DNA from: Candidatus Thiodictyon syntrophicum
GTDB taxonomy: Bacteria; Pseudomonadota; Gammaproteobacteria; Chromatiales; Chromatiaceae
Length of the DNA: 64,000 nt
Assembly (NCBI RefSeq): GCF_002813775.1
Contig: NZ_CP020370.1
Coordinates: 1 to 64,000 of the forward strand
Direction: 5' to 3'
The position numbers and the translations under genes were made by a program. Positions 1 through 64,000 of the stretch are shown here, in pieces. A model generated the notes under the pieces. The model had not been told where the DNA came from, ran no database searches, and saw only the letters and a program-made list of their open reading frames with translations. Numbering within the stretch: position 1 is the first letter of the stretch; every line of letters starts with the position of its first letter.

Positions 1-1335
1 ATGGATCCTTGGCAGGATTGTGTTCAAAGACTGAAAGGGGAATTGACGGCAGCCGAGTTCAACACGTGGATTCTGCCGTTACAGGCGCAACGCGATGGCG
101 ACCTGCTACGTTTGCTGGCGCCCAATAAGTTCGTGCAGGACTGGGCGCGGCAGCATTATGAACAACGTTTGCTTGAACTATGTCGTCACACGAGCGAGGG
201 AACCATTACCCAGTTGAGATTTGATGTCGGCGGGCTCGATCGCCCGACGGGCGCGCCCGGACCGGGTTCCTCCGCGATCAGGATGCAGCCCTCTGCACTG
301 AGCGAGCGGCGCGCGGAAGCAAACATCAACCCGGAATTCAGTTTTGCCAGTTTCGTGGAGGGCAAGTCAAATCAACTGGCACGGGCGGCGTCGATTCAGA
401 TCAGCCAAAATCCCGGTATTGCCTACAATCCATTGTTTATCTACGGCGGTGTTGGACTGGGCAAGACGCACTTGATGCACGCAGTCGGCAACATGCTGCT
501 GGAGAGCAACCCGAATGCGAAAGTGACCTATCTGCACTCGGAGCGGTTCGTGGCGGAGATGATTCGCGCCTTACAGCACAACCGGATCGATGAGTTCAAG
601 AAGACCTACCGTTCCCTGAACGCCTTACTGATCGACGACGTGCAGTTTTTCGCCGGTAAGGAACGTTCGCAGGAGGAGTTCTTTCATACTTTTAATGCGC
701 TCTTTGAGTCCCGGCAACAAATCGTCCTCTCGAGTGATCGCTTTCCTCGGGAGGTTGTCGGCCTCGAAGAACGTCTGAAGTCGCGATTCGGGTGGGGGCT
801 GACGGTCTCGATCGAGCCTCCCGACCTGGAAACAAGCGTCGCGATCCTTCAGAGTAAAGCAAGCCAGTTCGGCATTGTGCTCCCGGAGGATGTGGGTTTT
901 TTCGTTGGCCGACGCATCCGTTCCAATATCAGAGAATTGGAAGGAGCGCTGCGGCGCCTCGTGGCAAATTCCCAGTTTACCGGCCGGGCAATCACGGTGG
1001 AGTTCGCCAAGGAGACGCTACGGGATATGTTGGCGGCACAAGACAAACGGGTGACGATCGCCAGTATACAGAAGACGGTTTGTGAATATTTCAAGGTTCG
1101 CAGCACGGACCTCCTGTCGGCCAAACGCAGTCGTTCAATCGCCAGGCCGCGGCAGATTGCGATGGCCTTGGCCAAGGAACTGACGAAACACAGCCTGCCT
1201 GAAATCGGCAGTGCCTTCGGCGGGCGGGATCATACTACAGTGCTCCATGCAACGCGGAAAATCCGGGAGCTTCGGGATAGTGATCCTGCGGTTGAGGAGG
1301 ATTTCAAGAATTTGTTGAGAAGCCTGTCGTCCTAA
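1..1335 (+). CDS. dnaA: Chromosomal replication initiator protein DnaA
   Basis: DnaA binds DnaA boxes at the origin, melts the adjacent AT-rich DNA and helps load the helicase. The 444-residue protein has the family layout: an N-terminal helicase-interaction domain (about 1-80), a variable linker, an AAA+ core with Walker [10 protein letters not shown] at about 149 and Walker [10 protein letters not shown] near 210, and a C-terminal DNA-binding domain with the signature [14 protein letters not shown]. The ATG is the first base of the window, so the upstream promoter and any origin half on that side cannot be seen. It is followed by dnaN, recF and gyrB, the classic origin-proximal order. Base composition is visibly less GC-rich than in genes further right. 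Identification is secure. Confidence 0.98.
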
Positions 1336-1530
1336 CTGTGGATAACCTGGGTATGGTATCCGGAGCGGGTTCTGCGGGGCAGTTGTCCACAGGTTGATCA
1401 GCGCCTCAGAGTGCTCAGGCGTGATTGCAGTGCAATGAAACCTATGGAGAAAAGTGTGTAGCACACATTTCCACAGGCCTTATAACTACAGACTATATTT
1501 TATTTTCTACTTTTTAAGAGGGGCAGCGGT
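1336..1530. other. Candidate replication origin in the dnaA-dnaN gap
   Basis: The gap holds a perfect DnaA box in reverse orientation (TGTGGATAA, 1337-1345), a one-mismatch box TTGTCCACA at 1383-1391 and a weaker ATTTCCACA at 1467-1475. An AT-rich tract at about 1481-1515 could serve as an unwinding element. dnaA-dnaN gaps act as origins in many bacteria. In others the origin lies upstream of dnaA, which is outside this window, so this is a candidate only. The gap must also carry any dnaN promoter. Confidence 0.5.
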
Positions 1531-2631
1531 ATGGATGTGAAGATCGGGCGGGAGCAACTCCTGCCGGTGTTGAGTCGGGTGGTAGCGGTGGTCGAGCGAC
1601 GCCAAACGCTGCCGATCTTGGGCAACCTGCTGTTACGGGCACAGGACGGTGGGTTGATAATCGTTGGAACGGATATGGAGATCGAGATCCGCTCCCGTTG
1701 CTTGGCGGATGTGATTGAGGAGGGGGAGGGGACCGTGCCTGCGCGCAAACTGGGGGATATTGTCCGTTCCCTCGCGGAAGGTTCGGAAGTGCGCCTGAAG
1801 ATTGCCGGCGATCGCTGTGTATTGACGGCGGGACGCGGGAGATACGTCTTGGGAACGCTGCCGGCGCAGGATTTTCCGTTGATGGAGGCGGTGTCGCCTG
1901 AACTGGTGATGGAGATTGAAGAAGGGATTCTGAAGCGAATTTTCGAGAAGACGGCGTTTGCGATGGCGCAGCAGGACGTTCGGTATTATCTGAACGGCTT
2001 GTTGCTTGAACTCGATGAATCAGGCCTGCGCGCAGTGGCGACGGACGGGCACCGACTCGCGTCCTATGCCCATGCCTGTGCGCTTGACGTGCCCGAGAGT
2101 CGGGCCGTGATCATCCCATTCAAGACGGTGAATGAGCTCAGGAGACAGCTGAGCTTTGGGTCAAATTCGGTTCGGATTGAGATTGGGGAGCGGTTGATAC
2201 GATTCGTTCTGGGAGATACGGTGTGCTCGTCGAAGCTCGTTGATGGTCGGTATCCAGAGTACGGCAGGGTGATTCCGGCCGGACTGTCGAAGGTGGCGAT
2301 CGCGGATCGGGAGTTGCTGAAGAAGGCGCTCTCGCGGACGGCGATTCTTTCAAATGAGAAATATCGCGGCTTGCGCGTCTCCTTTGAAGCGGGGGTGTTG
2401 AGGCTTGTGGCGCATAATCCTGAGCAGGAAGAGGCGGTGGAGGAGATGGAGTTGGATTATGGCGGTGAGTCGACCGTGATCGGCTTCAACGTCGCCTATT
2501 TGGCGGATCTCCTTGCGGCGGTTGACACCGGTCAAGTGGAGGTTCATTTCGACGATGGAAGCAGCAGTTCTCTCTGGCGGGGGCTGGGTGCGGTGGGTGA
2601 GACTTATGTCGTGATGCCGATGAGGCTTTAG
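1531..2631 (+). CDS. dnaN: DNA polymerase III beta subunit (sliding clamp)
   Basis: The 366-residue protein is the usual length for the ring-forming processivity clamp that tethers DNA polymerase III and other enzymes to DNA. The N-terminus (MDVKIGREQLLPVLSRVV) and the C-terminal PMRL ending, part of the partner-binding pocket, are typical. The three repeated clamp domains span about 1-120, 125-245 and 245-366. The ATG is preceded by the purine-rich site AAGAGGGGC. recF follows after 14 bases, so dnaN and recF are probably co-transcribed. Confidence 0.97.
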   Translation: MDVKIGREQLLPVLSRVVAVVERRQTLPILGNLLLRAQDGGLIIVGTDMEIEIRSRCLADVIEEGEGTVPARKLGDIVRSLAEGSEVRLKIAGDRCVLTAGRGRYVLGTLPAQDFPLMEAVSPELVMEIEEGILKRIFEKTAFAMAQQDVRYYLNGLLLELDESGLRAVATDGHRLASYAHACALDVPESRAVIIPFKTVNELRRQLSFGSNSVRIEIGERLIRFVLGDTVCSSKLVDGRYPEYGRVIPAGLSKVAIADRELLKKALSRTAILSNEKYRGLRVSFEAGVLRLVAHNPEQEEAVEEMELDYGGESTVIGFNVAYLADLLAAVDTGQVEVHFDDGSSSSLWRGLGAVGETYVVMPMRL

Positions 2632-2645
2632 GGGCAGATGGGACG

Positions 2646-3731
2646 ATGGTTAGCGCGAGCGTGGAACTGCTGAGGATCGACGGGCTCAGGAATATTGAGC
2701 ACACTGAGGTGGATATCAGGGGTCCCTGCTCGCTTTTCGTTGGGGCCAACGGGTCTGGGAAGACATCGGTGTTGGAAGCGGTGTATTTGTTGGCGCGGGG
2801 CAAAAGTTTTAGAGGGAGAAGGAGTGGTGACCTGACGTCCTTGGGCAAGGAAGTGACGAGGGTGGTGGGGGATATCCGGGAAGGGGGTGAGGACGCGGTT
2901 TGGCAGTTGGCGTATCTCCGCAAGAGGACTGTGAGAGCGCGATACGTGAAGGGCGTCATGGTAGGTGATGGTGCTGAATTTGCCAGGTGGTTCGTCGTGC
3001 GGCTGATTGGGGAGGGTTCCGGGCGGCTTTTTGAAGGTGAGCCAGCGGTTAGACGGTGCTTCCTCGATCTCAATTTGTTCCACGTGGAACAGCGTGGATC
3101 TGAGGTGCTGAGGGCGTTCAAGCGGGTGCTGGAGCAGCGAAACGCCTGGCTGCGCTCTGGGGCTCGCGGTCGCCCGCTGTGGGACCATGAGTTTGTTCGC
3201 TTGGGGGTTGATCTCGATCAAGCGAGGAAAGGACTTTTCAGCGATCTGCGTGAGGCTTTCTTGGTTCTCGCGGAAGGTTTTCCCTTTCTTAAGGGGATAA
3301 CTTTGACCTTTCGGTCTGGGTGGCCGGATGGGGTGCATCTCGCTGATGCGGTCGCTGCAGATTCCGGCGGGGAACAGATATCGGGTCATACACGGGTCGG
3401 CCCGCATCGAGCAGACTTTTCGCTGCGGAACCGGGATGGTGAACTTCCGATGTCCCGGGGACAGACAAAGATCGTGGTGTGCCTCTTGCAGCTAGCGTTT
3501 GAGCGAGTTCAGATGTCTAGACTGGGCTATGGTTCGGTCTGGTTGCTGGACGACCTTTGGGCAGATCTGGATAGTCGCTCGTGGGGAATCCTCTGTAGCC
3601 TCTTTCGTTCTACCGGCGGACAATGCATTTACACGCGCGTGGGAGATACGGACGGTCTTGAGGTGCTAGGTCTCCCGTCCGACACTCGGTTGTTCCACGT
3701 GGAACGGGGGACGGTCGTTGACCTATCATGA
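2646..3731 (+). CDS. recF: DNA repair and recombination protein RecF
   Basis: RecF is an SMC-like ATPase that helps RecOR load RecA at single-strand gaps. The 361-residue length matches the family. Walker A is GANGSGKTS (about 33-41), the ABC-type signature is MSRGQTK (about 270-276), and Walker B is VWLLDDLWADLD (about 297-308). The peptide FHVE occurs twice, near residue 146 and near the C-terminus. In both places the codons spell the palindrome GTTCCACGTGGAAC, annotated separately as parS-like sites. The gene lies 14 bases behind dnaN. Confidence 0.95.
   Translation: MVSASVELLRIDGLRNIEHTEVDIRGPCSLFVGANGSGKTSVLEAVYLLARGKSFRGRRSGDLTSLGKEVTRVVGDIREGGEDAVWQLAYLRKRTVRARYVKGVMVGDGAEFARWFVVRLIGEGSGRLFEGEPAVRRCFLDLNLFHVEQRGSEVLRAFKRVLEQRNAWLRSGARGRPLWDHEFVRLGVDLDQARKGLFSDLREAFLVLAEGFPFLKGITLTFRSGWPDGVHLADAVAADSGGEQISGHTRVGPHRADFSLRNRDGELPMSRGQTKIVVCLLQLAFERVQMSRLGYGSVWLLDDLWADLDSRSWGILCSLFRSTGGQCIYTRVGDTDGLEVLGLPSDTRLFHVERGTVVDLS
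3076..3091. promoter_or_regulatory. parS-like centromere site 1 (inside recF)
   Basis: TGTTCCACGTGGAACA is a perfect 16-bp palindrome matching the ParB-binding parS consensus known from Pseudomonas and other bacteria. It lies about 3 kb from dnaA, where parS sites are expected. It falls within recF and encodes Phe-His-Val-Glu. ParB binding is inferred; no parA or parB gene is in the window. Confidence 0.75.
3691..3706. promoter_or_regulatory. parS-like centromere site 2 (3' end of recF)
   Basis: TGTTCCACGTGGAACG matches the first site at 15 of 16 positions and keeps the perfect 14-bp core palindrome GTTCCACGTGGAAC. It lies about 600 bp from site 1, near the end of recF, again over a Phe-His-Val-Glu peptide. 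A pair of such sites this close to dnaA fits a chromosome partition locus. Confidence 0.7.
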
Positions 3732-3798
3732 CGATCGGTCCAGCCAACCTCTGTGTAGCGTGTGCCGATACGTGGCAAAACAGATTCTTGCGATCGGG

Positions 3799-3804
3799 TA
3801 TAAT
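3799..3804 (+). promoter_or_regulatory. Possible -10 element of a gyrB promoter
   Basis: A perfect TATAAT lies 108 bases upstream of the gyrB ATG in the 180-base recF-gyrB gap. No good -35 hexamer is seen at 16-18 bases: the nearest sequence, around 3773-3781, is TGGCAAAAC. It is a plausible start for separate gyrB transcription but rests on one motif. Confidence 0.4.
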
Positions 3805-3848
3805 TGCGCATCGGCCGGCGTCCAGGACGGTGCGAACAACCTTTCTGA

Positions 3849-6321
<2,473 letters not shown>

Positions 6322-6323
<2 letters not shown>

Positions 6324-6343
6324 CGGGCACTGTTCATCCCGCT
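6322..6343 (+). terminator. Weak hairpin after gyrB
   Basis: AGCGGG and CCCGCT can pair across a 10-base loop just behind the gyrB stop codon, between two convergent genes. No T-run follows, so intrinsic termination is uncertain. Confidence 0.3.
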
Positions 6344-6368
6344 CAGTGACTGAAGTGCGCGCATCTGG

Positions 6369-7130
6369 CTAGTCGGACTGCGCAGGACTGCGCTGTAAAT
6401 CGGCGCGTGTTGGTAGGCGGGCAACGACTCCTTCAATCCAGCTTTCCGTTTCTCGGCTCAGTTGTTGGGCGCTCTTACCGGTGCTGTTGATACTCTCGCC
6501 TATGACCAGTTGGATAGTTCCCGCCCGTTTAATCAGGCTGCGCCTACCCCAGAATACCCCGGCGTTATGGGCTATCGGCAAGATCGGGTAGCCGCTGCGC
6601 TGTGCGAGGAGGGCGCCGCCGACGTTGTAGGAAGCCCGTTCACCGGGCGGGACCCGCGTTCCTTCCGGGAAAATGACCACCCAATGTCCAGTGCCAAGCA
6701 AGTGCTGGCCTTCCGTAACCAGTTGTTTGAGGGCCGCGCGACCGGCGGAACGATCGATTGCAATAACTCGAAACCGGCGCAGCGCCGATCCGAGGATTGG
6801 TATGTCGAGTAATTCCCGCTTCAGAACCCAGGTGTGCTCAACCGGCAGCAGCGCCCGTAGAGCAATGGTTTCCCATGCCGATTGATGCTTACTCATGACG
6901 ATGCACGTCGAGGTGGGTAAGTGTTCCAGCCCCTCGATCCGATAATCCAGCCGGCACAGGGATTTCAGTGCAATCAGGTTTGCCCGCGCCCAAATCCGTG
7001 CAACCCGGCTGAGGAGTCGGAACGGCACCCACCGCCCAACGATTGCAATGGCCCCGCCGAACAGCGCAACGGATAGCATGAGGAAGACCTGGTAAGCGAG
7101 CGAGCGTAGCAGAATCAAGAATTGCACCAA
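6369..7130 (-). CDS. plsC: 1-acyl-sn-glycerol-3-phosphate acyltransferase family protein
   Basis: A membrane acyltransferase of the PlsC family, which adds the second acyl chain in phospholipid synthesis. The 253-residue protein starts with a hydrophobic segment (about 1-32). It has the acceptor motif FPEGTR near 154. The catalytic block reads HQSAWE (about 81-86), an HX4E variant of the usual HX4D, which I recall from PlsC-like proteins beside gmhB in other Proteobacteria. No ATG fits the start: TTG at 7130 or GTG at 7127 are the options, both overlapping the 3' end of gmhB. It is the last gene of the glyQ-glyS-gmhB-plsC unit. The fold is confident; the exact acyl acceptor is not. Confidence 0.85.
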   Translation of the reverse strand: MVQFLILLRSLAYQVFLMLSVALFGGAIAIVGRWVPFRLLSRVARIWARANLIALKSLCRLDYRIEGLEHLPTSTCIVMSKHQSAWETIALRALLPVEHTWVLKRELLDIPILGSALRRFRVIAIDRSAGRAALKQLVTEGQHLLGTGHWVVIFPEGTRVPPGERASYNVGGALLAQRSGYPILPIAHNAGVFWGRRSLIKRAGTIQLVIGESINSTGKSAQQLSRETESWIEGVVARLPTRADLQRSPAQSD

Positions 7131-7675
7131 TGGTTAATCAGTTCGTCCGTGGCGGCCCTTAAGTCCTCAAAAACAGGAACGCCCTCCAACTCCGCGGTTC
7201 CCAGCCCTAAAGTTCGCAGCCCCTTACCGCTCTTCACCAGCATCGGCTTCATTCCGACCAGTCGTGCTGCTCGAACGTCGCTGATGGAATCCCCGATGAA
7301 CGGCAGCCCGCGCAGGTCTAGCCCAGTACGGTCGCTGACACTGTGCAGGAGTCCCGTCCGCGGCTTGCGACAAGCGCAGTTTTCACCCGGTCCGTGCGGG
7401 CAGAACAGGATCATCTCGAGTCGACCACCCCGCAGCGAGACCAGATCACGCAACTTCCGGTGCATGGCGTTCAAGGCGCCAAGATCGAACAGACCTCGCG
7501 CGAGCCCTGATTGGTTGGACACGATCGCAATCCGGAATCCGGCATGCGTCAATGCCGCAATGGCGTCCATACTACCCGGTATAGGCACCCATTGCGCCGC
7601 GCAACGGATGTAGTCATCTGCGTCTTCGTTGATGACTCCATCACGGTCGAGCAATACGAACCGTTCACACGACAT
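7115..7675 (-). CDS. gmhB: D-glycero-beta-D-manno-heptose-1,7-bisphosphate 7-phosphatase
   Basis: GmhB is a HAD-superfamily phosphatase that removes the 7-phosphate during synthesis of ADP-heptose for the lipopolysaccharide inner core. The 186-residue protein has the nucleophile motif LDRDGVIN at 8-15, a zinc-loop cluster (CPHGPGENCACRKP), and the last HAD motif GDSISDVRAA. It starts with ATG nine bases after the glyS stop and overlaps plsC by about 16 bases, which supports co-transcription. The same neighbourhood is common in gammaproteobacteria. Confidence 0.93.
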   Translation of the reverse strand: MSCERFVLLDRDGVINEDADDYIRCAAQWVPIPGSMDAIAALTHAGFRIAIVSNQSGLARGLFDLGALNAMHRKLRDLVSLRGGRLEMILFCPHGPGENCACRKPRTGLLHSVSDRTGLDLRGLPFIGDSISDVRAARLVGMKPMLVKSGKGLRTLGLGTAELEGVPVFEDLRAATDELINHWCNS

Positions 7676-7684
7676 GGCAGGCGA

Positions 7685-9784
7685 TCATTGCTCGATGAAC
7701 TGCGTATGGGCGATTTGCAGCATGGAGATGTCAGCCACCTGCAAGAACAACGCCCGTAGCAACGTCAGCAGCAGCAGTCGGTTATCTTGCACCGACCGAT
7801 CCTCGCACATCACCATCACCTGATCGAAGAACTGGCCGACGTCGTCCCTCAACTGTGCGAGTTGCTCCAAGACCCCCGCGAAATCGCACTCGCGCATGAG
7901 CGGTGCTGTCGCCAGTTCCAGCCCTTGTATCCTGTGCCACAGTCGATGCTCCGCGTCATCGGTAAACAGGTCCGGATTCGGCCGCGCCGCGCGATCAAAT
8001 GACGCCCGGGCCTTCGCGAGGATGTTACTGATTCGTTTGTTGGCCCCTGCCAAGGCCAAGGCTTCCGGCCGGTTGCGAAACGACTGCACCGCCCGAATCC
8101 GCCCGTCCAGTTGGCTGAGTGTGGCCCCCCCTGCGCCAATGACCGACGCCACGCTGTCCGGTAAGACCCCTCGCTCCTGGTAGTAGCCTTCCAAGCGGGC
8201 CATGACATAGGCCAATACCTCGTCGGTGGTGCCGGGGCTGAGGACGCCGGATTCAAACCCCCCCTGAGACGCCGACAGGAGCGAGTTAAGGTCGAGGTCC
8301 AAGGGTGTTTCCACGAGCATGCGTACTACCGCAATGGAGGCACGTCGCAAACCATAAGGGTCCTTGGCTCCGGTTGGCCGGTGCCCGATACCAAAAGAGC
8401 CGACCAACAGGTCCAGCCGGTCCGCCAGGGCAAGCACCAGACCACAGCCTCTGGCCGGCAGCGCGTCGCCAGCGTGGCGCGGAAGGTACTGCTCTTCAAT
8501 CGCGGCACAGACTGCCGGCGGCTCGTCGGCATGTTGGGCGTAGTAGCGGCCCATGATCCCTTGGAGGCTCGGGAACTCCGCTACCATGGTGGTCGCCAAG
8601 TCGCACTTGGCCAGCATTGCCGCGCGCCCCACCAACTCCGGGTCCTCGCCAATCGTCGCAGCAATCGAACCGGCCAGTCTTGCGACGCGCCGACACCGGT
8701 CAGCGACCGAGCCGAGCTTATCCTGAAAGACAATCGACTCCAAACGGTCGAAATAGGCCGCAAGCGGCTGGTTCAGACCTTGCCGCCAAAAAAATTGGGC
8801 ATCCGCGAACCGGGGCCGGATCACCCGCTCATTGCCTCGTATCACTTGTTCCGGGCACTTGCTTTCGATGTTGGAAACGGCAATGAACCGTGCCTGCAAG
8901 CACCCGTTATGGTCACGCACCGGGAAGTACTTCTGATTTTTCTCCATGGTTTCGATGAGGACCTCGGGGGGCACCGACAGGAAGCTTTCATCAAATGACC
9001 CGAAGATCGCGGTGGGCCACTCGACAAGCCCCGTCACCTCATCGAGCAGTTCCGGCGGCAGGTCCGCCGTGACGCGATGGGTGGCCGTAAGTTGTTGGAC
9101 TTGGTCGACGATGAGTGCGCGCCGCTGTTCAAAGCACGGCTCGACAAAGCCCCGTTCCCGCAACAACCGTGGGTAAAGCGAGGCGTGCGTTACCGTCAGC
9201 GGGCCTGGGGCGTGGAAACGGTGGCCGAAGGTCTCGGTCCCTGCGCGAACCCCAAGGACCTGCGCCGGCACGGCTTCATCGCCTAAGAGGATACAGACCC
9301 AGTGTACCGGGCGGACGAACTCCGCATCGCCGGTGCCCCAGCGCATGCGTCTTGCCACGGGTAATCCAGCGAGGGCTTGCTCAAGTACTCCCGGCAGCAG
9401 CCGCGCAGTGGTCTGTCCGGACTCGAGCGTCCGACAGACGACCCACTCCCCCTTGTCTGACCGTTCGCGCGCCAGATCCGATACCGCGACCCCACAGGAG
9501 CGGGCGAAACCTTCCAGGGCCTTGGTTGGGTGACCCTCCGGGCCGAAGGCGGCCGCGACGGCGGGACCCCGCCGGGTGATCGTACGATGCGCCTGCTGGG
9601 TCTCGACCTGCGCGACCAGTACGGCAAGCCGCCGCGGGGTGCAATAAGGAGTGCCCGGCCCGTGACCGATCCCATTCTCGGTGAGTTGGGCGTCAATCCC
9701 GTCGGCGAAGGCCTTTGCCAAGCCCTGGAGCGAGACCGGAGGCAATTCCTCCGTGCCGATTTCTATCAGAAGATCCTGGGTCAT
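7685..9784 (-). CDS. glyS: Glycine--tRNA ligase beta subunit
   Basis: The large subunit of bacterial heterotetrameric glycyl-tRNA synthetase, which with GlyQ charges tRNA-Gly in the cytoplasm. About 699 residues from the ATG at 9784, giving the family N-terminus MTQDLLIEIGTEELPP. A second ATG at 9808 overlaps the glyQ stop (ATGA) and would add eight residues (MTLDTGAR). Neither start has a clear ribosome site; homology favours 9784 and coupling favours 9808. The C-terminal part is the usual anticodon-binding helical region. It lies directly downstream of glyQ and upstream of gmhB. Confidence 0.96.
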   Translation of the reverse strand: MTQDLLIEIGTEELPPVSLQGLAKAFADGIDAQLTENGIGHGPGTPYCTPRRLAVLVAQVETQQAHRTITRRGPAVAAAFGPEGHPTKALEGFARSCGVAVSDLARERSDKGEWVVCRTLESGQTTARLLPGVLEQALAGLPVARRMRWGTGDAEFVRPVHWVCILLGDEAVPAQVLGVRAGTETFGHRFHAPGPLTVTHASLYPRLLRERGFVEPCFEQRRALIVDQVQQLTATHRVTADLPPELLDEVTGLVEWPTAIFGSFDESFLSVPPEVLIETMEKNQKYFPVRDHNGCLQARFIAVSNIESKCPEQVIRGNERVIRPRFADAQFFWRQGLNQPLAAYFDRLESIVFQDKLGSVADRCRRVARLAGSIAATIGEDPELVGRAAMLAKCDLATTMVAEFPSLQGIMGRYYAQHADEPPAVCAAIEEQYLPRHAGDALPARGCGLVLALADRLDLLVGSFGIGHRPTGAKDPYGLRRASIAVVRMLVETPLDLDLNSLLSASQGGFESGVLSPGTTDEVLAYVMARLEGYYQERGVLPDSVASVIGAGGATLSQLDGRIRAVQSFRNRPEALALAGANKRISNILAKARASFDRAARPNPDLFTDDAEHRLWHRIQGLELATAPLMRECDFAGVLEQLAQLRDDVGQFFDQVMVMCEDRSVQDNRLLLLTLLRALFLQVADISMLQIAHTQFIEQ

Positions 9785-9804
9785 GCGCGCGCCCGTATCA
9801 AGAG

Positions 9805-10710
9805 TCATGGCTTAAGCATCGGAAACCCGAGGGATTCCCGGCGCTCATAATAGGCGCGCGCGACGTTTCTTGCGAGCGCGCGAACACGCAGGATAAACCG
9901 CTGTCGTTCGGTCACAGAGATGGCCCCGCGCGCATCAAGCAAATTGAAGGTGTGGGAGGCCTTGAGCACCTGTTCATACGCCGGCAGGGGCAGACCATCC
10001 GCTACGAGTTGGTGACTGATCCGTTCGCTGGCGTCGAACGCCGCCAGCAGCGCCGGTACCTCGGCCTTCTCGAAGTTGTAGGCCGACTGCTCCACCTCGT
10101 TTTGATGGAAGACGTCCCCGTAAGTGACGAGGCCGAACTGGGAGTGGCTCCACACCAGGTCATAAACGCTCTCGACCGACTGCAGGTACATCGCAATGCG
10201 CTCGAGGCCATAGGTGATCTCACCGCTGACCGGTCGACAATCGAGTCCACCGACTTGTTGAAAGTAGGTAAACTGCGTCACTTCCATGCCATTGAGCCAC
10301 ACCTCCCAGCCGAGACCCCAGGCGCCAAGGGTCGGCGACTCCCAGTTGTCCTCGACGAACCGTATGTCATGTACGAGCGGATCGATCCCAACATACCGCA
10401 GAGAATCCAGATAAAGGTCCTGAATGTCGAGCGGTGCCGGCTTCAGCAGGACTTGAAACTGGTAATAATGCTGTAAGCGGTTTGGATTGTCCCCGTAACG
10501 ACCGTCGGTGGGGCGGCGCGAGGGTTGGACGTAAGCGGTACGCCAGGGCTCAGGTCCGATGGACCGCAAGAAGGTGGCGGGATGAAAGGTGCCGGCGCCC
10601 ACCTCCATATCATGGGGCTGTACCATCACGCATCCGAGCGCCGTCCAATAGCGCTGCAACGCAAAAATGAGACCCTGGAAGCTGGAAACATCAACCGGCT
10701 CGAGATTCAA
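9805..10710 (-). CDS. glyQ: Glycine--tRNA ligase alpha subunit
   Basis: The catalytic class II subunit of alpha2beta2 glycyl-tRNA synthetase, 301 residues. It contains [12 protein letters not shown] near the N-terminus and the highly conserved block [20 protein letters not shown]. The start is a TTG at 10710 with an AGGGGG ribosome site nine bases upstream, which puts about ten residues before FQGL as in relatives. A downstream ATG would delete this conserved N-terminus. It heads the minus-strand unit with glyS, gmhB and plsC, so its promoter lies in the long gap shared with glnA. Confidence 0.95.
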
Positions 10711-10890
10711 GCTGTACCCCCTACCGCGTTCGCGAAGTATAAGGGTGAGAGTATATCTGTTATGCGGGTCGGGTTGGAACTACTTCGCAGCGCTGCGGCT
10801 GCGCCTATTCCCGACGTTCGGGCATGAATTACGGGACCCCTGCGCTCGACCCGCCCATCTCCCTCACACACCCGGTGTCATGGCGAGGGC

Positions 10891-10920
10891 GCACCGGTGT
10901 CGGTGCACTATTGCAGTGCA
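10891..10920. promoter_or_regulatory. NtrC-like enhancer sites upstream of glnA
   Basis: TGCACTATTGCAGTGCA (10904-10920) is a 17-bp site with 6-bp inverted arms and a 5-bp spacer, the geometry of enterobacterial NtrC sites such as TGCACTAAAATGGTGCA at glnA. An overlapping dyad, GCACCGGTGTCGGTGC, occupies 10891-10906 with one base more between its arms. Two adjacent sites would suit cooperative binding of phosphorylated NtrC. They lie about 260 bases before the sigma-54-like promoter. Confidence 0.6.
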
Positions 10921-11164
10921 GCCTGACCAGGGGGCGGTCCGTTCTAGTGCGCTTCCCAAGGGGGGCGTGAGCCAGCCGAACAGTCGCCGATGATCGGGGA
11001 CGGCTGGGTGGGCTGTCGCAATGGGCGCTGGACTTAGACTCCTCACTCCCCCAAGGCGCCGGAGCTGGGTCACACAAGTGCCGGGTGGCCCATCCCCTGG
11101 CGCCCGAACCCTGTAGCCGGGGGTGAGTCCCGTCGCCGGGCGCGTCCGCGGCAGACGCTGCCGC

Positions 11165-11180
11165 TGGCGCGAATCGTGCT
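11165..11180 (+). promoter_or_regulatory. Sigma-54-like promoter for glnA
   Basis: TGGCGCGAATCGTGCT keeps the essential GG and GC dinucleotides at the correct spacing of the -24/-12 consensus (TGGCACG-N4-TTGCW), with two mismatches. Transcription would start near 11192 and leave a leader of about 220 bases. The promoter type agrees with the NtrC-like sites upstream and with ntrB-ntrC downstream. Confidence 0.55.
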
Positions 11181-11411
11181 TAACCCTTGCGACGGATCGC
11201 CGCGCACGCTGCGTTCGACCAGCCCCAGGGTCGTGCCCTCAGGGTCGGCAGCGCGGGCGCCGGGTCATCCAGCGGGTCAGGCGTGCAGCACTTGCGTCGA
11301 CCTGTTAGGCTCGCTTGCCCACGAGCGCGGGCGGCGGCAAGTTAGAACCACCCCCTCGCCGCCTCCCCGGTGAGTCGCACCAATTTATCCAGCCAGCATT
11401 TGGAGTATTCA

Positions 11412-12815
11412 ATGGCCGACGTCCTGAAGATGATCAAAGAACATGAGGTCAAGTTCGTTGACCTTCGCTTTACGGATACCAGGGGCAAGGAGCAGCATGT
11501 GTCCATGCCGGCGTCGCTCGTCGACGAGGACATGTTCAAGGACGGCAAGATGTTCGATGGGTCCTCGATCGCGGGTTGGAAAGGCATCCAAGAGTCGGAC
11601 ATGGTGTTGATGCCCGAGGCATCGACCGCCGTGATGGACCCCTTTGCCGACGAAAATACCCTGATCATCCGCTGCGACATCCTCGAGCCGAACACCATGC
11701 AGGGCTACGAGCGCGATCCGCGCTCCGTCGCCAAGCGCGCCGAGGCCTACCTGAAGTCGACCGGGATCGCCGACACCGCCTTTTTCGGCCCCGAGCTCGA
11801 ATTTTTCGTGTTCGACGACGTCCGCTGGGGCGCGAACATGGGTGGGTGTTTCTACAAGGTCGATTCCGACGAGGCCGAGTGGAACTCCGAGCGCGTCTTC
11901 GAGGACGGCAACATGGGGCATCGGCCCGGGGTCAAGGGCGGCTATTTCCCGGTGCCGCCGGTCGATTCCCTGAACGACCTGCGCGCCGCCATGTGCCTGG
12001 CGCTCGAAGAGATGGGCGTGCCGGTCGAGGTTCACCACCATGAGGTGGCGACCGCGGGCCAGTGTGAGATCGGCACCCAGTTCACGTCCCTGGTCAAGCG
12101 GGCGGACTGGAACCAGATTCAGAAGTACGTGTGCTGGAATGTCGCCCACGGTTGGGGCAAGACCGTGACCTTCATGCCCAAGCCGATGGTCGGCGACAAC
12201 GGCACCGGGATGCACGTCCACCAGTCGCTCAGCAAGGATGGGGTGAACCTGTTTTCCGGCGACAAGTACGGCGGCCTGTCCGAGATGGCGCTCTACTACA
12301 TCGGCGGCATCATCAAGCACGCCCGGGCTCTGAATGCCTTCACTAACGCCTCCACCAACTCCTACAAGCGGCTGGTTCCCGGCTTCGAGGCCCCGGTCAT
12401 GCTCGCCTACTCGGCCCGCAACCGCTCGGCCTCGATCCGTATCCCGCACGTGTCCAGCCCCAAGGCCCGCCGGATCGAGGTCCGTTTCCCGGATTGCACC
12501 GGTAACCCCTACCTTTCCTTTGCGGCCATGATGATGGCCGGGCTCGACGGGATTCAGAACAAGATCCACCCCGGCGATCCGATGGACAAGGACCTCTACG
12601 ATCTGCCGCCCGAGGAGGAAAAGGCCATCCCGACCGTGTGCCATGCCCTTGACATGGCGCTCGCCGAGCTCGACAAGGACCGGGAGTTCCTGACCGCGGG
12701 TGGGGTCTTCACCGATGATCTGATCGACGCCTACATCGCGCTGAAGATGCACGAGGTCACGCGGCTGCGCATGACCACCCATCCGGTCGAGTTCGACCTG
12801 TACTACAGCCTCTAG
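11412..12815 (+). CDS. glnA: Glutamine synthetase, type I
   Basis: GlnA makes glutamine from glutamate, ammonia and ATP. The start is the ATG at 11412, with TTGGAG upstream, giving [20 protein letters not shown] and 467 residues, close to the E. coli protein. An upstream in-frame start at 11370 would add 14 unconserved residues. Visible motifs include FDGSSIAGW, the metal-binding regions ([21 protein letters not shown]), GTGMHVHQS and NRSASIRIP. The tyrosine in [10 protein letters not shown] is the expected adenylylation site. The context (NtrC-like sites, sigma-54 promoter, downstream ntrBC) indicates nitrogen-responsive transcription. Confidence 0.98.
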
Positions 12816-12842
12816 AACCCCGGGGCCTCGACCCGGCGCGTT

Positions 12843-12869
12843 GGCGGTGCCCCGAAACGGGGTGCCGCC
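12843..12869 (+). terminator. Hairpin downstream of glnA
   Basis: An 11-pair stem (GGCGGTGCCCC with GGGGTGCCGCC, including two G-U pairs) closes a GAAAC loop 27 bases behind the glnA stop. No T-run follows, so it may be an attenuating or mRNA-stabilising hairpin rather than a full terminator. Confidence 0.45.
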
Positions 12870-12910
12870 TCCACGTTGAGTCAGAGGCCCGACTCGACTA
12901 TCCTGTGTCG

Positions 12911-13420
12911 ATGATCAGGATACTGCCAGTCGTTATCTTCTTCATGTCGATCGGCGCGTCCGCGCAGGTCTTCAAATGGGTCGACGCCGATGGTCGTACC
13001 CATTTCTCCGACCGTCGCGAGCCCGACGCCCAGGCCATCGGGCTCAAGTTGCCCAAGCCGGTCGCCGGCGACCCAACGGTTTCCCCTACCGCGGCTGCGC
13101 CAAAACCAGGACCCTATTCAGCGTTCGAGATCCTGTCCCCCGAAACCAACAAGACGTTGCGGCAGCCTGAGGACACAGTGGCCGTCAGCCTGCTGCTTGA
13201 CCCGCCCTTAATGGATGGACACAAGATCGAGTTGGTCCTGGACGACGTCGCCATCCCGGTGGAGAAGTCGGCGGGGACGCAACTGAACCTTCAGGGGATC
13301 AGCTTCGGCAGCCACCGGGCCTATGCCCAGATCCGCGACCCCCAGGGTGCGGTCATTGCCGGCACCCCGATCGTGATCTTCCATCTACGCAAGCCTATTC
13401 CGCCGGGCGTGCTGCCTTAG
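12911..13420 (+). CDS. Exported DUF4124 domain protein
   Basis: A 169-residue protein with an N-terminal signal peptide (MIRILPVVIFFMSIGASA, cleaved near residue 18) followed by the DUF4124 motif QVFKWVDADGRTHFSD. The rest is a proline-rich linker (about 50-75) and a beta-rich domain that looks like an immunoglobulin-type fold (about 78-160). It is probably periplasmic. A GTG six bases upstream is possible, but the ATG at 12911 gives the better signal peptide. DUF4124 genes between glnA and ntrB recur in gammaproteobacteria, and no function is established. Confidence 0.75.
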   Translation: MIRILPVVIFFMSIGASAQVFKWVDADGRTHFSDRREPDAQAIGLKLPKPVAGDPTVSPTAAAPKPGPYSAFEILSPETNKTLRQPEDTVAVSLLLDPPLMDGHKIELVLDDVAIPVEKSAGTQLNLQGISFGSHRAYAQIRDPQGAVIAGTPIVIFHLRKPIPPGVLP

Positions 13421-13732
13421 CTGTTGCTGGTGGAATGCGCTGCCCTTGTACACCCTACGATGCCGCGTAGCCGGAAATGTGACCAAGCATTTGCGGCCAA
13501 ATACTCTTCTTAGGATCAACTGCCGACCGCGCCTTCGCGGCCGAGGCAGGACTGTGGCGCGATTATTGCTTATTTGAAGCGGGGGAGACCGGACGACCGA
13601 GGTATCGGTGCGACCGGGTCCGCGGCGCAAGTCCCCGCGGCGTCCCCTACGCAGCGATAGCCACGACCTTCTAACGCCATCCATCGGGATGAGTGTGCGC
13701 CGCCTCAGACACCCGACAGGAATATCAGCAAC
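13421..13732. other. 312-base gap before ntrB
   Basis: No gene is seen. It holds a 29-base fragment of the GCCGCAAAT repeat family at 13488-13516 and a GC-rich dyad at about 13521-13550 (CTGCC...GGCAG with CCGCG/CGCGG inside). No clear promoter was recognised. A ribosome site ACAGGA lies at about 13715. Confidence 0.5.
13488..13516 (+). repeat. Fragment of the GCCGCAAAT palindromic repeat (right end)
   Basis: The sequence runs CATTTGCGGCC then AAATACTCTTCTTAGGAT, nearly identical to the right ends of the full copies near 16.8, 30.6 and 59.5 kb. The left arm and core are missing, so this is a truncated copy. Confidence 0.7.
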
Positions 13733-14800
13733 GTGGCCACATCGCCGCTTGAACAAACGGTTCTGGATCATTTAAACACCGCGGTGATGCTCTTCGGTGC
13801 CGACCTGTGTCTGCGGTACTTGAACCCGGCGGCCGAGATGCTCTTTCAGTTCAGTGCTCGCCATGTGGTCGGTCTGCATGCCGTCCATGTGCTGCCCTGC
13901 CCGGACACCAAGGTCGAGCACCGCCTCAAAGAGGCCTTGCGCTCGCGGCAGCCCTTCACCGAGCGTGAACTCAATGTCACCCTCCTGGACGGGCGCACCA
14001 TCACGGTGAACTGTACCGTGTTACCCCTGCACCATTTCGATGCAGAGGCCGAGTTGCTGGTCGAGATACACCAGGTGGACCGACAACTGCGCATCAGCCG
14101 CGAAGAGCACCTGCTGTCTCAGCATCAGGCTACGCAGGCCCTCATCAAGGGTCTCGCCCACGAGATCAAGAATCCGCTGGGTGGTCTGCGCGGGGCCGCG
14201 CAGCTCCTGGAGCGGGAACTCCCCGACCCGGGGCTGCGCGAATACACCCGCATCATCATTGAAGAGGCCGATCGCCTGCAGGCCCTGATGAACCGCATGA
14301 TTGGGCCGAACCGGATGCCGATCCGCGTCAAGGTGAACATCCATACCGTGCTCGAGCATGTACGCGGACTGATCCTGGCGGAGAACCCGTCGGGCCCCGC
14401 GGTACAGCGCGACTATGACCCAAGCATCCCCGAGTTTACCGCCGACCAGGATCGCCTGATTCAGGCCTTGCTGAACATTGCGCGTAATGCCGCCGCCGCG
14501 GCCGGCAGGGTCGGCACCCTCGGTTTTCGCACCCGCGTGCTACGCCAATTCACCATCGGCAACCGGCGCCACCGCCTGGTATTGCTCGCGGAGGTCAGCG
14601 ATGACGGGCCCGGGATACCGGATGAGCTCAAGGACCAGATCTTCTTTCCGATGGTCTCCGGGAACCCCGGCGGCACCGGGCTGGGACTCGCCATCGCCCA
14701 GGAGCTCATCAACCAGCATGGGGGGCTGATCGAATGCGAGAGCCGCCCCGGCGAAACGCGGTTTTTCGTCTATTTGCCGTTGGAGTCCGAACATGACTAA
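13733..14800 (+). CDS. ntrB: Nitrogen regulation sensor kinase NtrB (GlnL)
   Basis: A cytoplasmic histidine kinase/phosphatase that, under PII control in known systems, phosphorylates NtrC when nitrogen is limiting. It has 355 residues and a GTG start. An N-terminal PAS domain spans about 8-120. The H-box is LAHEIKNPLGGLRGA with His143, and the ATPase domain has NIARNAAAAA (N box), DDGPGIP and GTGLGLAIAQ. No membrane segment is seen, as expected. Its 3' end overlaps the ntrC start by eight bases, so translation is probably coupled. Confidence 0.95.
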   Translation: MATSPLEQTVLDHLNTAVMLFGADLCLRYLNPAAEMLFQFSARHVVGLHAVHVLPCPDTKVEHRLKEALRSRQPFTERELNVTLLDGRTITVNCTVLPLHHFDAEAELLVEIHQVDRQLRISREEHLLSQHQATQALIKGLAHEIKNPLGGLRGAAQLLERELPDPGLREYTRIIIEEADRLQALMNRMIGPNRMPIRVKVNIHTVLEHVRGLILAENPSGPAVQRDYDPSIPEFTADQDRLIQALLNIARNAAAAAGRVGTLGFRTRVLRQFTIGNRRHRLVLLAEVSDDGPGIPDELKDQIFFPMVSGNPGGTGLGLAIAQELINQHGGLIECESRPGETRFFVYLPLESEHD

Positions 14801-16211
14801 AGAGCCCAGGGTGTGGGTGATCGACGACGACCGATCGATCCGCTGGGTCCTGGAGCGGGCACTGCGCAAGGCCGAGATGCATGTCACCTGCTTCTCCAAC
14901 GGGGTCGGCATCATGGAGGCCCTGGAACGGGAGCGGCCGGACGCCATCCTGTCGGATATACGGATGCCCGGGATCGATGGGCTGGATCTGCTGCGCCAGA
15001 TTACCGCCCGTTATCAGGGCCTGCCGGTCATCATCATGACCGCCCATTCGGATCTCGACAGCGCCGTCTCGGCCTTTCACGGCGGGGCTTTCGAATACCT
15101 CCCCAAGCCCTTCGATATCGACGAGGCCGTCTCCCAGGTCACCAGGGCCTGCCGCCGGGTGCGCAGCGATGTCCAAGAGGACCTGCCAGAGCTTGATCGG
15201 CCCGAGATCATCGGTGAGGCCCCGTCGATGCAGGAGGTCTTTCGCGCCATCGGCCGGTTGGCGCGCTCCAACATCACCGTCCTGATCAACGGCGAGTCCG
15301 GAACCGGCAAAGAACTGGTCGCCCGTGCCCTGCACCGCCACAGCCCCCGCAGCGAACGCCCTTTCATCGCGCTCAACATGGCTGCCATTCCCCGCGACCT
15401 GCTGGAATCCGAGCTCTTTGGACATGAACGCGGCGCCTTCACCGGGGCCCAGGCCAGGCGTGAGGGGCGCTTCGAGCAGGCCGACCGCGGCACCCTCTTT
15501 CTCGACGAGATTGGTGATATGCCCGCCGAACTCCAGACGCGCTTGCTGCGGGTCCTGTCCGACGGCGAATTCTATCGCGTGGGGGGCACGGCACCGATTC
15601 GGGTGGATGTGCGGATCATCGCCGCGACCCATCAGAATCTGAATGAATTGGCGCGCCAGGGGCGCTTCCGGGAGGACCTGTACCACCGCCTGAACGTCAT
15701 TCGCATCCACCTGCCGGCCCTGCGCGATCGGCGCGAGGACATTCCGCTGCTGATGCGCCATTTCCTCGTCCAGGCCGCCCGCGAGCTCGGCTGCGAGGTC
15801 AAGCTGCTGCTGCCCACCGCGGTCGACCAGCTCCAGCGCCTGGATTGGCCCGGCAACGTCCGCCAGCTCGAGAATACGGCGCGCTGGCTCACCGTCATGG
15901 CCTCCAGCAAGGAGGTCCATGCGGAAGACCTGCCGCCTGAGTTGAACGCGGTAAAATCCGACGGCGATCGGGACGAATCCTGGGAGGCGGTATTCCGGCG
16001 CTGGGCGCGCCAGAGTCTCAAGCGCGGCGAGAGCGCCCTGCTCGACCAGGCCATGCCCGCCTTCGAGACCATCCTGATTCAAACGGCCCTGGAGCACACC
16101 GGCGGGCGCCGTCAGGATGCCGCCCGGCTCCTGGGCTGGGGTCGCAATACCCTGACTCGCAAGATCAAAGAGCTTCAGCTCGATCTCGGCGGTGATCCGC
16201 AAGACGGCTGA
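14793..16211 (+). CDS. ntrC: Nitrogen regulation response regulator NtrC (GlnG)
   Basis: A sigma-54-dependent activator that turns on glnA and other nitrogen genes. The 472-residue protein has three domains: a receiver (about 5-120) with the phospho-acceptor Asp55 in ILSDIRMPG, an AAA+ domain with Walker A GESGTGKE near 167, the sigma-54 contact loop GAFTGA near 214 and FLDEIGDMP, and a C-terminal Fis-type helix-turn-helix (RRQDAARLLGWGRNTLTRKI). It overlaps ntrB by eight bases. The NtrC-like sites ahead of glnA are plausible targets. Confidence 0.96.
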   Translation: MTKEPRVWVIDDDRSIRWVLERALRKAEMHVTCFSNGVGIMEALERERPDAILSDIRMPGIDGLDLLRQITARYQGLPVIIMTAHSDLDSAVSAFHGGAFEYLPKPFDIDEAVSQVTRACRRVRSDVQEDLPELDRPEIIGEAPSMQEVFRAIGRLARSNITVLINGESGTGKELVARALHRHSPRSERPFIALNMAAIPRDLLESELFGHERGAFTGAQARREGRFEQADRGTLFLDEIGDMPAELQTRLLRVLSDGEFYRVGGTAPIRVDVRIIAATHQNLNELARQGRFREDLYHRLNVIRIHLPALRDRREDIPLLMRHFLVQAARELGCEVKLLLPTAVDQLQRLDWPGNVRQLENTARWLTVMASSKEVHAEDLPPELNAVKSDGDRDESWEAVFRRWARQSLKRGESALLDQAMPAFETILIQTALEHTGGRRQDAARLLGWGRNTLTRKIKELQLDLGGDPQDG

Positions 16212-16241
16212 CACGAATCCCAAACGCCCCAGGACTCTCCC

Positions 16242-16637
16242 ATGGACCACAGCCACATCGACCTCAAGGGCTCACAGATCGCCTCGATTACCGAGACCGA
16301 GTCCGCAATCGGCATCGTATTTTCACGCGCCCTGATCATCAAGCGGATGACCGGTTCACCGGAGCGCACCCGCTGGTGGCAGGCCGGCACACTCGTACTG
16401 GAGGACGTGGCGGCTCACCGCGGGTTGCCGCCCGGTCCCTGCCACTGTGTCGGCGGGGAGATCGATGAGAACATCTACAGCTATCGGGATATGATCCCGA
16501 TTCCGTTCTCCAGCCGGGGCCGGATTCGCTGCCTGCTGCTGCTCGAGGGACAGGACCAGCCGCTGGTGGTCGAGGCGGGTGCCGTGCGACTGGAGTTGGA
16601 GGGGGTGCCGAAATACATTGAACACCTGCGGGCCTGA
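16242..16637 (+). CDS. Uncharacterised 131-residue protein
   Basis: I do not recognise a family. The ATG at 16242 follows ntrC by 30 bases on the same strand. The protein is soluble, has no signal peptide or membrane segment, and looks beta-rich, with repeated hydrophobic strands such as RCLLLLEGQDQPLVVEAGAVRLEL split by charged turns. CHCVGGEIDEN gives the only cysteine pair. A convincing terminator follows the gene, so it could be the last gene of the ntrBC transcript. Codon use matches its neighbours, which supports a real gene. Confidence 0.6.
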   Translation: MDHSHIDLKGSQIASITETESAIGIVFSRALIIKRMTGSPERTRWWQAGTLVLEDVAAHRGLPPGPCHCVGGEIDENIYSYRDMIPIPFSSRGRIRCLLLLEGQDQPLVVEAGAVRLELEGVPKYIEHLRA

Positions 16638-16641
16638 GCGG

Positions 16642-16664
16642 CCCGCGGGGTCCTGCGGGTTTTT
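16642..16664 (+). terminator. Rho-independent terminator
   Basis: CCCGC (16642-16646) and GCGGG (16655-16659) form a GC stem directly followed by TTTTT. It lies just behind the 131-residue gene and could end transcription from ntrBC. Confidence 0.6.
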
Positions 16665-16718
16665 GCCGGTCCTGATCAGGACCTACACCATCAGCGCAAG
16701 CCGTTGACCAAAAAAGTA

Positions 16719-16880
16719 AAAAGAAGTTTAGCCGCAAATGAACGCAAATTGACGCAAATAATCTAAAGACTTGCATTTACTGCATGTTTACTGTCCGGGT
16801 GACGCCCGCGACGATTCTAACCGGCAGATTTATTTGCGCTTATTTGCGTTCATTTGCGGCGAAATACTCTTCTTGGGATA
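16719..16880 (+). repeat. GCCGCAAAT palindromic repeat, copy 1
   Basis: The left arm GCCGCAAATGAACGCAAAT (16731-16749) is the exact reverse complement of the right arm at 16842-16860, with a core of about 90 bases containing CCGGGTGACGCCCGCGACGAT. The right end reads AAATACTCTTCTTGGGAT. The element fills most of the gap between two convergent small genes. Related copies lie near 30.5, 46.7 and 59.4 kb. Confidence 0.85.
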
Positions 16881-16935
16881 CTCCGCCTCCCCCCGTGTGG
16901 GAGCCGGCGGGGTCGGGGGCGCAACGCTTACCGTG

Positions 16936-17160
16936 TCAAATGCGCGACGAACCGACGATCTGATGCGCCAGGTCCACCACGCGGTTGGCCATCGCCATAT
17001 ATTCCTGCGGATAGCCCGCCAGCGGTCCCCCGCCCGTGCCCCAGTAGTCCTTGCCGCCGACGCCATGCTCATGCTCGTAGGCGATGAACCGCTGTTGCAT
17101 CGCGTGCATCTTGTCGATCAGTGCCTGTTTCTCGGTCTTCAACGCATCAAGGTCGCTCAT
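16936..17160 (-). CDS. Uncharacterised 74-residue protein
   Basis: The ATG at 17160 has a strong ribosome site (GGGGGAGA), which picks this start from a longer open frame extending upstream. The first 30 residues are a charged amphipathic helix (MSDLDALKTEKQALIDKM). A glycine-rich middle (GVGGKDYWGTGGGPLAGY) and a second helix follow. It has no signal peptide or cysteine. I do not recognise the family; it could be a small structural or adaptor protein. It stands alone on the minus strand between the repeat copy and trmL. Confidence 0.55.
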   Translation of the reverse strand: MSDLDALKTEKQALIDKMHAMQQRFIAYEHEHGVGGKDYWGTGGGPLAGYPQEYMAMANRVVDLAHQIVGSSRI

Positions 17161-17334
17161 GAACGTCTCCCCCAGGGGGTTTGGGTCGAAAGTGGTCGGC
17201 GAATTTAGTAAATTCGGAAGTCTTAATATACCATGCAGATCCGAGCCCTGGTCAACCCGGCCCCCGACCCCGTCTACCACCCGGACCTCCCTGCGCGGGA
17301 GGGCGTCCCCACGCGCGCCCGCGCCTGACTGACA

Positions 17335-17811
17335 ATGTTCCATCTCATTCTTTACCAACCGGAAATCCCGCCGAACACCGGCAATGTGATGCGCCTGTGC
17401 GCCAACGTCGGCGCGACCCTGCACCTGATCGAGCCCCTTGGCTTCAGCCTGGATGACCGGCGCCTGCGGCGCGCCGGCCTCGACTACCGCGAATGGGCGG
17501 ACGTGCGGGTGCACGCGTGCCTGCCCGACTGCCTCGTCGGACTGCCCCACGCCCGGGTCTTCGCCCTCAGCACCCATGGCCGGGTCCGCCATGACGCGCC
17601 GGCCTATCGGGCGGGGGACTGCTTTCTGCTGGGGCCCGAGACCCGCGGCCTGCCGCGCGATCTGCTCGAGGCCCTCCCCGCCGAGCGGCGCCTGCGCCTG
17701 CCCATGCAGCCCGGCAACCGCAGCCTGAACCTGTCGAACGCGGCGGCGGTGGTCCTCTTCGAGGCGTGGCGGCAGCATGGGTTCAGCGGGGCCTGTGAGC
17801 CGGAAACCTGA
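17335..17811 (+). CDS. trmL: tRNA (cytidine(34)-2'-O)-methyltransferase TrmL
   Basis: A SPOUT-class RNA methylase of 158 residues that in E. coli methylates the ribose of the wobble base in two leucine tRNAs. Family motifs are YQPEIPPNTGNVMRLCAN at the N-terminus, LLGPETRGLP in the middle and MQPGNRSLNLSNAAAVVLFEA in the cofactor knot. The start is ATG at 17335. The next gene, hsdM, begins one base after its stop codon, which is tight for functionally unrelated genes. Confidence 0.95.
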   Translation: MFHLILYQPEIPPNTGNVMRLCANVGATLHLIEPLGFSLDDRRLRRAGLDYREWADVRVHACLPDCLVGLPHARVFALSTHGRVRHDAPAYRAGDCFLLGPETRGLPRDLLEALPAERRLRLPMQPGNRSLNLSNAAAVVLFEAWRQHGFSGACEPET

Positions 17812-17812
17812 C

Positions 17813-19855
17813 ATGAGACTCACCCAACAACAACTCGAGGCCCACCTCTGGGGCGCCGCCAACATCCTGCGCGGCAAGACCGCCGGGCAGGACTACAAGA
17901 ACTACATCCTCTCGCTGATGTTCTATAAGCGCCTGTGCGATCAGTGGGAAAACGAGGCGGACGAGGCCATCGCGGAGCTTGAGCGTCAACAGGGGCGCGC
18001 CTTCACCGAGGCGCAGAAGGCGGTCTTCCGCGCCCGCGGCGCACACCGATTCTTCATCCCCGAGGACTGTCGCTGGGGCGACATGCTGGCCGTGTCGGTC
18101 AACCTGGGCGAAGAACTCACCCTGGCCATGCGCGCCGTCGCTGACGCCAATGAGGAACTCAAAGGCGTCTTCACCGTGGACTGGAATCAGCCGGCCCCGG
18201 ACGGGTCCGGCCGCCCGCTCATCCCCAATGAGGTGGTCTACGCGCTGATCCAGCACTTCAACAGCCACGACCTGTCCAACGCCAGCGTCCCCCCCGATGT
18301 GCTGGGCGGCGCCTACCAGTATCTGCTGAAGAAATTCGCCGACGACGCCGGGGCCAAGGCCGGCGAATTCTTCACCCCGCCCGAGGTCGTGGACACCCTG
18401 GTGCACATCCTGGAGCCACAGCCCGGCGACACCATCTACGACCCCACCTGCGGCAGCGGCGGTATGTTGGTCCATTCGGCCGACTTCTTGCGCGAGCAGG
18501 GCCACCGAGCAACTGCGGCCCAATATTTCGGCCAGGAGATGAACTGGAGCAACGCCGCCATCGGCAAGATCAACTCCGTGCTGCACGGGTTGGAGGCCCA
18601 GATCGTCGCGGGCGCCAGCACCATCACCGACCCGGCCTTTCGGGGCGCCGCGGGCAAGGTGCGCAAGTTCTCGCTGGTGCTGGCCAATTTCCCCTTCTCC
18701 GATGAATTCTGGTGGCTCAAGCCCGAATTCCAGACGGACGACAAGAAGAAAAAGGACAAGCTCAAAAAGGAGACCTTCGGCAAGGAAGGCTACAAAGACC
18801 CCTTCGGGCGCTTCGGGCGCGGCACCGCCTTCAAGGCCCCGCCGGCGGGCTATGGAGACTATGCCTTCATCCTGCACTGTCTCGCCTCGCTCACCGACAC
18901 CGGTCGCGCCGGTGTCGTCTGCCCGCAAGGCGTCCTGTTCCGCGGTCAGCCCGAGGTCGAGGAAGAGACCGGCGAGTTCGACGATGAAGGCAACCCCAAG
19001 GTCAAGCGCCGCAAGGCCGACGACGAGCACCTGATCCGTCGCGCCTTGCTCGAATCACGGCTCATCGACGCCGTGATCTCGCTGCCGCTCAATGTCTTTT
19101 ACGGTGCGGGCGTGCCGGCCTGTCTGCTGATCCTCAAAAAGCAGCGCCCACCCGAGCGGCACGACCAGGTGCTGCTGGTCTATGCCGCCCGCCACTACCG
19201 CGAACTCTCCAACCAGAACGAACTCCGCCCGCAGGACCTGATGCGCATCCTGGTCCATGCGCACGCCTATGGCGACCCGGCCAAGGTGCCGGACCTGGTG
19301 GCCCAGCACAGCCGGCGCATCGGCAAACAGATCGACGCCCGCGAGACCGATGAGGTGGAACGTCTGGAGGCCGAATACGCCGACTGGGCCGACACGCTCA
19401 CCCGACTGGAGACCCAACTGACCAAGGATAGTGCGGCGCTGGCCAACCTCACCGCCGGGGCCATCAGGGACAAGGCGAAGGTCGGACTCGCCCGGCTCCA
19501 GGCCCAGCGTGACCGGGCCGCCGCCAAGGTGGCCGAGCGCGACGAGAAGATCGCCGAGACTCGGCGCCGTGCAGATGACGACCGGCGCGATGTTGAAGTG
19601 TTCGGCGCCGAGTTGGGCGCGATCTACGGCGACCCGGACGAACTGATCAAGCACGCACGGGTCGTCGGCATTGATGAGGTCGAGGAAAACGAATTCAATC
19701 TGAATATTCCGCGGTATGTGGATACCTTTGACCCGGAGCCGCGGGTGGAGGTCAAGGACGCGCTGACGGCGCTCAGAGATGCTGAGAGTGCTCTGAAATC
19801 CGCCGAGGGCCAATTGCTAGCCTTGTTGCGGGGAGCGGGCTATGAAGCCAAGTGA
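17813..19855 (+). CDS. hsdM: Type I restriction-modification system, DNA methyltransferase subunit
   Basis: HsdM methylates adenine at the site chosen by HsdS. From the ATG at 17813 the protein has 680 residues and begins MRLTQQQLEAHLWGAANIL, the usual HsdM N-terminus; an upstream start at 17777 would lie inside trmL. The cofactor motif is DPTCGSGGML and the catalytic motif is NFPF, an accepted N-x-P-F form. The C-terminal third (about 500-680) is rich in charged helices and probably coiled coil. The gene overlaps hsdS by 14 bases. With hsdS broken, its target choice is in doubt. Confidence 0.95.
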   Translation: MRLTQQQLEAHLWGAANILRGKTAGQDYKNYILSLMFYKRLCDQWENEADEAIAELERQQGRAFTEAQKAVFRARGAHRFFIPEDCRWGDMLAVSVNLGEELTLAMRAVADANEELKGVFTVDWNQPAPDGSGRPLIPNEVVYALIQHFNSHDLSNASVPPDVLGGAYQYLLKKFADDAGAKAGEFFTPPEVVDTLVHILEPQPGDTIYDPTCGSGGMLVHSADFLREQGHRATAAQYFGQEMNWSNAAIGKINSVLHGLEAQIVAGASTITDPAFRGAAGKVRKFSLVLANFPFSDEFWWLKPEFQTDDKKKKDKLKKETFGKEGYKDPFGRFGRGTAFKAPPAGYGDYAFILHCLASLTDTGRAGVVCPQGVLFRGQPEVEEETGEFDDEGNPKVKRRKADDEHLIRRALLESRLIDAVISLPLNVFYGAGVPACLLILKKQRPPERHDQVLLVYAARHYRELSNQNELRPQDLMRILVHAHAYGDPAKVPDLVAQHSRRIGKQIDARETDEVERLEAEYADWADTLTRLETQLTKDSAALANLTAGAIRDKAKVGLARLQAQRDRAAAKVAERDEKIAETRRRADDDRRDVEVFGAELGAIYGDPDELIKHARVVGIDEVEENEFNLNIPRYVDTFDPEPRVEVKDALTALRDAESALKSAEGQLLALLRGAGYEAK

Positions 19856-21151
19856 TGCGCTCCCGCACCCTAGTGGTTGGCAGACTGAGATCGTTGGAAA
19901 CGCCATCGAAATTAAGCGCGGGGTGTCCTGGTCGAAAGATCAAGAGCATTCGGCTCCCTACGATGGAGCGGTCCGGGTGATTGGTATCAGCAATGTTCAG
20001 GAGCGGCTTGATCTGGACAAGACCCTGTATATTTCCGGTGTCAAGCCAAAAGCAGTCGAGAAAAAGCGCTTAGAGAAAGGTTGGTCGGTCATTGTGGGCT
20101 CTAACGGCAATCGACAGCGCATTGGCAACGCTGTATTTATTGCCGAGGATTCCGCGTTTCTGTTCGCGTCCTTCTTAATTGCGGCCAAGCCAAAGCAAGA
20201 AAGCCCGATTACGCCTGAGTTCTTCTTTCGTTGGCTGCGGACAGAACAGGTTCAGGCATATCTGAGCGCTTCATCGGAAGGGTCGACCGGGCTTAGCAAC
20301 CTAAGCCACAGTTTTTTCGTTCGATGTCAATTGCTTTTCCGGATGGTAAACAACAAACCGCTATTGCCCGAATTCTCGATGCCGCTGACATCGCAATTGA
20401 TCAAGCGCGGGAAGCTGCGACCCAAGCAGAGAGCGCCAAGAAATCGCTTATGCAAAAGGTGTTCTGTGAAGGGATTCGCAAAGAGCGACAGAAAAAGACT
20501 TCCGTCGGATTAATTCCGCAATCCTGGGATGCGAGACCGGTCAATGCGGTCGTAAAGAATTTCGAGTACGGCCTTTCACTGCCGATGCACCTAAAGGGTG
20601 CGACACCAATTCTCCGAATGGGCAACATTTAGCATGGTGATGTGCTGATGGACGACCTGAAGTACGTCACACTACCGCCAAAACTGCTTGACCGCTACCT
20701 GCTGAAAAGGGGCGATGTTCTTTTCAATCGGACGAACTCCCAGGAGCACGTCGGGAAAGTCGGAGTATATCGGTCTGATGCGCCTGCTGTCTTTGCGTCG
20801 TACCTAATTCGGCTGCATCCGGACGTAGAGCAGATCGACAACTATTATCTGGGCCAAGTGCTAAGCGCCTATCCGGCACAGTGCCGCATCAAGCGTTACG
20901 CAACGCCTGGCGTACAACAAGTCAATATCAACGCCAAGAATCTTGGCAAGGCGCTGATCCCGATTCCGACAGGAGCGGCCGGACTTGAAGAACAACACCA
21001 GATCGCCGCCCTGTTGGAACAGGCCGATGAGCGGGTACGTTGTTACGGCCCGGTGCTCAAGAGTCTGGAGCAACTCAAAAAATCCCTGATGCACGACCTG
21101 CTCACCGGCGCCGTGCGGGTCAGCGATTGCGACCTTACGTTATCCCCATGA
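19842..21151 (+). pseudogene. hsdS: Type I restriction-modification specificity subunit, disrupted
   Basis: HsdS recognises the DNA target through two domains. The first (19842 to about 20300), the central conserved helix region (PDGKQQTAIARILDAAD), the second domain (about 20510-20950) and the C-terminal helices (QIAALLEQADERVRC...LEQLKKSLMHDLLTG) are all present but not in one frame. The frame shifts at a run of six T (20312-20317); seven T would restore SHSFFRSMSIAFPDG. A TAG stop at 20630-20632 interrupts GNI-HGDVLMDDLKYV, where relatives typically have Gln, so CAG to TAG is likely. Otherwise the length is normal. Either lesion alone would stop full-length HsdS; the T-run change could also be a sequencing error. 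Confidence 0.85.
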
Positions 21152-21167
21152 ACAGGCAAGAGTGACC

Positions 21168-21437
21168 ATGCCCACAATCACCCTGCACGATGTCCCGGAA
21201 ACGCTTCATCAACGGTTACAGCAGCGGGCGACCATCCACCATTGGCCCATCGACAAAGAGGTCATTCTCCTGTTGGAACAGCTTTTGGCGAAGGGCGCCG
21301 CACCGGCCCCGCAGTCACCCGAGGAGCGATTTGCGGCGATCATCGATATCAGCCGACGCTGTGCCGCATTACCGGAGCTTGACTCGCGAAGCGCGGATGA
21401 GATCGTCGGTTATGACGAAAACGGTTGGCCCGCGTAA
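21168..21437 (+). CDS. FitA/VapB-like ribbon-helix-helix antitoxin, apparently without a toxin
   Basis: An 89-residue protein with an N-terminal ribbon-helix-helix DNA-binding domain (MPTITLHDVPETLHQRLQQRA, quoted in part) and a C-terminal toxin-binding tail ending DEIVGYDENGWP, both typical of FitA/VapB antitoxins. The ATG at 21168 fits better than a GTG six bases earlier. The PIN toxin that normally starts within a few bases is absent: the stop is followed at once by a short hairpin repeat. The gene sits between broken hsdS and the minus-strand cassette. Confidence 0.7.
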   Translation: MPTITLHDVPETLHQRLQQRATIHHWPIDKEVILLLEQLLAKGAAPAPQSPEERFAAIIDISRRCAALPELDSRSADEIVGYDENGWPA

Positions 21438-21447
21438 GGCAATCTGA

Positions 21448-21480
21448 CAGTCGGGTTAAGCTCCGCTAACCCGACCTACG
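21448..21480. repeat. TCGGGTTA hairpin repeat, left copy
   Basis: TCGGGTTA (21451-21458) and TAACCCGA (21467-21474) form a hairpin followed by CCTACG. The same motif recurs at 22157-22188 in the same orientation, so the two copies bracket the small minus-strand gene pair. Similar GTAGGTCGGGTTAGC repeats are widespread in proteobacterial genomes. Confidence 0.6.
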
Positions 21481-21721
21481 CGGCGCGGGCAACGGAAGAC
21501 GGCCGCAACAGCGATTCCGGACGAAAATCCGCACCAAGATGCAGATCGGCCGGCGTGATGTCCAGCGCGGCACACTGTGACAAGAGCGTTGACAGTGCCT
21601 CGTAATAGCCCATCAGACGCCCTTCGTCATAGGCGGACGACGCATCCAAGGCCCCAGCCGCGTCTTTCAGAGACTGGGCGGTCTCCTCCAGGACCAGCAG
21701 TGCGTCTTGCTGTTTGCTCAT
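21476..21721 (-). CDS. Uncharacterised 81-residue protein, second gene of a small cassette
   Basis: A short acidic helical protein (MSKQQDALLVLEETAQSL at the N-terminus) with the motif YDEGRLMGYYEALSTLLSQ, and no signal peptide or membrane segment. Its ATG overlaps the stop of the upstream gene (21718-21721), so the two are translationally coupled. The stop codon lies within a hairpin repeat. I do not recognise the family. Size, pairing and placement inside a restriction locus resemble toxin-antitoxin or defence accessory pairs, but that is inference. Confidence 0.55.
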   Translation of the reverse strand: MSKQQDALLVLEETAQSLKDAAGALDASSAYDEGRLMGYYEALSTLLSQCAALDITPADLHLGADFRPESLLRPSSVARAA

Positions 21722-22023
21722 GGATCGGCCTCCGCTAGAATTTGCTCCAGGATTTCAATTTGCTCGGTAAAGTTGGCGATCTCTTTCGGCCAATACTGGT
21801 TGACGAGGTGGCTGAGTTGACGCTCGGGAAGCTCAGGCGATACCCATTTCAGCGGGTTTGCGATCTTGTCTCGGTGGACTTCGACCTGATTGCGCAACGA
21901 GCGGATCGCACGCGTCACCTCACCGGTCGATTTCGTCGCATGTCCGAGCAGAAAGCCCGCGTGGCGCCCGCCTGACTTTGCGATCTCGTAGGCCGATGAT
22001 TTCATCAAGGTTGAGTATAACAT
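21718..22023 (-). CDS. Uncharacterised protein of about 100 residues, first gene of a small cassette
   Basis: Two ATG codons are possible, at 22023 and 22005; the second gives MKSSAYEIAKSGGRHAGFL. TATACT lies just upstream of the 22005 ATG and could be a -10 producing a nearly leaderless message. The protein is basic and mainly helical, with IRSLRNQVEVHRDKIANP and a conserved-looking QLSHLVNQYWPKEIANF. No known catalytic motif is visible. It overlaps the downstream 81-residue gene by four bases. Confidence 0.55.
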   Translation of the reverse strand: MLYSTLMKSSAYEIAKSGGRHAGFLLGHATKSTGEVTRAIRSLRNQVEVHRDKIANPLKWVSPELPERQLSHLVNQYWPKEIANFTEQIEILEQILAEADP

Positions 22024-22382
22024 GGCGGTTCGGCTCGATTCCCGCGCGCAGCCCTTGTCGAGCCCGCGGCCTGTAGGTCGGGTTAGGTGCGCCCTTCGGG
22101 ACTTGCCGTCTACACCGAAGATGCCGCACGCCGCAACCCGACAAGGCAACCTGGCTGTCGGGTTACGCTCCGCTAACTCGACCTACGCCCCGGCTGAGCT
22201 TCGACGCCAATCGCCTCTCGCCATGATATACCGGAAAAACAACGAGCTGGCATTCTTAGGATCGCCTCGAAGACCGGCAGCTAACAAAGAGGTTAGCAAA
22301 GCCCTGGTGTGTCGCGGTAGGCTAAAATGCTGATGTAGAAAGTATTTCATTTGATAGCTCTTTGATTGGGAACAACTGAACC
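22024..22382. other. 359-base gap before hsdR with hairpin repeats
   Basis: No gene is seen. The gap carries GTAGGTCGGGTTAGG at 22073-22087 and a fuller hairpin unit at 22157-22188 (TCGGGTTA...TAACTCGA, one mismatch). The remaining 190 bases before hsdR are less GC-rich and should contain its promoter; no clear -10/-35 pair was found. Confidence 0.5.
22157..22188. repeat. TCGGGTTA hairpin repeat, right copy
   Basis: This copy closely matches the unit at 21448-21480 in the same orientation, with TGTCGGGTTACGCTCCGCTA followed by ACTCGACCTACG. It marks the right side of the two-gene cassette. Confidence 0.6.
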
Positions 22383-25300
22383 ATGAGCGAATCCGGCTAC
22401 GTCGAACTCCCCGTCATCGCCTGGCTCTCCGGCCACGGCAGCGCCACCCCCGGCAACCAGGGCTTGGGCTGGACCTACCGCGACGAGTCGGCGATGGCGG
22501 CCTTCGGGCGCCCGCCGATAGACCCGCTGGTGGAGTCCCTGCTGGTCGCGGCGATCCGGCGCATTAACCCGCAGGTCACCACCGACGCACAAGCCCTGCT
22601 CGCGGTGCAGGCCCTGCGCCAGGCGATGGGCAAGCCCGACCGGTTGACCGCCAACCGCGAGACGCTGGACCTGCTGCGCGACGGGGCGCGGGTAGAGTTG
22701 ACGCCGGGGGCGGACGCGACCACGGTGCAGTTCATCGCCTTCGAGCCGGAGCGCCAGCACCTCAACGACTTCACCGCCACCAACCAGTACCGGGTGCAGG
22801 GGGTGAAGCAGTGCCGTGACGATACCGTGTTGCTGGTCAACGGCATCCCGCTGGTGATCGCCGAGTACAAGAGCTATGTCAGCAGCGGCAAGGACTGGAC
22901 CGAGACGGTGCACCAACTGCACCGTTACCAGCGCCAGGCACCCCTGATGCTGGCGCCAAATGTGTTCTGCGTGGCTGCCGACGAGGACGCCTTTCGCTAC
23001 GGCACCGTGCTGCGCCGGGACGCCGACCAGGACGCGATCGAGCGGCACCTCGACACCTGGGGTTCCTGGCTCTCCAAATACCCGGACGTGAAAGGTTGGT
23101 GGAATGACCCGGCGGCGGACGACCCGGACGATCCGCTGGAATTGCCGGTCAAGGGCCTGCTGCGACTGGCGCCCTGCCATGTGCTCGACTTTCTGCAACA
23201 CTTCGTCGTGTTCGAGACCAAGAAGGGGCGCACCATCAAGAAGGTGGCCCGCTATCAGCAGTTCGAGGCGGTGAACGACATCGTGGACCGCATCCTGGCG
23301 CTGATCGGCAAGCCGGTCGGCGCCCAGGACCGCACCGGTCTGGTGTGGCACACCCAGGGGTCCGGCAAGAGTCTGACGATGATCTTCGCCGCCTACAAGC
23401 TCGCCCGACTCCTGGGGTTGAACAACCCGACTATCCTGATCGTGGTGGACCGGCGCGACCTGAAGACCCAGATTGCCGACGATTTCGACGCCTGTGACTT
23501 CCCCGGCGTACGCAAGGCGCTGGGCGTCCAGGACTTGAAGGCCATCCTGCGCGGCTCGCGGCAGCCCCAGCGTGGCACCTTCGTCACCACCCTTCAATCC
23601 TTCCAGCAGATGGGTGACCTGAAGCCGCTGGCGGAGGACAACATCATCACCCTGGTGGACGAGTGCCACCGCTCTCAAAAAGGCGGCACCGCGGACAGCT
23701 ACGCCATGACCATGCGCGTGAAGCTGCCCAACGCCTTCCGCTTCGGCCTCACCGGGACGCCCATCGACCGGGCGATGACCAACACCCATCGCGACTTCGG
23801 CCCGGTGATCGACGGCCAGCAGGAGCGTTATCTCAGCTATTACGGCATCAAGCGCGCGATCAAGGACGGCGCCACCCTGGAGGTGCACTACCTGCGGGAC
23901 AAGGTGCCCTTCATCGTCGATGAGAAGGCCCTGAATGTCGGCTTTGAGCAGATGTGCACGGAGATGGAGGTCGAGGACGAAGCGGCGAAGGACCTGATCC
24001 AGCGCCAACGTTCGCAGTGGAAAGAGCTGGCCCGCCACCCGGACCGGGTGGAGATCGTCACAGCCAAGATGCTGGAGCACTTCCTCGCCTACCCCGACCC
24101 GAGCGGTTTCAAGGCGCAACTGGTGGGTGTGGACCGCATTGCCTGCGCCCGCTTCAAGGACGCACTGGACACCAAGCTCAAGGCGCGCGGACTGCCGCCC
24201 GATTGGTCGGACGTCATCATCTCCGAGGCCCAGAACGACGACCCCGACCTGACCCGTTTCCATTACGGTAAGCAGAAGCAGGACGACTTGATCGACTACT
24301 TCAAGCTGACACCGCCACAATGGGAAGAGTGGAACCGGGAGCGCTACGGCGAGGTGCGTGACCAGTGGCGCCCGCCGCTCAAGATTCTAATCGTCTGCGA
24401 CCGGCTGCTGACGGGTTTCGATGCGCCGGTGGAGCAGGTGATGTACCTGGATAAGCCGCTGCGCGACCACAACCTGCTGCAAGCCATCGCCCGTACCAAC
24501 CGGCCGCTGCCGGCCATGGACAAGCGTACCGGCCTAGTGGTGGATTACTTCGGCGTGTTCGCCAACCTGGCCAAGGCGCTCAACTTCGACGAGAACATCC
24601 GCGAGGAGGCGTTGATCGACTGGGAGGCCCTGAAGGCGACGGTGCCGGGGGAGGTGGCGCGCTGTCTGGAGACCTTCAAAGGCATCCGGATCAGCGACAC
24701 CCGCGACTGCCTGCTGGCCGCCCTGCGCGCCCTCAAGGACCCCGATGCAGCCAAAGTGTTTGAGGTCAACTTCAAGAGCCTGGAGCGTCTGTGGGAGGCG
24801 GTATCGCCCGATCCGTGCCTGTATGAGCACCGGTATGTCTATAGTTGGCTCTGTGGCATCTACATCGCCTACCGCCGCCGCCAACGCGGCGCGGCCTCGA
24901 GTGCCACCTATGGCGAACTTTCGGCCAAGACCCGCGCGTTGATCCAGCAGAACACCACCTTCATGGATCTGGCCATGGCCTTGCCGGTCTTCAGGATCGA
25001 TAAGGATTACCTGGGCAAGCTCGACGACCTGCCCAGCGCTGCCGACAAGGCGGCCGCGCTGGAGGCGATGCTGACGGCAGAGCTTACCGAGGACGCGGGT
25101 GGCGGTTTTACCTATCGGCAGTTGGGTGAGCGGCTGGCGCGGATCAAGGCCAACAAGGACGCGGCGGACAAGGCGGCTGAAGAGCGGCTGAAGGCCCTGC
25201 GGGACATCGCCGACGAAGCCGTCCAACGCGTCGAGGAGCCAGGCGCCCTGTACCTCACCCTGCCCGGCGAATACGCATTGTTCGTGGTCCTGCGCCAGTT

Positions 25301-25550
25301 TGCTGCCGGCAAGGATACGGTCTATCTGGCGACTTGCGCCCGCCGGATGGTAGCGCATCTGCGCGACAACCAGTTATTGCTGCCGGGTTGGAGTAGTTCC
25401 AAGGGCGGGCGGATGCGGGTGGAGGATTCGCTCCTGGCCGAATCCTGGAACCCGGACTATGCCGCCCTGGGCTTCGATTCGGCCGACGTCAACCCGCCAT
25501 TCCTGGAACCGGCCCTTAATGAATTGGTGACCATTGATGCCGCCCGCTGA
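22383..25550 (+). CDS. hsdR: Type I restriction enzyme, endonuclease/translocase subunit
   Basis: HsdR translocates DNA using ATP and cuts it away from the recognition site. The 1055-residue protein contains a PD-(D/E)xK nuclease domain (GIPLVIAEYKS near 155-164), then a superfamily 2 helicase motor with Walker A TQGSGKS near 325, the DEAH-box variant VDECHRSQKG near 425 and FGLTGTPIDRA. The C-terminal region (about 850-1055) is helical and would bind the methylase. The gene looks intact. Without a working HsdS the complex could not find targets. It overlaps the next gene by 14 bases. Confidence 0.95.
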   Translation: MSESGYVELPVIAWLSGHGSATPGNQGLGWTYRDESAMAAFGRPPIDPLVESLLVAAIRRINPQVTTDAQALLAVQALRQAMGKPDRLTANRETLDLLRDGARVELTPGADATTVQFIAFEPERQHLNDFTATNQYRVQGVKQCRDDTVLLVNGIPLVIAEYKSYVSSGKDWTETVHQLHRYQRQAPLMLAPNVFCVAADEDAFRYGTVLRRDADQDAIERHLDTWGSWLSKYPDVKGWWNDPAADDPDDPLELPVKGLLRLAPCHVLDFLQHFVVFETKKGRTIKKVARYQQFEAVNDIVDRILALIGKPVGAQDRTGLVWHTQGSGKSLTMIFAAYKLARLLGLNNPTILIVVDRRDLKTQIADDFDACDFPGVRKALGVQDLKAILRGSRQPQRGTFVTTLQSFQQMGDLKPLAEDNIITLVDECHRSQKGGTADSYAMTMRVKLPNAFRFGLTGTPIDRAMTNTHRDFGPVIDGQQERYLSYYGIKRAIKDGATLEVHYLRDKVPFIVDEKALNVGFEQMCTEMEVEDEAAKDLIQRQRSQWKELARHPDRVEIVTAKMLEHFLAYPDPSGFKAQLVGVDRIACARFKDALDTKLKARGLPPDWSDVIISEAQNDDPDLTRFHYGKQKQDDLIDYFKLTPPQWEEWNRERYGEVRDQWRPPLKILIVCDRLLTGFDAPVEQVMYLDKPLRDHNLLQAIARTNRPLPAMDKRTGLVVDYFGVFANLAKALNFDENIREEALIDWEALKATVPGEVARCLETFKGIRISDTRDCLLAALRALKDPDAAKVFEVNFKSLERLWEAVSPDPCLYEHRYVYSWLCGIYIAYRRRQRGAASSATYGELSAKTRALIQQNTTFMDLAMALPVFRIDKDYLGKLDDLPSAADKAAALEAMLTAELTEDAGGGFTYRQLGERLARIKANKDAADKAAEERLKALRDIADEAVQRVEEPGALYLTLPGEYALFVVLRQFAAGKDTVYLATCARRMVAHLRDNQLLLPGWSSSKGGRMRVEDSLLAESWNPDYAALGFDSADVNPPFLEPALNELVTIDAAR

Positions 25551-26328
25551 GGCGATCCGCCCCAGTGTCTTGCACCAGGTCTCGCTCGGCGGGCGGGAAC
25601 TGACGTGTCGGCTGGTGCGCTCCAAGGCCGCCACCCGACTCCGGATCAAGGTCAGCAAGCCCGACGAGGTGGAGTTGATCGTACCGGAGCGCCGCACCGA
25701 CGGCGAAGGATTCGCTTTTCTCACCGCCAACGCGGTTTGGGTGCTGGAGCAACTGGAGCGCGCGCAGCGTCGGCTGGCAGTGCGGCGGCCGGACCATCGG
25801 GTGCTCGGTCAGGTGCTCCTGGGCGGGGAGACCATCCCGGTCCAAGTAGTGCGTCTCGACACCTGGCTGGCTCCGAACCGGGTCGCGCTCCAAGACGGGG
25901 AGATTCAGGTCACCACCGGGCCGTACTCGCAAACGCCACCCGCGCGATCCTTGGAGAACTGGCTGCGCAAGCGGGCGCGCGCGCACATCGAGCCATACGT
26001 GAGTGAATTGAGCCAGCGCGTGAAGCGCGTGCCCGGCAAGGTCTACATCATGGATCAGCGCACCAAGTGGGGGAATTGTTCGGGGCTCGGCAACCTGTCG
26101 TTCAACTGGCGCCTGGTGATGGCGCCTGACTTCGTGCTGCGCTACATCGTCACCCACGAGGTCGTGCATCTGGCCATCCCCGACCATTCGCAGCGGTTCT
26201 GGCTGACGGTGCAGAGCTTATGCCCGAATTCGGATCGTGCGCGGCAGTGGCTGGTAGCCAACGCGGACCGGCTCATCATGGCCGACTGCATCGCGGCCGT
26301 GGCACAGGAAGATATTGGTCAGCCTTAG
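25537..26328 (+). CDS. YgjP-like (DUF45) zinc metallopeptidase
   Basis: A 263-residue protein of the YgjP/M48-like group. The zinc site is HEVVH near residue 207, followed by IPDHSQRFW with the third ligand. The conserved TKWGNCSGLGNLSFNWRL comes just before it. The N-terminal half is beta-rich. The ATG at 25537 lies inside the end of hsdR, so translation is coupled. Such peptidases recur behind hsdR in type I loci; they have been suggested to turn over or regulate the restriction complex, but this is not established here. Confidence 0.85.
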   Translation: MPPAEAIRPSVLHQVSLGGRELTCRLVRSKAATRLRIKVSKPDEVELIVPERRTDGEGFAFLTANAVWVLEQLERAQRRLAVRRPDHRVLGQVLLGGETIPVQVVRLDTWLAPNRVALQDGEIQVTTGPYSQTPPARSLENWLRKRARAHIEPYVSELSQRVKRVPGKVYIMDQRTKWGNCSGLGNLSFNWRLVMAPDFVLRYIVTHEVVHLAIPDHSQRFWLTVQSLCPNSDRARQWLVANADRLIMADCIAAVAQEDIGQP

Positions 26329-27323
26329 CCAAACTCCGCCTTCGGCTCCCGCTCCAGCAGCGCCGCCGTGGCCGCCAGCGGCGGCACCCCCTCATAAAGC
26401 ACCTGATAAACCTGTTCGCTGATCGGCATCTCGACCCCCAGGCGGTGGGCGAGGGTGCGTACGGCCGCGGCCGTGATCACGCCCTCGACCTCCTGTCCGA
26501 TGGCCGCCCGCGCCTGCGCGACGCTGGCGCCCCGCGCCAGGGCCAGGCCGAGGCGGCGGTTGCGCGATTGATCGTCGGTGCAGGTCAGGACCAGGTCGCC
26601 GACCCCGGCCAGGCCCATGAAGGTCTCGGGTCGACCGCCCAAGGCGGCGCCGAGCCGGATCAATTCGCTCAGGCCGCGGGTGATCAAGGCGGCACGGCTA
26701 TTGGCCCCGAAGCCGAGGCCGTCGGCGATGCCGGTGGCGATGGCCAGTACGTTCTTGGCGGCGCCGCAGATCTCCACGCCCACCAGGTCTGAACTGGTGT
26801 AGGCGCGGAAGCGCCCGCCATGGAGCAGGCCCGCGGTGCGGCGGGCAAATGCCTGGTCCTCGGAGGCCACGGTGACCGCCGTGGGCAGCCCTATGGCGAC
26901 CTCGCGGGCAAAGCTGGGTCCCGAGACGATCGCCAGGCTCTCGCCCGGCAGGCCCCGCTCGGCCAGGGTGTGCAAGAGTGCGCCGCTCTGGGGCTCCAGC
27001 CCCTTGGTCGCCCAGGCGAGCCCGATGCCCCGCGGCAGGCGCGTGCCCAGGGCCGTGATCACCTCGGCGAAGGCGTGGCTCGGCACCACCGCCAGGCAGG
27101 CGGCGGCGCCGGACAGGGTCTCCTCCAGCGATTGCTGGGGCACCAGCCCCGGGGGGAAGGGGACGCCGGGGAGGAAGCGCCGGTTCTCCCCGTGGGCGCG
27201 CAGTTCGGCGATCTGGTCCGACTCGTTGCCCCAGAGCCGGACCCGATGGCCGTTGCGGCACAACTGGATCGCGAGCGCCGTCCCCCAGGACCCGGACCCG
27301 AGGACGGCGATGTCGATGCCCAC
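26325..27323 (-). CDS. gpsA: Glycerol-3-phosphate dehydrogenase [NAD(P)+]
   Basis: GpsA reduces dihydroxyacetone phosphate to sn-glycerol-3-phosphate for phospholipid synthesis. The 332-residue protein has the Rossmann motif VLGSGSWGTALA at its N-terminus, WATKGLEP, the catalytic-lysine segment CGAAKNVLAIATGIADG and VEGVITAAAV. The start is a GTG at 27323, giving MGIDIAVLG; an in-frame GTG at 27353 would add ten residues encoded by a short tandem repeat. It is the last gene of the regulator-rhodanese-secB-gpsA unit. Its stop codon overlaps the metallopeptidase stop codon by four bases on the opposite strand. Confidence 0.95.
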   Translation of the reverse strand: MGIDIAVLGSGSWGTALAIQLCRNGHRVRLWGNESDQIAELRAHGENRRFLPGVPFPPGLVPQQSLEETLSGAAACLAVVPSHAFAEVITALGTRLPRGIGLAWATKGLEPQSGALLHTLAERGLPGESLAIVSGPSFAREVAIGLPTAVTVASEDQAFARRTAGLLHGGRFRAYTSSDLVGVEICGAAKNVLAIATGIADGLGFGANSRAALITRGLSELIRLGAALGGRPETFMGLAGVGDLVLTCTDDQSRNRRLGLALARGASVAQARAAIGQEVEGVITAAAVRTLAHRLGVEMPISEQVYQVLYEGVPPLAATAALLEREPKAEFG

Positions 27324-27366
27324 CGGGTCACTCGCTACCGGGTCACTCAGCACCCGGTCGCTCAAT
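27322..27366. repeat. Three tandem 15-bp repeats at the gpsA start
   Basis: Three imperfect 15-base units with the shared core GACCCGGT (minus strand) lie between secB and gpsA. Because the unit is a multiple of three, copy-number changes would keep any upstream gpsA start in frame. Confidence 0.5.
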
Positions 27367-27832
27367 GCTGCCGCGCCCCTTCGGCCTCCGCCGCCGCCTG
27401 TTGCTGGTGTTGGGCGAACAGGGCGTCGAAGCTGACATGCTGGAGGACCAGTTGCGGGAAGCTGCCCTTGGTCACCAGGTCGGACACGGCCTCGCGTGCG
27501 TAGGGGAACAGCAGGTTGGGGCAATAGGCGCCGAGCATGGGGCCCAGTTCCTCCTCCGAGAACCCCCCCAGGGTGAAGATGCCGGCCTGGTGGACCTCGA
27601 CGATGAAGGCCGTCTTGTCGCCGACCTTGGCCGTGACGGTGACGGACAGCACCACCTCGTAGGTCTGCTCGTCGAGCCGGTTGACCTTGGTGTTGAGATT
27701 GAGCTCGTTTTGCGGCTTCCACTCGCCGCGGAAGACCTCCGGCGCATTGGGCGACTCGAAGGACAGGTCCTTGAGGTAGGTGCGTTGGACGGCGAACTGC
27801 CGCTCCAGGTTGGTCTGATCGTTCTCGGCCAT
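27362..27832 (-). CDS. secB: Protein-export chaperone SecB
   Basis: SecB is a cytoplasmic tetrameric chaperone that keeps preproteins unfolded and hands them to SecA. The 156-residue protein matches the family: [16 protein letters not shown] near the N-terminus, [12 protein letters not shown] in the middle and [20 protein letters not shown] near 100. The C-terminus is Gln/Ala-rich. It is co-oriented with gpsA downstream and the rhodanese gene upstream. The glutaredoxin gene that often sits beside secB in gammaproteobacteria is absent. Confidence 0.96.
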
Positions 27833-27889
27833 GGAATACCTTGCTAGTGACGTTAGTGTCGGGGACGAAGGGGCAACGGGGGCCTCGAC

Positions 27890-28318
27890 TCAGCGCTTCT
27901 TGCGCGACAGCGGCAGGTTCGCCGCCTGCCAGGCGAGGATGCCGCCCTTGAGGTTGTAGACCTCCTCGAAACCCTGCTTGCGCAGGTGTTCGCACGCGGC
28001 CCCGGACTGGCCGCCCGACCGACAGTTGACGATGATCGGCTTGCCCTTGTACTTGCCAAGGACCGCCAGTTGGTTCTTGAAGCCGTTCATCGGGATGTTG
28101 ACCGCGTTGACGATATGACCGGCGGCGAAGTCGGCCGCCGAGCGCACGTCGATCACCGTCGCGTCCTTGTGGTTGATCATCTCGGTGGCCCCCAGGGGCT
28201 CGACGTTGCCGCGCTCCCCGACGATCAGATTGTGGATCAAGAGCCCCAGGATCACGACGAGCGCGACGAACAGGTACCAATTGTGGACGACGAACTCAAA
28301 CAGTTGGCTGACCTGCAT
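27890..28318 (-). CDS. Membrane-anchored rhodanese domain protein
   Basis: A 142-residue protein with one N-terminal membrane segment (about 13-33) and a single rhodanese domain. Cys99 in the loop VNCRSGGQS is the expected persulfide-carrying residue. The start is the ATG at 28318; an extended upstream frame is unlikely because it lacks conserved sequence. Rhodaneses move sulfane sulfur between thiols. The gene lies between an ArsR-type regulator and secB on one strand. The regulator's cysteine spacing suggests persulfide sensing, so a link to sulfane-sulfur handling is plausible. Confidence 0.85.
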   Translation of the reverse strand: MQVSQLFEFVVHNWYLFVALVVILGLLIHNLIVGERGNVEPLGATEMINHKDATVIDVRSAADFAAGHIVNAVNIPMNGFKNQLAVLGKYKGKPIIVNCRSGGQSGAACEHLRKQGFEEVYNLKGGILAWQAANLPLSRKKR

Positions 28319-28465
28319 CGGGCTTGATTCTCTGAATGGATGGGAAGGGGGCCGCCCGCTGGGCGGTCTCGCCAGGGCGTCGCCGGGCGGCCGACGGCGA
28401 CCTGGTGGGCGCAGTATAAGGAGGGCGGGCGCGGGAGTCACTCCGGGACGCGCCGGCCAGCCGCT

Positions 28466-28858
28466 TCAGGCGTGCTGGCAGAACACCTCACGCATCATGC
28501 CGATGAGGCGCAGTGTGCGGGCGTCGCCCACCCGGTAGAAGACCCGGTTGGCGTCCTTGCGCGAGGCCAGGATGCCCTTGTCGCGCAGGATGGCGAGGTG
28601 CTGGGAGATGTTGCTCTGGGAGGTGCCGACGTGGTCGACGATGTCCTGGACGCTGACCTCCTGCTCACCCAAGGTGCAGAGGATCTTCAGGCGCAGTGGG
28701 TGGGACATGGCCTTGAGCGAGCGGGAGGCGCGCTCGATGTCCTCGTCGTCCGCGAAGAGGCTCGTCGCGTCGGCTCCTTCACCGGGGTCATTCAACACCG
28801 GTTGAGGCGCTTGACTCGCGGGGCTGACCGTCGCGTGGGTGCTGGATAAATTTTTCAC
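28466..28858 (-). CDS. ArsR/SmtB-family regulator with SqrR/BigR-like cysteine pair
   Basis: A 130-residue winged-helix repressor. After a variable tail of about 38 residues comes the typical ArsR fold: AMSHPLRLKILCTLGEQE, the recognition helix region TSQSNISQHLAILRDKG, and the wing RKDANRVFYRV. Its only cysteines are Cys61 and Cys127, 66 residues apart, the separation I recall for the persulfide-sensing pairs of SqrR (41/107) and BigR (42/108). No metal-site pattern is seen. The likely start is a GTG at 28858, with an AT-rich tract right before it and no ribosome site. It lies upstream of the rhodanese gene on the same strand. Confidence 0.8.
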   Translation of the reverse strand: MKNLSSTHATVSPASQAPQPVLNDPGEGADATSLFADDEDIERASRSLKAMSHPLRLKILCTLGEQEVSVQDIVDHVGTSQSNISQHLAILRDKGILASRKDANRVFYRVGDARTLRLIGMMREVFCQHA

Positions 28859-29053
28859 AATACGATAATAAGCTTTTTTTCGGTCCTTGCGAAGCGCCGG
28901 GATGCAGGCGCCGCCCGCGCCGGCCGCGGGCTCGGACTATACTTGCGGCCGGTCTAGGCCCCGCGGCCCCCCGCACCCATTTAGAATGTTCGGCATCCTG
29001 GCCGCTAACCCCGTGCCACACCCCCTTCACCCGGTATCCGGACCCGCAAGACT
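28859..29053. promoter_or_regulatory. Divergent promoter region, arsR-type gene and ctpA
   Basis: Between the two start codons, an AT-rich tract at about 28859-28880 (minus strand AAAAAAAGCTTATTATCG) contains TATTAT as a possible -10 for the regulator gene, and would suit autoregulation. No perfect inverted operator was identified. The rest is GC-rich. Confidence 0.35.
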
Positions 29054-30493
29054 ATGCCCACACCCACTTATCACAGACTCCTGACCTGGATCGGCATCGT
29101 CGGCGCGGCCACGGCCTGCGTGGGCGTCGCCCTGGCGGAGCCGCCGGCGGGTGCCGCCCCCGCGGCGGCACCCGCTCCAGTGGTGGCACCCGCCCCCGCG
29201 GCGGAGCCCGCACCAGTGGTGGCACCCGCACCCGCGGCGGTGCCCACCCCCGCGGCGGAACCCAGCTCCACCCCCGCCCCCGCGGCGGCCGACGCCTTGC
29301 CCCTCGACGACCTGCGCACCTTCGCCGAGGTCTACGAACGCATCAAGGACGATTATGTCGAGGGCGTGAAGGACAAGACCCTGCTGGAGAGCGCCATCCG
29401 CGGTATGCTCTCGGGGCTCGATCCGCACTCGTCCTACCTGGACAAGGACGAGTACCGGGAGATCCAGGTGGGTACCACCGGCGAGTTCGGCGGCCTCGGC
29501 ATCGAGGTCGGGATCGACGACGGGTTCGTGAAGATCATCTCCCCGATCGACGACACCCCGGCCCAGCGCGCCGGGCTCCAGGCCGGGGACCTGATCACCC
29601 GCATCGACGACAAGCCGGTCAAGGGCCTCGCCCTCAATGAGGCGGTCAACCTGATGCGCGGCAAGCCCGGCACCGAGATCCGCCTCACCATCATGCGCGG
29701 CAGCGAGGGCCGACCCCTGGAGGTGAAGGTGCAGCGCGACATCATCCATGTGGCGAGCGTCAAGAGCCGCACCCTGGAGCCGGGCTTCGGCTATCTGCGC
29801 CTGAGCCAGTTCCAGGCGCGCACCACCGAGGACATGCGCACCGCGATCGAGGCCCTGAAGAAGGAAAACAAAGGTGAGATCAAGGGCCTGATCCTAGACC
29901 TTCGCAACAACCCCGGGGGGGTGCTGAACGCGGCCGTGGGGGTGAGCGACGCCTTTATCACCGACGGGTTGATTGTGTATACCCAGGGTCGGCTGCCGGA
30001 CTCCAAGCTCCAGTTCAAGGCCGGCCCGGACGATGTGCTCGGCGGCGCCCCCCTGGTGGTGCTGGTCAACGGCGGCAGCGCCTCGGCCTCGGAGATCGTG
30101 GCCGGCGCACTGCAGGACCACAAACGGGCCCTGATCATGGGGACCCAGACCTTCGGCAAGGGGTCCGTCCAGACCATAGTCCCGATCGATGAGACCACCG
30201 CGCTCAAGCTCACCACCGCGCGCTATTACACGCCCTCCGGGCGCTCCATCCAGGCCCAGGGCATAGCCCCGGACGTCGTACTGGAGCGCGGGGAGTTCAA
30301 ACCCAGAGAGGAGTCGGAGGTCGGCTCGGTGAAGGAGTCGGACCTGCGGCGCCATCTCGATTCCCCGCCGCCGCCCGACGAGGCGAAGGCCGACGACAAG
30401 AAAAAGACCCTCGCGGCCGAAGACCTCCAGCTTGCCGAGGCCCTGAACGTGCTCAAGGGGTTGACGATCCTGGGCCGCAGTAAGGGCAACTAA
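29054..30493 (+). CDS. ctpA: C-terminal processing protease (S41 family)
   Basis: A periplasmic serine protease that trims proteins at their C-termini and affects envelope turnover. The 479-residue protein has a signal peptide (about 1-28), then a Pro/Ala/Val-rich tether (about 30-78) built from near-identical PAPVVAPAPAAE units. A PDZ domain follows (GGLGIEVGI... to about 225), then the S41 catalytic domain. The nucleophile serine lies in NGGSASASEIVAG (near 340) and the base lysine in TFGKGSVQT (near 370). The C-terminal 60 residues are charged. Confidence 0.93.
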   Translation: MPTPTYHRLLTWIGIVGAATACVGVALAEPPAGAAPAAAPAPVVAPAPAAEPAPVVAPAPAAVPTPAAEPSSTPAPAAADALPLDDLRTFAEVYERIKDDYVEGVKDKTLLESAIRGMLSGLDPHSSYLDKDEYREIQVGTTGEFGGLGIEVGIDDGFVKIISPIDDTPAQRAGLQAGDLITRIDDKPVKGLALNEAVNLMRGKPGTEIRLTIMRGSEGRPLEVKVQRDIIHVASVKSRTLEPGFGYLRLSQFQARTTEDMRTAIEALKKENKGEIKGLILDLRNNPGGVLNAAVGVSDAFITDGLIVYTQGRLPDSKLQFKAGPDDVLGGAPLVVLVNGGSASASEIVAGALQDHKRALIMGTQTFGKGSVQTIVPIDETTALKLTTARYYTPSGRSIQAQGIAPDVVLERGEFKPREESEVGSVKESDLRRHLDSPPPPDEAKADDKKKTLAAEDLQLAEALNVLKGLTILGRSKGN

Positions 30494-30504
30494 CCCCAGA
30501 CAGC

Positions 30505-30656
30505 AGGGTTGAGCCGCAAATGAACGCAAATAGACGCAAATAATCATCGTGCTACCGTATTCTGCCCGGTACCCGTCGGGTCCACCCCAGGGCATCTCTC
30601 AGCAGCCGATCTATTTGCGCTTATTCGCGTTCATTTGCGGCCAAATACTCTTCGTT
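30505..30656 (+). repeat. GCCGCAAAT palindromic repeat, copy 2
   Basis: The left arm GCCGCAAATGAACGCAAAT (30513-30531) pairs with the right arm at 30623-30641, one base different (ATTCGCG for ATTTGCG). The core differs from the other copies and lacks the CCGGGTGACG block. It starts about a dozen bases behind the ctpA stop codon and precedes the DJ-1 family gene. Confidence 0.85.
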
Positions 30657-30715
30657 TGGCTGAGGCGCGCGGCAAGCCTTTGGGCGGGGTCGATCAACAA
30701 CACAGGAGCTTTCCC

Positions 30716-31270
30716 ATGCCAAGAGCACTGATTTTACTCGCCCAGGGTTGCGAGGAACTGGAGGCGGTCACGGTCATCGACCTGCTGCGGCGCGCCGCCG
30801 TCGAGGTGGTGACCGCCGGGCTTGCGGATGGGGCGGTGACCGCCAGCCGCGGAACCGTGCTGGTGCCCGACAGCACCCTGGAGGCCGAGCAGGGGCAGAC
30901 CTTCGACCTGGTGGTGTTGCCCGGCGGCCTGCCGGGCGCCCGCCACCTCGAAGAGGACCAGCGGGTCCTGGCCCTGCTGCGCCGCCAGGCCGCTGCCGGG
31001 CGCCTCGTTGCGGCCATCTGTGCCGCCCCCAAGGTCCTGGCCGTGGCGGGCCTGCTCGACGGCAAGCGGGCGACGGCCTACCCCGGAAGCCTTAGCGTCG
31101 CCGAGTTCCCCCAGTTGACCCTGGTCGCTGACCCGGTAGTGGTCGACGGCTCGATCGTGACCTCGCGCGGCCCGGGGACCGCCATGGACTTCGCCCTGTG
31201 CCTGATCGAACTGTTGATGGGTGAGGGCCGCCGCCGGGACGTCGCGTCGCAGCTCGTGCGCGCCCCATGA
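30716..31270 (+). CDS. DJ-1/PfpI family protein (YajL-like)
   Basis: A 184-residue protein of the DJ-1 superfamily. The reactive cysteine is Cys102 in VAAICAAPKVLA, with a partner glutamate in GCEELEAV near residue 14. ATSRG-type strands and the PGGLPGARHL loop are typical. The start is the ATG at 30716 with CAGGAG upstream; a longer frame would run into the repeat. YajL-like proteins have been linked to oxidative stress, chaperone activity and reactive-carbonyl detoxification, and the exact role is debated. Confidence 0.88.
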   Translation: MPRALILLAQGCEELEAVTVIDLLRRAAVEVVTAGLADGAVTASRGTVLVPDSTLEAEQGQTFDLVVLPGGLPGARHLEEDQRVLALLRRQAAAGRLVAAICAAPKVLAVAGLLDGKRATAYPGSLSVAEFPQLTLVADPVVVDGSIVTSRGPGTAMDFALCLIELLMGEGRRRDVASQLVRAP

Positions 31271-31330
31271 CGCCGCCAGTCCCAGCGCGCGCAGCGCCCG
31301 GTGAGTCATGCGCAACATGAGCCCACCCTC

Positions 31331-32368
31331 ATGACCCTGGACCTGCCGGGGCTGGCCGTGCTGGCGGTCGCCTTTCTCCTGAGCGCGGTCGCGGCGCGCT
31401 GGCTGGCGGGCCGCCCGCCCGGGACCGCTGCCCTGCTCGACCACCCCAACGCGCGCTCCCTGCACCAGGTCCCGGTCCCGCGCAGCGGCGGTCTGGCGGT
31501 CCTCCTTGGCCTGCTGGCGACGCTGGCCCTGGGCTGGGGCGGCGGGGCGGTCCCGACCGCGCTCTGGTGGATCGCCGCGGCCGCGCTCCCGGTCGCGGTG
31601 GTGTCACTGTTCGACGACCTGGGCCATGTGTCGCGGCGCCTGCGGCTCGCGGTCCATGTCGGTGCGGCCCTGGTCCTGCTGGCGGGCGGGTGCGCCTGGG
31701 ACTCCCTGACCCTGCCGGGCCTCGACTGGCCCTTGCCGGCGGCGCTCGGCGGCCTGCTCTCGGTGCTTTACGTGGTCTGGATGGTGAATCTGTACAACTT
31801 CATGGACGGGATGGACGGCTTTGCCGGCGGCATGGCCCTGTTCGGTTTCGGCGCCCTCGCCGTCCTGGGTTGGCGCGCCGGTGATCCGGCCTTCGCCCTG
31901 GCCGCGGCCGCCGTGGTCGCCGCGGCGGCGGGTTTCCTCCTCAGCAACTTCCCCCCGGCCCGGATCTTCCTGGGGGATCTGGGCTCCTCCACCCTTGGGC
32001 TGCTGGCCGCGGGGTTTTCGCTCTGGGGTGCTTCCGCGCAACTCTTTCCGCTGTGGGTCGCCTGGCTCGCCTTCTCCCCCTTCATCGTCGATGCCACCTG
32101 GACCCTGGCCCGGCGCCTGGCCCGCGGGGAGCGGGTCTGGGAGGCCCATCGCAGCCACCACTACCAGCGCCTGGTGCTCGCCGGCTGGGGCCACCGCACG
32201 ACGGTACTGCGCGCCTACGCCCTGATGGCGGCCGTCGCCGCCGGCGCGGTCGCGGCGCCGGGGTTGGCGCCGCCGCAGCAATGGCAACTGCTGCTGGCCT
32301 GGGCGATCATCTACGCACTGATCCATCTGCGCGTGCGCCTGGCCGAGCGCCAGGGGTCCCCGCAGTGA
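31331..32368 (+). CDS. WecA/WbpL-like undecaprenyl-phosphate sugar-1-phosphate transferase
   Basis: An integral membrane enzyme of the MraY/WecA family that transfers a sugar-1-phosphate to undecaprenyl phosphate, the first step of O-antigen or capsule synthesis. About 345 residues with roughly ten membrane segments. The catalytic motifs are SLFDDLGHVS, NLYNFMDGMDGFAGG and RSHHYQRL. The ATG at 31331 is preferred to an upstream GTG at 31301. It is followed 13 bases later by a WbpM-like dehydratase, a pairing known from O-antigen loci. The sugar cannot be told from sequence. Confidence 0.88.
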   Translation: MTLDLPGLAVLAVAFLLSAVAARWLAGRPPGTAALLDHPNARSLHQVPVPRSGGLAVLLGLLATLALGWGGGAVPTALWWIAAAALPVAVVSLFDDLGHVSRRLRLAVHVGAALVLLAGGCAWDSLTLPGLDWPLPAALGGLLSVLYVVWMVNLYNFMDGMDGFAGGMALFGFGALAVLGWRAGDPAFALAAAAVVAAAAGFLLSNFPPARIFLGDLGSSTLGLLAAGFSLWGASAQLFPLWVAWLAFSPFIVDATWTLARRLARGERVWEAHRSHHYQRLVLAGWGHRTTVLRAYALMAAVAAGAVAAPGLAPPQQWQLLLAWAIIYALIHLRVRLAERQGSPQ

Positions 32369-32381
32369 GGATGAGCTGAGG

Positions 32382-34325
32382 ATGCGCCCTCTGTTCGACC
32401 GCCTGCGCTCCCGGACCGCGGCCATGGTGCACGACCTGCTGATGGTTCCGCTCGCCTGGTTCCTCGCCTATTGGCTGCGCTTCAATCTGGGCACCATCCC
32501 GCCCGACTTTCTCCAGGGGGCGCTGGCGGCCCTGCCCTGGGTCATCCTGATCCAGGGGTCGGTCTATTGGGTGCTGGGCCTCTATCGCGGGGTCTGGCGT
32601 TTCGCCTCGCTGCCGGATCTGGTGCGTATCACTAATGCCGCCCTGGCCGGCACGGCCCTGGTGCTGGTGGCGCTCTTCGTGATCAACCGCTCCTATCTGA
32701 TCCCGCGCTCGGTGCCGGTGCTGTTCTTCGGGCTGCAGGTCGTCCTGCTCTCCGGTCCGCGCCTCTTCTACCGCTGGTTCAAGGACCACCGGCTCAATCT
32801 GCGCTCAGGCCTGCGGGTGCTGATCGTGGGTGCCAATCGGGCCGGGGAGAATCTCGCCCGCGACATGCTGCGCGACCCCGCGCACGCCTATTTTCCGGCC
32901 GGTTTCGTCGATGACAAGCCGCGGCGCCAGGGTGGCGAGGTCCACGGCGTGCCGATTCTGGGCGGCAGCGCCGATATCCCGCGCCTGGTCGCCGCGCGCG
33001 ACATCGACCTGGTCCTGCTCGCGGTCCCGACCGCCGGGGCGCGGGAGATGCAGGCCCTGGTGGGTCTCTGCGAACAGGCCGGCAAGCCCTTTCGGACCGT
33101 GCCCCAGCTCGGCAATCTGATGACCGGGCAGGTGAGCATCAGCCAACTGCGCCCGGTCTCCATTGAGGACCTGCTGGGGCGCGACCCCATCACCCTGGAC
33201 TGGGAAGGCATCCGCGCCGGTCTCGCCGGGCGGGCGATCCTGGTGACCGGGGCCGGGGGCTCGATCGGTTCCGAACTGGTCCGGCAGATCGCCGGCGCCG
33301 GGCCTGAGCGCCTGATCCTCGTGGACCAGGGCGAGTTCAATCTGTACCAGATCGAGCTGGAACTGCGCGAGGGCCACCCGGGACTCGACTTCTCGCGCCA
33401 TCTGCTCGACGTGACCGACACGGCCGCCGTTACCAGCCTGTTCCAGGCGCAGCTTCCCCACATCGTCTTCCACGCCGCGGCCTACAAGCACGTGCCGATG
33501 TTGGAGGACCAGTTGCGGGCGGCGGTGCGCAACAACGTCATCGGCACCTCGGTGGTCGCCGAGGCCGCCTGTGCCTGGGGTTGCGAGCGCTTCGTCCTGA
33601 TCTCCACCGACAAGGCGGTCAATCCCGCCAACGTCATGGGGGCGACCAAGCGCGCCGCCGAGGCCCTGTGTCAGACGCTTGACCGCCAACGGCGCACGTC
33701 TGGGGTCGGGACCCGCTTCATCACCGTGCGCTTCGGCAACGTCCTGGGGTCCGCGGGCAGCGTGGTGCCGCTGTTCCGGCGCCAGATCGAACGCGGCGGT
33801 CCGGTGACCGTGACCCACCCGGAGATCGAACGCTTCTTCATGACCATCCCCGAGGCCTGTCAGTTGATCATGCAGGCGGCGGTGATCGGCGACGGCGGTG
33901 AGGTCTTCGTGCTCGACATGGGCGAGCCGGTGAAGATCCGCTACCTGGCCGAGCAGATGATCCGGCTCTCCGGGCGCGAGCCCGGCCGGGAGGTCCCGAT
34001 CCAGTACGTGGGGTTGCGGCCCGGGGAGAAGCTCTTCGAGGAATTGTTCTACGCCTGCGAGGACCTGATCCCCACCAGCCACCCCAAGATCCGCGTCGCC
34101 CGGGGTGTTCATGCCGTGCTCGCCGACCGTCTCGGGCTCGGTGGCGACTGGCTCGTCGAACTGCGGCGCGCCTGCGAGGACGGCTCGGCGGCGGAGTTAC
34201 GGGGTCTGCTGCGGCGCCTGATCCCGGATTGGCGCGACGAATCGGACGCTGCGGCACGCGTCGCGCCGCGCCTCGAACCAGCGGCGGCGGCGGCCGCGGT
34301 GCACAGTGCCGAGGGGACCCAGTGA
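32382..34325 (+). CDS. Membrane-bound nucleoside-diphosphate sugar 4,6-dehydratase (CapD/WbpM family)
   Basis: A 647-residue protein with four N-terminal membrane segments (to about 130), a first Rossmann-like domain (VLIVGANRAGENLARDML) and a second, catalytic short-chain dehydrogenase domain starting VTGAGGSIGSELV near 286. The active-site stretch STDKAVNPANVMGATKRAAE shows Met-x3-Lys in place of Tyr-x3-Lys, the hallmark of WbpM/PglF enzymes that convert UDP-N-acetylglucosamine-type sugars. It works with the adjacent WecA-like transferase. Its stop codon shares a base with the gspE start. Confidence 0.92.
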   Translation: MRPLFDRLRSRTAAMVHDLLMVPLAWFLAYWLRFNLGTIPPDFLQGALAALPWVILIQGSVYWVLGLYRGVWRFASLPDLVRITNAALAGTALVLVALFVINRSYLIPRSVPVLFFGLQVVLLSGPRLFYRWFKDHRLNLRSGLRVLIVGANRAGENLARDMLRDPAHAYFPAGFVDDKPRRQGGEVHGVPILGGSADIPRLVAARDIDLVLLAVPTAGAREMQALVGLCEQAGKPFRTVPQLGNLMTGQVSISQLRPVSIEDLLGRDPITLDWEGIRAGLAGRAILVTGAGGSIGSELVRQIAGAGPERLILVDQGEFNLYQIELELREGHPGLDFSRHLLDVTDTAAVTSLFQAQLPHIVFHAAAYKHVPMLEDQLRAAVRNNVIGTSVVAEAACAWGCERFVLISTDKAVNPANVMGATKRAAEALCQTLDRQRRTSGVGTRFITVRFGNVLGSAGSVVPLFRRQIERGGPVTVTHPEIERFFMTIPEACQLIMQAAVIGDGGEVFVLDMGEPVKIRYLAEQMIRLSGREPGREVPIQYVGLRPGEKLFEELFYACEDLIPTSHPKIRVARGVHAVLADRLGLGGDWLVELRRACEDGSAAELRGLLRRLIPDWRDESDAAARVAPRLEPAAAAAAVHSAEGTQ

Positions 34326-36217
34326 TGCGCGACGAGACCCTGTTGGAGGACTTCCCGGCCATCGCCGGTACCCGCGACGATCGCGACCCCGGCTTGCCGG
34401 ACCCAGTTGAGCTGGACCCGCCGCCGTTCGACGGGCCCTCGGCCGCCGCGGCGCCCCCCGCCGCGACGCTCGCGGAGGCCCCTGATGCGAGCGCCGATGA
34501 GACCAAGGACCTGGCCGACCATCCGGGCGCGACCGAACGCCCGCCGGAGGCCCGCATCGTGGCGGCCCTGCACGGGCGCGGCAAGCTCACCCCCGGCGAC
34601 CTGGCGCGCGCGCGGCGCCTGGCCGACGACGGCGGCGAGCCCCTGCTGCGGATGCTGGTGCGCCTGGGCCTGGTCTCGGAGCGGGACATGGCCCAGGCCG
34701 CGAGCGAGGTCCTGGGCCTGCCCCTGGCCGACTCCTCGCAGTTCCCCTCCGAACCCGTCGCCGAGGGCGTCTTCAGCCTGCGCTTCCTGAAAGACGCCCG
34801 GGTGCTGCCGATGGCCGAGGACGACGAGCACCTGCGCGTCGCCGTGGCGGACGCCGTGGACCCCTATGTGCTGGCCGCGGTCGCCATGGCGGCCGGCAAG
34901 CGGGTGGAGGGGGTCATCGGCCTGCCCTCCGAGATTGAGCTCGCGCTCGCCCGGCTCTACGAGAAGCAGGCCGGGCCCGACCCGGATGCCGAGCCCGACT
35001 ACGGCGACTTCGACGACGAGGACATCGAGCACCTGAAGGACCTGGCCAGCGAGGCCCCGGTGATCCGCATGGTCAACCACCTGATTCAGAAGGCGGTGGA
35101 GTCCCGCGCCTCGGACATCCACATCGAGCCCTTCGCCGATGAGCTCAAGGTCCGCTATCGCATCGACGGCATCCTGAAGGAGGTCGATGCCCCCCCGGTG
35201 CGCTCCACCGCGGCGGTGATCTCGCGTGTCAAGATCATGGCCAAGCTCAATATCGCCGAGCGCCGCCTGCCCCAGGACGGACGCATCCCGGTTCGCGTCC
35301 AGGGCCGGGAGCTGGACCTGCGCGTCTCCACCGTCCCCACCATGTTCGGTGAGAGCGTGGTCATGCGCCTGCTCGACAAGGAGAGCGTGCGTTTCGACTT
35401 CGACGCCCTGGGCTTCGACGGCTCCCCGCGCCAACGCCTGATCGAGATCCTGGAGCAGCCCTACGGCATCCTGCTGGTTACGGGCCCCACCGGCTCCGGC
35501 AAGAGCACGACCCTCTACACCGCGCTGTCCCGGCTCAACACCCAGGAGCGCAAGATCATCACGGTCGAGGACCCGGTGGAGTACCAGCTCCCCGGCATCA
35601 ACCAGATCCAGGTCAAGTCCGCCATCGGCATGACCTTCGCTGGGGCCCTGCGCGCCATCGTGCGCCAGGACCCGGACATCATCATGGTCGGTGAGATGCG
35701 CGACCTGGAGACCGCCCGCATCGCCGTGCAGTCGGCCCTCACCGGCCATGTGGTCCTGTCCACCCTGCACACCAACGACGCGGCGAGCGGCGTGACCCGC
35801 CTCTTGGACATGGGGGTCGAGGACTATCTCCTGACCTCCACCATCAACGGCATCCTGGGCCAGCGCCTGGTGCGCAGCCTCTGCCCCCACTGCCGCGAGC
35901 CCTACGACGCCCTGCCCGAACTCGCCGCCCGCTTCACCCGCTTCCAGCCGGAGGGTCCCGGCCCCATCCGGCTCTATCGCCCCGGCGGCTGCGAACTGTG
36001 CAACGGCAGCGGCTATCGCGGCCGGCTGGTCATCTCCGAGGTGCTGCTGATGACCGACACCATCCGCAAGCTGGTGCTGAGCCACGCCACCGCCTCCGCG
36101 ATCCAGCGCGTGGCCATGGACGAAGGCATGGCCACCATGTACGAGGACGGCCTGCGCAAGGCCATGGACGGGCGCACCACGGTGGAAGAAGTGCTGCGGG
36201 TTGCTGAAGACGATTAG
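34325..36217 (+). CDS. gspE: Type II secretion/type IV pilus assembly ATPase (GspE/PilB family)
   Basis: A hexameric motor ATPase that drives pseudopilus or pilus assembly at the inner membrane. From the ATG at 34325 it has 630 residues. An acidic low-complexity head (about 1-75) leads into a GspE N-terminal domain and the ATPase core: Walker A GPTGSGKSTTLY near 390, Asp box, Walker B DPDIIMVGEMRD, and the tetracysteine zinc motif CPHC...CELCNGSGYRGR. The start overlaps the previous stop (TGATG). The partner gspF is 299 bases downstream, behind two repeat units. No other gsp gene is seen, so T2SS versus pilus is not settled. Confidence 0.88.
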   Translation: MRDETLLEDFPAIAGTRDDRDPGLPDPVELDPPPFDGPSAAAAPPAATLAEAPDASADETKDLADHPGATERPPEARIVAALHGRGKLTPGDLARARRLADDGGEPLLRMLVRLGLVSERDMAQAASEVLGLPLADSSQFPSEPVAEGVFSLRFLKDARVLPMAEDDEHLRVAVADAVDPYVLAAVAMAAGKRVEGVIGLPSEIELALARLYEKQAGPDPDAEPDYGDFDDEDIEHLKDLASEAPVIRMVNHLIQKAVESRASDIHIEPFADELKVRYRIDGILKEVDAPPVRSTAAVISRVKIMAKLNIAERRLPQDGRIPVRVQGRELDLRVSTVPTMFGESVVMRLLDKESVRFDFDALGFDGSPRQRLIEILEQPYGILLVTGPTGSGKSTTLYTALSRLNTQERKIITVEDPVEYQLPGINQIQVKSAIGMTFAGALRAIVRQDPDIIMVGEMRDLETARIAVQSALTGHVVLSTLHTNDAASGVTRLLDMGVEDYLLTSTINGILGQRLVRSLCPHCREPYDALPELAARFTRFQPEGPGPIRLYRPGGCELCNGSGYRGRLVISEVLLMTDTIRKLVLSHATASAIQRVAMDEGMATMYEDGLRKAMDGRTTVEEVLRVAEDD

Positions 36218-36250
36218 CCGGGGAGAACGCACCCGTGACACCGCGCAGCG

Positions 36251-36393
36251 GCCTTGATCATAACCTCGGCGACCCTGCCAGGAGTGAGGTCGCCGGTCCG
36301 CACAGCGGACCCTACGGCCCCGCGCCCGTAGGGTCCGCTGTGCGGACCACCCGCCTCGCAGTCGGTGCAGTGGCCGGGATTATGATCAAGGCC
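36251..36393. repeat. GGCC-bordered hairpin element, copy A
   Basis: The borders GCCTTGATCATAA and TTATGATCAAGGC are inverted repeats. Inside, two perfect 23-base arms (36295-36317 and 36326-36348) form a long hairpin, and each arm itself contains GGTCCGC...GCGGACC. The 10-base sequence CCGCGCAGCG occurs immediately on both sides (36241-36250 and 36394-36403), as a target-site duplication would. It lies between gspE and gspF. Confidence 0.8.
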
Positions 36394-36420
36394 CCGCGCA
36401 GCGACCGGAGACGTATTCCC

Positions 36421-36452
36421 GTAGGATGGGTAGAGCGCAGCGATACCCATCC
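36421..36452. repeat. GTAGGATGGGTA REP-like hairpin
   Basis: GGATGGGTA (36424-36432) and TACCCATCC (36444-36452) form a 9-pair hairpin. Repeats of the form GTAGGATGGGTAGAGCG are common in proteobacterial intergenic DNA. It sits between element A and a degenerate fragment of the other repeat family. Confidence 0.6.
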
Positions 36453-36471
36453 TTTGTGCCGTCGCGCTGAT

Positions 36472-36511
36472 CATTCGCGTTCAATTGCGGCTTAATCGCC
36501 TTTTTCAGGAT
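36472..36511 (+). repeat. Degenerate right-end fragment of the GCCGCAAAT repeat
   Basis: CATTCGCGTTCAATTGCGGC followed by a T-rich stretch and CAGGAT resembles the right end of the full copies, with several changes. Its terminal AGGA lies six bases before the gspF GTG and appears to serve as its ribosome site. Confidence 0.55.
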
Positions 36512-36516
36512 CAACC

Positions 36517-37725
36517 GTGCCCAAATATTTCTATAAAGCCGTCAAGCTCGACGGCGAAGCGGTAGAGGGCGAGTTGGAGGCGGCCGACGAGGCCGCCGTC
36601 ATCAGTGCCCTCCAGGCCCAGGGCCTGCTGCCGTTGGAGACCCGCTCCGCCGGGGGCCTGCGCGCCCGCCTGGGCCGCACCCGGCGCCGCCGCCTGAACC
36701 AGAAAGAGATCGGCATCCTGACCCGGGAACTCGCCACCCTGATCGAGGCCGGTCTGACCTTGGACCGTTCGCTGCAGGTCTTGATCGAACTGACCCCGGA
36801 GGGCCACCTGGTGCGGGTCCTCTCCGACCTGCAAGACCGGGTGCGCGGCGGCGCCACCTTCTCCAGTGCCCTGGAGGCCCAGGAGGGCCAGTTCCCGCGC
36901 CTGTATATCAACATGGTCAAGGCGGGGGAGGCCGGCGGCGCCCTGGATCAGGTCCTGGATCGCCTGGCCGACTACCTGGAGCGGACCGCGGAGCTGCGCC
37001 AGACCGTCACCTCCGCCCTGGTCTACCCCTCGATCCTGCTCTTTGTCGCCTTCACCTCGGTCATCCTGCTCCTGGTCTTCGTGGTGCCCCAGTTCACCGC
37101 CCTGTTCCAGGACATGGGCGCGGCCCTGCCGCTGTCGACCCGGATCGTCGTGGGCGCCGGCGACCTCTTCCGCAACTACTGGTGGGCCATGCTCGCCGCC
37201 GTGGCCCTGATCGCCCTGGTCTTGGAGCGCTGGATGCAGGACGAGCAGGTCCGTGACCGCCTGGACCACCGCATCCTCGGTCTGCCGCTCTTCGGCGACC
37301 TGATCTGGAAGATGGAGACCGCGCGCCTCGCCCACACCCTCGCCACCCTGCTCAAGAACGGCCTGCCGCTCTTGAGCGCCCTGACACTGGCCAAGGAGGT
37401 GGTCAGCAACCGCAAGATCTCCCATCTCCTGGACGAGGCGGGTGAGGACCTCAAACACGGCCGCGGCCTCGCCGGCCCCCTGGTCCGGCTCAAGGCCCTG
37501 CCGGACCTGGCCCTGCAGATGATCCGCGTCGGCGAGGAATCCGGCGCACTCGACGCCATGCTCGCCAAGGTCGCCAACATCTATGACCGGGAGACCCGCA
37601 ATAGCGTCCAGTCCATGCTGACGCTCCTGGAGCCGGTGCTCATCATCGGCCTGGGCGTGGTGGTCGCCGGCATCATCATCTCCATCCTGATGGCGATTTT
37701 GGGGGCGAATGAACTGGTGGGGTGA
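36517..37725 (+). CDS. gspF: Type II secretion/type IV pilus inner-membrane protein (GspF/PilC family)
   Basis: A 402-residue polytopic platform protein that couples the assembly ATPase to the growing pseudopilus. It starts with GTG (MPKYFYKAVKLDGEAVEGE, family-like) and has two homologous cytoplasmic helical domains, about 65-190 and 265-390. Membrane segments lie near 168-195, 215-235 and 375-400. The repeated motif is GILTRELATLIEAGLTLDR...RLAHTLATLLKNGLPLLSAL, quoted in part. It belongs with gspE despite the 299-base repeat-filled gap. Confidence 0.88.
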   Translation: MPKYFYKAVKLDGEAVEGELEAADEAAVISALQAQGLLPLETRSAGGLRARLGRTRRRRLNQKEIGILTRELATLIEAGLTLDRSLQVLIELTPEGHLVRVLSDLQDRVRGGATFSSALEAQEGQFPRLYINMVKAGEAGGALDQVLDRLADYLERTAELRQTVTSALVYPSILLFVAFTSVILLLVFVVPQFTALFQDMGAALPLSTRIVVGAGDLFRNYWWAMLAAVALIALVLERWMQDEQVRDRLDHRILGLPLFGDLIWKMETARLAHTLATLLKNGLPLLSALTLAKEVVSNRKISHLLDEAGEDLKHGRGLAGPLVRLKALPDLALQMIRVGEESGALDAMLAKVANIYDRETRNSVQSMLTLLEPVLIIGLGVVVAGIIISILMAILGANELVG

Positions 37726-37805
37726 GGGCAGCGCGGCGGTCGACAATCCGCCTGGATCGTCCTAGCATGAACGCTGTCCGGCCATCGACCACGAGGGTGC
37801 ATCGG

Positions 37806-38351
37806 ATGGAAGCATACAAACTCAGTACCATCGCCGACCTGATGGAGAGCCCCGAGGAGCGGGTCGAGTTGATCAACGGGGAGATCGTCCGCCGCCCCAT
37901 GGCGCGCGCCGAGCACGGGATCGTGCAGCACCGTGCCGGGGTCGAACTGGGTCCCTGCGACCGCAAGTCCGGCCCCGGCGGTTGGTGGATCATCACCGAG
38001 GTCAGCGTCAACTACGACCTCCACCAGTGCCCCAGCCATGACCTGGCCGGTTGGCGCAACGAGCGTATGCCCGAGCGCCCGCACGGCGTCATTGAGCTGA
38101 CGCCCGACTGGGTGTGCGAGATCCTCTCCCCCGGGCACGAGCGCAAGGACACATTGACGATCTTTCTGCTCCTGCAACGCCACCGTGTGCCCTTTTACTG
38201 GCTGATCTGGCCCGAGGACCGCACGCTGGTCGCCTACCGGCTCGACGGTGATCACTATCGGGTCATCGCGACCCTCTCCGAGCCGGTGCGGGCGCGCATC
38301 CCGCCCTTCGATGAGATCGAACTGGATCTCGCTTATCTCTTGGGCGAGTGA
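37806..38351 (+). CDS. Uma2 family putative endonuclease
   Basis: A 181-residue protein of the Uma2 family, which has a PD-(D/E)xK nuclease fold but no settled biological role. Visible features are ERVELINGEIVRRP near the N-terminus, TPDWVCEILSPGHERKD (the D-x-E core) and VPFYWLIWPEDRTLVAYRL. The ATG at 37806 has GAGGG eight bases upstream. Uma2 genes are numerous in cyanobacteria and some purple bacteria. A second, divergent member is at 57.6 kb. Confidence 0.8.
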   Translation: MEAYKLSTIADLMESPEERVELINGEIVRRPMARAEHGIVQHRAGVELGPCDRKSGPGGWWIITEVSVNYDLHQCPSHDLAGWRNERMPERPHGVIELTPDWVCEILSPGHERKDTLTIFLLLQRHRVPFYWLIWPEDRTLVAYRLDGDHYRVIATLSEPVRARIPPFDEIELDLAYLLGE

Positions 38352-38516
38352 GCCGGCGAGCGGCGTCAAACGCGATCGGCGCCCTGCTCGGCATCGGCGG
38401 CCCGGGGGATAGTACCGATTACGACAGGGGCGAATGAGTTGGTGGCGTGATTGGTTCCGGCGTGAAACGCGCGTGCAATTCAAACCATCCGATCAACCTA
38501 CGAAGAGGGAAGCAAG

Positions 38517-39386
38517 ATGAAGATCAGCCGATGCACGACCGCTCGGTGGTGTCCGTCGAGAGGGATCGTCGTCTTTCTGGGCCTGTTCGGCATCGTGCTC
38601 GCCCCGCCGGTGGTCCAGGCCGTGCCTTTAAATGGCAACCTGTCCATTACGGGCAGCGTCAGCTACGACACGGGCTATGCTCAGTCCAACCTGACTGGTA
38701 CGGGTACCCAAAGCGGCGATATGAAGGTCATCCAGGGCGGGGCATCCACCTCCAGCACCTTCATTGATGCCTCCATCACCGGCAGTAACCCATTGAACGG
38801 CAACCTTACCGAGCTGGGTGACGGCTTCGATTTCTCAGGTAACGCATTGGCAGATGACGCTGGTTCGTACGGTACCGGAATCGATATCGGCCTCACTGTG
38901 GCAAACCACTCCGCCACCGACACCTATAAAATCACTTTCACCATTACTTTCGACAACAGGGTAAACTCGAGCGGTTCAGATGCCTACGCCCACTCCAACT
39001 TTTCCGTGTTCGATCGGGACGCCGGCCAGACCCTGTTCTTCACCGACCTGATGAGTGATACCCTCTTTGGAAACAAAAATGGGGGCGTGTCGAACGGAAT
39101 CTTTGGCGGGGTAATGACGGAAACGGGCTCTGCAAGCTTTGCGATCACCCTGCTCGCCGGTCAATCGGTCATCTTCGACCCCAGCCTGCACGACCTTTCG
39201 TGGACTCTGAATGGTTCTGCCGGCACGGGTTCCGCCTCCTCGGCCACCCTCAGCACCTTTCTCTCCATCACCTCGGTTGAGACGCAGAACGCCGCCCCCG
39301 AGCCAGCCGCCATGGTCCTGTTTGGCATCGGGTTAGCGGGACTGAGGGCGCTGCGTCGGCGCCGCCGCCCGCAACCTGCGAATTGA
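38517..39386 (+). CDS. PEP-CTERM sorting domain protein
   Basis: A 289-residue exported protein. A signal peptide with a long basic head (cleaved near residue 36, VVQA) is followed by a Ser/Thr/Gly-rich beta domain. The C-terminal signal is PEPAAMVLFGIGLAGLRAL followed by an Arg-rich tail, the classic exosortase substrate pattern. The ribosome site AGAGGGAAG precedes the ATG. Such proteins are usually linked to extracellular polysaccharide matrices. No exosortase gene is in the window. The body of the protein belongs to no family I can name. Confidence 0.88.
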   Translation: MKISRCTTARWCPSRGIVVFLGLFGIVLAPPVVQAVPLNGNLSITGSVSYDTGYAQSNLTGTGTQSGDMKVIQGGASTSSTFIDASITGSNPLNGNLTELGDGFDFSGNALADDAGSYGTGIDIGLTVANHSATDTYKITFTITFDNRVNSSGSDAYAHSNFSVFDRDAGQTLFFTDLMSDTLFGNKNGGVSNGIFGGVMTETGSASFAITLLAGQSVIFDPSLHDLSWTLNGSAGTGSASSATLSTFLSITSVETQNAAPEPAAMVLFGIGLAGLRALRRRRRPQPAN

Positions 39387-39462
39387 TCCCAACCGAAGCG
39401 AGGGACCGCAGTCCAGCGGTCACGCGCATCCCGAACCCTCGAACAACTGGAGGAATCACAGC

Positions 39463-40119
39463 ATGTCGTCCAATGCCCGCCTCGCCACCGCCGCCCTGGC
39501 CACCCTCTCCCTGGCCGCCGCTGCCTGGAGCCCCAACGCCGGCGCCTGTGGCAATGAACCTTTCATAGGCGAAATCTGCATCGTCCCCTACAACTTCGCA
39601 CCTCTTGGCTATGCCTTCACAGACGGCCGGATTCTGTCCATAGCCGAGAACACCGCATTGTACTCCCTGCTCGGCGGCACCTACGGCGGCGATGGCCGGA
39701 CCAACTTCGCCCTGCCCGATACCCGGGGCCGGGTGATCATCGGCGCGGGGCAAGGGCCCGGGACGAGCAATTACTGGCTCGGCGAGAAGGGAGGAACTGA
39801 GAACGTCACGCTCACGGTGAGCCAGATGCCCACCCACACGCACAGCGCCGCCACCAGCATCGCCATCAAGGCGCGTGGGGTGAGCGCTGCGGGCAATGCC
39901 GACGGACCTGGCGGCAATGCCTGGGCGGCCAAAGCCAGGGTCGGTCAATACAGTACGTCAGCGCCGGACGTCGACATGACGGCAGGGGCCATCCAGGTCA
40001 GCAGCGTCAGCACCACGGTCGGCAGCGCCGGTGGAAATCTGCCTTTCTCCATCGTCCAGCCCTATCTCGTGCTCAACCCGATCATCGCCCTGTACGGCAT
40101 CTACCCGTCCCGCAACTGA
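39463..40119 (+). CDS. Secreted phage-tail-collar/microcystin-dependent-protein-like protein
   Basis: A 218-residue protein with a signal peptide (cleaved near residue 28, AGA) and a tail-collar domain: FIGEICIVPYNFAPLGYA, YSLLGGTYGGDGRTNFALPD and a late QPYLVLNPIIALYGIYPS ending, all typical of the MdpB/tail-fibre group. A His-rich turn MPTHTHS is also conserved in collar proteins. The Sec signal suggests a host-adopted secreted or surface protein rather than a phage structural gene. No other phage gene is nearby. ATG start in a short gap behind the PEP-CTERM gene. Confidence 0.8.
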   Translation: MSSNARLATAALATLSLAAAAWSPNAGACGNEPFIGEICIVPYNFAPLGYAFTDGRILSIAENTALYSLLGGTYGGDGRTNFALPDTRGRVIIGAGQGPGTSNYWLGEKGGTENVTLTVSQMPTHTHSAATSIAIKARGVSAAGNADGPGGNAWAAKARVGQYSTSAPDVDMTAGAIQVSSVSTTVGSAGGNLPFSIVQPYLVLNPIIALYGIYPSRN

Positions 40120-40126
40120 CCCAAAC

Positions 40127-41125
40127 GTGACTGTTCATGCGAAGCGCCGACTTGCGATCCTGGGCTCGATCCTGTTGGGGCTACTCTCGGGAGCGGCGAA
40201 TGCAGTACCCGACTTGGCCGGAGAACTGAGAGACGCCCAGGCGGCCTTGGCCGTGGGCGACTATGCCAAGGCCTATCAGGCCTACCTGACACACGGCGAT
40301 GACAACCCCCTGGCCCAATTCAGCCTGGGCCTGTTTTTCCAGTTCGGCTGGGGGCGGCCGGGGGACCCGGTCGAGGCCTGCCGCTGGCAGGAAAAGGCCG
40401 CCCAAGGCGGTATCCCTGCCGCCCAGCAGTTACTCGCCGATTGCCTGCGCCGAGGCGTGCACCGGCCAGTGGACCTGGCGGGGGCGGCACATTGGTATGA
40501 ACAGGCGGCTTTGTCGGGAATCCTTACCGCCTCCTGCTCCCTGGCCGAACTTTACATGGCCGGCGAGGGGGTGCCCAAGGACCCGCAGAGGGCGCTTGAG
40601 TTGTGTCGGCAGCCAGCGGAAAGGGGCTTGCCCGCCGCCCAATTGCGGCTGGCGGGGTTTTACCTGGACGGCGATGTTGCAGTGCGTGATCCCGTATTGG
40701 CCCTGCGTTGGATACAGGCGGCAGCGCAGGCCAATAACGCCGAGGCCCAGTTCCGCCTCGGTTTGATGCTGCGTGATGGCGTCGGCCAGCCGGCGGACCC
40801 CCGTTCCGCCCGCTATTGGCTGGAGACGTCCGCCAGCCAGGGTTGGCTTCCCGCCTACTTACCCACGGCGGAACTCTATCTGAACGCCCCCGCCGACCCA
40901 GGGTCCGGTCTGCTGCCGGCGGCGGACCTGGCCAAGGCCTATCTGTGGTCGGCCGCTGCCGCTCGCAGGTTGGCCCCCGGCCCGGCGGCGGAGCAGGCCA
41001 AGGCACTGCTGGCAAAGGTGGGGGTCCTCATGCCGGACACCTGGCGGCCGGACCTGGATCGACAAATCGATCGGCATCTCGCCCAGACCGGCGTGACGCC
41101 TGCCGCGGCGGCACCTGCCCCGTGA
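40127..41125 (+). CDS. Exported Sel1-repeat protein
   Basis: A 332-residue protein with a signal peptide (MTVHAKRRLAILGSILLG..., cleaved near residue 26) from a GTG at 40127, eight bases after the previous stop. The mature part is a chain of Sel1-like helical repeats (for example NPLAQFSLGLFFQFGWG, AAHWYEQAALSGI, AEAQFRLGLMLRDGVG), about six units, ending in an Ala/Pro tail. Sel1 repeats mediate protein contacts. The tight spacing suggests co-expression with the secreted collar-like protein, with which it may interact. Confidence 0.82.
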   Translation: MTVHAKRRLAILGSILLGLLSGAANAVPDLAGELRDAQAALAVGDYAKAYQAYLTHGDDNPLAQFSLGLFFQFGWGRPGDPVEACRWQEKAAQGGIPAAQQLLADCLRRGVHRPVDLAGAAHWYEQAALSGILTASCSLAELYMAGEGVPKDPQRALELCRQPAERGLPAAQLRLAGFYLDGDVAVRDPVLALRWIQAAAQANNAEAQFRLGLMLRDGVGQPADPRSARYWLETSASQGWLPAYLPTAELYLNAPADPGSGLLPAADLAKAYLWSAAAARRLAPGPAAEQAKALLAKVGVLMPDTWRPDLDRQIDRHLAQTGVTPAAAAPAP

Positions 41126-41277
41126 GCCGGCAGACGACGATAATGGTGACGGCGGCCGATAGCGCCGGGGATGTCGCGGCACGCAACATGCGGTGGTTCG
41201 ACTATCTACCCATCTGCCCATCTACCCACGGCGCCTCTTGGCTCGCGAATTCAGTAAACTGTTCCCGGAACTCCCGG

Positions 41278-41712
41278 CTACTTCTTCAGCTCGGGAATCC
41301 TGGTGATGACGACGCAAAGCGGCCCCCCGGCTTCCGGGCCGACCGGGTGGTTGTTATCGTACTTATTCGGCCAGTCATTCGCGAATAAGTAGAGTTGGCG
41401 GTCCGGCCATTGGGCGGCCTCAGGTGGGGCGCTCCATTCGCACCCTGATCCAATCGGGAATGCACGGGTGAGATCCTTACCGCCGCAGCCGCACAGCAGG
41501 AACACCCGCTGCCACGGCAAACGGTTCCACGGCGACAACAGCCAACTCGGCCAGCCCTCTGGGCCGCAGGTGATCCAACTGTCTTGCCATGTGCCGCTCG
41601 CCGCGAAGCGGTAACGCGCTCCCGGGGTGATCTCGATGCCGCTCGGATAATAAAGTTCTCGTGGGTCAACCGCGACGGGGGCGCAGCTTTCATTGAGGGC
41701 CAGTGGGCGCAT
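41278..41712 (-). CDS. Uncharacterised protein, possibly LecA-like beta-sandwich
   Basis: A 144-residue protein. The ATG at 41712 has a strong AGAGGAGA site; longer upstream frames would run into a repeat element. It is beta-rich: YYPSGIEITPGARYRFAASG, a Trp-rich middle, FPIGSG, and a final QLYLFANDWPNKYDNNH. The spacing of PGxRYRFxASGxW, a glycine-rich FPxGSG and LYLFxNDxxxxxDN recalls PA-IL/LecA-type galactophilic lectins, whose calcium and sugar ligands lie in the ND...DN loops. This is a pattern resemblance only. There is no signal peptide. Confidence 0.5.
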   Translation of the reverse strand: MRPLALNESCAPVAVDPRELYYPSGIEITPGARYRFAASGTWQDSWITCGPEGWPSWLLSPWNRLPWQRVFLLCGCGGKDLTRAFPIGSGCEWSAPPEAAQWPDRQLYLFANDWPNKYDNNHPVGPEAGGPLCVVITRIPELKK

Positions 41713-41805
41713 GGTCGTCTCCTCTGACAGGGCGGACGTGATCCGCAAAGGGAACGGGGTCAGGCGCGAGTGCTTATCGCCGGCGCCGCCCGACATAGAA
41801 TCGAG

Positions 41806-41891
41806 GGCCTTGATTATAACCCCGGCCACCCTGCCAGGCGGGAGGTCGCCGGTCCGCAATCGATGCAGTGGCCGGAATTATGATCGAGGCC
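41806..41891. repeat. GGCC-bordered hairpin element, copy B (short form)
   Basis: Borders GGCCTTGATTATAA and TTATGATCGAGGCC match copy A at 36.3 kb, as do the adjacent segments CCACCCTGCCAGG and GAGGTCGCCGGTCCGC. The long central hairpin of copy A is missing, so this is an internally deleted copy. Confidence 0.75.
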
Positions 41892-41897
41892 CAAACA

Positions 41898-42042
41898 GGC
41901 CTCGATCATCGTTCCGGTCACCGCCCATGGGTCCCGCACAGGAGGTCGAGGCTTTAGCCGGACCAGGGCCGCTGCGACGCGAAGTCGACCGGCTAAAGCC
42001 TCGACCTCCTGTACCCTCGCGGCCGGAACGACGACCAAGGCC
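41898..42042. repeat. GGCC-bordered hairpin element, copy C (variant core)
   Basis: Borders GGCCTCGATCATCGTTCCGG and CCGGAACGACGACCAAGGCC frame a different central palindrome: 23-base perfect arms at 41939-41961 and 41989-42011 around a 27-base loop. The architecture matches copies A and D but the hairpin sequence is unrelated, suggesting a sister family. Confidence 0.75.
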
Positions 42043-42172
42043 GCCGACTCCATAAAGGTATCAAGCCAACCGCAACCCGCCAGCCGCCAGCCGCCAGTTT
42101 CATCGACCGGTTAACGCCTCGCAACTGCCGACGACAACCGGGTCTGCCCCCGTGACGCTCGCCCGCCCCCCC

Positions 42173-42628
42173 TCAATGCCGCCGCCCGGGCCGGTCGAAC
42201 TGATAGTTCTTGTCCGGATCACCGCCCTCCTGGACCGAGAACCGTGCGAACAGCACCTGGTCCCCGGGCCGCAGGGACGCGAGGGTGCTGAGGCCCATGT
42301 CCAGGTCGCGGAAATAGAAGGTCACGCCCAGCCGCTCCGCGACCGTGCAGGCGCCGTGGGCGAAGCCGTAGTCTTTGAGCCAGAAGGCGGAGATCATTCG
42401 CCCCTCGCCCGTCCAGCCAGGCATGACCTGTTGCTGCATGGCCTCGAGCACGGTGCGGAACCGGGTCTTGATGGCTGCATCCTTGAGCGGGCGGCCGCGC
42501 TCGCGGAAGGCCGGATCGAGGGCCAGGACGTCGAAAAAATAGCCCATCGGCTGGTCGAAGTCGGTGGCCTGCACGAGCATGGACTTCAGGTGATCGATCT
42601 TGCCGGCGAGGTTGGTTGGCTTGGTCAT
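42173..42628 (-). CDS. Uncharacterised 151-residue protein
   Basis: I do not recognise a named family. It is soluble, with a helical N-terminal half (LAGKIDHLKSMLVQATDF) and a mixed C-terminal half (LGVTFYFRDLDMGLSTL, PGDQVLFARFS). It has one cysteine (HGACTVAE) and no signal peptide. It lies 78 bases downstream of the radical SAM gene amrS on the same strand, so it may be expressed with the AmmeMemoRadiSam genes. Composition matches its neighbours and the frame is clean. Confidence 0.6.
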   Translation of the reverse strand: MTKPTNLAGKIDHLKSMLVQATDFDQPMGYFFDVLALDPAFRERGRPLKDAAIKTRFRTVLEAMQQQVMPGWTGEGRMISAFWLKDYGFAHGACTVAERLGVTFYFRDLDMGLSTLASLRPGDQVLFARFSVQEGGDPDKNYQFDRPGRRH

Positions 42629-42706
42629 GCGTCTGTGCCCGATTCATGGATATGGGCAGGATTCTATCGCGTCGGCGAGTGCCTCCGCGACCTGCGCCGA
42701 CCGCGC

Positions 42707-43795
42707 TCAGTCGGGCGCCGGTTGGGCCTGCCCGAACCCCACCGGCAGGCGCCGGGCGCCCCAGGTGCCGGGGCGCGCCTCGAAGACCCCGGCGCAGGGG
42801 GTGCCGCAGGCGGCGCAGTGTCCGGTCGCGTCGAGCCCCCAGTGGCCGAGTTGGTACCAGTCCCGCTCGATCAACAGGGCCCCGCACCCGTGGCACCAGG
42901 TGCTGCCGCCCGCCGCGTCATGGCAGTTGCCGGTGTAGGCGTGGCGCACGCCGTTGCGCCGCGCGATCTCACGCGCCCGCTGCAAGGTCGCGGGCGGGGT
43001 GGGCGGGGCGTCGCGCAGCTTCCAGTCCGGGTGGAAGGCGGTGAAGTGCATGGGGACATCGACCCCCAGGTTGCCCACCACCCAGGCCGTCATGGCGTCG
43101 ATCTCGGCCTCACTGTCGTTGTAGCCGGGGATCAGCAGGGTGGTGAGCTCGAACCAGACCGTGGTCTCGTGGCGCAGGTAGCGCAGCATCTCCAGGACCG
43201 GTGCCAGGTGGCCGCCGCAGACCTGGCGGTAGAACTCTTCCGTGAAACCCTTGAGATCCACATTGGCCGCGTCCATCGGCGCGAAGAAGGCCTCGCGCGC
43301 CCCCGGGCTCACATAGCCCGCGGTCACGGCCACGTTGCGGATGCCCAGTTCCCGGCAGGCCAGCGCCGTGTCCACCGCGTACTCGAGGAAGGTCACCGGG
43401 TCGTTGTAGGTGTAGGCGACGCAGCGGCAGCCCAGTTGCGCGGCGCGCCGGGCGATGGCCTGCGGATCGGCCGCGGCGGCCAGGGTGTCCTGGTCGCGGG
43501 ACTTGCTCATGTCCCAGTTCTGGCAGAAGCGGCAGGCGAGGTTGCAGCCGGCGGTGCCGAAGGACAGGACCGGGGTGCCGGGCAGGAAGTGGTTGAGGGG
43601 CTTCTTCTCGATCGGGTCGACGCAGAAGCCGCTGGAGCGGCCATAGCCCTCCAGGACCAGGGCCCCGTCGCGGCAGGCGCGGACAAAGCAGAAGCCCTGT
43701 TGGCCCTCGCGCAATCGGCAGGCGCGCGGGCAGACATCGCATTGCACCCGGCCGTCCGGGAGCGGGTGCCAGAACTGGGTGGGGTGGTTCGTCAT
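42707..43795 (-). CDS. amrS: AmmeMemoRadiSam system radical SAM enzyme
   Basis: A 362-residue radical SAM protein of the PFL-activase-like AmrS family. The iron-sulfur cluster motif is CNLACRFC (Cys84, 88, 91). An N-terminal cysteine-rich region (CDVCPRACRLREGQQGFC) and the family stretch PIEKKPLNHFLPGTPVLSFG precede it. A C-terminal cluster (WCHGCGALL, CAACGTPC) probably binds metal. It is transcribed away from amrB-amrA across a 199-base gap. The reaction is unknown; the three genes co-occur widely. Confidence 0.93.
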   Translation of the reverse strand: MTNHPTQFWHPLPDGRVQCDVCPRACRLREGQQGFCFVRACRDGALVLEGYGRSSGFCVDPIEKKPLNHFLPGTPVLSFGTAGCNLACRFCQNWDMSKSRDQDTLAAAADPQAIARRAAQLGCRCVAYTYNDPVTFLEYAVDTALACRELGIRNVAVTAGYVSPGAREAFFAPMDAANVDLKGFTEEFYRQVCGGHLAPVLEMLRYLRHETTVWFELTTLLIPGYNDSEAEIDAMTAWVVGNLGVDVPMHFTAFHPDWKLRDAPPTPPATLQRAREIARRNGVRHAYTGNCHDAAGGSTWCHGCGALLIERDWYQLGHWGLDATGHCAACGTPCAGVFEARPGTWGARRLPVGFGQAQPAPD

Positions 43796-43994
43796 GGTGA
43801 GCTACTCGTCGCTGTGAAGCCGGTGGCCCGCACGCGCGGCCGGGCGACGCGGGGAAGGTTCGGGACGGGGAGAGCGCCCCTTCCTGTTAGAGTAAGGATA
43901 GGCCAAACGCCGCGGCGCGGCGGTTGGCGGCGCAGCCTCGCTATAATGACGGTAGAACGCCCGTCTCGTCGGGCACCACGCGAGGGACACTCCC

Positions 43995-44786
43995 ATGTCG
44001 ATCGATCGTCAACCGGCCGTTGCCGGGGCCTTCTATCCGGCCAATCCAGTCGTCCTGGGGCGCCGCGTCGATGACCTTTTGGCCGGCGTCGCGGACAGCG
44101 GCGCCCTGCCGCACCCCAAGGCCCTGATCGCGCCCCACGCGGGCTATCAATACTCGGGGCCCATCGCGGCCAGCGCCTATGCCCGGCTCGCCCCCATCGC
44201 CGCGCGCATCCGTCGGGTGGTGCTGCTGGGCCCGGCCCACCGGCTGCCCTTTCGCGGCATCGCCTTTACGGGCGCGGACCGCCTGCTGACCCCGCTCGGC
44301 GCGGTGGACCTGGACCGGGAGGCCCTGGCGGGGCTTGCCGACCTGCCCCAGGTCCAGCGCCTGGACGCCGCCTTCGACGGCGAGCACTGCCTGGAGGTCC
44401 AGTTGCCCTTCCTCCAGCGGGTGCTTGGCGACTTCCGCGTGGTGCCCCTGATCGTCGGGGCCGTTGAGCCCGAGGCGGTGGCGGAGGTGATCGACCGGCT
44501 CTGGGGCGGGGACGAGACCCTGATCGTCATCAGCTCCGATCTCAGTCACTATCACGATTATGCCACCGCGACCCGGCTCGACCGGGAGACCACCCGGGTG
44601 ATCGAGCAGCTGGAGCCCGCGGCCCTCGACCACCAGGCGGCCTGCGGGGCCACGCCGCTCGCCGGGCTGCTGGTGGCCGCGCGCCGCCGCGCAATGCAGG
44701 TGCGCACTCTGGACCTGCGTAACTCTGGTGATACCGCCGGTCCCCGCGACCAGGTGGTGGGGTATGGTGCCTATGCCGTTTTCTGA
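43995..44786 (+). CDS. amrB: AmmeMemoRadiSam system protein B (Memo homolog)
   Basis: A 263-residue homolog of human MEMO1, with a fold related to extradiol dioxygenases. It shows APHAGYQYSGP (first metal-type histidine), LLGPAHRLPFRG, GEHCLEVQLPFLQ and SSDLSHYHDY, which together form the presumed metal pocket. The ATG at 43995 gives MSIDRQPAVAGAFYP, the expected N-terminus. It overlaps the start of amrA by about 20 bases. Confidence 0.94.
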   Translation: MSIDRQPAVAGAFYPANPVVLGRRVDDLLAGVADSGALPHPKALIAPHAGYQYSGPIAASAYARLAPIAARIRRVVLLGPAHRLPFRGIAFTGADRLLTPLGAVDLDREALAGLADLPQVQRLDAAFDGEHCLEVQLPFLQRVLGDFRVVPLIVGAVEPEAVAEVIDRLWGGDETLIVISSDLSHYHDYATATRLDRETTRVIEQLEPAALDHQAACGATPLAGLLVAARRRAMQVRTLDLRNSGDTAGPRDQVVGYGAYAVF

Positions 44787-45351
44787 ACCCGCGATGCTGG
44801 ACCCCGAGGCGCGACGGCTGCTGCTGGATGTCGCCTGGGAGTCGCTCCGCCACGGCTTGGCCCGGGGCACGCCCCTGACCCCGGACCCGGCAGGGTTTCC
44901 GGAGCCCCTGCGGGCCCACCGGGCGGCCTTTGTCACCCTGAACCATTTCCAGTCGCTGCGCGGCTGTATCGGCCACCTGGAGCCCTGTGCGCCGCTGGTC
45001 CAGGACGTGGCGGAGAATGCCTTCGCCGCGGCCTTCCGCGATCCGCGGTTTCCGCGGCTGGAGCCCTGGGAACTGGACGCCCTGACCCTGGACATCTCGG
45101 TCCTGTCCATCCCCGAGCCCATGCGCTTTCGCGACGAGCAGGACCTGCTGCGGCAACTGCGCCCCGGGGTCGACGGCCTGATCCTCGCCGACGGTGCAGC
45201 GCGCGGGACCTTTCTGCCGTCGGTCTGGGAGTCGCTGCCAAGGCCCAGGGAGTTCCTCAACCATCTCAAGGGCAAGGCCGGACTCCCGGGCGACTATTGG
45301 AGCCCGACCCTGCGGGTCTCGCGCTATCACACCGAATCCTTCGGCGGTTAA
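44764..45351 (+). CDS. amrA: AmmeMemoRadiSam system protein A (AMMECR1 domain)
   Basis: A protein of about 195 residues with the AMMECR1 domain: FVTLNHFQSLRGCIGHLEP, NAFAAAFRDPRFPRL and ELDALTLDISVLS, plus the late FLPSVWESLP. Several ATG codons (44764, 44773, 44794) could start it. 44764 has GGTGG about seven bases upstream and is chosen, though 44773 is equally plausible. It is translationally coupled to amrB. The function of the domain is not established. Confidence 0.92.
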   Translation: MVPMPFSEPAMLDPEARRLLLDVAWESLRHGLARGTPLTPDPAGFPEPLRAHRAAFVTLNHFQSLRGCIGHLEPCAPLVQDVAENAFAAAFRDPRFPRLEPWELDALTLDISVLSIPEPMRFRDEQDLLRQLRPGVDGLILADGAARGTFLPSVWESLPRPREFLNHLKGKAGLPGDYWSPTLRVSRYHTESFGG

Positions 45352-45357
45352 GCCTCC

Positions 45358-46647
45358 GTGAATGACATCCCGCTGACCGGACTCCTGGTCGCCCTCGTGG
45401 CCCTGCTCCTGTGCTCCGCCTTCTTCTCGGGGACCGAGACGGCGCTCTTCACCCTGAACCGCTACCGCCTGCGCCACCAGGCCGATCAGGGTCATCGGGG
45501 TGCCCGCCTGGCCCGGGTCCTGCTGGAGCGCCCGGACCGCCTGATCGGCCTGATCCTGCTCGGCAACAACTTCGTCAACATCCTGGCCTCATCGATCAGC
45601 ACCATCATTGCCCTGCGCCTCGGCGGGGAGGCGGCCATCGGGATCGCGGCCGGGGTTCTGACCTTCCTGGTCCTGATCTTTGGTGAGGTCACACCCAAGA
45701 CGCTCGCCACCCTCAACCCGGAGCGCCTGGCCTACCCGGCCGCCTATGTCTATACACCGCTGCTGAAGGTCCTCTATCCCGTAGTGTGGTTGGTCAACTT
45801 GTTCGCTAACGGGCTGTTGTGGCTGATTGGGGTGCGCTCCGGACCTGGGCCGGGCTCGGCCCTCAGCCGGGAGGAACTGCGCACCGTGGTGAGTGAGTCC
45901 AGCGCCCTGATCCCGGAGCAAAGCCGCTCCATGCTGCTCGCCATCCTGGATCTTGAGCGGGCGACGGTGGAGGACATCATGATCCCCCGCAACGAGGTGG
46001 AGGGCATCGATATCCAGGACGACGCCGACGAGATCATCGCGGCCATCCGCAACGCCGGCTATACCCGTCTGCCGCTGTTCGACGGCGGCATCGACAACGT
46101 GATCGGCGTCTTCCACTCCCGTAACGCCCTGCACGCCATGCTCGACCAGGGGCTCGGCAAGGAGCACCTGCGGGCCATCGCCCAGGCGCCCTATTTCGTC
46201 CCCGAGGGTACCCCACTCTACCAGCAACTGCTCAATTTCCAGCGCGAGAAGCAGCGCATCGCCCTGGTGGTCGACGAATACGGCGACTTCATGGGCCTGA
46301 TTACCCTGGTGGACCTGTTGGAGGAGATCGTCGGAGAGTTCACCACGGACCCCTCCGACAGCATCGCCGAGATCCACCGCGGCGAGGACGGGAGCCTGCT
46401 CGTGGATTGCGGCATCGGGGTGCGCGACCTCAACCGGGCGCTGCGCTGGGACCTGCCGACGGATGGACCCAAGACCCTCAACGGCCTGGTGTTGGAGTAT
46501 CTGGAGACCATCCCCGAGCCTGGTACCAGCCTGATGCTGCACGGCCATCCGATGGAGATCATCCAGACCACCGAGAATACGGTGAAGACCGTCAAGCTGC
46601 CGCCGCGCCAGGGCCGCAAGGCCCGCCGGCCGGAGCGGCGTGGATAG
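45358..46647 (+). CDS. CNNM/CorC-type membrane transporter (YfjD family)
   Basis: A 429-residue integral membrane protein. The DUF21 membrane domain (about 1-190) begins LLLCSAFFSGTETALFTLN and has FGEVTPKTLATLNPE. Two CBS domains follow (VEDIMIPRNEVEGID, VDEYGDFMGLITLVDLLEE), then a CorC/HlyC-type C-terminal domain (about 345-415). Relatives move magnesium or cobalt ions. It starts with GTG six bases behind amrA, so it is probably in the same transcript. Confidence 0.9.
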   Translation: MNDIPLTGLLVALVALLLCSAFFSGTETALFTLNRYRLRHQADQGHRGARLARVLLERPDRLIGLILLGNNFVNILASSISTIIALRLGGEAAIGIAAGVLTFLVLIFGEVTPKTLATLNPERLAYPAAYVYTPLLKVLYPVVWLVNLFANGLLWLIGVRSGPGPGSALSREELRTVVSESSALIPEQSRSMLLAILDLERATVEDIMIPRNEVEGIDIQDDADEIIAAIRNAGYTRLPLFDGGIDNVIGVFHSRNALHAMLDQGLGKEHLRAIAQAPYFVPEGTPLYQQLLNFQREKQRIALVVDEYGDFMGLITLVDLLEEIVGEFTTDPSDSIAEIHRGEDGSLLVDCGIGVRDLNRALRWDLPTDGPKTLNGLVLEYLETIPEPGTSLMLHGHPMEIIQTTENTVKTVKLPPRQGRKARRPERRG

Positions 46648-46650
46648 CCC

Positions 46651-46814
46651 TCAAAAGAGTATTTGGCCGCAAATGAACGCAAATAAGCGCAAATAAATCT
46701 CCTGGTTGGCATTGTTGCAGGCGTCACCCGAATGGTGAACGTGCAGCAAAGGCCAAGCCTCTGATTATTTGCGTCAATTTGCGTTCATTTGCGGCTAAAC
46801 TGCTTTTTTGGGAT
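46651..46814 (-). repeat. GCCGCAAAT palindromic repeat, copy 3 (inverted)
   Basis: The arm GCCGCAAATGAACGCAAAT (46666-46684) pairs exactly with 46777-46795. Read on the minus strand, the core (TCAGAGGCTTGGCCTTTGCT, then GGGTGACGCCTGCAACAATG) closely matches copy 4 at 59.4 kb, so this copy is in the opposite orientation. It lies between convergent genes, where its long hairpin could end transcription from both sides. Confidence 0.85.
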
Positions 46815-46873
46815 AACCAGGAAAGTGCTCATGTCAAAGTGAAGAGGGGCGACGCTCAGTCTGGAACGGCCCA

Positions 46874-47776
46874 TCAGGGGTCGGATTCGGCCCGCGCAGC
46901 GGACCCGACGGGGACCGCGCGGCGGCGACGCACCAGCGGCATGACGACGTAGCCCGCGAGGGCATAGGCGAGCGCGGCGCCGCCCAGGGCTTGGAGCAGG
47001 GGCCGCGCCAGGGGGTAATCGCCCCCGCCCGGGAGCAGCGAGATGGCGCTGAGCGCACAGATGGCGACCAGGGTCAGATGGACCCCTGGCTTGCTGGCCA
47101 GCGCACCCCAGCGCGCTGCCAGGCGGGCGCCGATCCAGGCCGCCAGCACCCCGCCCGCGAGCCCGAAGGCCACGTCCACCGGCCAGTGTACCCCCACTGC
47201 CACCCGGCTCAGGCCTACCAAGGTGGCCAACAGGACCCACAGCACCCGGGTCTCGCTCCAGCGGGCGTAATAGACGAGCACGCCGCACAAGGCCCCGGCC
47301 GCCACGCTGTGGCCCGAGGGGAAACTCGCCCGCCGCAAGGCCGGGCCGATCAGGTTGAAATCCGCAAGCGGCATGACGGCCGACGGGCGGGCCGCGTCGA
47401 ACAGTGGCTTCAGGCCGCGGCTGTAGGCGCTGGCCAGGATCGCGGCCAGCATCAGGGCCAACAGGACCCGCGGGTAGCGGCGGGCGAGGAACAGCCCGAG
47501 CGCAAAGGGCGCCGCATCCCCGCCGACGGCGGTGAGCCATTGCAGGACCCAGCCCGGGTAGCTGTCGGCGGCGGCGTTCAGCCCCGCGAACCCGGCGTGA
47601 TAGCCGCCCGCAAGCCATAGCGTCAGGCCGGTGGTCAGACAGGCCAGTGCCCAGGCGGCGAGCCAGGCCCCCCCGCCGGGTGGGTCGAGGGGGGTGCGTG
47701 CCGCCCCGATGGCCAGCGCCCGCCGCAGATCAGACCCTAGCTCGCGGCGCCAAGTCGCGATCAGACCCTCAGTCAC
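46874..47776 (-). CDS. PAP2 superfamily phosphatase
   Basis: A 300-residue membrane protein with the three PAP2 motifs: KPLFDAARPS, SFPSGHS and SRVAVGVHWPVD. Six or more membrane segments are visible. Members dephosphorylate lipid pyrophosphates such as undecaprenyl pyrophosphate or phosphatidylglycerol phosphate. It overlaps the ArnT-like gene upstream by eight bases, so it may recycle the polyprenyl carrier released by that enzyme. Substrate is inferred from context. Confidence 0.88.
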   Translation of the reverse strand: MTEGLIATWRRELGSDLRRALAIGAARTPLDPPGGGAWLAAWALACLTTGLTLWLAGGYHAGFAGLNAAADSYPGWVLQWLTAVGGDAAPFALGLFLARRYPRVLLALMLAAILASAYSRGLKPLFDAARPSAVMPLADFNLIGPALRRASFPSGHSVAAGALCGVLVYYARWSETRVLWVLLATLVGLSRVAVGVHWPVDVAFGLAGGVLAAWIGARLAARWGALASKPGVHLTLVAICALSAISLLPGGGDYPLARPLLQALGGAALAYALAGYVVMPLVRRRRAVPVGSAARAESDP

Positions 47777-49397
47777 CGCGACGGCCGCCCGGTTGGGTCC
47801 CGCCGGTCGGGCGGACCTGTTCGCGTACCACCATCAGGGCGACCGGACCGCGGCGATAGACCAGATCGAGCCGCAGGTCCGGGACCGCGCGGGCGAGCTG
47901 GTCCAGCTTGTCCACGCGCAGAAAGACCAGCTCCCCGGGCCGCGGCGGGCGGTTGGGCGTAATGGCACCGCGGTAGACGCTGAAGCTCGGCATGGAGGTA
48001 TTGAAGACCACCGTGGGCAGGTCGAGCCGCCGCGCGGTCAGGGCCGCCTCCTTGACCGGCGCCTGCAAGACCGCCAGTGCCCGCGGCGCCAGGACTCCGA
48101 AGACCAGCAGGCCCTGGACCACGCCGGCCAGGATCAGGCGCTGCCACAGCGGCGGCCGCGACCACAGAAAGAGCCCGAGCAGGGCCGCGCCCCCGGCCCA
48201 CAAGGCATAGAAATAGGTCGGGTCCAAGAGGGCCAGGGCGTCGTTGTAGATCGCCACCTCGTGCGCCTTGCTGCTCAGTTCCCGCATCGTCTCGAGCGCC
48301 CGGGTCATCGCCAGCAAGGCGCCGACCAGCAGCAGGGGCGGGATGAAGGCCAGCCAGCGCCCGGTGAGCAGGTCGCGATGGCGCGCCATCAGGATGAAGA
48401 GCGGGGTGCAGCCATAGAGCAGGTAGTGCGGCAGCTTGGTGCCCGAGAATGAGAAGAAGACAAAGACGATGAGGAACCAGATCCACAGGAAGCGGTCCAG
48501 GGGGTCGGCCCAGGCGGCGCGCCAGGCCGGCAGCAGGCTCAGGAACCAACCGGTGAAGGGCAGGAGGATCAGGGGCAGCATCACGAAGTAATAGCCGAAG
48601 AAGCCGCCGTGCCCATGGATTGCCTCGCCATAGCGCGCGGCGTTGTGCTTCAGGAAAAAGCTCGCGAAGAACCCGGGGCCGTCGTCCAGATAGATCGCGA
48701 GATACCAGGGTCCGGCCACCAGGAGAAAGATCAGCCAGCCGAGCGGCGACAGGACCGCGCGCAGCCAGTGCCGCAGTGCCCCCTCGGACCAAAAGAAGAG
48801 CAGACTCGCCACCAGCGGAAAGAAGGCCGCCACCGGCCCCTTGGTGAGAAAGCCCAGCCCCATCCACAGCCACAGGCGCAACACCGGGGCGGCGCGGCGC
48901 CCCGCGTCCGGCCGCAGATAAAAGCGGTAGACCTCGAAGAACGCGAGCGCGATAAAGAGGTTCAGCAGCGAATCCGCGGTCGCCGCCTTGGCGATCAGTG
49001 ACACCTGGAGCGACAGGGCCATGACCATCCCGGCCACATTGGCGGTGAGCGCGTCGAGCCGCTCGCGCACGAAGAGCCAGAGCGCCAGCACCCACAGTGA
49101 GGCCGCCACGGCCGATGGCAGCCGCAGCGCCAATTCGTTGAATCCGAGCACCTGGGTCGCTGCCGCTTGGACCCAATAGGTGAGTATCGGCTTGTCGTAG
49201 CGCGGCTCGCCGTCCCGGTGCGGGGTGATGTAGTTGCCGCTGGCGACCATCTCCCGGGTCGCCTCCGTGAAGGCCCCCTCGTCGAGGTCCATGAGCGGCA
49301 GGGACCAGATTTGCCAGAAGAAGGCGAAGACGACGATCGCCGCCAGCATCCAGGGGGAGGCGAAGGCGGCGTTGAGATAGTCTTGGAGGGGCTTCAT
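47769..49397 (-). CDS. ArnT-like family 39 glycosyltransferase
   Basis: A 542-residue polytopic inner-membrane enzyme of the ArnT/PMT type, which transfers a sugar from polyprenyl phosphate to a lipid or protein acceptor in the periplasm. The first periplasmic loop holds the catalytic acidic pair in LMDLDEGAFTEATREM, followed by RYDKPILTYW. About twelve membrane segments and a soluble C-terminal domain (about 440-542) are seen. Its ATG overlaps the stop of the GT2 gene. Acceptor could be lipid A or another glycan. Confidence 0.88.
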   Translation of the reverse strand: MKPLQDYLNAAFASPWMLAAIVVFAFFWQIWSLPLMDLDEGAFTEATREMVASGNYITPHRDGEPRYDKPILTYWVQAAATQVLGFNELALRLPSAVAASLWVLALWLFVRERLDALTANVAGMVMALSLQVSLIAKAATADSLLNLFIALAFFEVYRFYLRPDAGRRAAPVLRLWLWMGLGFLTKGPVAAFFPLVASLLFFWSEGALRHWLRAVLSPLGWLIFLLVAGPWYLAIYLDDGPGFFASFFLKHNAARYGEAIHGHGGFFGYYFVMLPLILLPFTGWFLSLLPAWRAAWADPLDRFLWIWFLIVFVFFSFSGTKLPHYLLYGCTPLFILMARHRDLLTGRWLAFIPPLLLVGALLAMTRALETMRELSSKAHEVAIYNDALALLDPTYFYALWAGGAALLGLFLWSRPPLWQRLILAGVVQGLLVFGVLAPRALAVLQAPVKEAALTARRLDLPTVVFNTSMPSFSVYRGAITPNRPPRPGELVFLRVDKLDQLARAVPDLRLDLVYRRGPVALMVVREQVRPTGGTQPGGRRGD

Positions 49398-50410
49398 GGG
49401 TGTGTCTTCCAGCCCGCCGCGGCGGGGTCGGTTTGGCTGCGGATGCGGTGGTGGCCCAGGTCGCTGGAGGCGTAAAAGGTGCGGATCATCAGCTCGGCCA
49501 GCACCCCGGTGGTAAGAAACTGGACCGCAGTGACCAGGAACAGGATCGAGATGAACAGCAGGGGCCGCTGGCCGATGTTCTCACCCTGTCCGAACTTGAC
49601 CACCAGGAGCCACGCCATCATGGCCCCCCCGATGGTCCCGAAGACGATCCCGATCGACCCGAAGAAGTGCCCCGGGCGGGAGCCGAAGCGCAGGAAGAAG
49701 AAGGCCGAGAGCAGGTCCAGGATCACCCGGAAGGTCCGCGAGATCCCGTACTTGGAGGTCCCGAAGCGGCGCGCCTGGTGGCTGACCTCGGTTTCCCCGA
49801 TGCGCGAGGGCGCCGTCACCCCGGCCATCCACACCGGGATGAAACGGTGCATCTCACCGAGCAGGGTCAGTTCCCGCACCACTTCCGCCCGATAGACCTT
49901 GAGGCTGCACCCGTAGTCGTGCAGGGCCACCCCCGTCACCCGCCCGATCAGCGCATTGGCGATGCGCGAGGGGACCTTGCGCAGCACCAGCGCGTCCTGG
50001 CGGTGGCGCCGCCACCCCTGGAGCAGGTCCAGGTCGCGCGCCAGCAACTCCTCGACCAGGCGCGGGATGTCGGCCGGGTCGTTCTGCAGGTCCCCGTCGA
50101 GTGTGGCGATCAGGACCCCGCGCGCCGCCTCGAAGCCCGCCTGCATGGCCGCCGTCTGGCCGAAGTTGCGGCGCAGCCGGATGACACGCACATGGGGACC
50201 AGAGCGCGTCGCCTCCTGCATCAGGCGCGCCCCGGTGCCGTCCCGGCTGCCGTCGTCCACACAGATCAGCTCCCAGTCCCCCCCATAGTCCGCCAGCCCC
50301 TGATGGGCGCGCGCCAGCAGGGGTGCGACGTTATCCACCTCGTCAAACAGTGGGATCACGACCGACAAGGCCGGGCGGGCGGCCGGTTCGGGGGTCTCGG
50401 GGCTGGTCAT
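49394..50410 (-). CDS. Polyprenyl-phosphate glycosyltransferase (GT2, ArnC/DPM1-like)
   Basis: A 338-residue enzyme that charges undecaprenyl phosphate with a sugar from a nucleotide donor. The GT-A domain has SVVIPLFDEVDNV, ELICVDDGSRDGT and TLDGDLQNDPADIP. Two C-terminal membrane segments (about 230-310) match the ArnC/GtrB group. The ATG at 50410 gives a normal N-terminus; a longer upstream frame is unconserved. It is the first gene of the GT2-ArnT-PAP2 unit and would supply the lipid-linked donor. Confidence 0.9.
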   Translation of the reverse strand: MTSPETPEPAARPALSVVIPLFDEVDNVAPLLARAHQGLADYGGDWELICVDDGSRDGTGARLMQEATRSGPHVRVIRLRRNFGQTAAMQAGFEAARGVLIATLDGDLQNDPADIPRLVEELLARDLDLLQGWRRHRQDALVLRKVPSRIANALIGRVTGVALHDYGCSLKVYRAEVVRELTLLGEMHRFIPVWMAGVTAPSRIGETEVSHQARRFGTSKYGISRTFRVILDLLSAFFFLRFGSRPGHFFGSIGIVFGTIGGAMMAWLLVVKFGQGENIGQRPLLFISILFLVTAVQFLTTGVLAELMIRTFYASSDLGHHRIRSQTDPAAAGWKTHP

Positions 50411-50640
50411 AGGGCGGGTCCGTGCAGGGCGGGTCTGAGTCGGGCGGGGGAACGCTAAACGCCCCACCGGAAAAGATCAACACCCGAACGCGCCCGCGCG
50501 AGTCCTCTTGTGACACCGCTCCAGCGGTTTCACGCCTGTGTCAGGCGCTCCGCGCCCCGGGCGTCGTTCAACGCCGCCAGGGGGCAGTCCGCATGAGAGA
50601 CTAGGGGAACCGCACCGAGACCCCCATTGCCGCAGCCCCC

Positions 50641-51444
50641 ATGACCACCCTCAGACTCCACCTGCGCCGCTACGGCGACCCCGCCGCCGACGGCCTCCCG
50701 CTGGTCCTGATCCACGGACTCTTCGGCTCCGCGTCCAACTGGCACGCCATCAGCCGCCGGCTCGCCGCCGGGCGCCGGGTCCTGGTGCCGGATCTGCGCA
50801 ATCACGGCCAATCCCCCTGGGACCCGCGCATGGACTACCGCGCCATGGCCGCGGATCTCACTGCCCTCCTGGACGCCGAGGGCCTCCCCCGGGCGCACCT
50901 GGTGGGCCACAGCATGGGCGGCAAGGCGGCCATGTGGCTGGCCCTGACGGCGCCCGAGCGGGTGGGCTCACTGGTGGTCGCCGACATCGCCCCGGTCACC
51001 TACGCCAGCCGTCACGGCGCCCTGGTGCGGACCCTGGCCGCCCTGCCGCTCGGTGAGATCGCCGACCGGCGCGACGCCGACGTGCGCCTGGCCGCTACCA
51101 TCTCCTCCGCCCCGGTGCGCGGCTACCTGCTCCAGAACCTGGTCCATGACCGCCCTGCTGCCGGAGTCGGCGGCGGCTGGCGCTGGCGCGTCAACCTGGA
51201 GGCGCTCGCCCAGTCCCTGGAGGACCTGCTGGGCTTCCCGGAGTCCGTCGGCCTGCAATTCCCCGGCCCCGTGCTCTTTCTCTACGGCAGCCGCTCGGAC
51301 TATGTGACCGGCGAGGGGCTGCCGCGCATTCGCGCGCTCTTTCCGCTGGCGCGGCTGCGTAGCATTCCCAATGCCGGGCATTGGGTTTATGCCGATCAGC
51401 CGGAGGCGTTCGTCGCGGCGGTGGATGGGTTCCTGAAGGACTGA
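50641..51444 (+). CDS. Alpha/beta-fold hydrolase (YbfF-like esterase)
   Basis: A 267-residue cytoplasmic hydrolase. The oxyanion strand is LVLIHGLFGSASNW, the nucleophile elbow is VGHSMGGKAAM, the acid lies in LFLYGSRSDYV and the catalytic histidine in IPNAGHWVYADQPE. DLRNHGQSP matches the YbfF esterase group. The start is ATG at 50641. It is transcribed divergently from the GT2 gene across a 230-base gap. The natural substrate is unknown. Confidence 0.88.
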   Translation: MTTLRLHLRRYGDPAADGLPLVLIHGLFGSASNWHAISRRLAAGRRVLVPDLRNHGQSPWDPRMDYRAMAADLTALLDAEGLPRAHLVGHSMGGKAAMWLALTAPERVGSLVVADIAPVTYASRHGALVRTLAALPLGEIADRRDADVRLAATISSAPVRGYLLQNLVHDRPAAGVGGGWRWRVNLEALAQSLEDLLGFPESVGLQFPGPVLFLYGSRSDYVTGEGLPRIRALFPLARLRSIPNAGHWVYADQPEAFVAAVDGFLKD

Positions 51445-51476
51445 AGCCTCCAGTGGCAAACGGCTTGTTTCGGCCG

Positions 51477-51671
51477 TCAGGCTTCGGCCGTGGAGGTCCG
51501 CGCCGGTTCGGACGGCCTCGCCCCGCCCCGGCGATCTACCAGCTTGCAATCCCGCCGGTGTTGTCTGGCTCGCAGATCGGCCACCATCTCGGCGAGGCTG
51601 TGATGGTGCAGGGCGGCATAGGCATCGCGATTGCGCCAGACTTCGGTCAGGATTTCATCTTGGTACATCAT
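51477..51671 (-). CDS. Small putative antitoxin of a PIN pair
   Basis: A 64-residue protein starting MMYQDEILTEVWRNRDAYAA, with a helical N-terminal half and a basic, disordered-looking tail. It overlaps the 3' end of the PIN gene by 17 bases and is read after it. I recall short proteins with this N-terminus paired with PIN-domain toxins. An antitoxin role is inferred from that pairing; no DNA-binding motif is obvious. Confidence 0.6.
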   Translation of the reverse strand: MMYQDEILTEVWRNRDAYAALHHHSLAEMVADLRARQHRRDCKLVDRRGGARPSEPARTSTAEA

Positions 51672-52149
51672 CTTCAGGCTCCGTAAGAAGCTCCAGCGGC
51701 GTGCAGATTTCCGGACAGGAATAGCCCAGGCTGCCGCAGATAGAGCGAATGATCGGCTTGCGGGTTGCGTTGTCGATGTGGCGGCAATTCCAGGTGAGCA
51801 GAAAATCGATGCGGTGCACGGCGGCTACGGCAATATGCAGCGCATCGGCTTCTGCGGACTCGGGGATACCGCCTCTCGCGATCAATTGGCCGGCAAGCTC
51901 CTGCGCTTCCTCGTCGATGGGAAGCTCCGCGATCCCCTGCAACGCCTCCAGCCGGCGCGCGGCCGCTTCCGGATTCCCAGCCGATGCCTCGACAAGAACC
52001 AACTCGGACGTGAAAAGATCGAATCCCGCGCGTGCCTCGTCCCACCACTGCCCGGTGATCTGCTGCCAGGCGGCGGCCCTGATATCCCGACTTGGCCGGG
52101 CGGTCAGGTAGCTTGGGATCGAGGTCTCGATGTAGACGGTTTTCTTCAT
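51655..52149 (-). CDS. PIN-domain protein, putative VapC-like ribonuclease toxin
   Basis: A 164-residue PIN-domain protein. The first acidic site is VYIETSIPSYL, with Glu8 in place of the common Asp, as in a recognised subgroup. The second and third acidic sites are in SELVLVEAS and ESAEADALHIA, and the late LLTWNCRHIDN is typical. It is probably an RNase toxin. The gene order is toxin first, then the small partner, the reverse of most vapBC operons. Confidence 0.82.
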   Translation of the reverse strand: MKKTVYIETSIPSYLTARPSRDIRAAAWQQITGQWWDEARAGFDLFTSELVLVEASAGNPEAAARRLEALQGIAELPIDEEAQELAGQLIARGGIPESAEADALHIAVAAVHRIDFLLTWNCRHIDNATRKPIIRSICGSLGYSCPEICTPLELLTEPEDDVPR

Positions 52150-52324
52150 GTTTCCAGTCTGTTCTGCGTGCGGCCAAACTCGGCCATTACCCCGGACGAA
52201 CCAGCAATCTGACCAGCGCTCGTTGCAGCAGGGAATCGGGCTTCGCGCAGATTCTAGCGGGCGGTTCTCGAAAGCAGCCAGCCTCGCGGTCAGTCGGAAT
52301 TAATTCGAGCCCGGCCCAGCTTCT

Positions 52325-55203
52325 CTATCCGTGGGAGATACAGCGCTGTGTGATCAAGTCCTGCACCAACCTTAGCTCTACAATCAAGCTCTCGTCTGTC
52401 GGCGCCAGACTCGACGCCTGGGTCAAGATGACCTCGGACTCACTTAGGACGGCACAACCGAGTGCCATCGCTTCTTGGTTGAGGAGCAGCGCACCTAGCT
52501 GGTGCAATGTTTTTCCTTTGTTGCTCAGAACCAATGCATCACTCGAAGTGCGCCGTAGCGCAGCATCTAAAGCCTCAATGCTTTTCTCATAAGCAGATTT
52601 TGCCGCTGGCAAGTCTCCAAGCGATACGTAAAGCGCGCCGAGCTTATTCAAGGCAGAACCTTTGTTATTGTGAGCCACAACATATTCAGGGGCAATCTTT
52701 AGCGTCTCATCGCATGCGGCCACGGCTTCCAAGAAAGCGATTTTGGCATCAGAGTTATGCCCAGTCTTTGAAAAAATCATTCCAAGACCTACGAGAGCCC
52801 CAGCTTTCGTTGGATTTGCAAATACATGATTGGGATCCACTTTCAGCGTGTTGTCAAACCCGTGCACTGCGGACTGGTACGCTGAAATAGCTCCGCCATC
52901 ATCTCCATGAGCCATCAAATGATCTCCGAGGAATCGCAGAACATTACCTCTGTTATAATGAAAGCGCGCGTCTCTTGGCGTCAACTTCAGCGCCGTTTCA
53001 AACTCAGCTATCGACGCATTGAAAAATTGTACGGCAGCATCTGGGTCGGAATTTGAAATCGATGCTGCTAGTCCAGCGAGGCCGATTCCCTTATGGGCGC
53101 GAGCAGGCGCAAATGTCGGATCGATTTCAAGTGCTTTATCGAAACTAAAGATCGCTTCGCGGTAATCTACGTCGGCGCGGGCTTTGTCGTCTAATCTCAC
53201 CCGCAGGTCTCCTAGCCTAAACTGGGCAGAACCCTTGAGGTCCAGGGCATCTAGCAGGTTTGAATCACTCTGAAGCGCATCATCGCAGTGCATTATCGCG
53301 TCGCGCAGAGTCTGCTCAGCTAGTCGGTTATCTTGAAGGAAACCTGCGGACTCCCCGGTAAGCCAAGCAACGTTGGCGGCAGAAAGATCTGTCTTGAGCG
53401 TTAAAGCCACTCTGATATCAGTCAGTGCTTGGGCTACTCCATAACATGCCCCATTGACAGATTCGCGCATGATTGCGGTCCATTCATTATAACCGCGTTC
53501 CCAATTCTGCCGATTGGCGTGATAGATCACTTCGGCGATGGCGACCGGCTCGGTTTCGGCACGCTCGCGGTAGATGGCCTCCAGAGCGGCATGGGCCTGC
53601 TGCATTTGCGCCGGGTCCTCCTCGGCGAGCAGGCGCCGCAGCAGGTCATGGATGCGGTAGCGGTCGCGCTCGGGGCTGGTCCAGCAGAAAGAGAAGCGGG
53701 TGAGGGTCTCGAAGTCCGGCCGCTCGTGGCGGAAGTGCAGGCGCTCACCCAAGGCGTAGAAGAGTGCCTCGTCGAAGCCGCGGGCGGCGGCCAGTGCCTT
53801 GACCGCGTGGGCGACGGCCTCGGGGCAGTATCGCAACAGCCGCTCGACCATGGCCGCACGATGGTCGGTGTGCTCAGGGGCCACGGCAAAGGCTGCGGCG
53901 GTGAGACGTTGCCCCCGTTTGTTCGCCAAGCAGAAGATATCGGCAGCGAGTCCGAGATAGAGCGGGTGGACCTGATCCTCGGCGACCTCGGCACTGCGGA
54001 TCATGGCCTCGATCAGTGCCTCGTCTTGGGCGGGATTGGGCTGGTCCGCGGCGGATGCGACGACGAGAGGGCCGCAATCCTCGGCTGGGTCGGTGAAGTT
54101 GGCCGGAGCGAGTGCCCGGCAGAGATAGTCGCGGGCGTCGGCCCGGCCCCAGTGTCCGACCAGTTGGCAGTCGATGCGTTCGGCTTCGATCTTGTCCGCG
54201 ACGGCCTCGGCCCAGCGCGGCGGCTCGCGGCCGGCAATGACGACGACGATACCGCGGTTGGGCTCGCCGATCGGATAGAGCCCATTGACGAGTCGGCGCA
54301 GCCAGGCGTCCTCATCAAAATAGGACTGCCGGGACCGGGACTGTTCGCGGTCACCCCCCAGAAGGCCTCGTGCGTGTCGAACAGCAGCACCAGGCGCGGC
54401 ACGGCCCCGGGGCGCTGCATCCAGACGTTGAGGTCGTTGGCAAACAGGCGCGGCAGGGCGTTGAGTGCGTTATCCAGGGCGCTCGGGTCGCGGTCGGTAT
54501 CGAACAGGGTATCGAGCCGCTTGCGGGTCGCGGCGTCGATGCCGCGCTGCGCAAGCAGGAGTTGCAGGTTGCCCTGCCAGTCGGGGGCGACCACCTCGAG
54601 GCCCCGCGCCAGCAGATTGAGGATCGGGCCTTGATCGGCCGTCAGGAAATCGACACCGGCACCCAGCGCATCCAATTCCTCTACCGGGAGTAACTGCTTG
54701 AGTTGATCGGCACTGAGACGATCGGTGGCGCGCAGCCAGCGGGTGACGGCATAGTCGAAGGTCGGCAGCTTGAAGCCGGACTTGGTCAACTGCTTGCGCA
54801 GCATCAACAGGGCGGGCCAGGCGTCCTGGGGGTTCCCCTCGCTCGCGTCGGTCGCCGCGAAGTCGTGCCAGATGCAGGGGACCTTGATGCTGTCCCCCGA
54901 GCCGTCCGCGCCGACCAAGGCGCGATAAGCGTCGAGACAGGCCTGGTGGCCGACGCGGGTGTCCGGCTGGCCGTCGCAATGTGCCCACTCATCCGGCGGC
55001 AGGAGGCGGCAGAACTGCGCGCGCAGGTGCTTGAGCAGCAGTGACTTACCGGTGCCGCCGTCGCCATGGAAGAAGATCGGCCGCGGTTCGGGCGGCCGGG
55101 AGTGCAGATAGTGGGCGAACCGCCGCCGCTCGCTCAGCCGGTCGGTGAATAGGTCCAGTGCCCGGGGATGGGCGGTCAGGCTCGCTTGGTCGTCGCCGGG
55201 CAT
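52325..55203 (-). pseudogene. P-loop NTPase (STAND-like) with C-terminal TPR repeats, frameshifted
   Basis: One gene split into two frames. The 5' part, from an ATG at 55203 with an AGGAG site, encodes a P-loop domain (FFHGDGGTGKSLLL near residue 40) through LVLLFDTHEAFWG. The frame then breaks at a run of six G on the minus strand (54354-54359). Seven G would continue into DREQSRSRQSYFDEDAW and IVVVIAGREPPRW, then the C-terminal TPR array (about 53,000-52,400). Repaired, the protein would have about 959 residues, a STAND-like signalling layout. The TPR half is clearly less GC-rich than the P-loop half. Function unknown. A sequencing error at the G run is possible. Confidence 0.75.
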
Positions 55204-55582
55204 GGATGACTCCTGGAGCACTCGGGGCATTAGAGGGCTTTGCGGGGTGAAATCCGCGGAGGTTACGAGGCGGATTCTAACCGGGGATTGCCTTTCCCGC
55301 GCGCGACGGCAGTGCCCGAGGCGAGGGGCTGCTGCGGTACTACCGGAAACGCAGGGCATCCGAAGCGCCCTCGACGGTGTGCGAGGGGCTGGCGCGGCGT
55401 TCGGTCCGCACAGCGGACCCTACGGCGCCCGTAGGGTCCGCTGTGCGGACCAACGACCTCCCGGCGAGCGCCGTGGCCGGGACCACGATTGAGGCCAGCG
55501 CACGAACCGCCGCCCGCGCGCTCCCCGCCACGCCGGGGGCAGTCTATACTGCGCCCTTTTCCGCATTCTAAGGGCAGATTCG
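55204..55582. other. 379-base gap between the P-loop/TPR gene and argG
   Basis: This divergent gap contains a GGCC-type hairpin element (copy D) and otherwise GC-rich sequence. No clear promoter hexamers were found. The argG ribosome site is weak. Confidence 0.5.
55403..55496. repeat. GGCC-bordered hairpin element, copy D (left border lost)
   Basis: Two perfect 23-base arms (55403-55425 and 55429-55451) are identical in sequence to the central hairpin of copy A, with a three-base CGC loop. The right border GCCGTGGCCGGGACCACGAT plus TGAGGCC ends at 55496. No matching left border was found. Confidence 0.75.
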
Positions 55583-56803
55583 ATGGCAAAGGGCAAGATC
55601 AACAAGGTGGTGCTGGCCTACTCAGGGGGCCTGGACACCTCGGTTATCCTCCGCTGGCTGCAGGAGAACTACGGCTGCGAGGTGGTGACCTTCACGGCCG
55701 ACATCGGCCAGGGGGAGGAGGTGGAGCCGGCGCGCGCCAAGGCGACGGCGGCCGGGGTCAAGGAAATCCATATCGATGATTTACGAGAGGAATTCGTGCG
55801 GGACTTCGTGTTCCCGATGCTGCGCGCCAACGCGCTCTACGAGGGCGAGTACAAGCTCGGCACCTCGATCGCCCGCCCGCTGATCGCCAAGCGCCTGGTG
55901 GAAATCGCGGTCGCCACCGGGGCGGACGCTATCTCTCACGGGGCGACCGGCAAGGGCAACGACCAGGTCCGCTTCGAGCTGACCGCCTATGCGCTCAAGC
56001 CCGACATCCAGATCATCGCCCCCTGGCGGGAGTGGGACCTGCTGTCGCGCGAGAAGCTGCTGGCCTATGCCGAGACCCATGGCATCCCGGTCGAGATGAA
56101 GCGCGACGGCACCAAGTCACCCTACTCGATGGATGCCAACCTGCTGCACATCTCCTACGAGGGCTATGACCTGGAGGACCCCTGGGTCGAGCCCGGCCCC
56201 GATATGTGGCGCTGGACCGTCGCCCCCGAGCAGGCCCCGGACCGCCCGACCGAAATCACCCTGAGCTTCGCCGGCGGTGACTGCGTGGCCGTCGATGGCA
56301 AGACCCTGAGCCCGGCGGACCTGCTGGCCGAGTTGAACCGCATCGGCGGCGCCAACGGCATCGGCCGCGACGACATCGTCGAGAACCGCTTCGTCGGCAT
56401 GAAGTCGCGCGGCTGCTACGAGACCCCCGGCGGCACCATCCTGCTCAAGGCGCACCGCGCCATGGAGTCCCTGACGCTCGACCGGGAGGCGGCGCATCTC
56501 AAGGACGAACTGATGCCCCGCTACGCGAGCCTGGTCTACAACGGCTTCTGGTACAGCCCCGAGCGCCTGATGCTCCAGGCCGCCATCGACCAGACCCAGA
56601 GCGTCGTCAACGGCGAGGTGCGCCTCAAGCTCTACAAGGGCAACGTGCTGGTGGTCGGGCGCCGCTCCCCGACCGACAGCCTGTTCGACGCCTCCATCGC
56701 CACCTTCGAGGAGGATGCCGGGGCCTATAATCAGGGGGATGCGACGGGGTTCATCCGGCTCAATGCGTTGCGGCTGCGGGTGGCTGGGCGCAAGCGAGGC
56801 TGA
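55583..56803 (+). CDS. argG: Argininosuccinate synthase
   Basis: ArgG joins citrulline and aspartate using ATP in arginine biosynthesis. The 406-residue length is typical. The nucleotide-binding PP-loop is [15 protein letters not shown], and [27 protein letters not shown] and [16 protein letters not shown] are diagnostic. The start is ATG at 55583 ([16 protein letters not shown]). No other arg gene lies near it. Confidence 0.97.
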
Positions 56804-56894
56804 GCCTTTGGGGCCTGGGGCGGCGGCGCCTTGGCCGCTGCCGGTCCTGGGTCACGATGCCCACCCCAAGCGATTTGGTCTCGGAGGACGACGC

Positions 56895-57567
56895 ATGCTG
56901 ACTCGAGTCAAACTGAAGAATTTTGGCCCGCTGAATACTCTTGTCACTCCAGCAAATCATTCTAAAATCTCGCGAGCAAGACAATGTCTTTGGTTTTGAT
57001 GACACTTATCTGGATTTGGCTAGGGCGCTCCGGCAGCAGACAACGAAAGGCAAGAACTATGCTGAATTCGCTGCGTCACGATCACGTCTCGAAAAACTGC
57101 TTGGGGGCGTGGTTGAATATGATCAGGCGTCGGGCCGCTGGCAGTTCGTTACGGGTCGCCAACGGTTTCCGATCGGTGTGACGGCCGAAGGGATCAAGAA
57201 GATCGCGATCCTCGACACGCTGCTCGGCAACCGGTATCTCGATCCAAGCTCGATCGTGATCATTGATGAACCTGAGTCCGCCCTGCATCCTACCGCTATT
57301 TCGGAACATGAGCTTCCTGCATCGTTTAAAGTGCTCGATCTGGCGAAGGCAGACTTTCGGCTGGTGCTGGTGATTAAGGGAGACCCGAGTCCCTGGCCTG
57401 AAGCATGGCTGCCGCCCATCAAAGATGAGCTGGCGTTAAGGCTCCAGCCCCTGGTCAACACCTGGCGACTCTCGCCAACAGCCGTGATGGTCTTCAACGA
57501 AGCCTTGGCAAAGCAATACGGATTGATTCTTGGCCAGCCTTCAGCTTCAACGCCAGCCCAAGGCTGA
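56895..57567 (+). pseudogene. Remnant of an AAA-type ATPase gene, internally deleted and fused
   Basis: The ATG at 56895 begins MLTRVKLKNFGPLNTL, the usual N-terminus of SMC/ABC-like AAA ATPases. The Walker A segment that should follow is missing, and the frame changes near 56941. The rest, in another frame, has Walker B IVIIDEPESALHP. It then runs directly into RLVLVIKGDPSPWPEAWLPP, which looks like the C-terminus of a different small protein. So a two-gene ATPase cassette appears to have lost the middle of the first gene and the junction. The tract is less GC-rich than argG. Confidence 0.65.
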
Positions 57568-57618
57568 AGCCTTGGACTCCAGAATAGACCGTGGGAAACC
57601 AACGGTGAGGACCGACCC

Positions 57619-58239
57619 ATGAACCAGATCGCCGCCCGTCTCCTTCCCGATGGCCTGGAGCCGGCCTGGGACATCGCGCGCCTGTTCCCGCCGCAGGGGG
57701 GATGGAGCGAGGAGGAATATCTCAGCCTGCCGGGGAACCATCTGACCGAATTCGACCATGGGCGAGTCGAGGTGCTGGAGATGCCGAGTGAGTCCCATCA
57801 ACTGTTGGTGGCGGCGCTGTACCGCGCGCTGATGGCATTTGTCGGTGTATCGCGGCTCGGCACGGTCTTGTTTGCGCCCTTTCCCGTCAAGCTTTGGGAG
57901 GGTAAGCTGCGGGAGCCGGATATCGTTTTCATGCGCCGCGAACATGCCGAACGCCGCCATGACAAATACTGGCAAGGCGCCGATCTGGTGATGGAGGTCA
58001 TGAGCACCGATGACCCTAAGCGGGACCGCGAAACCAAGCGGCGCGAGTACGCGATAGCGGGGATTCCCGAGTATTGGCTGGTTGACCCGACGCGCCAGAC
58101 CATTACCGTCTTCATACTTGCCGCCGATGCCGATTGTTATACCGTCCGCGGTGTCTATGGTTGCGGACAAGAGGCGGCGGCCGAGAGCCTCCCGGGCTTT
58201 GTTATCGACGTGCGGGCGTTGTTTGAGAACGACCTCTAG
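57619..58239 (+). CDS. Uma2 family putative endonuclease
   Basis: A 206-residue Uma2 protein with a clear nuclease-like core: WSEEEYLSLPGNHLTEFDHGR (quoted in part), LREPDIVFM, and DLVMEVMSTDDPKRDRETK followed by REYAIAGIPEYWLVDP. These give the expected E-D-E-K arrangement of the PD-(D/E)xK fold. It is longer and closer to the family standard than the member at 37.8 kb. ATG start. It lies just behind the ATPase remnant and may have arrived with it. Confidence 0.88.
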   Translation: MNQIAARLLPDGLEPAWDIARLFPPQGGWSEEEYLSLPGNHLTEFDHGRVEVLEMPSESHQLLVAALYRALMAFVGVSRLGTVLFAPFPVKLWEGKLREPDIVFMRREHAERRHDKYWQGADLVMEVMSTDDPKRDRETKRREYAIAGIPEYWLVDPTRQTITVFILAADADCYTVRGVYGCGQEAAAESLPGFVIDVRALFENDL

Positions 58240-58300
58240 CGCCCCATTCGATCGCAATGTATTGGATAACCAGCGAAATCAACAGGCTCAACCGGCTCGT

Positions 58301-59227
58301 CTACCGGCTCTTGACCAATGCCCCATAGGCACCACTGGACAAAAAGACCCCCAAGGTCACCGCCGCAATGCCGAAATAGTCTGCGGGCCTCGGCACCTCC
58401 CCGAGCAGCGGTATCGCCGCCAGCATCGCGAGCACCGGCACCAGCGAGGCGAAGCTCGAGCCCAGGGAGGCCCCGAGGATGCTCACGGCCTTGGTGTAGG
58501 CAAAGAGCGAGATGATCGCCACCAGGACGCCCTGATAGAGCGTCTGGATCGCCACGGCATCCCAGGGCGCCGCGGTGATACGGTGCGGCAGGAGCATGAC
58601 GTAGACCGGCAGGTACCAGGCGGCGGACACCACCGAGACCACCGCGGTTGCGTGCAGCGCGGTGAAGCCTTTGGTGCCGGCGCGGCGCATCGCCACGGTG
58701 AAGCTGGCCCAGCACAGTGCGGCCAGGAGAAACAGGAGCTGTCCGCGCCAATTGCCGGAGGCCAGGTCAGTCAGACCGGTGCCGACCAAGATCACGATGC
58801 CGACTGGAATCAGCAGCAGTCCCGCCCGGCGCGGCCCCGCGATACGCTCGTGCAGGAAGAGGGTCGCGAGCAGTGCGGCCCACAATGGCATGGTGCCGGG
58901 GATCAGTGCACCGGCCTGCGCCGCCGGTGCGAACTGCAGGCCGGCCGAGGAGATGAGTACATAGGGCACGCCGGCGCCGGTACAGATGACGGCGAGCAGC
59001 GGCAGGCCGACCCGGCGGACTCCCAGCCCGTCGCGGATCACGATCGGCAGCAGCAGGGCGCCCGCGCAGCCGAACCGCAACGCGGTGATGTCGAAGGGGG
59101 AAAGGGAGGTCGTGACGCCATAGCGGGTCAGCAGGATCCAGCCCACCCAGATCGAGATGGCAAAGAGCCCCCACAGGGCCCCGGTGATATAGGATGAACG
59201 CTGCAGGGGGATGGCGAGCGAAGACAT
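58301..59227 (-). CDS. DMT-superfamily (EamA) transporter
   Basis: A 308-residue inner-membrane protein with ten predicted membrane helices in two EamA repeats (about 20-150 and 165-300). Each repeat has the typical endings (LLATLFLHERI, MLAAIPLLGEVP). The ATG at 59227 gives MSSLAIPLQRSS; an extended upstream frame is rejected. Relatives export amino acids or other metabolites, but the substrate cannot be read from sequence. It stands alone between a Uma2 gene and a repeat. Confidence 0.88.
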   Translation of the reverse strand: MSSLAIPLQRSSYITGALWGLFAISIWVGWILLTRYGVTTSLSPFDITALRFGCAGALLLPIVIRDGLGVRRVGLPLLAVICTGAGVPYVLISSAGLQFAPAAQAGALIPGTMPLWAALLATLFLHERIAGPRRAGLLLIPVGIVILVGTGLTDLASGNWRGQLLFLLAALCWASFTVAMRRAGTKGFTALHATAVVSVVSAAWYLPVYVMLLPHRITAAPWDAVAIQTLYQGVLVAIISLFAYTKAVSILGASLGSSFASLVPVLAMLAAIPLLGEVPRPADYFGIAAVTLGVFLSSGAYGALVKSR

Positions 59228-59337
59228 GGGTGGGCAGTGACCGCGGATGTCGGAGAAGAGGCGCAGGGCGAACCAGCAGAGCTTAACCCGTCGCGTGGAA
59301 ACCCGAAAGCCGCGCGGCCGGGATGATCGATGACTCC

Positions 59338-59501
59338 AGAAAAAGCAGTTTAGCCGCAAATGAACGCAAGTGAACGCAAATAATCAGAGGCTTGGCCTTT
59401 ACTGCCTGTTCGCCGTCCGGGTGACGCCCGCGACGATGCCAACCAACAGATCTATTTGCGCTTATTTGCGTTTATTTGCGGCCAAATACTCTTCTTAGGA
59501 T
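59338..59501 (+). repeat. GCCGCAAAT palindromic repeat, copy 4
   Basis: The left part begins GCCGCAAATGAACGCAA at 59353 and pairs with the right arm near 59461-59482 with a few mismatches. The core shares CCGGGTGACGCCCGCGACGAT with copy 1. The right end reads AAATACTCTTCTTAGGAT. The octamer GATGACTC occurs on both sides (59329-59336 and 59499-59506), possibly a target duplication, though it overlaps the element's GGAT end. Confidence 0.85.
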
Positions 59502-59504
59502 GAC

Positions 59505-60677
59505 TCAAGGCCGCCCGCCGTCGGGGACAATCCGCAACAGGCGCCCATCCGGCTCGTCCGTCAGCACATAAAGGTACCCATCCGGACCTTGGCGCAGGTC
59601 CCGCACCCGGGCGCCGATGCTGAGCTTGTCCTCCCCGACGGCCCGCTCGCCGTCCAGGGCGATGCGGCGGACTTGGCCGAACTTGAGCGCACCGCTGAAG
59701 AGGTTTCCGCCCCAGCCCGGGTAGCGATCCCCGCTGTTGTAGGCGAGCCCGCTGGGTGCCTTGGACGGGACCCAGACGAGTTTCGGGTCGATAAACCCCG
59801 CCCGGCTGGTCTCCTCTGAGACCCTGGGTCCCGAATACTCCAGGCTGTAGGTGACCAGGGGCCAGCCGTAGTTGCCGCCGCTGGTGATGAGATTGAGTTC
59901 ATCCCCGCCCCGGGCGCCGTGTTCGGTGGCCCAGACCCGACCGGTTTTGGGGTCCAGGGCCAGGCCTTGAATGTTGCGGTGGCCCAGGGTCCAGACCTCG
60001 GGCCTGGCGCCCGGTCGGTCGGCCATGGAATTGCCGGGGAAGGGCTTGCCGTCCTGTGTCAGCCGCAGGACCTTGCCGAAATGGGTGCCGGGGTTCTGGG
60101 CCTGGTTGCGGATGTTCGCCCCGGCGAAGGCGACCGGCGGGTTGCCGCCGTCGCCGACGCTCATCAAGAGCGACCCGTCCGGCAGCCACAGGAGGCGGGA
60201 GCCGAAGTGCTGGCCGCCGGCCTTGGTGTCCGCGTTACGGAAGATGACCTGGACATCCTCCAGGCGGTGCCCCTGCAGGCGCCCGCGCGCCAGGGCGGTG
60301 CGGTTGGCGTCCCGGGTGCCCTCGGAAAAGGTGAAATAGACCAGGCCATTTGCGGCAAAATCAGGGTGCGGCGCGAGGTCCAGCAGTCCGCCCTGACCAT
60401 AGGCCAGCACCTGCGGCACCCCGGCGATCGGCTCCGGGTCCAGGCGGCCGTCGCGCAAGACCCGCAGCCGCCCCGGCCGCTCGGTAATCAGGGCCGAGCC
60501 GTCCGGCAGCCAGGCGATGGACCAGGGGTGTTCGAGCCCGCCGACGACGGTCTCCAGCCGCCAGCCGCGCGCCTCCGGGACCTCGCCGCTGATGGGTGCG
60601 GGGCCGCTTGGGGGCGCGCAACCCGCGATCTGCGACCACCCGAGCAGGGTCAGGGCAAGGACTAGCGAGGGTCTCAT
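59505..60677 (-). CDS. PQQ-dependent sugar dehydrogenase-like lipoprotein (Asd/YliI family)
   Basis: A 390-residue beta-propeller protein of the soluble glucose dehydrogenase type. The N-terminus is a lipoprotein signal (MRPSLVLALTLLGWSQIAGC, Cys20 in the lipobox IAGC). Family motifs include GLEHPWSIAWLPDGS, ITERPGRLRVL, GGQHFGSRLLWLPDG, GKVLRLTQDGKP, LGHRNIQGLALDP and EHGARGGDELN. It probably oxidises sugars or aldehydes at the membrane using PQQ, but no pqq gene is in view. The ATG at 60677 is four bases after the DUF971 stop. Confidence 0.9.
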   Translation of the reverse strand: MRPSLVLALTLLGWSQIAGCAPPSGPAPISGEVPEARGWRLETVVGGLEHPWSIAWLPDGSALITERPGRLRVLRDGRLDPEPIAGVPQVLAYGQGGLLDLAPHPDFAANGLVYFTFSEGTRDANRTALARGRLQGHRLEDVQVIFRNADTKAGGQHFGSRLLWLPDGSLLMSVGDGGNPPVAFAGANIRNQAQNPGTHFGKVLRLTQDGKPFPGNSMADRPGARPEVWTLGHRNIQGLALDPKTGRVWATEHGARGGDELNLITSGGNYGWPLVTYSLEYSGPRVSEETSRAGFIDPKLVWVPSKAPSGLAYNSGDRYPGWGGNLFSGALKFGQVRRIALDGERAVGEDKLSIGARVRDLRQGPDGYLYVLTDEPDGRLLRIVPDGGRP

Positions 60678-60681
60678 AGGT

Positions 60682-61113
60682 TCAAATGGCAGCCGTCGAT
60701 GGCAGTTCCGACGGCGACTCACCCCGGGCCAGGAGGTCGTCGAAAGGGTCCGGCCCCTCACGCTGGTGGCCGGCGGCGGCCAGGCGCCCCAGGTAGTCCC
60801 GCCAGCGCGCCGGCCAGTCGCGGCCGAGCTGATAGAGATACTGCCAGTCGTAGAGCCCGGAGTTGTGGCCGTCATCGAAATAGACCTTGAGCGCGTAGGC
60901 GCCGATCTGCTCCAGCCTGGTGATGCCGACCTGCTCCTTGCCGACCTGGAGCCGCGCGGTCTGGGCCGAGTGCCCGCGCACGGCGGCGGAGGGGGAGTGG
61001 ACCCGCAGGTATTCGCACGGCAGCCGGAAGCGGGCGCCGTCGTCATAGACGATCTCGAGCACCCGGGAGCGCTGATGCAGGTTGATTTCGGTGGGGAGGC
61101 GGCGCGTCTCCAT
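60682..61113 (-). CDS. DUF971 (gamma-butyrobetaine hydroxylase-like N-terminal domain) protein
   Basis: A 143-residue protein with the DUF971 pattern: PTEINLHQRSRVLEIVYDDG, FRLPCEYLRVHSPSAAV and VKVYFDDGHNSGLYDWQYLYQL, quoted in part. The domain is related to the zinc-binding N-terminus of gamma-butyrobetaine dioxygenase and is often near iron-sulfur protein genes; its role is unsettled. The ATG at 61113 has GAGGA eight bases upstream; a start at 61137 is less likely. It is read just before the sugar dehydrogenase gene and may share a transcript with it. Confidence 0.9.
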   Translation of the reverse strand: METRRLPTEINLHQRSRVLEIVYDDGARFRLPCEYLRVHSPSAAVRGHSAQTARLQVGKEQVGITRLEQIGAYALKVYFDDGHNSGLYDWQYLYQLGRDWPARWRDYLGRLAAAGHQREGPDPFDDLLARGESPSELPSTAAI

Positions 61114-61207
61114 CCTCGGGTTCCTCGCAATAGTCATCGTTGCGAGATTGGGCCGCGGGGGGCCGACACCAAGGTCGGCCCCGTCGCGTCGCGGCCGGGA
61201 ACCTCGC

Positions 61208-62344
61208 TCAGGTCCGGGTAAAGCGCTCCGTGCGCGGGAAGGCCTGACCCTGGGCGTCGAACAGATAGCAGGCGTCGGTCGGCACGCCGATGTCGAACTG
61301 ACTGCGGGGGGTCCCCGGCGTCTCCGGGCGCACCTTGACGGTGAAGTCCTTGCCGCCGACGTCCAGATAGATGAAGGTCTCGGCCCCCAGGTGCTCCGCC
61401 ACCAGGACGGTGCCGGTGATCCGGTTGTCCGCCCGCGGGTCGTCGAGCAGGACCGTGTGCTCGGGCCGGATGCCGACCTCCACCTGATCCCCCGGGCGCG
61501 CCCGGCTGGTGTCCACGCCGGCGGTGATGCTGACCCCGGTGTCCAGCTTGATGCGCGTGCGGCGTGCATCGGGCGCCTCGATCATGCCGCCCAGGAAGTT
61601 CATCTTGGGCGAGCCGATGAAGCCCGCGACAAAGCGGTTGGCGGGTTCGTGATAGAGATCGAGCGGCGGGCCGAACTGCTCCAGGTTGGTCGTGGCGCCC
61701 TCGGCCAGTGGGCTCAAGACCGCGATCCGGGTGGCGAGTGTCATGGCCTCTACCTGGTCGTGGGTGACATAGATGGTGGTGGAGCCGCGCTCCTCGTGCA
61801 TCCGGGCCAGTTCGATGCGGGTCTTGACCCGCAGCGCCGCGTCCAGGTTCGACAGGGGCTCATCGAGCAGGAAGACCGCGGGGTGTTGCACCAGCGCACG
61901 GCCGATGGCCACGCGCTGGCGCTGCCCGCCGGACAGGTCCTTGGGTTTGCGCTCCAGGAAGGGATCGAGCCCCAGCATGGCGGACGCCTGCGCCACCCGT
62001 TCGCGGGCGGTTTGCTTGTCCACCTTCTTGATCTTGAGTCCAAAGGCCAGGTTCTCCCGCACCGTCATGTGCGGATAGAGCGCATAGGACTGGAATACCA
62101 TACCGACGCCGCGCTCCACCGGCGGCACCTCGTTCATGCGCCGGCCGCCGATGAAGAGGTCCCCGGAGGTGATATCGTCGAGCCCGGCAATGGCCCGCAG
62201 CAGGGTCGACTTGCCGCAGCCGGAGGGGCCGACGAACACCACGAAGTCGCCCTCCTTGATGTCCAGGTTGATGTCACGCAGTACATCCCGCGCCACCCCC
62301 GGTTGGTAGTTCTTGACCAGGTGCTCGATCTTGACGTCGGCCAT
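61208..62344 (-). CDS. malK: Maltose/sugar ABC transporter ATPase (MalK/UgpC family)
   Basis: A 378-residue ATPase that powers sugar uptake. It has Walker A GPSGCGKST, signature LSGGQRQRVAIGRAL, Walker B VFLLDEPLSNLD, and the C-terminal regulatory OB fold of MalK-type proteins (VGIRPEHTVLL). The ATG at 62344 fits the ribosome site (GGGGAG) better than the ATG at 62353. It follows malG by 52 bases, giving the order malF-malG-malK. Confidence 0.92.
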   Translation of the reverse strand: MADVKIEHLVKNYQPGVARDVLRDINLDIKEGDFVVFVGPSGCGKSTLLRAIAGLDDITSGDLFIGGRRMNEVPPVERGVGMVFQSYALYPHMTVRENLAFGLKIKKVDKQTARERVAQASAMLGLDPFLERKPKDLSGGQRQRVAIGRALVQHPAVFLLDEPLSNLDAALRVKTRIELARMHEERGSTTIYVTHDQVEAMTLATRIAVLSPLAEGATTNLEQFGPPLDLYHEPANRFVAGFIGSPKMNFLGGMIEAPDARRTRIKLDTGVSITAGVDTSRARPGDQVEVGIRPEHTVLLDDPRADNRITGTVLVAEHLGAETFIYLDVGGKDFTVKVRPETPGTPRSQFDIGVPTDACYLFDAQGQAFPRTERFTRT

Positions 62345-62396
62345 TGCTCTCATGCTCCCCAGGGACTGATTCGACTCTACGATACCGCAAGCACTC

Positions 62397-63287
62397 CTAG
62401 CCCTTGACCCCGCCCGCGGTCAGGCCGCCCACCAGCCAGCGCTGGGCGAGCAGGAACACCAGGGTGATGGGGAATCCCGACAGTACGGCGGCGGCGGCGA
62501 AGTCCCCCCATTTGTATTCCTGTGGGTTCAGATAATATTGCGAGCCCACCGCCAGGGTCAGCTTGCTCTCGTCTTGGAGCAGGATGGAGGCGACCGGGTA
62601 TTCGGTGATGGCGGTGATGAAGGCCAGGATGAAGACCACAGCCAGGATCGGCACGGACAGCGGCAACAGGATCAACCGGAAGGCCTGCCAGGGGGAGGCG
62701 CCGTCGAGTGTGGCGGACTCCTCCAGCGACTTGTCGATGGTCTCGAAATAGCCCTTGATGGTCCAGACGTGCAGCGCAATACCGCCCAAATAGGCGAAGA
62801 TCAACCCCGGGTGGGTATTGAGCCCCAGCGGCGGGAAATAGTCGCTGATGCGGCTGAACAGGGCGTAATAGGCGACCAGTGCCAGGACCGCCGGGAACAT
62901 CTGGAAGACCAGCATCGCCTTGAGCAGCAGGCTGCGTCCGCCGAAGCGCAGGCGGGCGAAGGCATAGGCGCAGGTGGTGGACAGCGCCACGATCAGCACG
63001 GCGGAGGCGGAGGCCACCTTGACCGAGTTCCATAGCCACAGGAGCACCGGAAAGGGCGGCGGGATAGTCCGCCCGGACTCGTCGACGATGGACATGCCGA
63101 GCGCGAGCCGCCAATGGTCGAGCGTGGGGTGGCTCGGAATGATGTCACCCACGGCGAAATTCCCGGTCCGAAACGAGATGGCGATGACCATCAGGAGCGG
63201 GAAGATGATCAGGGCGAGCCAAGCCCACAGGAAGACGTGGGCCGCCAGTTTGCGGTAGATGATGGATTTCGCTTGCACCATGGCCAT
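62397..63287 (-). CDS. malG: Maltose ABC transporter permease MalG
   Basis: A 296-residue inner-membrane permease, the same length as E. coli MalG and very similar to it. Shared stretches as I recall them include [49 protein letters not shown] and [16 protein letters not shown]. The coupling loop for MalK is [18 protein letters not shown]. The ATG at 63287 has GGGAG upstream. A longer frame further upstream only translates malF in the wrong frame. Confidence 0.96.
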
Positions 63288-63313
63288 TGTGTCGCACTCC
63301 CGCGGTCTTTCGG

Positions 63314-64000
63314 TCAGGTCGGCCGGTCGACCCGCATGATCTTGATGTTGATGAGCGCCAGCACCCCGACCATGATGAAGATCAGGGTCGCGATGGCGGA
63401 CGCCAGGCCATAGTCCTGGCCGGAACCCTCGAAGGCGATGCGATAGGTGTAGGTCACCAGAAGATCGGTGGTGCCCGCCGGGGTCTGGGCGCCGATGATG
63501 TCCGGGCGTCCCTCGGTCAGCAACTGGACCAGGACGAAGTTGTTGAAGTTGAATGCGAAGGACGCGATCAGGAGCGGGGTGAGCGGCTTCATCAGCAGCG
63601 GCACCGTGATGCTGAAGAAATCGCGGATGAAGTTGGACCCGTCCATGGCCGCGGCCTCGTAGAGGTCGGACGGGATCGCCTTCAGGAGCCCCATGCACAG
63701 GATCATCATGTAGGGGTAGCCGAGCCAGGTGTTGACGATCAGGAGCATGGTCCGGGCGAGCGTGGGGTCATTGAACCAGGCCGGCTTGATACCGAAGATC
63801 TGGCTCAGCAGCACGTTGATCTCGCCGAAGTTCTGATTGAAGAGGCCCCGGAAGACCAGGATCGAGATGAAGGCCGGCACCGCATAGGGCAGGATCAGGA
63901 GCAGGCGATAGAGCCCGCGGCCGGCGAGTGACTCCCACTGCACCAGGGCCGCCAGGACCATGCCGATGGCAAGTGTGAAGATCACGGAGAGCAACGAGAA
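63314..64000 (-). CDS. malF: Maltose ABC transporter permease MalF (5' end outside window)
   Basis: The C-terminal 228 or so codons of MalF; the start lies beyond the right edge. The segment [20 protein letters not shown], the [20 protein letters not shown] region, the coupling loop ([19 protein letters not shown]) and [19 protein letters not shown] match MalF well. It is read before malG. A binding protein gene (malE) would be expected to the right of the window. Confidence 0.93.

Follow-up and report, generated by a model that had tools for sequence, protein, structure and literature searches.

Hairpin-forming MITE-like repeats of Candidatus Thiodictyon syntrophicum share their arms with the gene of a predicted GxxExxY nuclease

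What are the palindromic repeats interspersed along the 64-kb window analysed here (the whole stretch of 64,000 nucleotides) of Candidatus Thiodictyon syntrophicum, and which protein could move them? The initial annotation listed four copies and two fragments with common arms and right end, three copies having one core and the fourth another, and this inventory was reproduced. Allowing 0 to 3 mismatches, the arm search gave ten matches in the window (two of which overlap each other) vs. 0.01 expected and, with sequence comparison, yielded four complete copies plus two fragments of the right end (Table 1). The copies at 16.7, 46.7 (inverted) and 59.4 kb have a common core and are 86–88% alike, the 46.7-kb copy carrying the core motif TTCGGGTGACG instead of CCGGGTGACG, whereas the core of the 30.5-kb copy is unlike that of the other three. 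As annotated, all four complete copies can form a hairpin: folded as single-stranded DNA, their z-scores range from -6.5 to -9.4, with 0 of 200 shuffles as good in each case. Concerning their position, the copies adjoin long ORFs or sit between them; some long ORFs, mostly on the opposite strand, overlap an element, an overlap which in the ORF list is no evidence of a gene, so that the annotated location of all copies between genes is likely rather than proven. An Rfam scan of the window at the gathering threshold returned 0 matches to named families, a match to which would have spoken against the initial annotation.

Table 1. Coordinates of the repeats, their arms and their target duplications in the 64-kb window
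Feature	Position	Strand	Remarks
Arm pairs	16731/16842(-), 30513/30623(-), 46666/46777(-), 59353/59464(-)		
Single arm	36473(-)		
Right-end fragment (13.5 kb)	13488..13514	+	right end alone
Complete element, main core type	16710..16876	+	outer ends approximate; clear target duplication absent
Complete element, different core	30497..30657	+	outer ends approximate; clear target duplication absent
Right-end fragment (36.5 kb)	36473..36512	+	arm with 2 mismatches
Target duplication of 46.7-kb copy, left	46642..46649	+	GGATAGCC
Complete element, main core type	46650..46810	-	161 nt, inverted; arms 46666-46684 and 46777-46795
Target duplication of 46.7-kb copy, right	46811..46818	+	GGATAACC, 7/8 matching
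Target duplication of 59.4-kb copy, left	59329..59336	+	GATGACTC
Complete element, main core type	59337..59498	+	162 nt
Target duplication of 59.4-kb copy, right	59499..59506	+	GATGACTC

A search of the whole genome, proposed in the initial annotation, found 152 exact arms (78 on the plus and 74 on the minus strand) vs. 0 for the reversed control pattern. The elements are about 160 nt in size and terminate on either side in imperfect inverted repeats of about 45–50 nt, each with three CGCAAAT boxes that, at a spacing of 10 bp, should all be exposed on one helix face. In the element consensus, built from 36 copies, the box sequence is fixed and the spacers between boxes are variable. Arm pairing, covering distances up to 600 nt, gave 59 paired copies, with an arm-to-arm length of 117–225 nt in 58 of them and of 348 nt in one, which holds a nested insertion. 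In an ungapped comparison, 38 of these copies proved to have a common core, the other 21 differing in core within the same arms; the arms alone are common to all 59. The tetranucleotide CGTC does occur within the element core. Two features of MITEs are thereby present, namely a short length without coding capacity and terminal inverted repeats.

Two others, target-site duplications and empty sites in relatives, were found as well. Flanking 8-mers at least 7/8 identical were observed at 8 of the 59 copies vs. 0.93 expected (maximum of 4 in 500 shuffles), in a register narrowed after a first look that had given 8/59 vs. 2.25 expected; 51 copies have no duplication at this threshold. The duplicated targets measure 7–8 bp, resemble T-N-A-(N)-C and are often a stop codon. 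Empty sites, the comparison of which the initial annotation had also suggested, were searched for in relatives of the genome under study (G000), the relatives being designated G001 to G007 throughout. One copy elsewhere in the genome (L025) is missing from both G001 and G004, and its flanks, joined there, form an unbroken alignment except for 6 nt by the left duplication (GGCATGACCCG). The 46.7-kb copy is missing in G006, the left flank of which aligns at 200/200 positions up to the junction. Imprecise empty sites were found at the orthologous places of the 16.7-kb copy in G006, where about 38 nt beside it are missing too, and of the 30.5-kb copy in G006, G003, G004 and G001, where the flanks have diverged; in G006, the site of the 59.4-kb copy is occupied by a different hairpin. 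The nested insertion, the target duplications and an empty site thus show that copies have moved, and the repeats are non-autonomous MITE-like mobile elements inserted, in all likelihood, between genes.

As for the protein involved, the initial annotation placed it elsewhere and suggested looking for a transposase with matching ends. Such a transposase was not found in a partial search (see below), and the same CGCAAAT arms enclose instead a GxxExxY gene (PF13366/TIGR04256) at 5.31 Mb of G000, between carA and carB. This arrangement is also present in G001, at the same carA/carB position, and in both genomes the first start codon of the frame sits inside an arm. With its element ends in common with the hairpins, this gene-bearing unit is a candidate autonomous form. 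Neither a target duplication nor an empty site was recognised for the gene-bearing copy: between carA and carB, a single arm is kept in G002, G005 and G007 (near-intact in G005, degraded in the two others), and G006 has another hairpin. GxxExxY genes were detected in 44 of the 397 sampled genomes of the phylum, G000 included. An inverted repeat of at least 19/22 surrounds 84 of 131 GxxExxY genes vs. 0 of 439 shifted positions, while 25 of the 131 are without any inverted repeat of at least 18/22; inverted repeats also flank 45 of 73 GxxExxY genes vs. 3 of 144 other ORFs of the same loci. On a tree of 91 GxxExxY proteins, the arm type changes twice vs. a mean of 28.4 and a minimum of 21 in 1000 shuffles, the types coming from a caller that first left 26 of 106 arms undecided and, rewritten after these had been viewed, left 14, hence not blind to the data. 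The arm type follows the protein clade, a pattern that linked inheritance alone could explain. A mispaired control was compromised by the resemblance of arms from one locus to another.

The 5.31-Mb protein is a clear member of TIGR04256/PF13366 (142.5 bits vs. a cut-off of 35, and 139.4 vs. 22). Residues E36, D75, E85 and K87 are invariant in 8 GxxExxY members; among 63 members, E36 and D75 remain invariant, and E85 and K87 reach at least 90%. The predicted structure is confident (pLDDT 90.5), and its best PDB match by Foldseek is SSO0001 (E 4.5e-4), a loose one (TM-score of 0.54 by query and 0.38 by target, rmsd 14). The E, D and ExK residues in the 8 members, together with this loose fold match, point to a small predicted nuclease of the PD-(D/E)XK type. 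dN/dS values of 0.03–0.15 (8 of 10 pairs computable) indicate that purifying selection is acting on it.

Judging from the matching ends, the GxxExxY nuclease is the prime suspect for moving the hairpin elements, and we consider it fairly probable, with some reserve, that GxxExxY nucleases mobilise these non-autonomous MITE-like elements in trans. The arms would then be binding and cutting sites: the protein, which probably acts as a dimer or a larger complex, would bind the helically phased boxes and cut at both ends of the element, possibly while the hairpin is extruded; it would also make a staggered cut at the target, and the host would then fill and seal the gaps. Copies that carry the gene would be autonomous, or else domesticated, and the hairpins would ride along in trans. 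More tentatively, and with doubt slightly prevailing, there may be a class of mobile elements, spread across bacterial phyla, in which GxxExxY alone carries out transposition. Without a DDE, tyrosine or serine transposase, this single PD-(D/E)XK nuclease would recognise the phased boxes at the ends of its element and move its own gene and many hairpins, each clade with its specific box type.

Terminal repeats, 7–8-bp duplications and mobilisation in trans are all typical of DDE elements, and an ordinary DDE transposase making 8-bp duplications might move the repeats, GxxExxY being a passenger gene between ends that this transposase recognises. The case of G006 favours this: it has 41 exact arms and no matching GxxExxY gene was found, CGCAAAT arms occurring at 0 of its 4 GxxExxY genes within the flanking stretches examined. 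We nevertheless regard a DDE transposase as unlikely, since none was found inside such arms in the partial search, which covered the arms listed up to about 5.25 Mb of the G000 chromosome, and since the architecture recurs with GxxExxY inside and with arms tracking the protein clade. Among the arms so listed, facing exact arms 0.35–6 kb apart were 4129943/4133946 and 4133835/4136672; in both pairs, one arm or both are part of a complete short element, and no transposase was recognised by Pfam in the four ORFs tested there.

The distribution of the other hairpin types was compared with that of GxxExxY genes. The CACAGATG pattern is found in G000 and G005, each with a gene bearing such arms, and also in G002, G006 and G007. 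The CTCACAAAG pattern is found in G002, G005 and G007, again each with a gene bearing such arms, and also in G006, G003 (2), G001 (1) and G000, where it has 24 matches and such arms occur at 0 of 2 GxxExxY genes. The expectation that a hairpin type occurs only where there is a matching gene was thus only partly true. In viral contigs, exact arms were found in three stretches; within each of these, the exact arm has no partner facing it, even at up to 4 mismatches, and GxxExxY was not found. No GxxExxY relative was confirmed among viral contigs. The plasmid search gave 0 matches for the element and 8 records for the GxxExxY protein, all below 60% identity.

In a BREX operon of G000 and a like operon of G005, several genes are also separated by hairpins whose sequences match the type of the resident GxxExxY. 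Along with the purifying selection on GxxExxY and the carA/carB position common to G000 and G001, this would suit hairpins serving as regulatory or processing sites, whose RNA or DNA GxxExxY would cut to control the neighbouring genes, their spread being old. We hold this reading to be improbable, given that the copies moved and that boxes fixed between variable spacers resemble DNA-binding sites.

Strict REPs, the substrates of RAYT, bear a tag, GTAG or CGTC, at the foot of the palindrome and are without duplication, and movement of the IS200/IS605 type is not known to make target duplications. Hairpin-forming doublets, high copy number and lineage-specific arms would agree with REP/REPIN elements moved by RAYT, a tyrosine transposase, but this is very improbable given the absence of either tag from the foot in the 36-copy consensus, the length of the three-box arms and the excess of target duplications. 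From the annotated alternative of a MITE or a REP-type element mobilised by a protein elsewhere, the REP part in its strict sense is not supported, and the MITE part is supported by the empty sites, the duplications and the same arms around GxxExxY.

Literature searches with the exact arm sequences gave no match, a weak negative covering few subscription papers and no preprints, and six arm-type sequences retrieved nothing but an unrelated fish eDNA paper. For GxxExxY, nothing was found on mobility, nor a described role, in a literature whose coverage was weak for preprints and subscription papers; PDDEXK combined with MITE retrieved papers off-topic as judged by title only. What is new here, no prior description having been found in the literature searched, is the enclosure of GxxExxY by CGCAAAT arms together with matching hairpins genome-wide. 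Moving these hairpins would be a testable function for a nuclease family without a role found described in that literature, and may account for the origin of hairpin repeats with boxes like CGCAAAT, CACAAAG and CACAGAT. Should the nuclease move DNA by itself, its chemistry of transposition would fall outside the transposase classes known so far; should it not, some other reason must be sought for arm type and protein clade going together.

As a whole, the elements resemble bacterial MITEs in being short, non-coding, bounded by terminal inverted repeats, flanked by target duplications and present in many copies (PMC10969869). They differ from these in that the candidate parent belongs to a nuclease family without a transposase description found in the literature searched, and in that the interiors of some copies with common arms are unrelated. 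A PD-(D/E)XK nuclease linked to DNA mobility is Rpn/transposase_31 (PF04754), a family other than GxxExxY, for which the abstract of PMC5350276 does not mention cognate hairpin repeats; TIGR04256/PF13366 (GxxExxY, PDDEXK_3) is itself a named family. In the RAYT-REP/REPIN system (PMC2817692, PMC3116915; see also PMC3733652), a gene is bordered on both sides by palindromic repeats in inverted orientation, hairpin doublets that are non-autonomous occur genome-wide, and the repeats track the protein clade. Here too, a flanked gene, genome-wide hairpin doublets and arms tracking the protein clade are found, although the correlation between gene and cognate repeat holds only partly, as in the CTCACAAAG and CACAGATG types. 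Unlike RAYT, a tyrosine transposase, the candidate enzyme would be of the PD-(D/E)XK type and, unlike REP/REPIN, the arms consist of phased 10-bp boxes, with 7–8-bp target duplications and an untagged foot. On the best reading, the GxxExxY system would parallel RAYT-REPIN while using an enzyme unrelated to RAYT.

The arm GCCGCAAATGAACGCAAAT was found ten times in the window at three mismatches or fewer (vs. 0.01 expected). The four complete copies, one of them inverted, and the two fragments of the initial annotation are borne out. Over the whole genome of Candidatus Thiodictyon syntrophicum (G000; 7,738,984 bases in three contigs, with a chromosome of 6,837,296 bases), 152 exact arms are present, and the reversed control pattern of the arm gave 0 matches. 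Searches for exact arms, the own genome counted in both, were positive for 6 of the 28 genomes of the relatives set and for 2 of 369 of the class; the arms are lineage-specific.

Features of the window, of its genome and of related or viral contigs
Feature	Location	Remarks
Complete copies	window, 16.7, 30.5, 46.7 (inverted) and 59.4 kb	
Right-end fragments	window, 13.5 and 36.5 kb	
GxxExxY gene	G000, 5310572-5310913	enclosed by CGCAAAT arms
BREX operon with GxxExxY (L301)	G000 chromosome, 4830500-4850400	BrxB, BrxC, PglZ, BrxL by PADLOC
Like BREX operon with GxxExxY (L302)	relative G005, contig C90	
Second palindromic repeat family	window, 36250-36393, 41806-41891, 55392-55496	GGCCTTGATCATAACC ... 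GGCCGGGATTATGATCAAGGCC
GC-rich 18-bp tandem repeat	window, 29145-29270	five overlapping copies, within long ORF 29054-30493
Single CGCAAAT arm, viral contig L335	position 4014	right after TAA triplet
Single CGCAAAT arm, viral contig L336	position 3764	right after TAA triplet

Sixty stretches around exact chromosomal arms, together with the window, were analysed for arm pairs at most 600 nt apart, which provided 59 copies with paired arms and 14 unpaired matches, the latter including shifted matches of the same arm. The arm-to-arm distance is exactly 130 nt in 29 of the 59 pairs. A main core (called at 21 or more of 33 positions, where shuffled cores reach 18 at most) is common to 38 copies, the other 21 having other cores, among them the 30.5-kb copy, in line with the one different core of the initial annotation. 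Every arm carries three CGCAAAT boxes with a 10-bp spacing. Conservation is 0.88-1.00 at the box positions, and 0.47 and 0.54 at the first two positions of the left arm's second spacer; this spacer differs between the two arms, hence a standing mismatch in the stem. Such fixed boxes and free spacers would resemble protein-binding sites more than a pure pairing constraint. The inverted repeat reaches past the arms to about CCCAGAAAAAG (consensus of 36 copies), where conservation drops. Folded as single-stranded DNA, all four window copies gave z values from -6.5 to -9.4, in support of the predicted hairpin.

As a whole, MITE-like mobility of these elements, one of the two natures initially proposed, can be regarded as practically assured, both from empty sites and from target duplications. 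At the L025 locus (G000 chromosome, near 489.3 kb), the copy is bordered by TTGACCCG and ATGACCCG, while G001 and G004, two relatives, lack it and show GGCATGACCCG instead; the joined flanks give a single continuous alignment with both, save for 6 extra nt in G000 beside the left duplication. By eye, the upstream frame retains its stop codon in the left duplication and the downstream frame its start codon in the right one; in the relatives, this stop and start overlap as ATGA. At the same place, G006 has an insert of ca. 350 nt. The 46.7-kb copy is missing from G006, where the left flank aligns 200/200 up to the junction and the following bases, CAGGAAAG, are by eye those found right of the element in G000; its duplication pair reads GGATAGCC / GGATAACC (by eye), and the flank farther right has diverged. 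On either side of the 59.4-kb copy stands a perfect GATGACTC; G006 carries a different hairpin sequence there. The 16.7- and 30.5-kb copies are also missing from G006, but in their case the gap takes in further bases or the flanking sequence is diverged, so that they do not prove insertion. Eight G000 copies were queried with joined flanks: three are occupied in G006 too, with flank overlaps of 8 (L056), 5 (L043) and 6 nt (L025), and in G003 overlaps of 16 (L056) and 4 nt (L023) were seen, the remaining pieces being diverged or broken by contig ends. Concerning target duplications, 7-8 of 8 positions agree in 8 of the 59 copies in the expected register, vs. 0.93 in mispaired flanks (maximum of 4 in 500 shuffles); a wider register gave 8/59 vs. 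2.25. As a descriptive reading, all eight duplicated targets contain T-N-A-(N)-C, often a stop codon. The core of L056 itself holds an inserted second repeat with CGACGATGC at both sides, a 9-bp duplication; this insert looks related to the second palindromic family.

GxxExxY genes, coding for a family of predicted PD-(D/E)XK nucleases, may sit within such repeats, and this association was put to the test. With TIGR04256, the own genome yielded two genes, and 13 of the 28 genomes searched (own counted) had matches. One gene in G000 and one in G001 are enclosed by CGCAAAT arms, these being the only 2 of the 12 loci first scanned with this box type, the others having arms of other boxes. In both genomes, the upstream neighbour is carA (Pfam), the downstream one is presumably carB, and the frame's first start codon falls within the arm. 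At the carA/carB place, a single arm is kept in G002, G005 (near-intact) and G007, which indicates that the gene-bearing copy is old; another hairpin type is found there in G006, and other sequence near a contig end in G003. In G006, hairpins of CGTTGTC/GACAACG units (L082, L193, L037) fill both this site and the one orthologous to the 59.4-kb copy; such hairpins are also found within one CGCAAAT element of G000. No GxxExxY gene was found in the examined stretches of the two viral contigs.

For loci from named genomes, the best 80 of 128 confirmed GxxExxY genes were taken, and 77 tested (three had short flanks): a 24-nt inverted repeat of at least 20/24 surrounds 52 of them, vs. 0/135 shifted positions and 16/376 mispaired ones. 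The family occurs in 44 of 397 genomes of a phylum-wide search which, with the relatives' loci, enlarged the set to 134 loci and 131 testable genes. At 19/22 or better, 84/131 genes have an inverted repeat vs. 0/439 shifted positions (115/131 vs. 27/439 at 17/22), and 45/73 GxxExxY genes vs. 3/144 other ORFs of the same loci. With a caller adjusted after a first look at the data, the arm type could be assigned for 92 of 106 genes at 18/22 or more, 56 ending in AT and 36 in AG; the tree test did not include the 14 undecided genes, nor the 25 that fell below 18/22. Arm type changes twice on the tree of 91 distinct labelled proteins, vs. a mean of 28.4 and a minimum of 21 in 1000 shuffles. Both types, each with its own protein clade, coexist in G001 (L012, L247) and G005 (L253, L017), and both occur even within one 5.3-kb locus (L166). 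This pattern shows arms and gene to have long been together; which binds which does not follow from it, and linked inheritance would give the same pattern of arm type and clade.

The protein scores 139.4 bits with Pfam PF13366 and 142.5 bits with TIGR04256; its E, D and ExK residues show no variation among eight diverse members and hardly any among 63. In the PDB, the predicted structure (pLDDT 90.5) best matches SSO0001 (4.5e-4), which we take to be a Cas4 protein, and lambda-type exonucleases, these matches being loose (query TM-scores near 0.5, rmsd up to 14); by sequence, no PDB chain was better than E 0.15. dN/dS is 0.03-0.15 in eight of ten pairs, the other two being saturated; dS of the G000/G001 pair is 2.4, near saturation.

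The second own GxxExxY gene, found at 4.849 Mb, belongs to a BREX operon, where it is flanked by pglZ and brxL; its arms are of the CACAGATG type. In this operon and in the like one of G005, hairpins of CACAGATG stand between several genes, some in tandem at 120 bp, and in G000 the pattern's 28 matches all fall within ca. 17 kb of this gene.

GxxExxY is a putative mobilising enzyme of the elements, a role we consider likely. Counted against it are the gene-bearing copy, at which no target duplication is evident, and G006, which has 41 exact arms; no CGCAAAT arms surround the four GxxExxY genes of G006 in the stretches examined. Hairpin patterns of other types also occur in some genomes where no matching gene was found. 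A transposase encoded elsewhere possibly moves the elements instead; among the arms listed, which on the G000 chromosome extend to near 5.25 Mb, Pfam detected no transposase in four ORFs of the one longer stretch covered between facing arms. Of the initially suggested transposase with matching ends, what was found is the GxxExxY gene between the same arms. For the RAYT-REP system, PMC2817692 describes genes flanked by inverted REPs, coevolution and a gene-repeat correlation, and the elements and GxxExxY are alike in architecture to RAYT-REPIN. Unlike RAYT-REPINs, the elements would use another enzyme, with GxxExxY as the candidate, and they duplicate their target.
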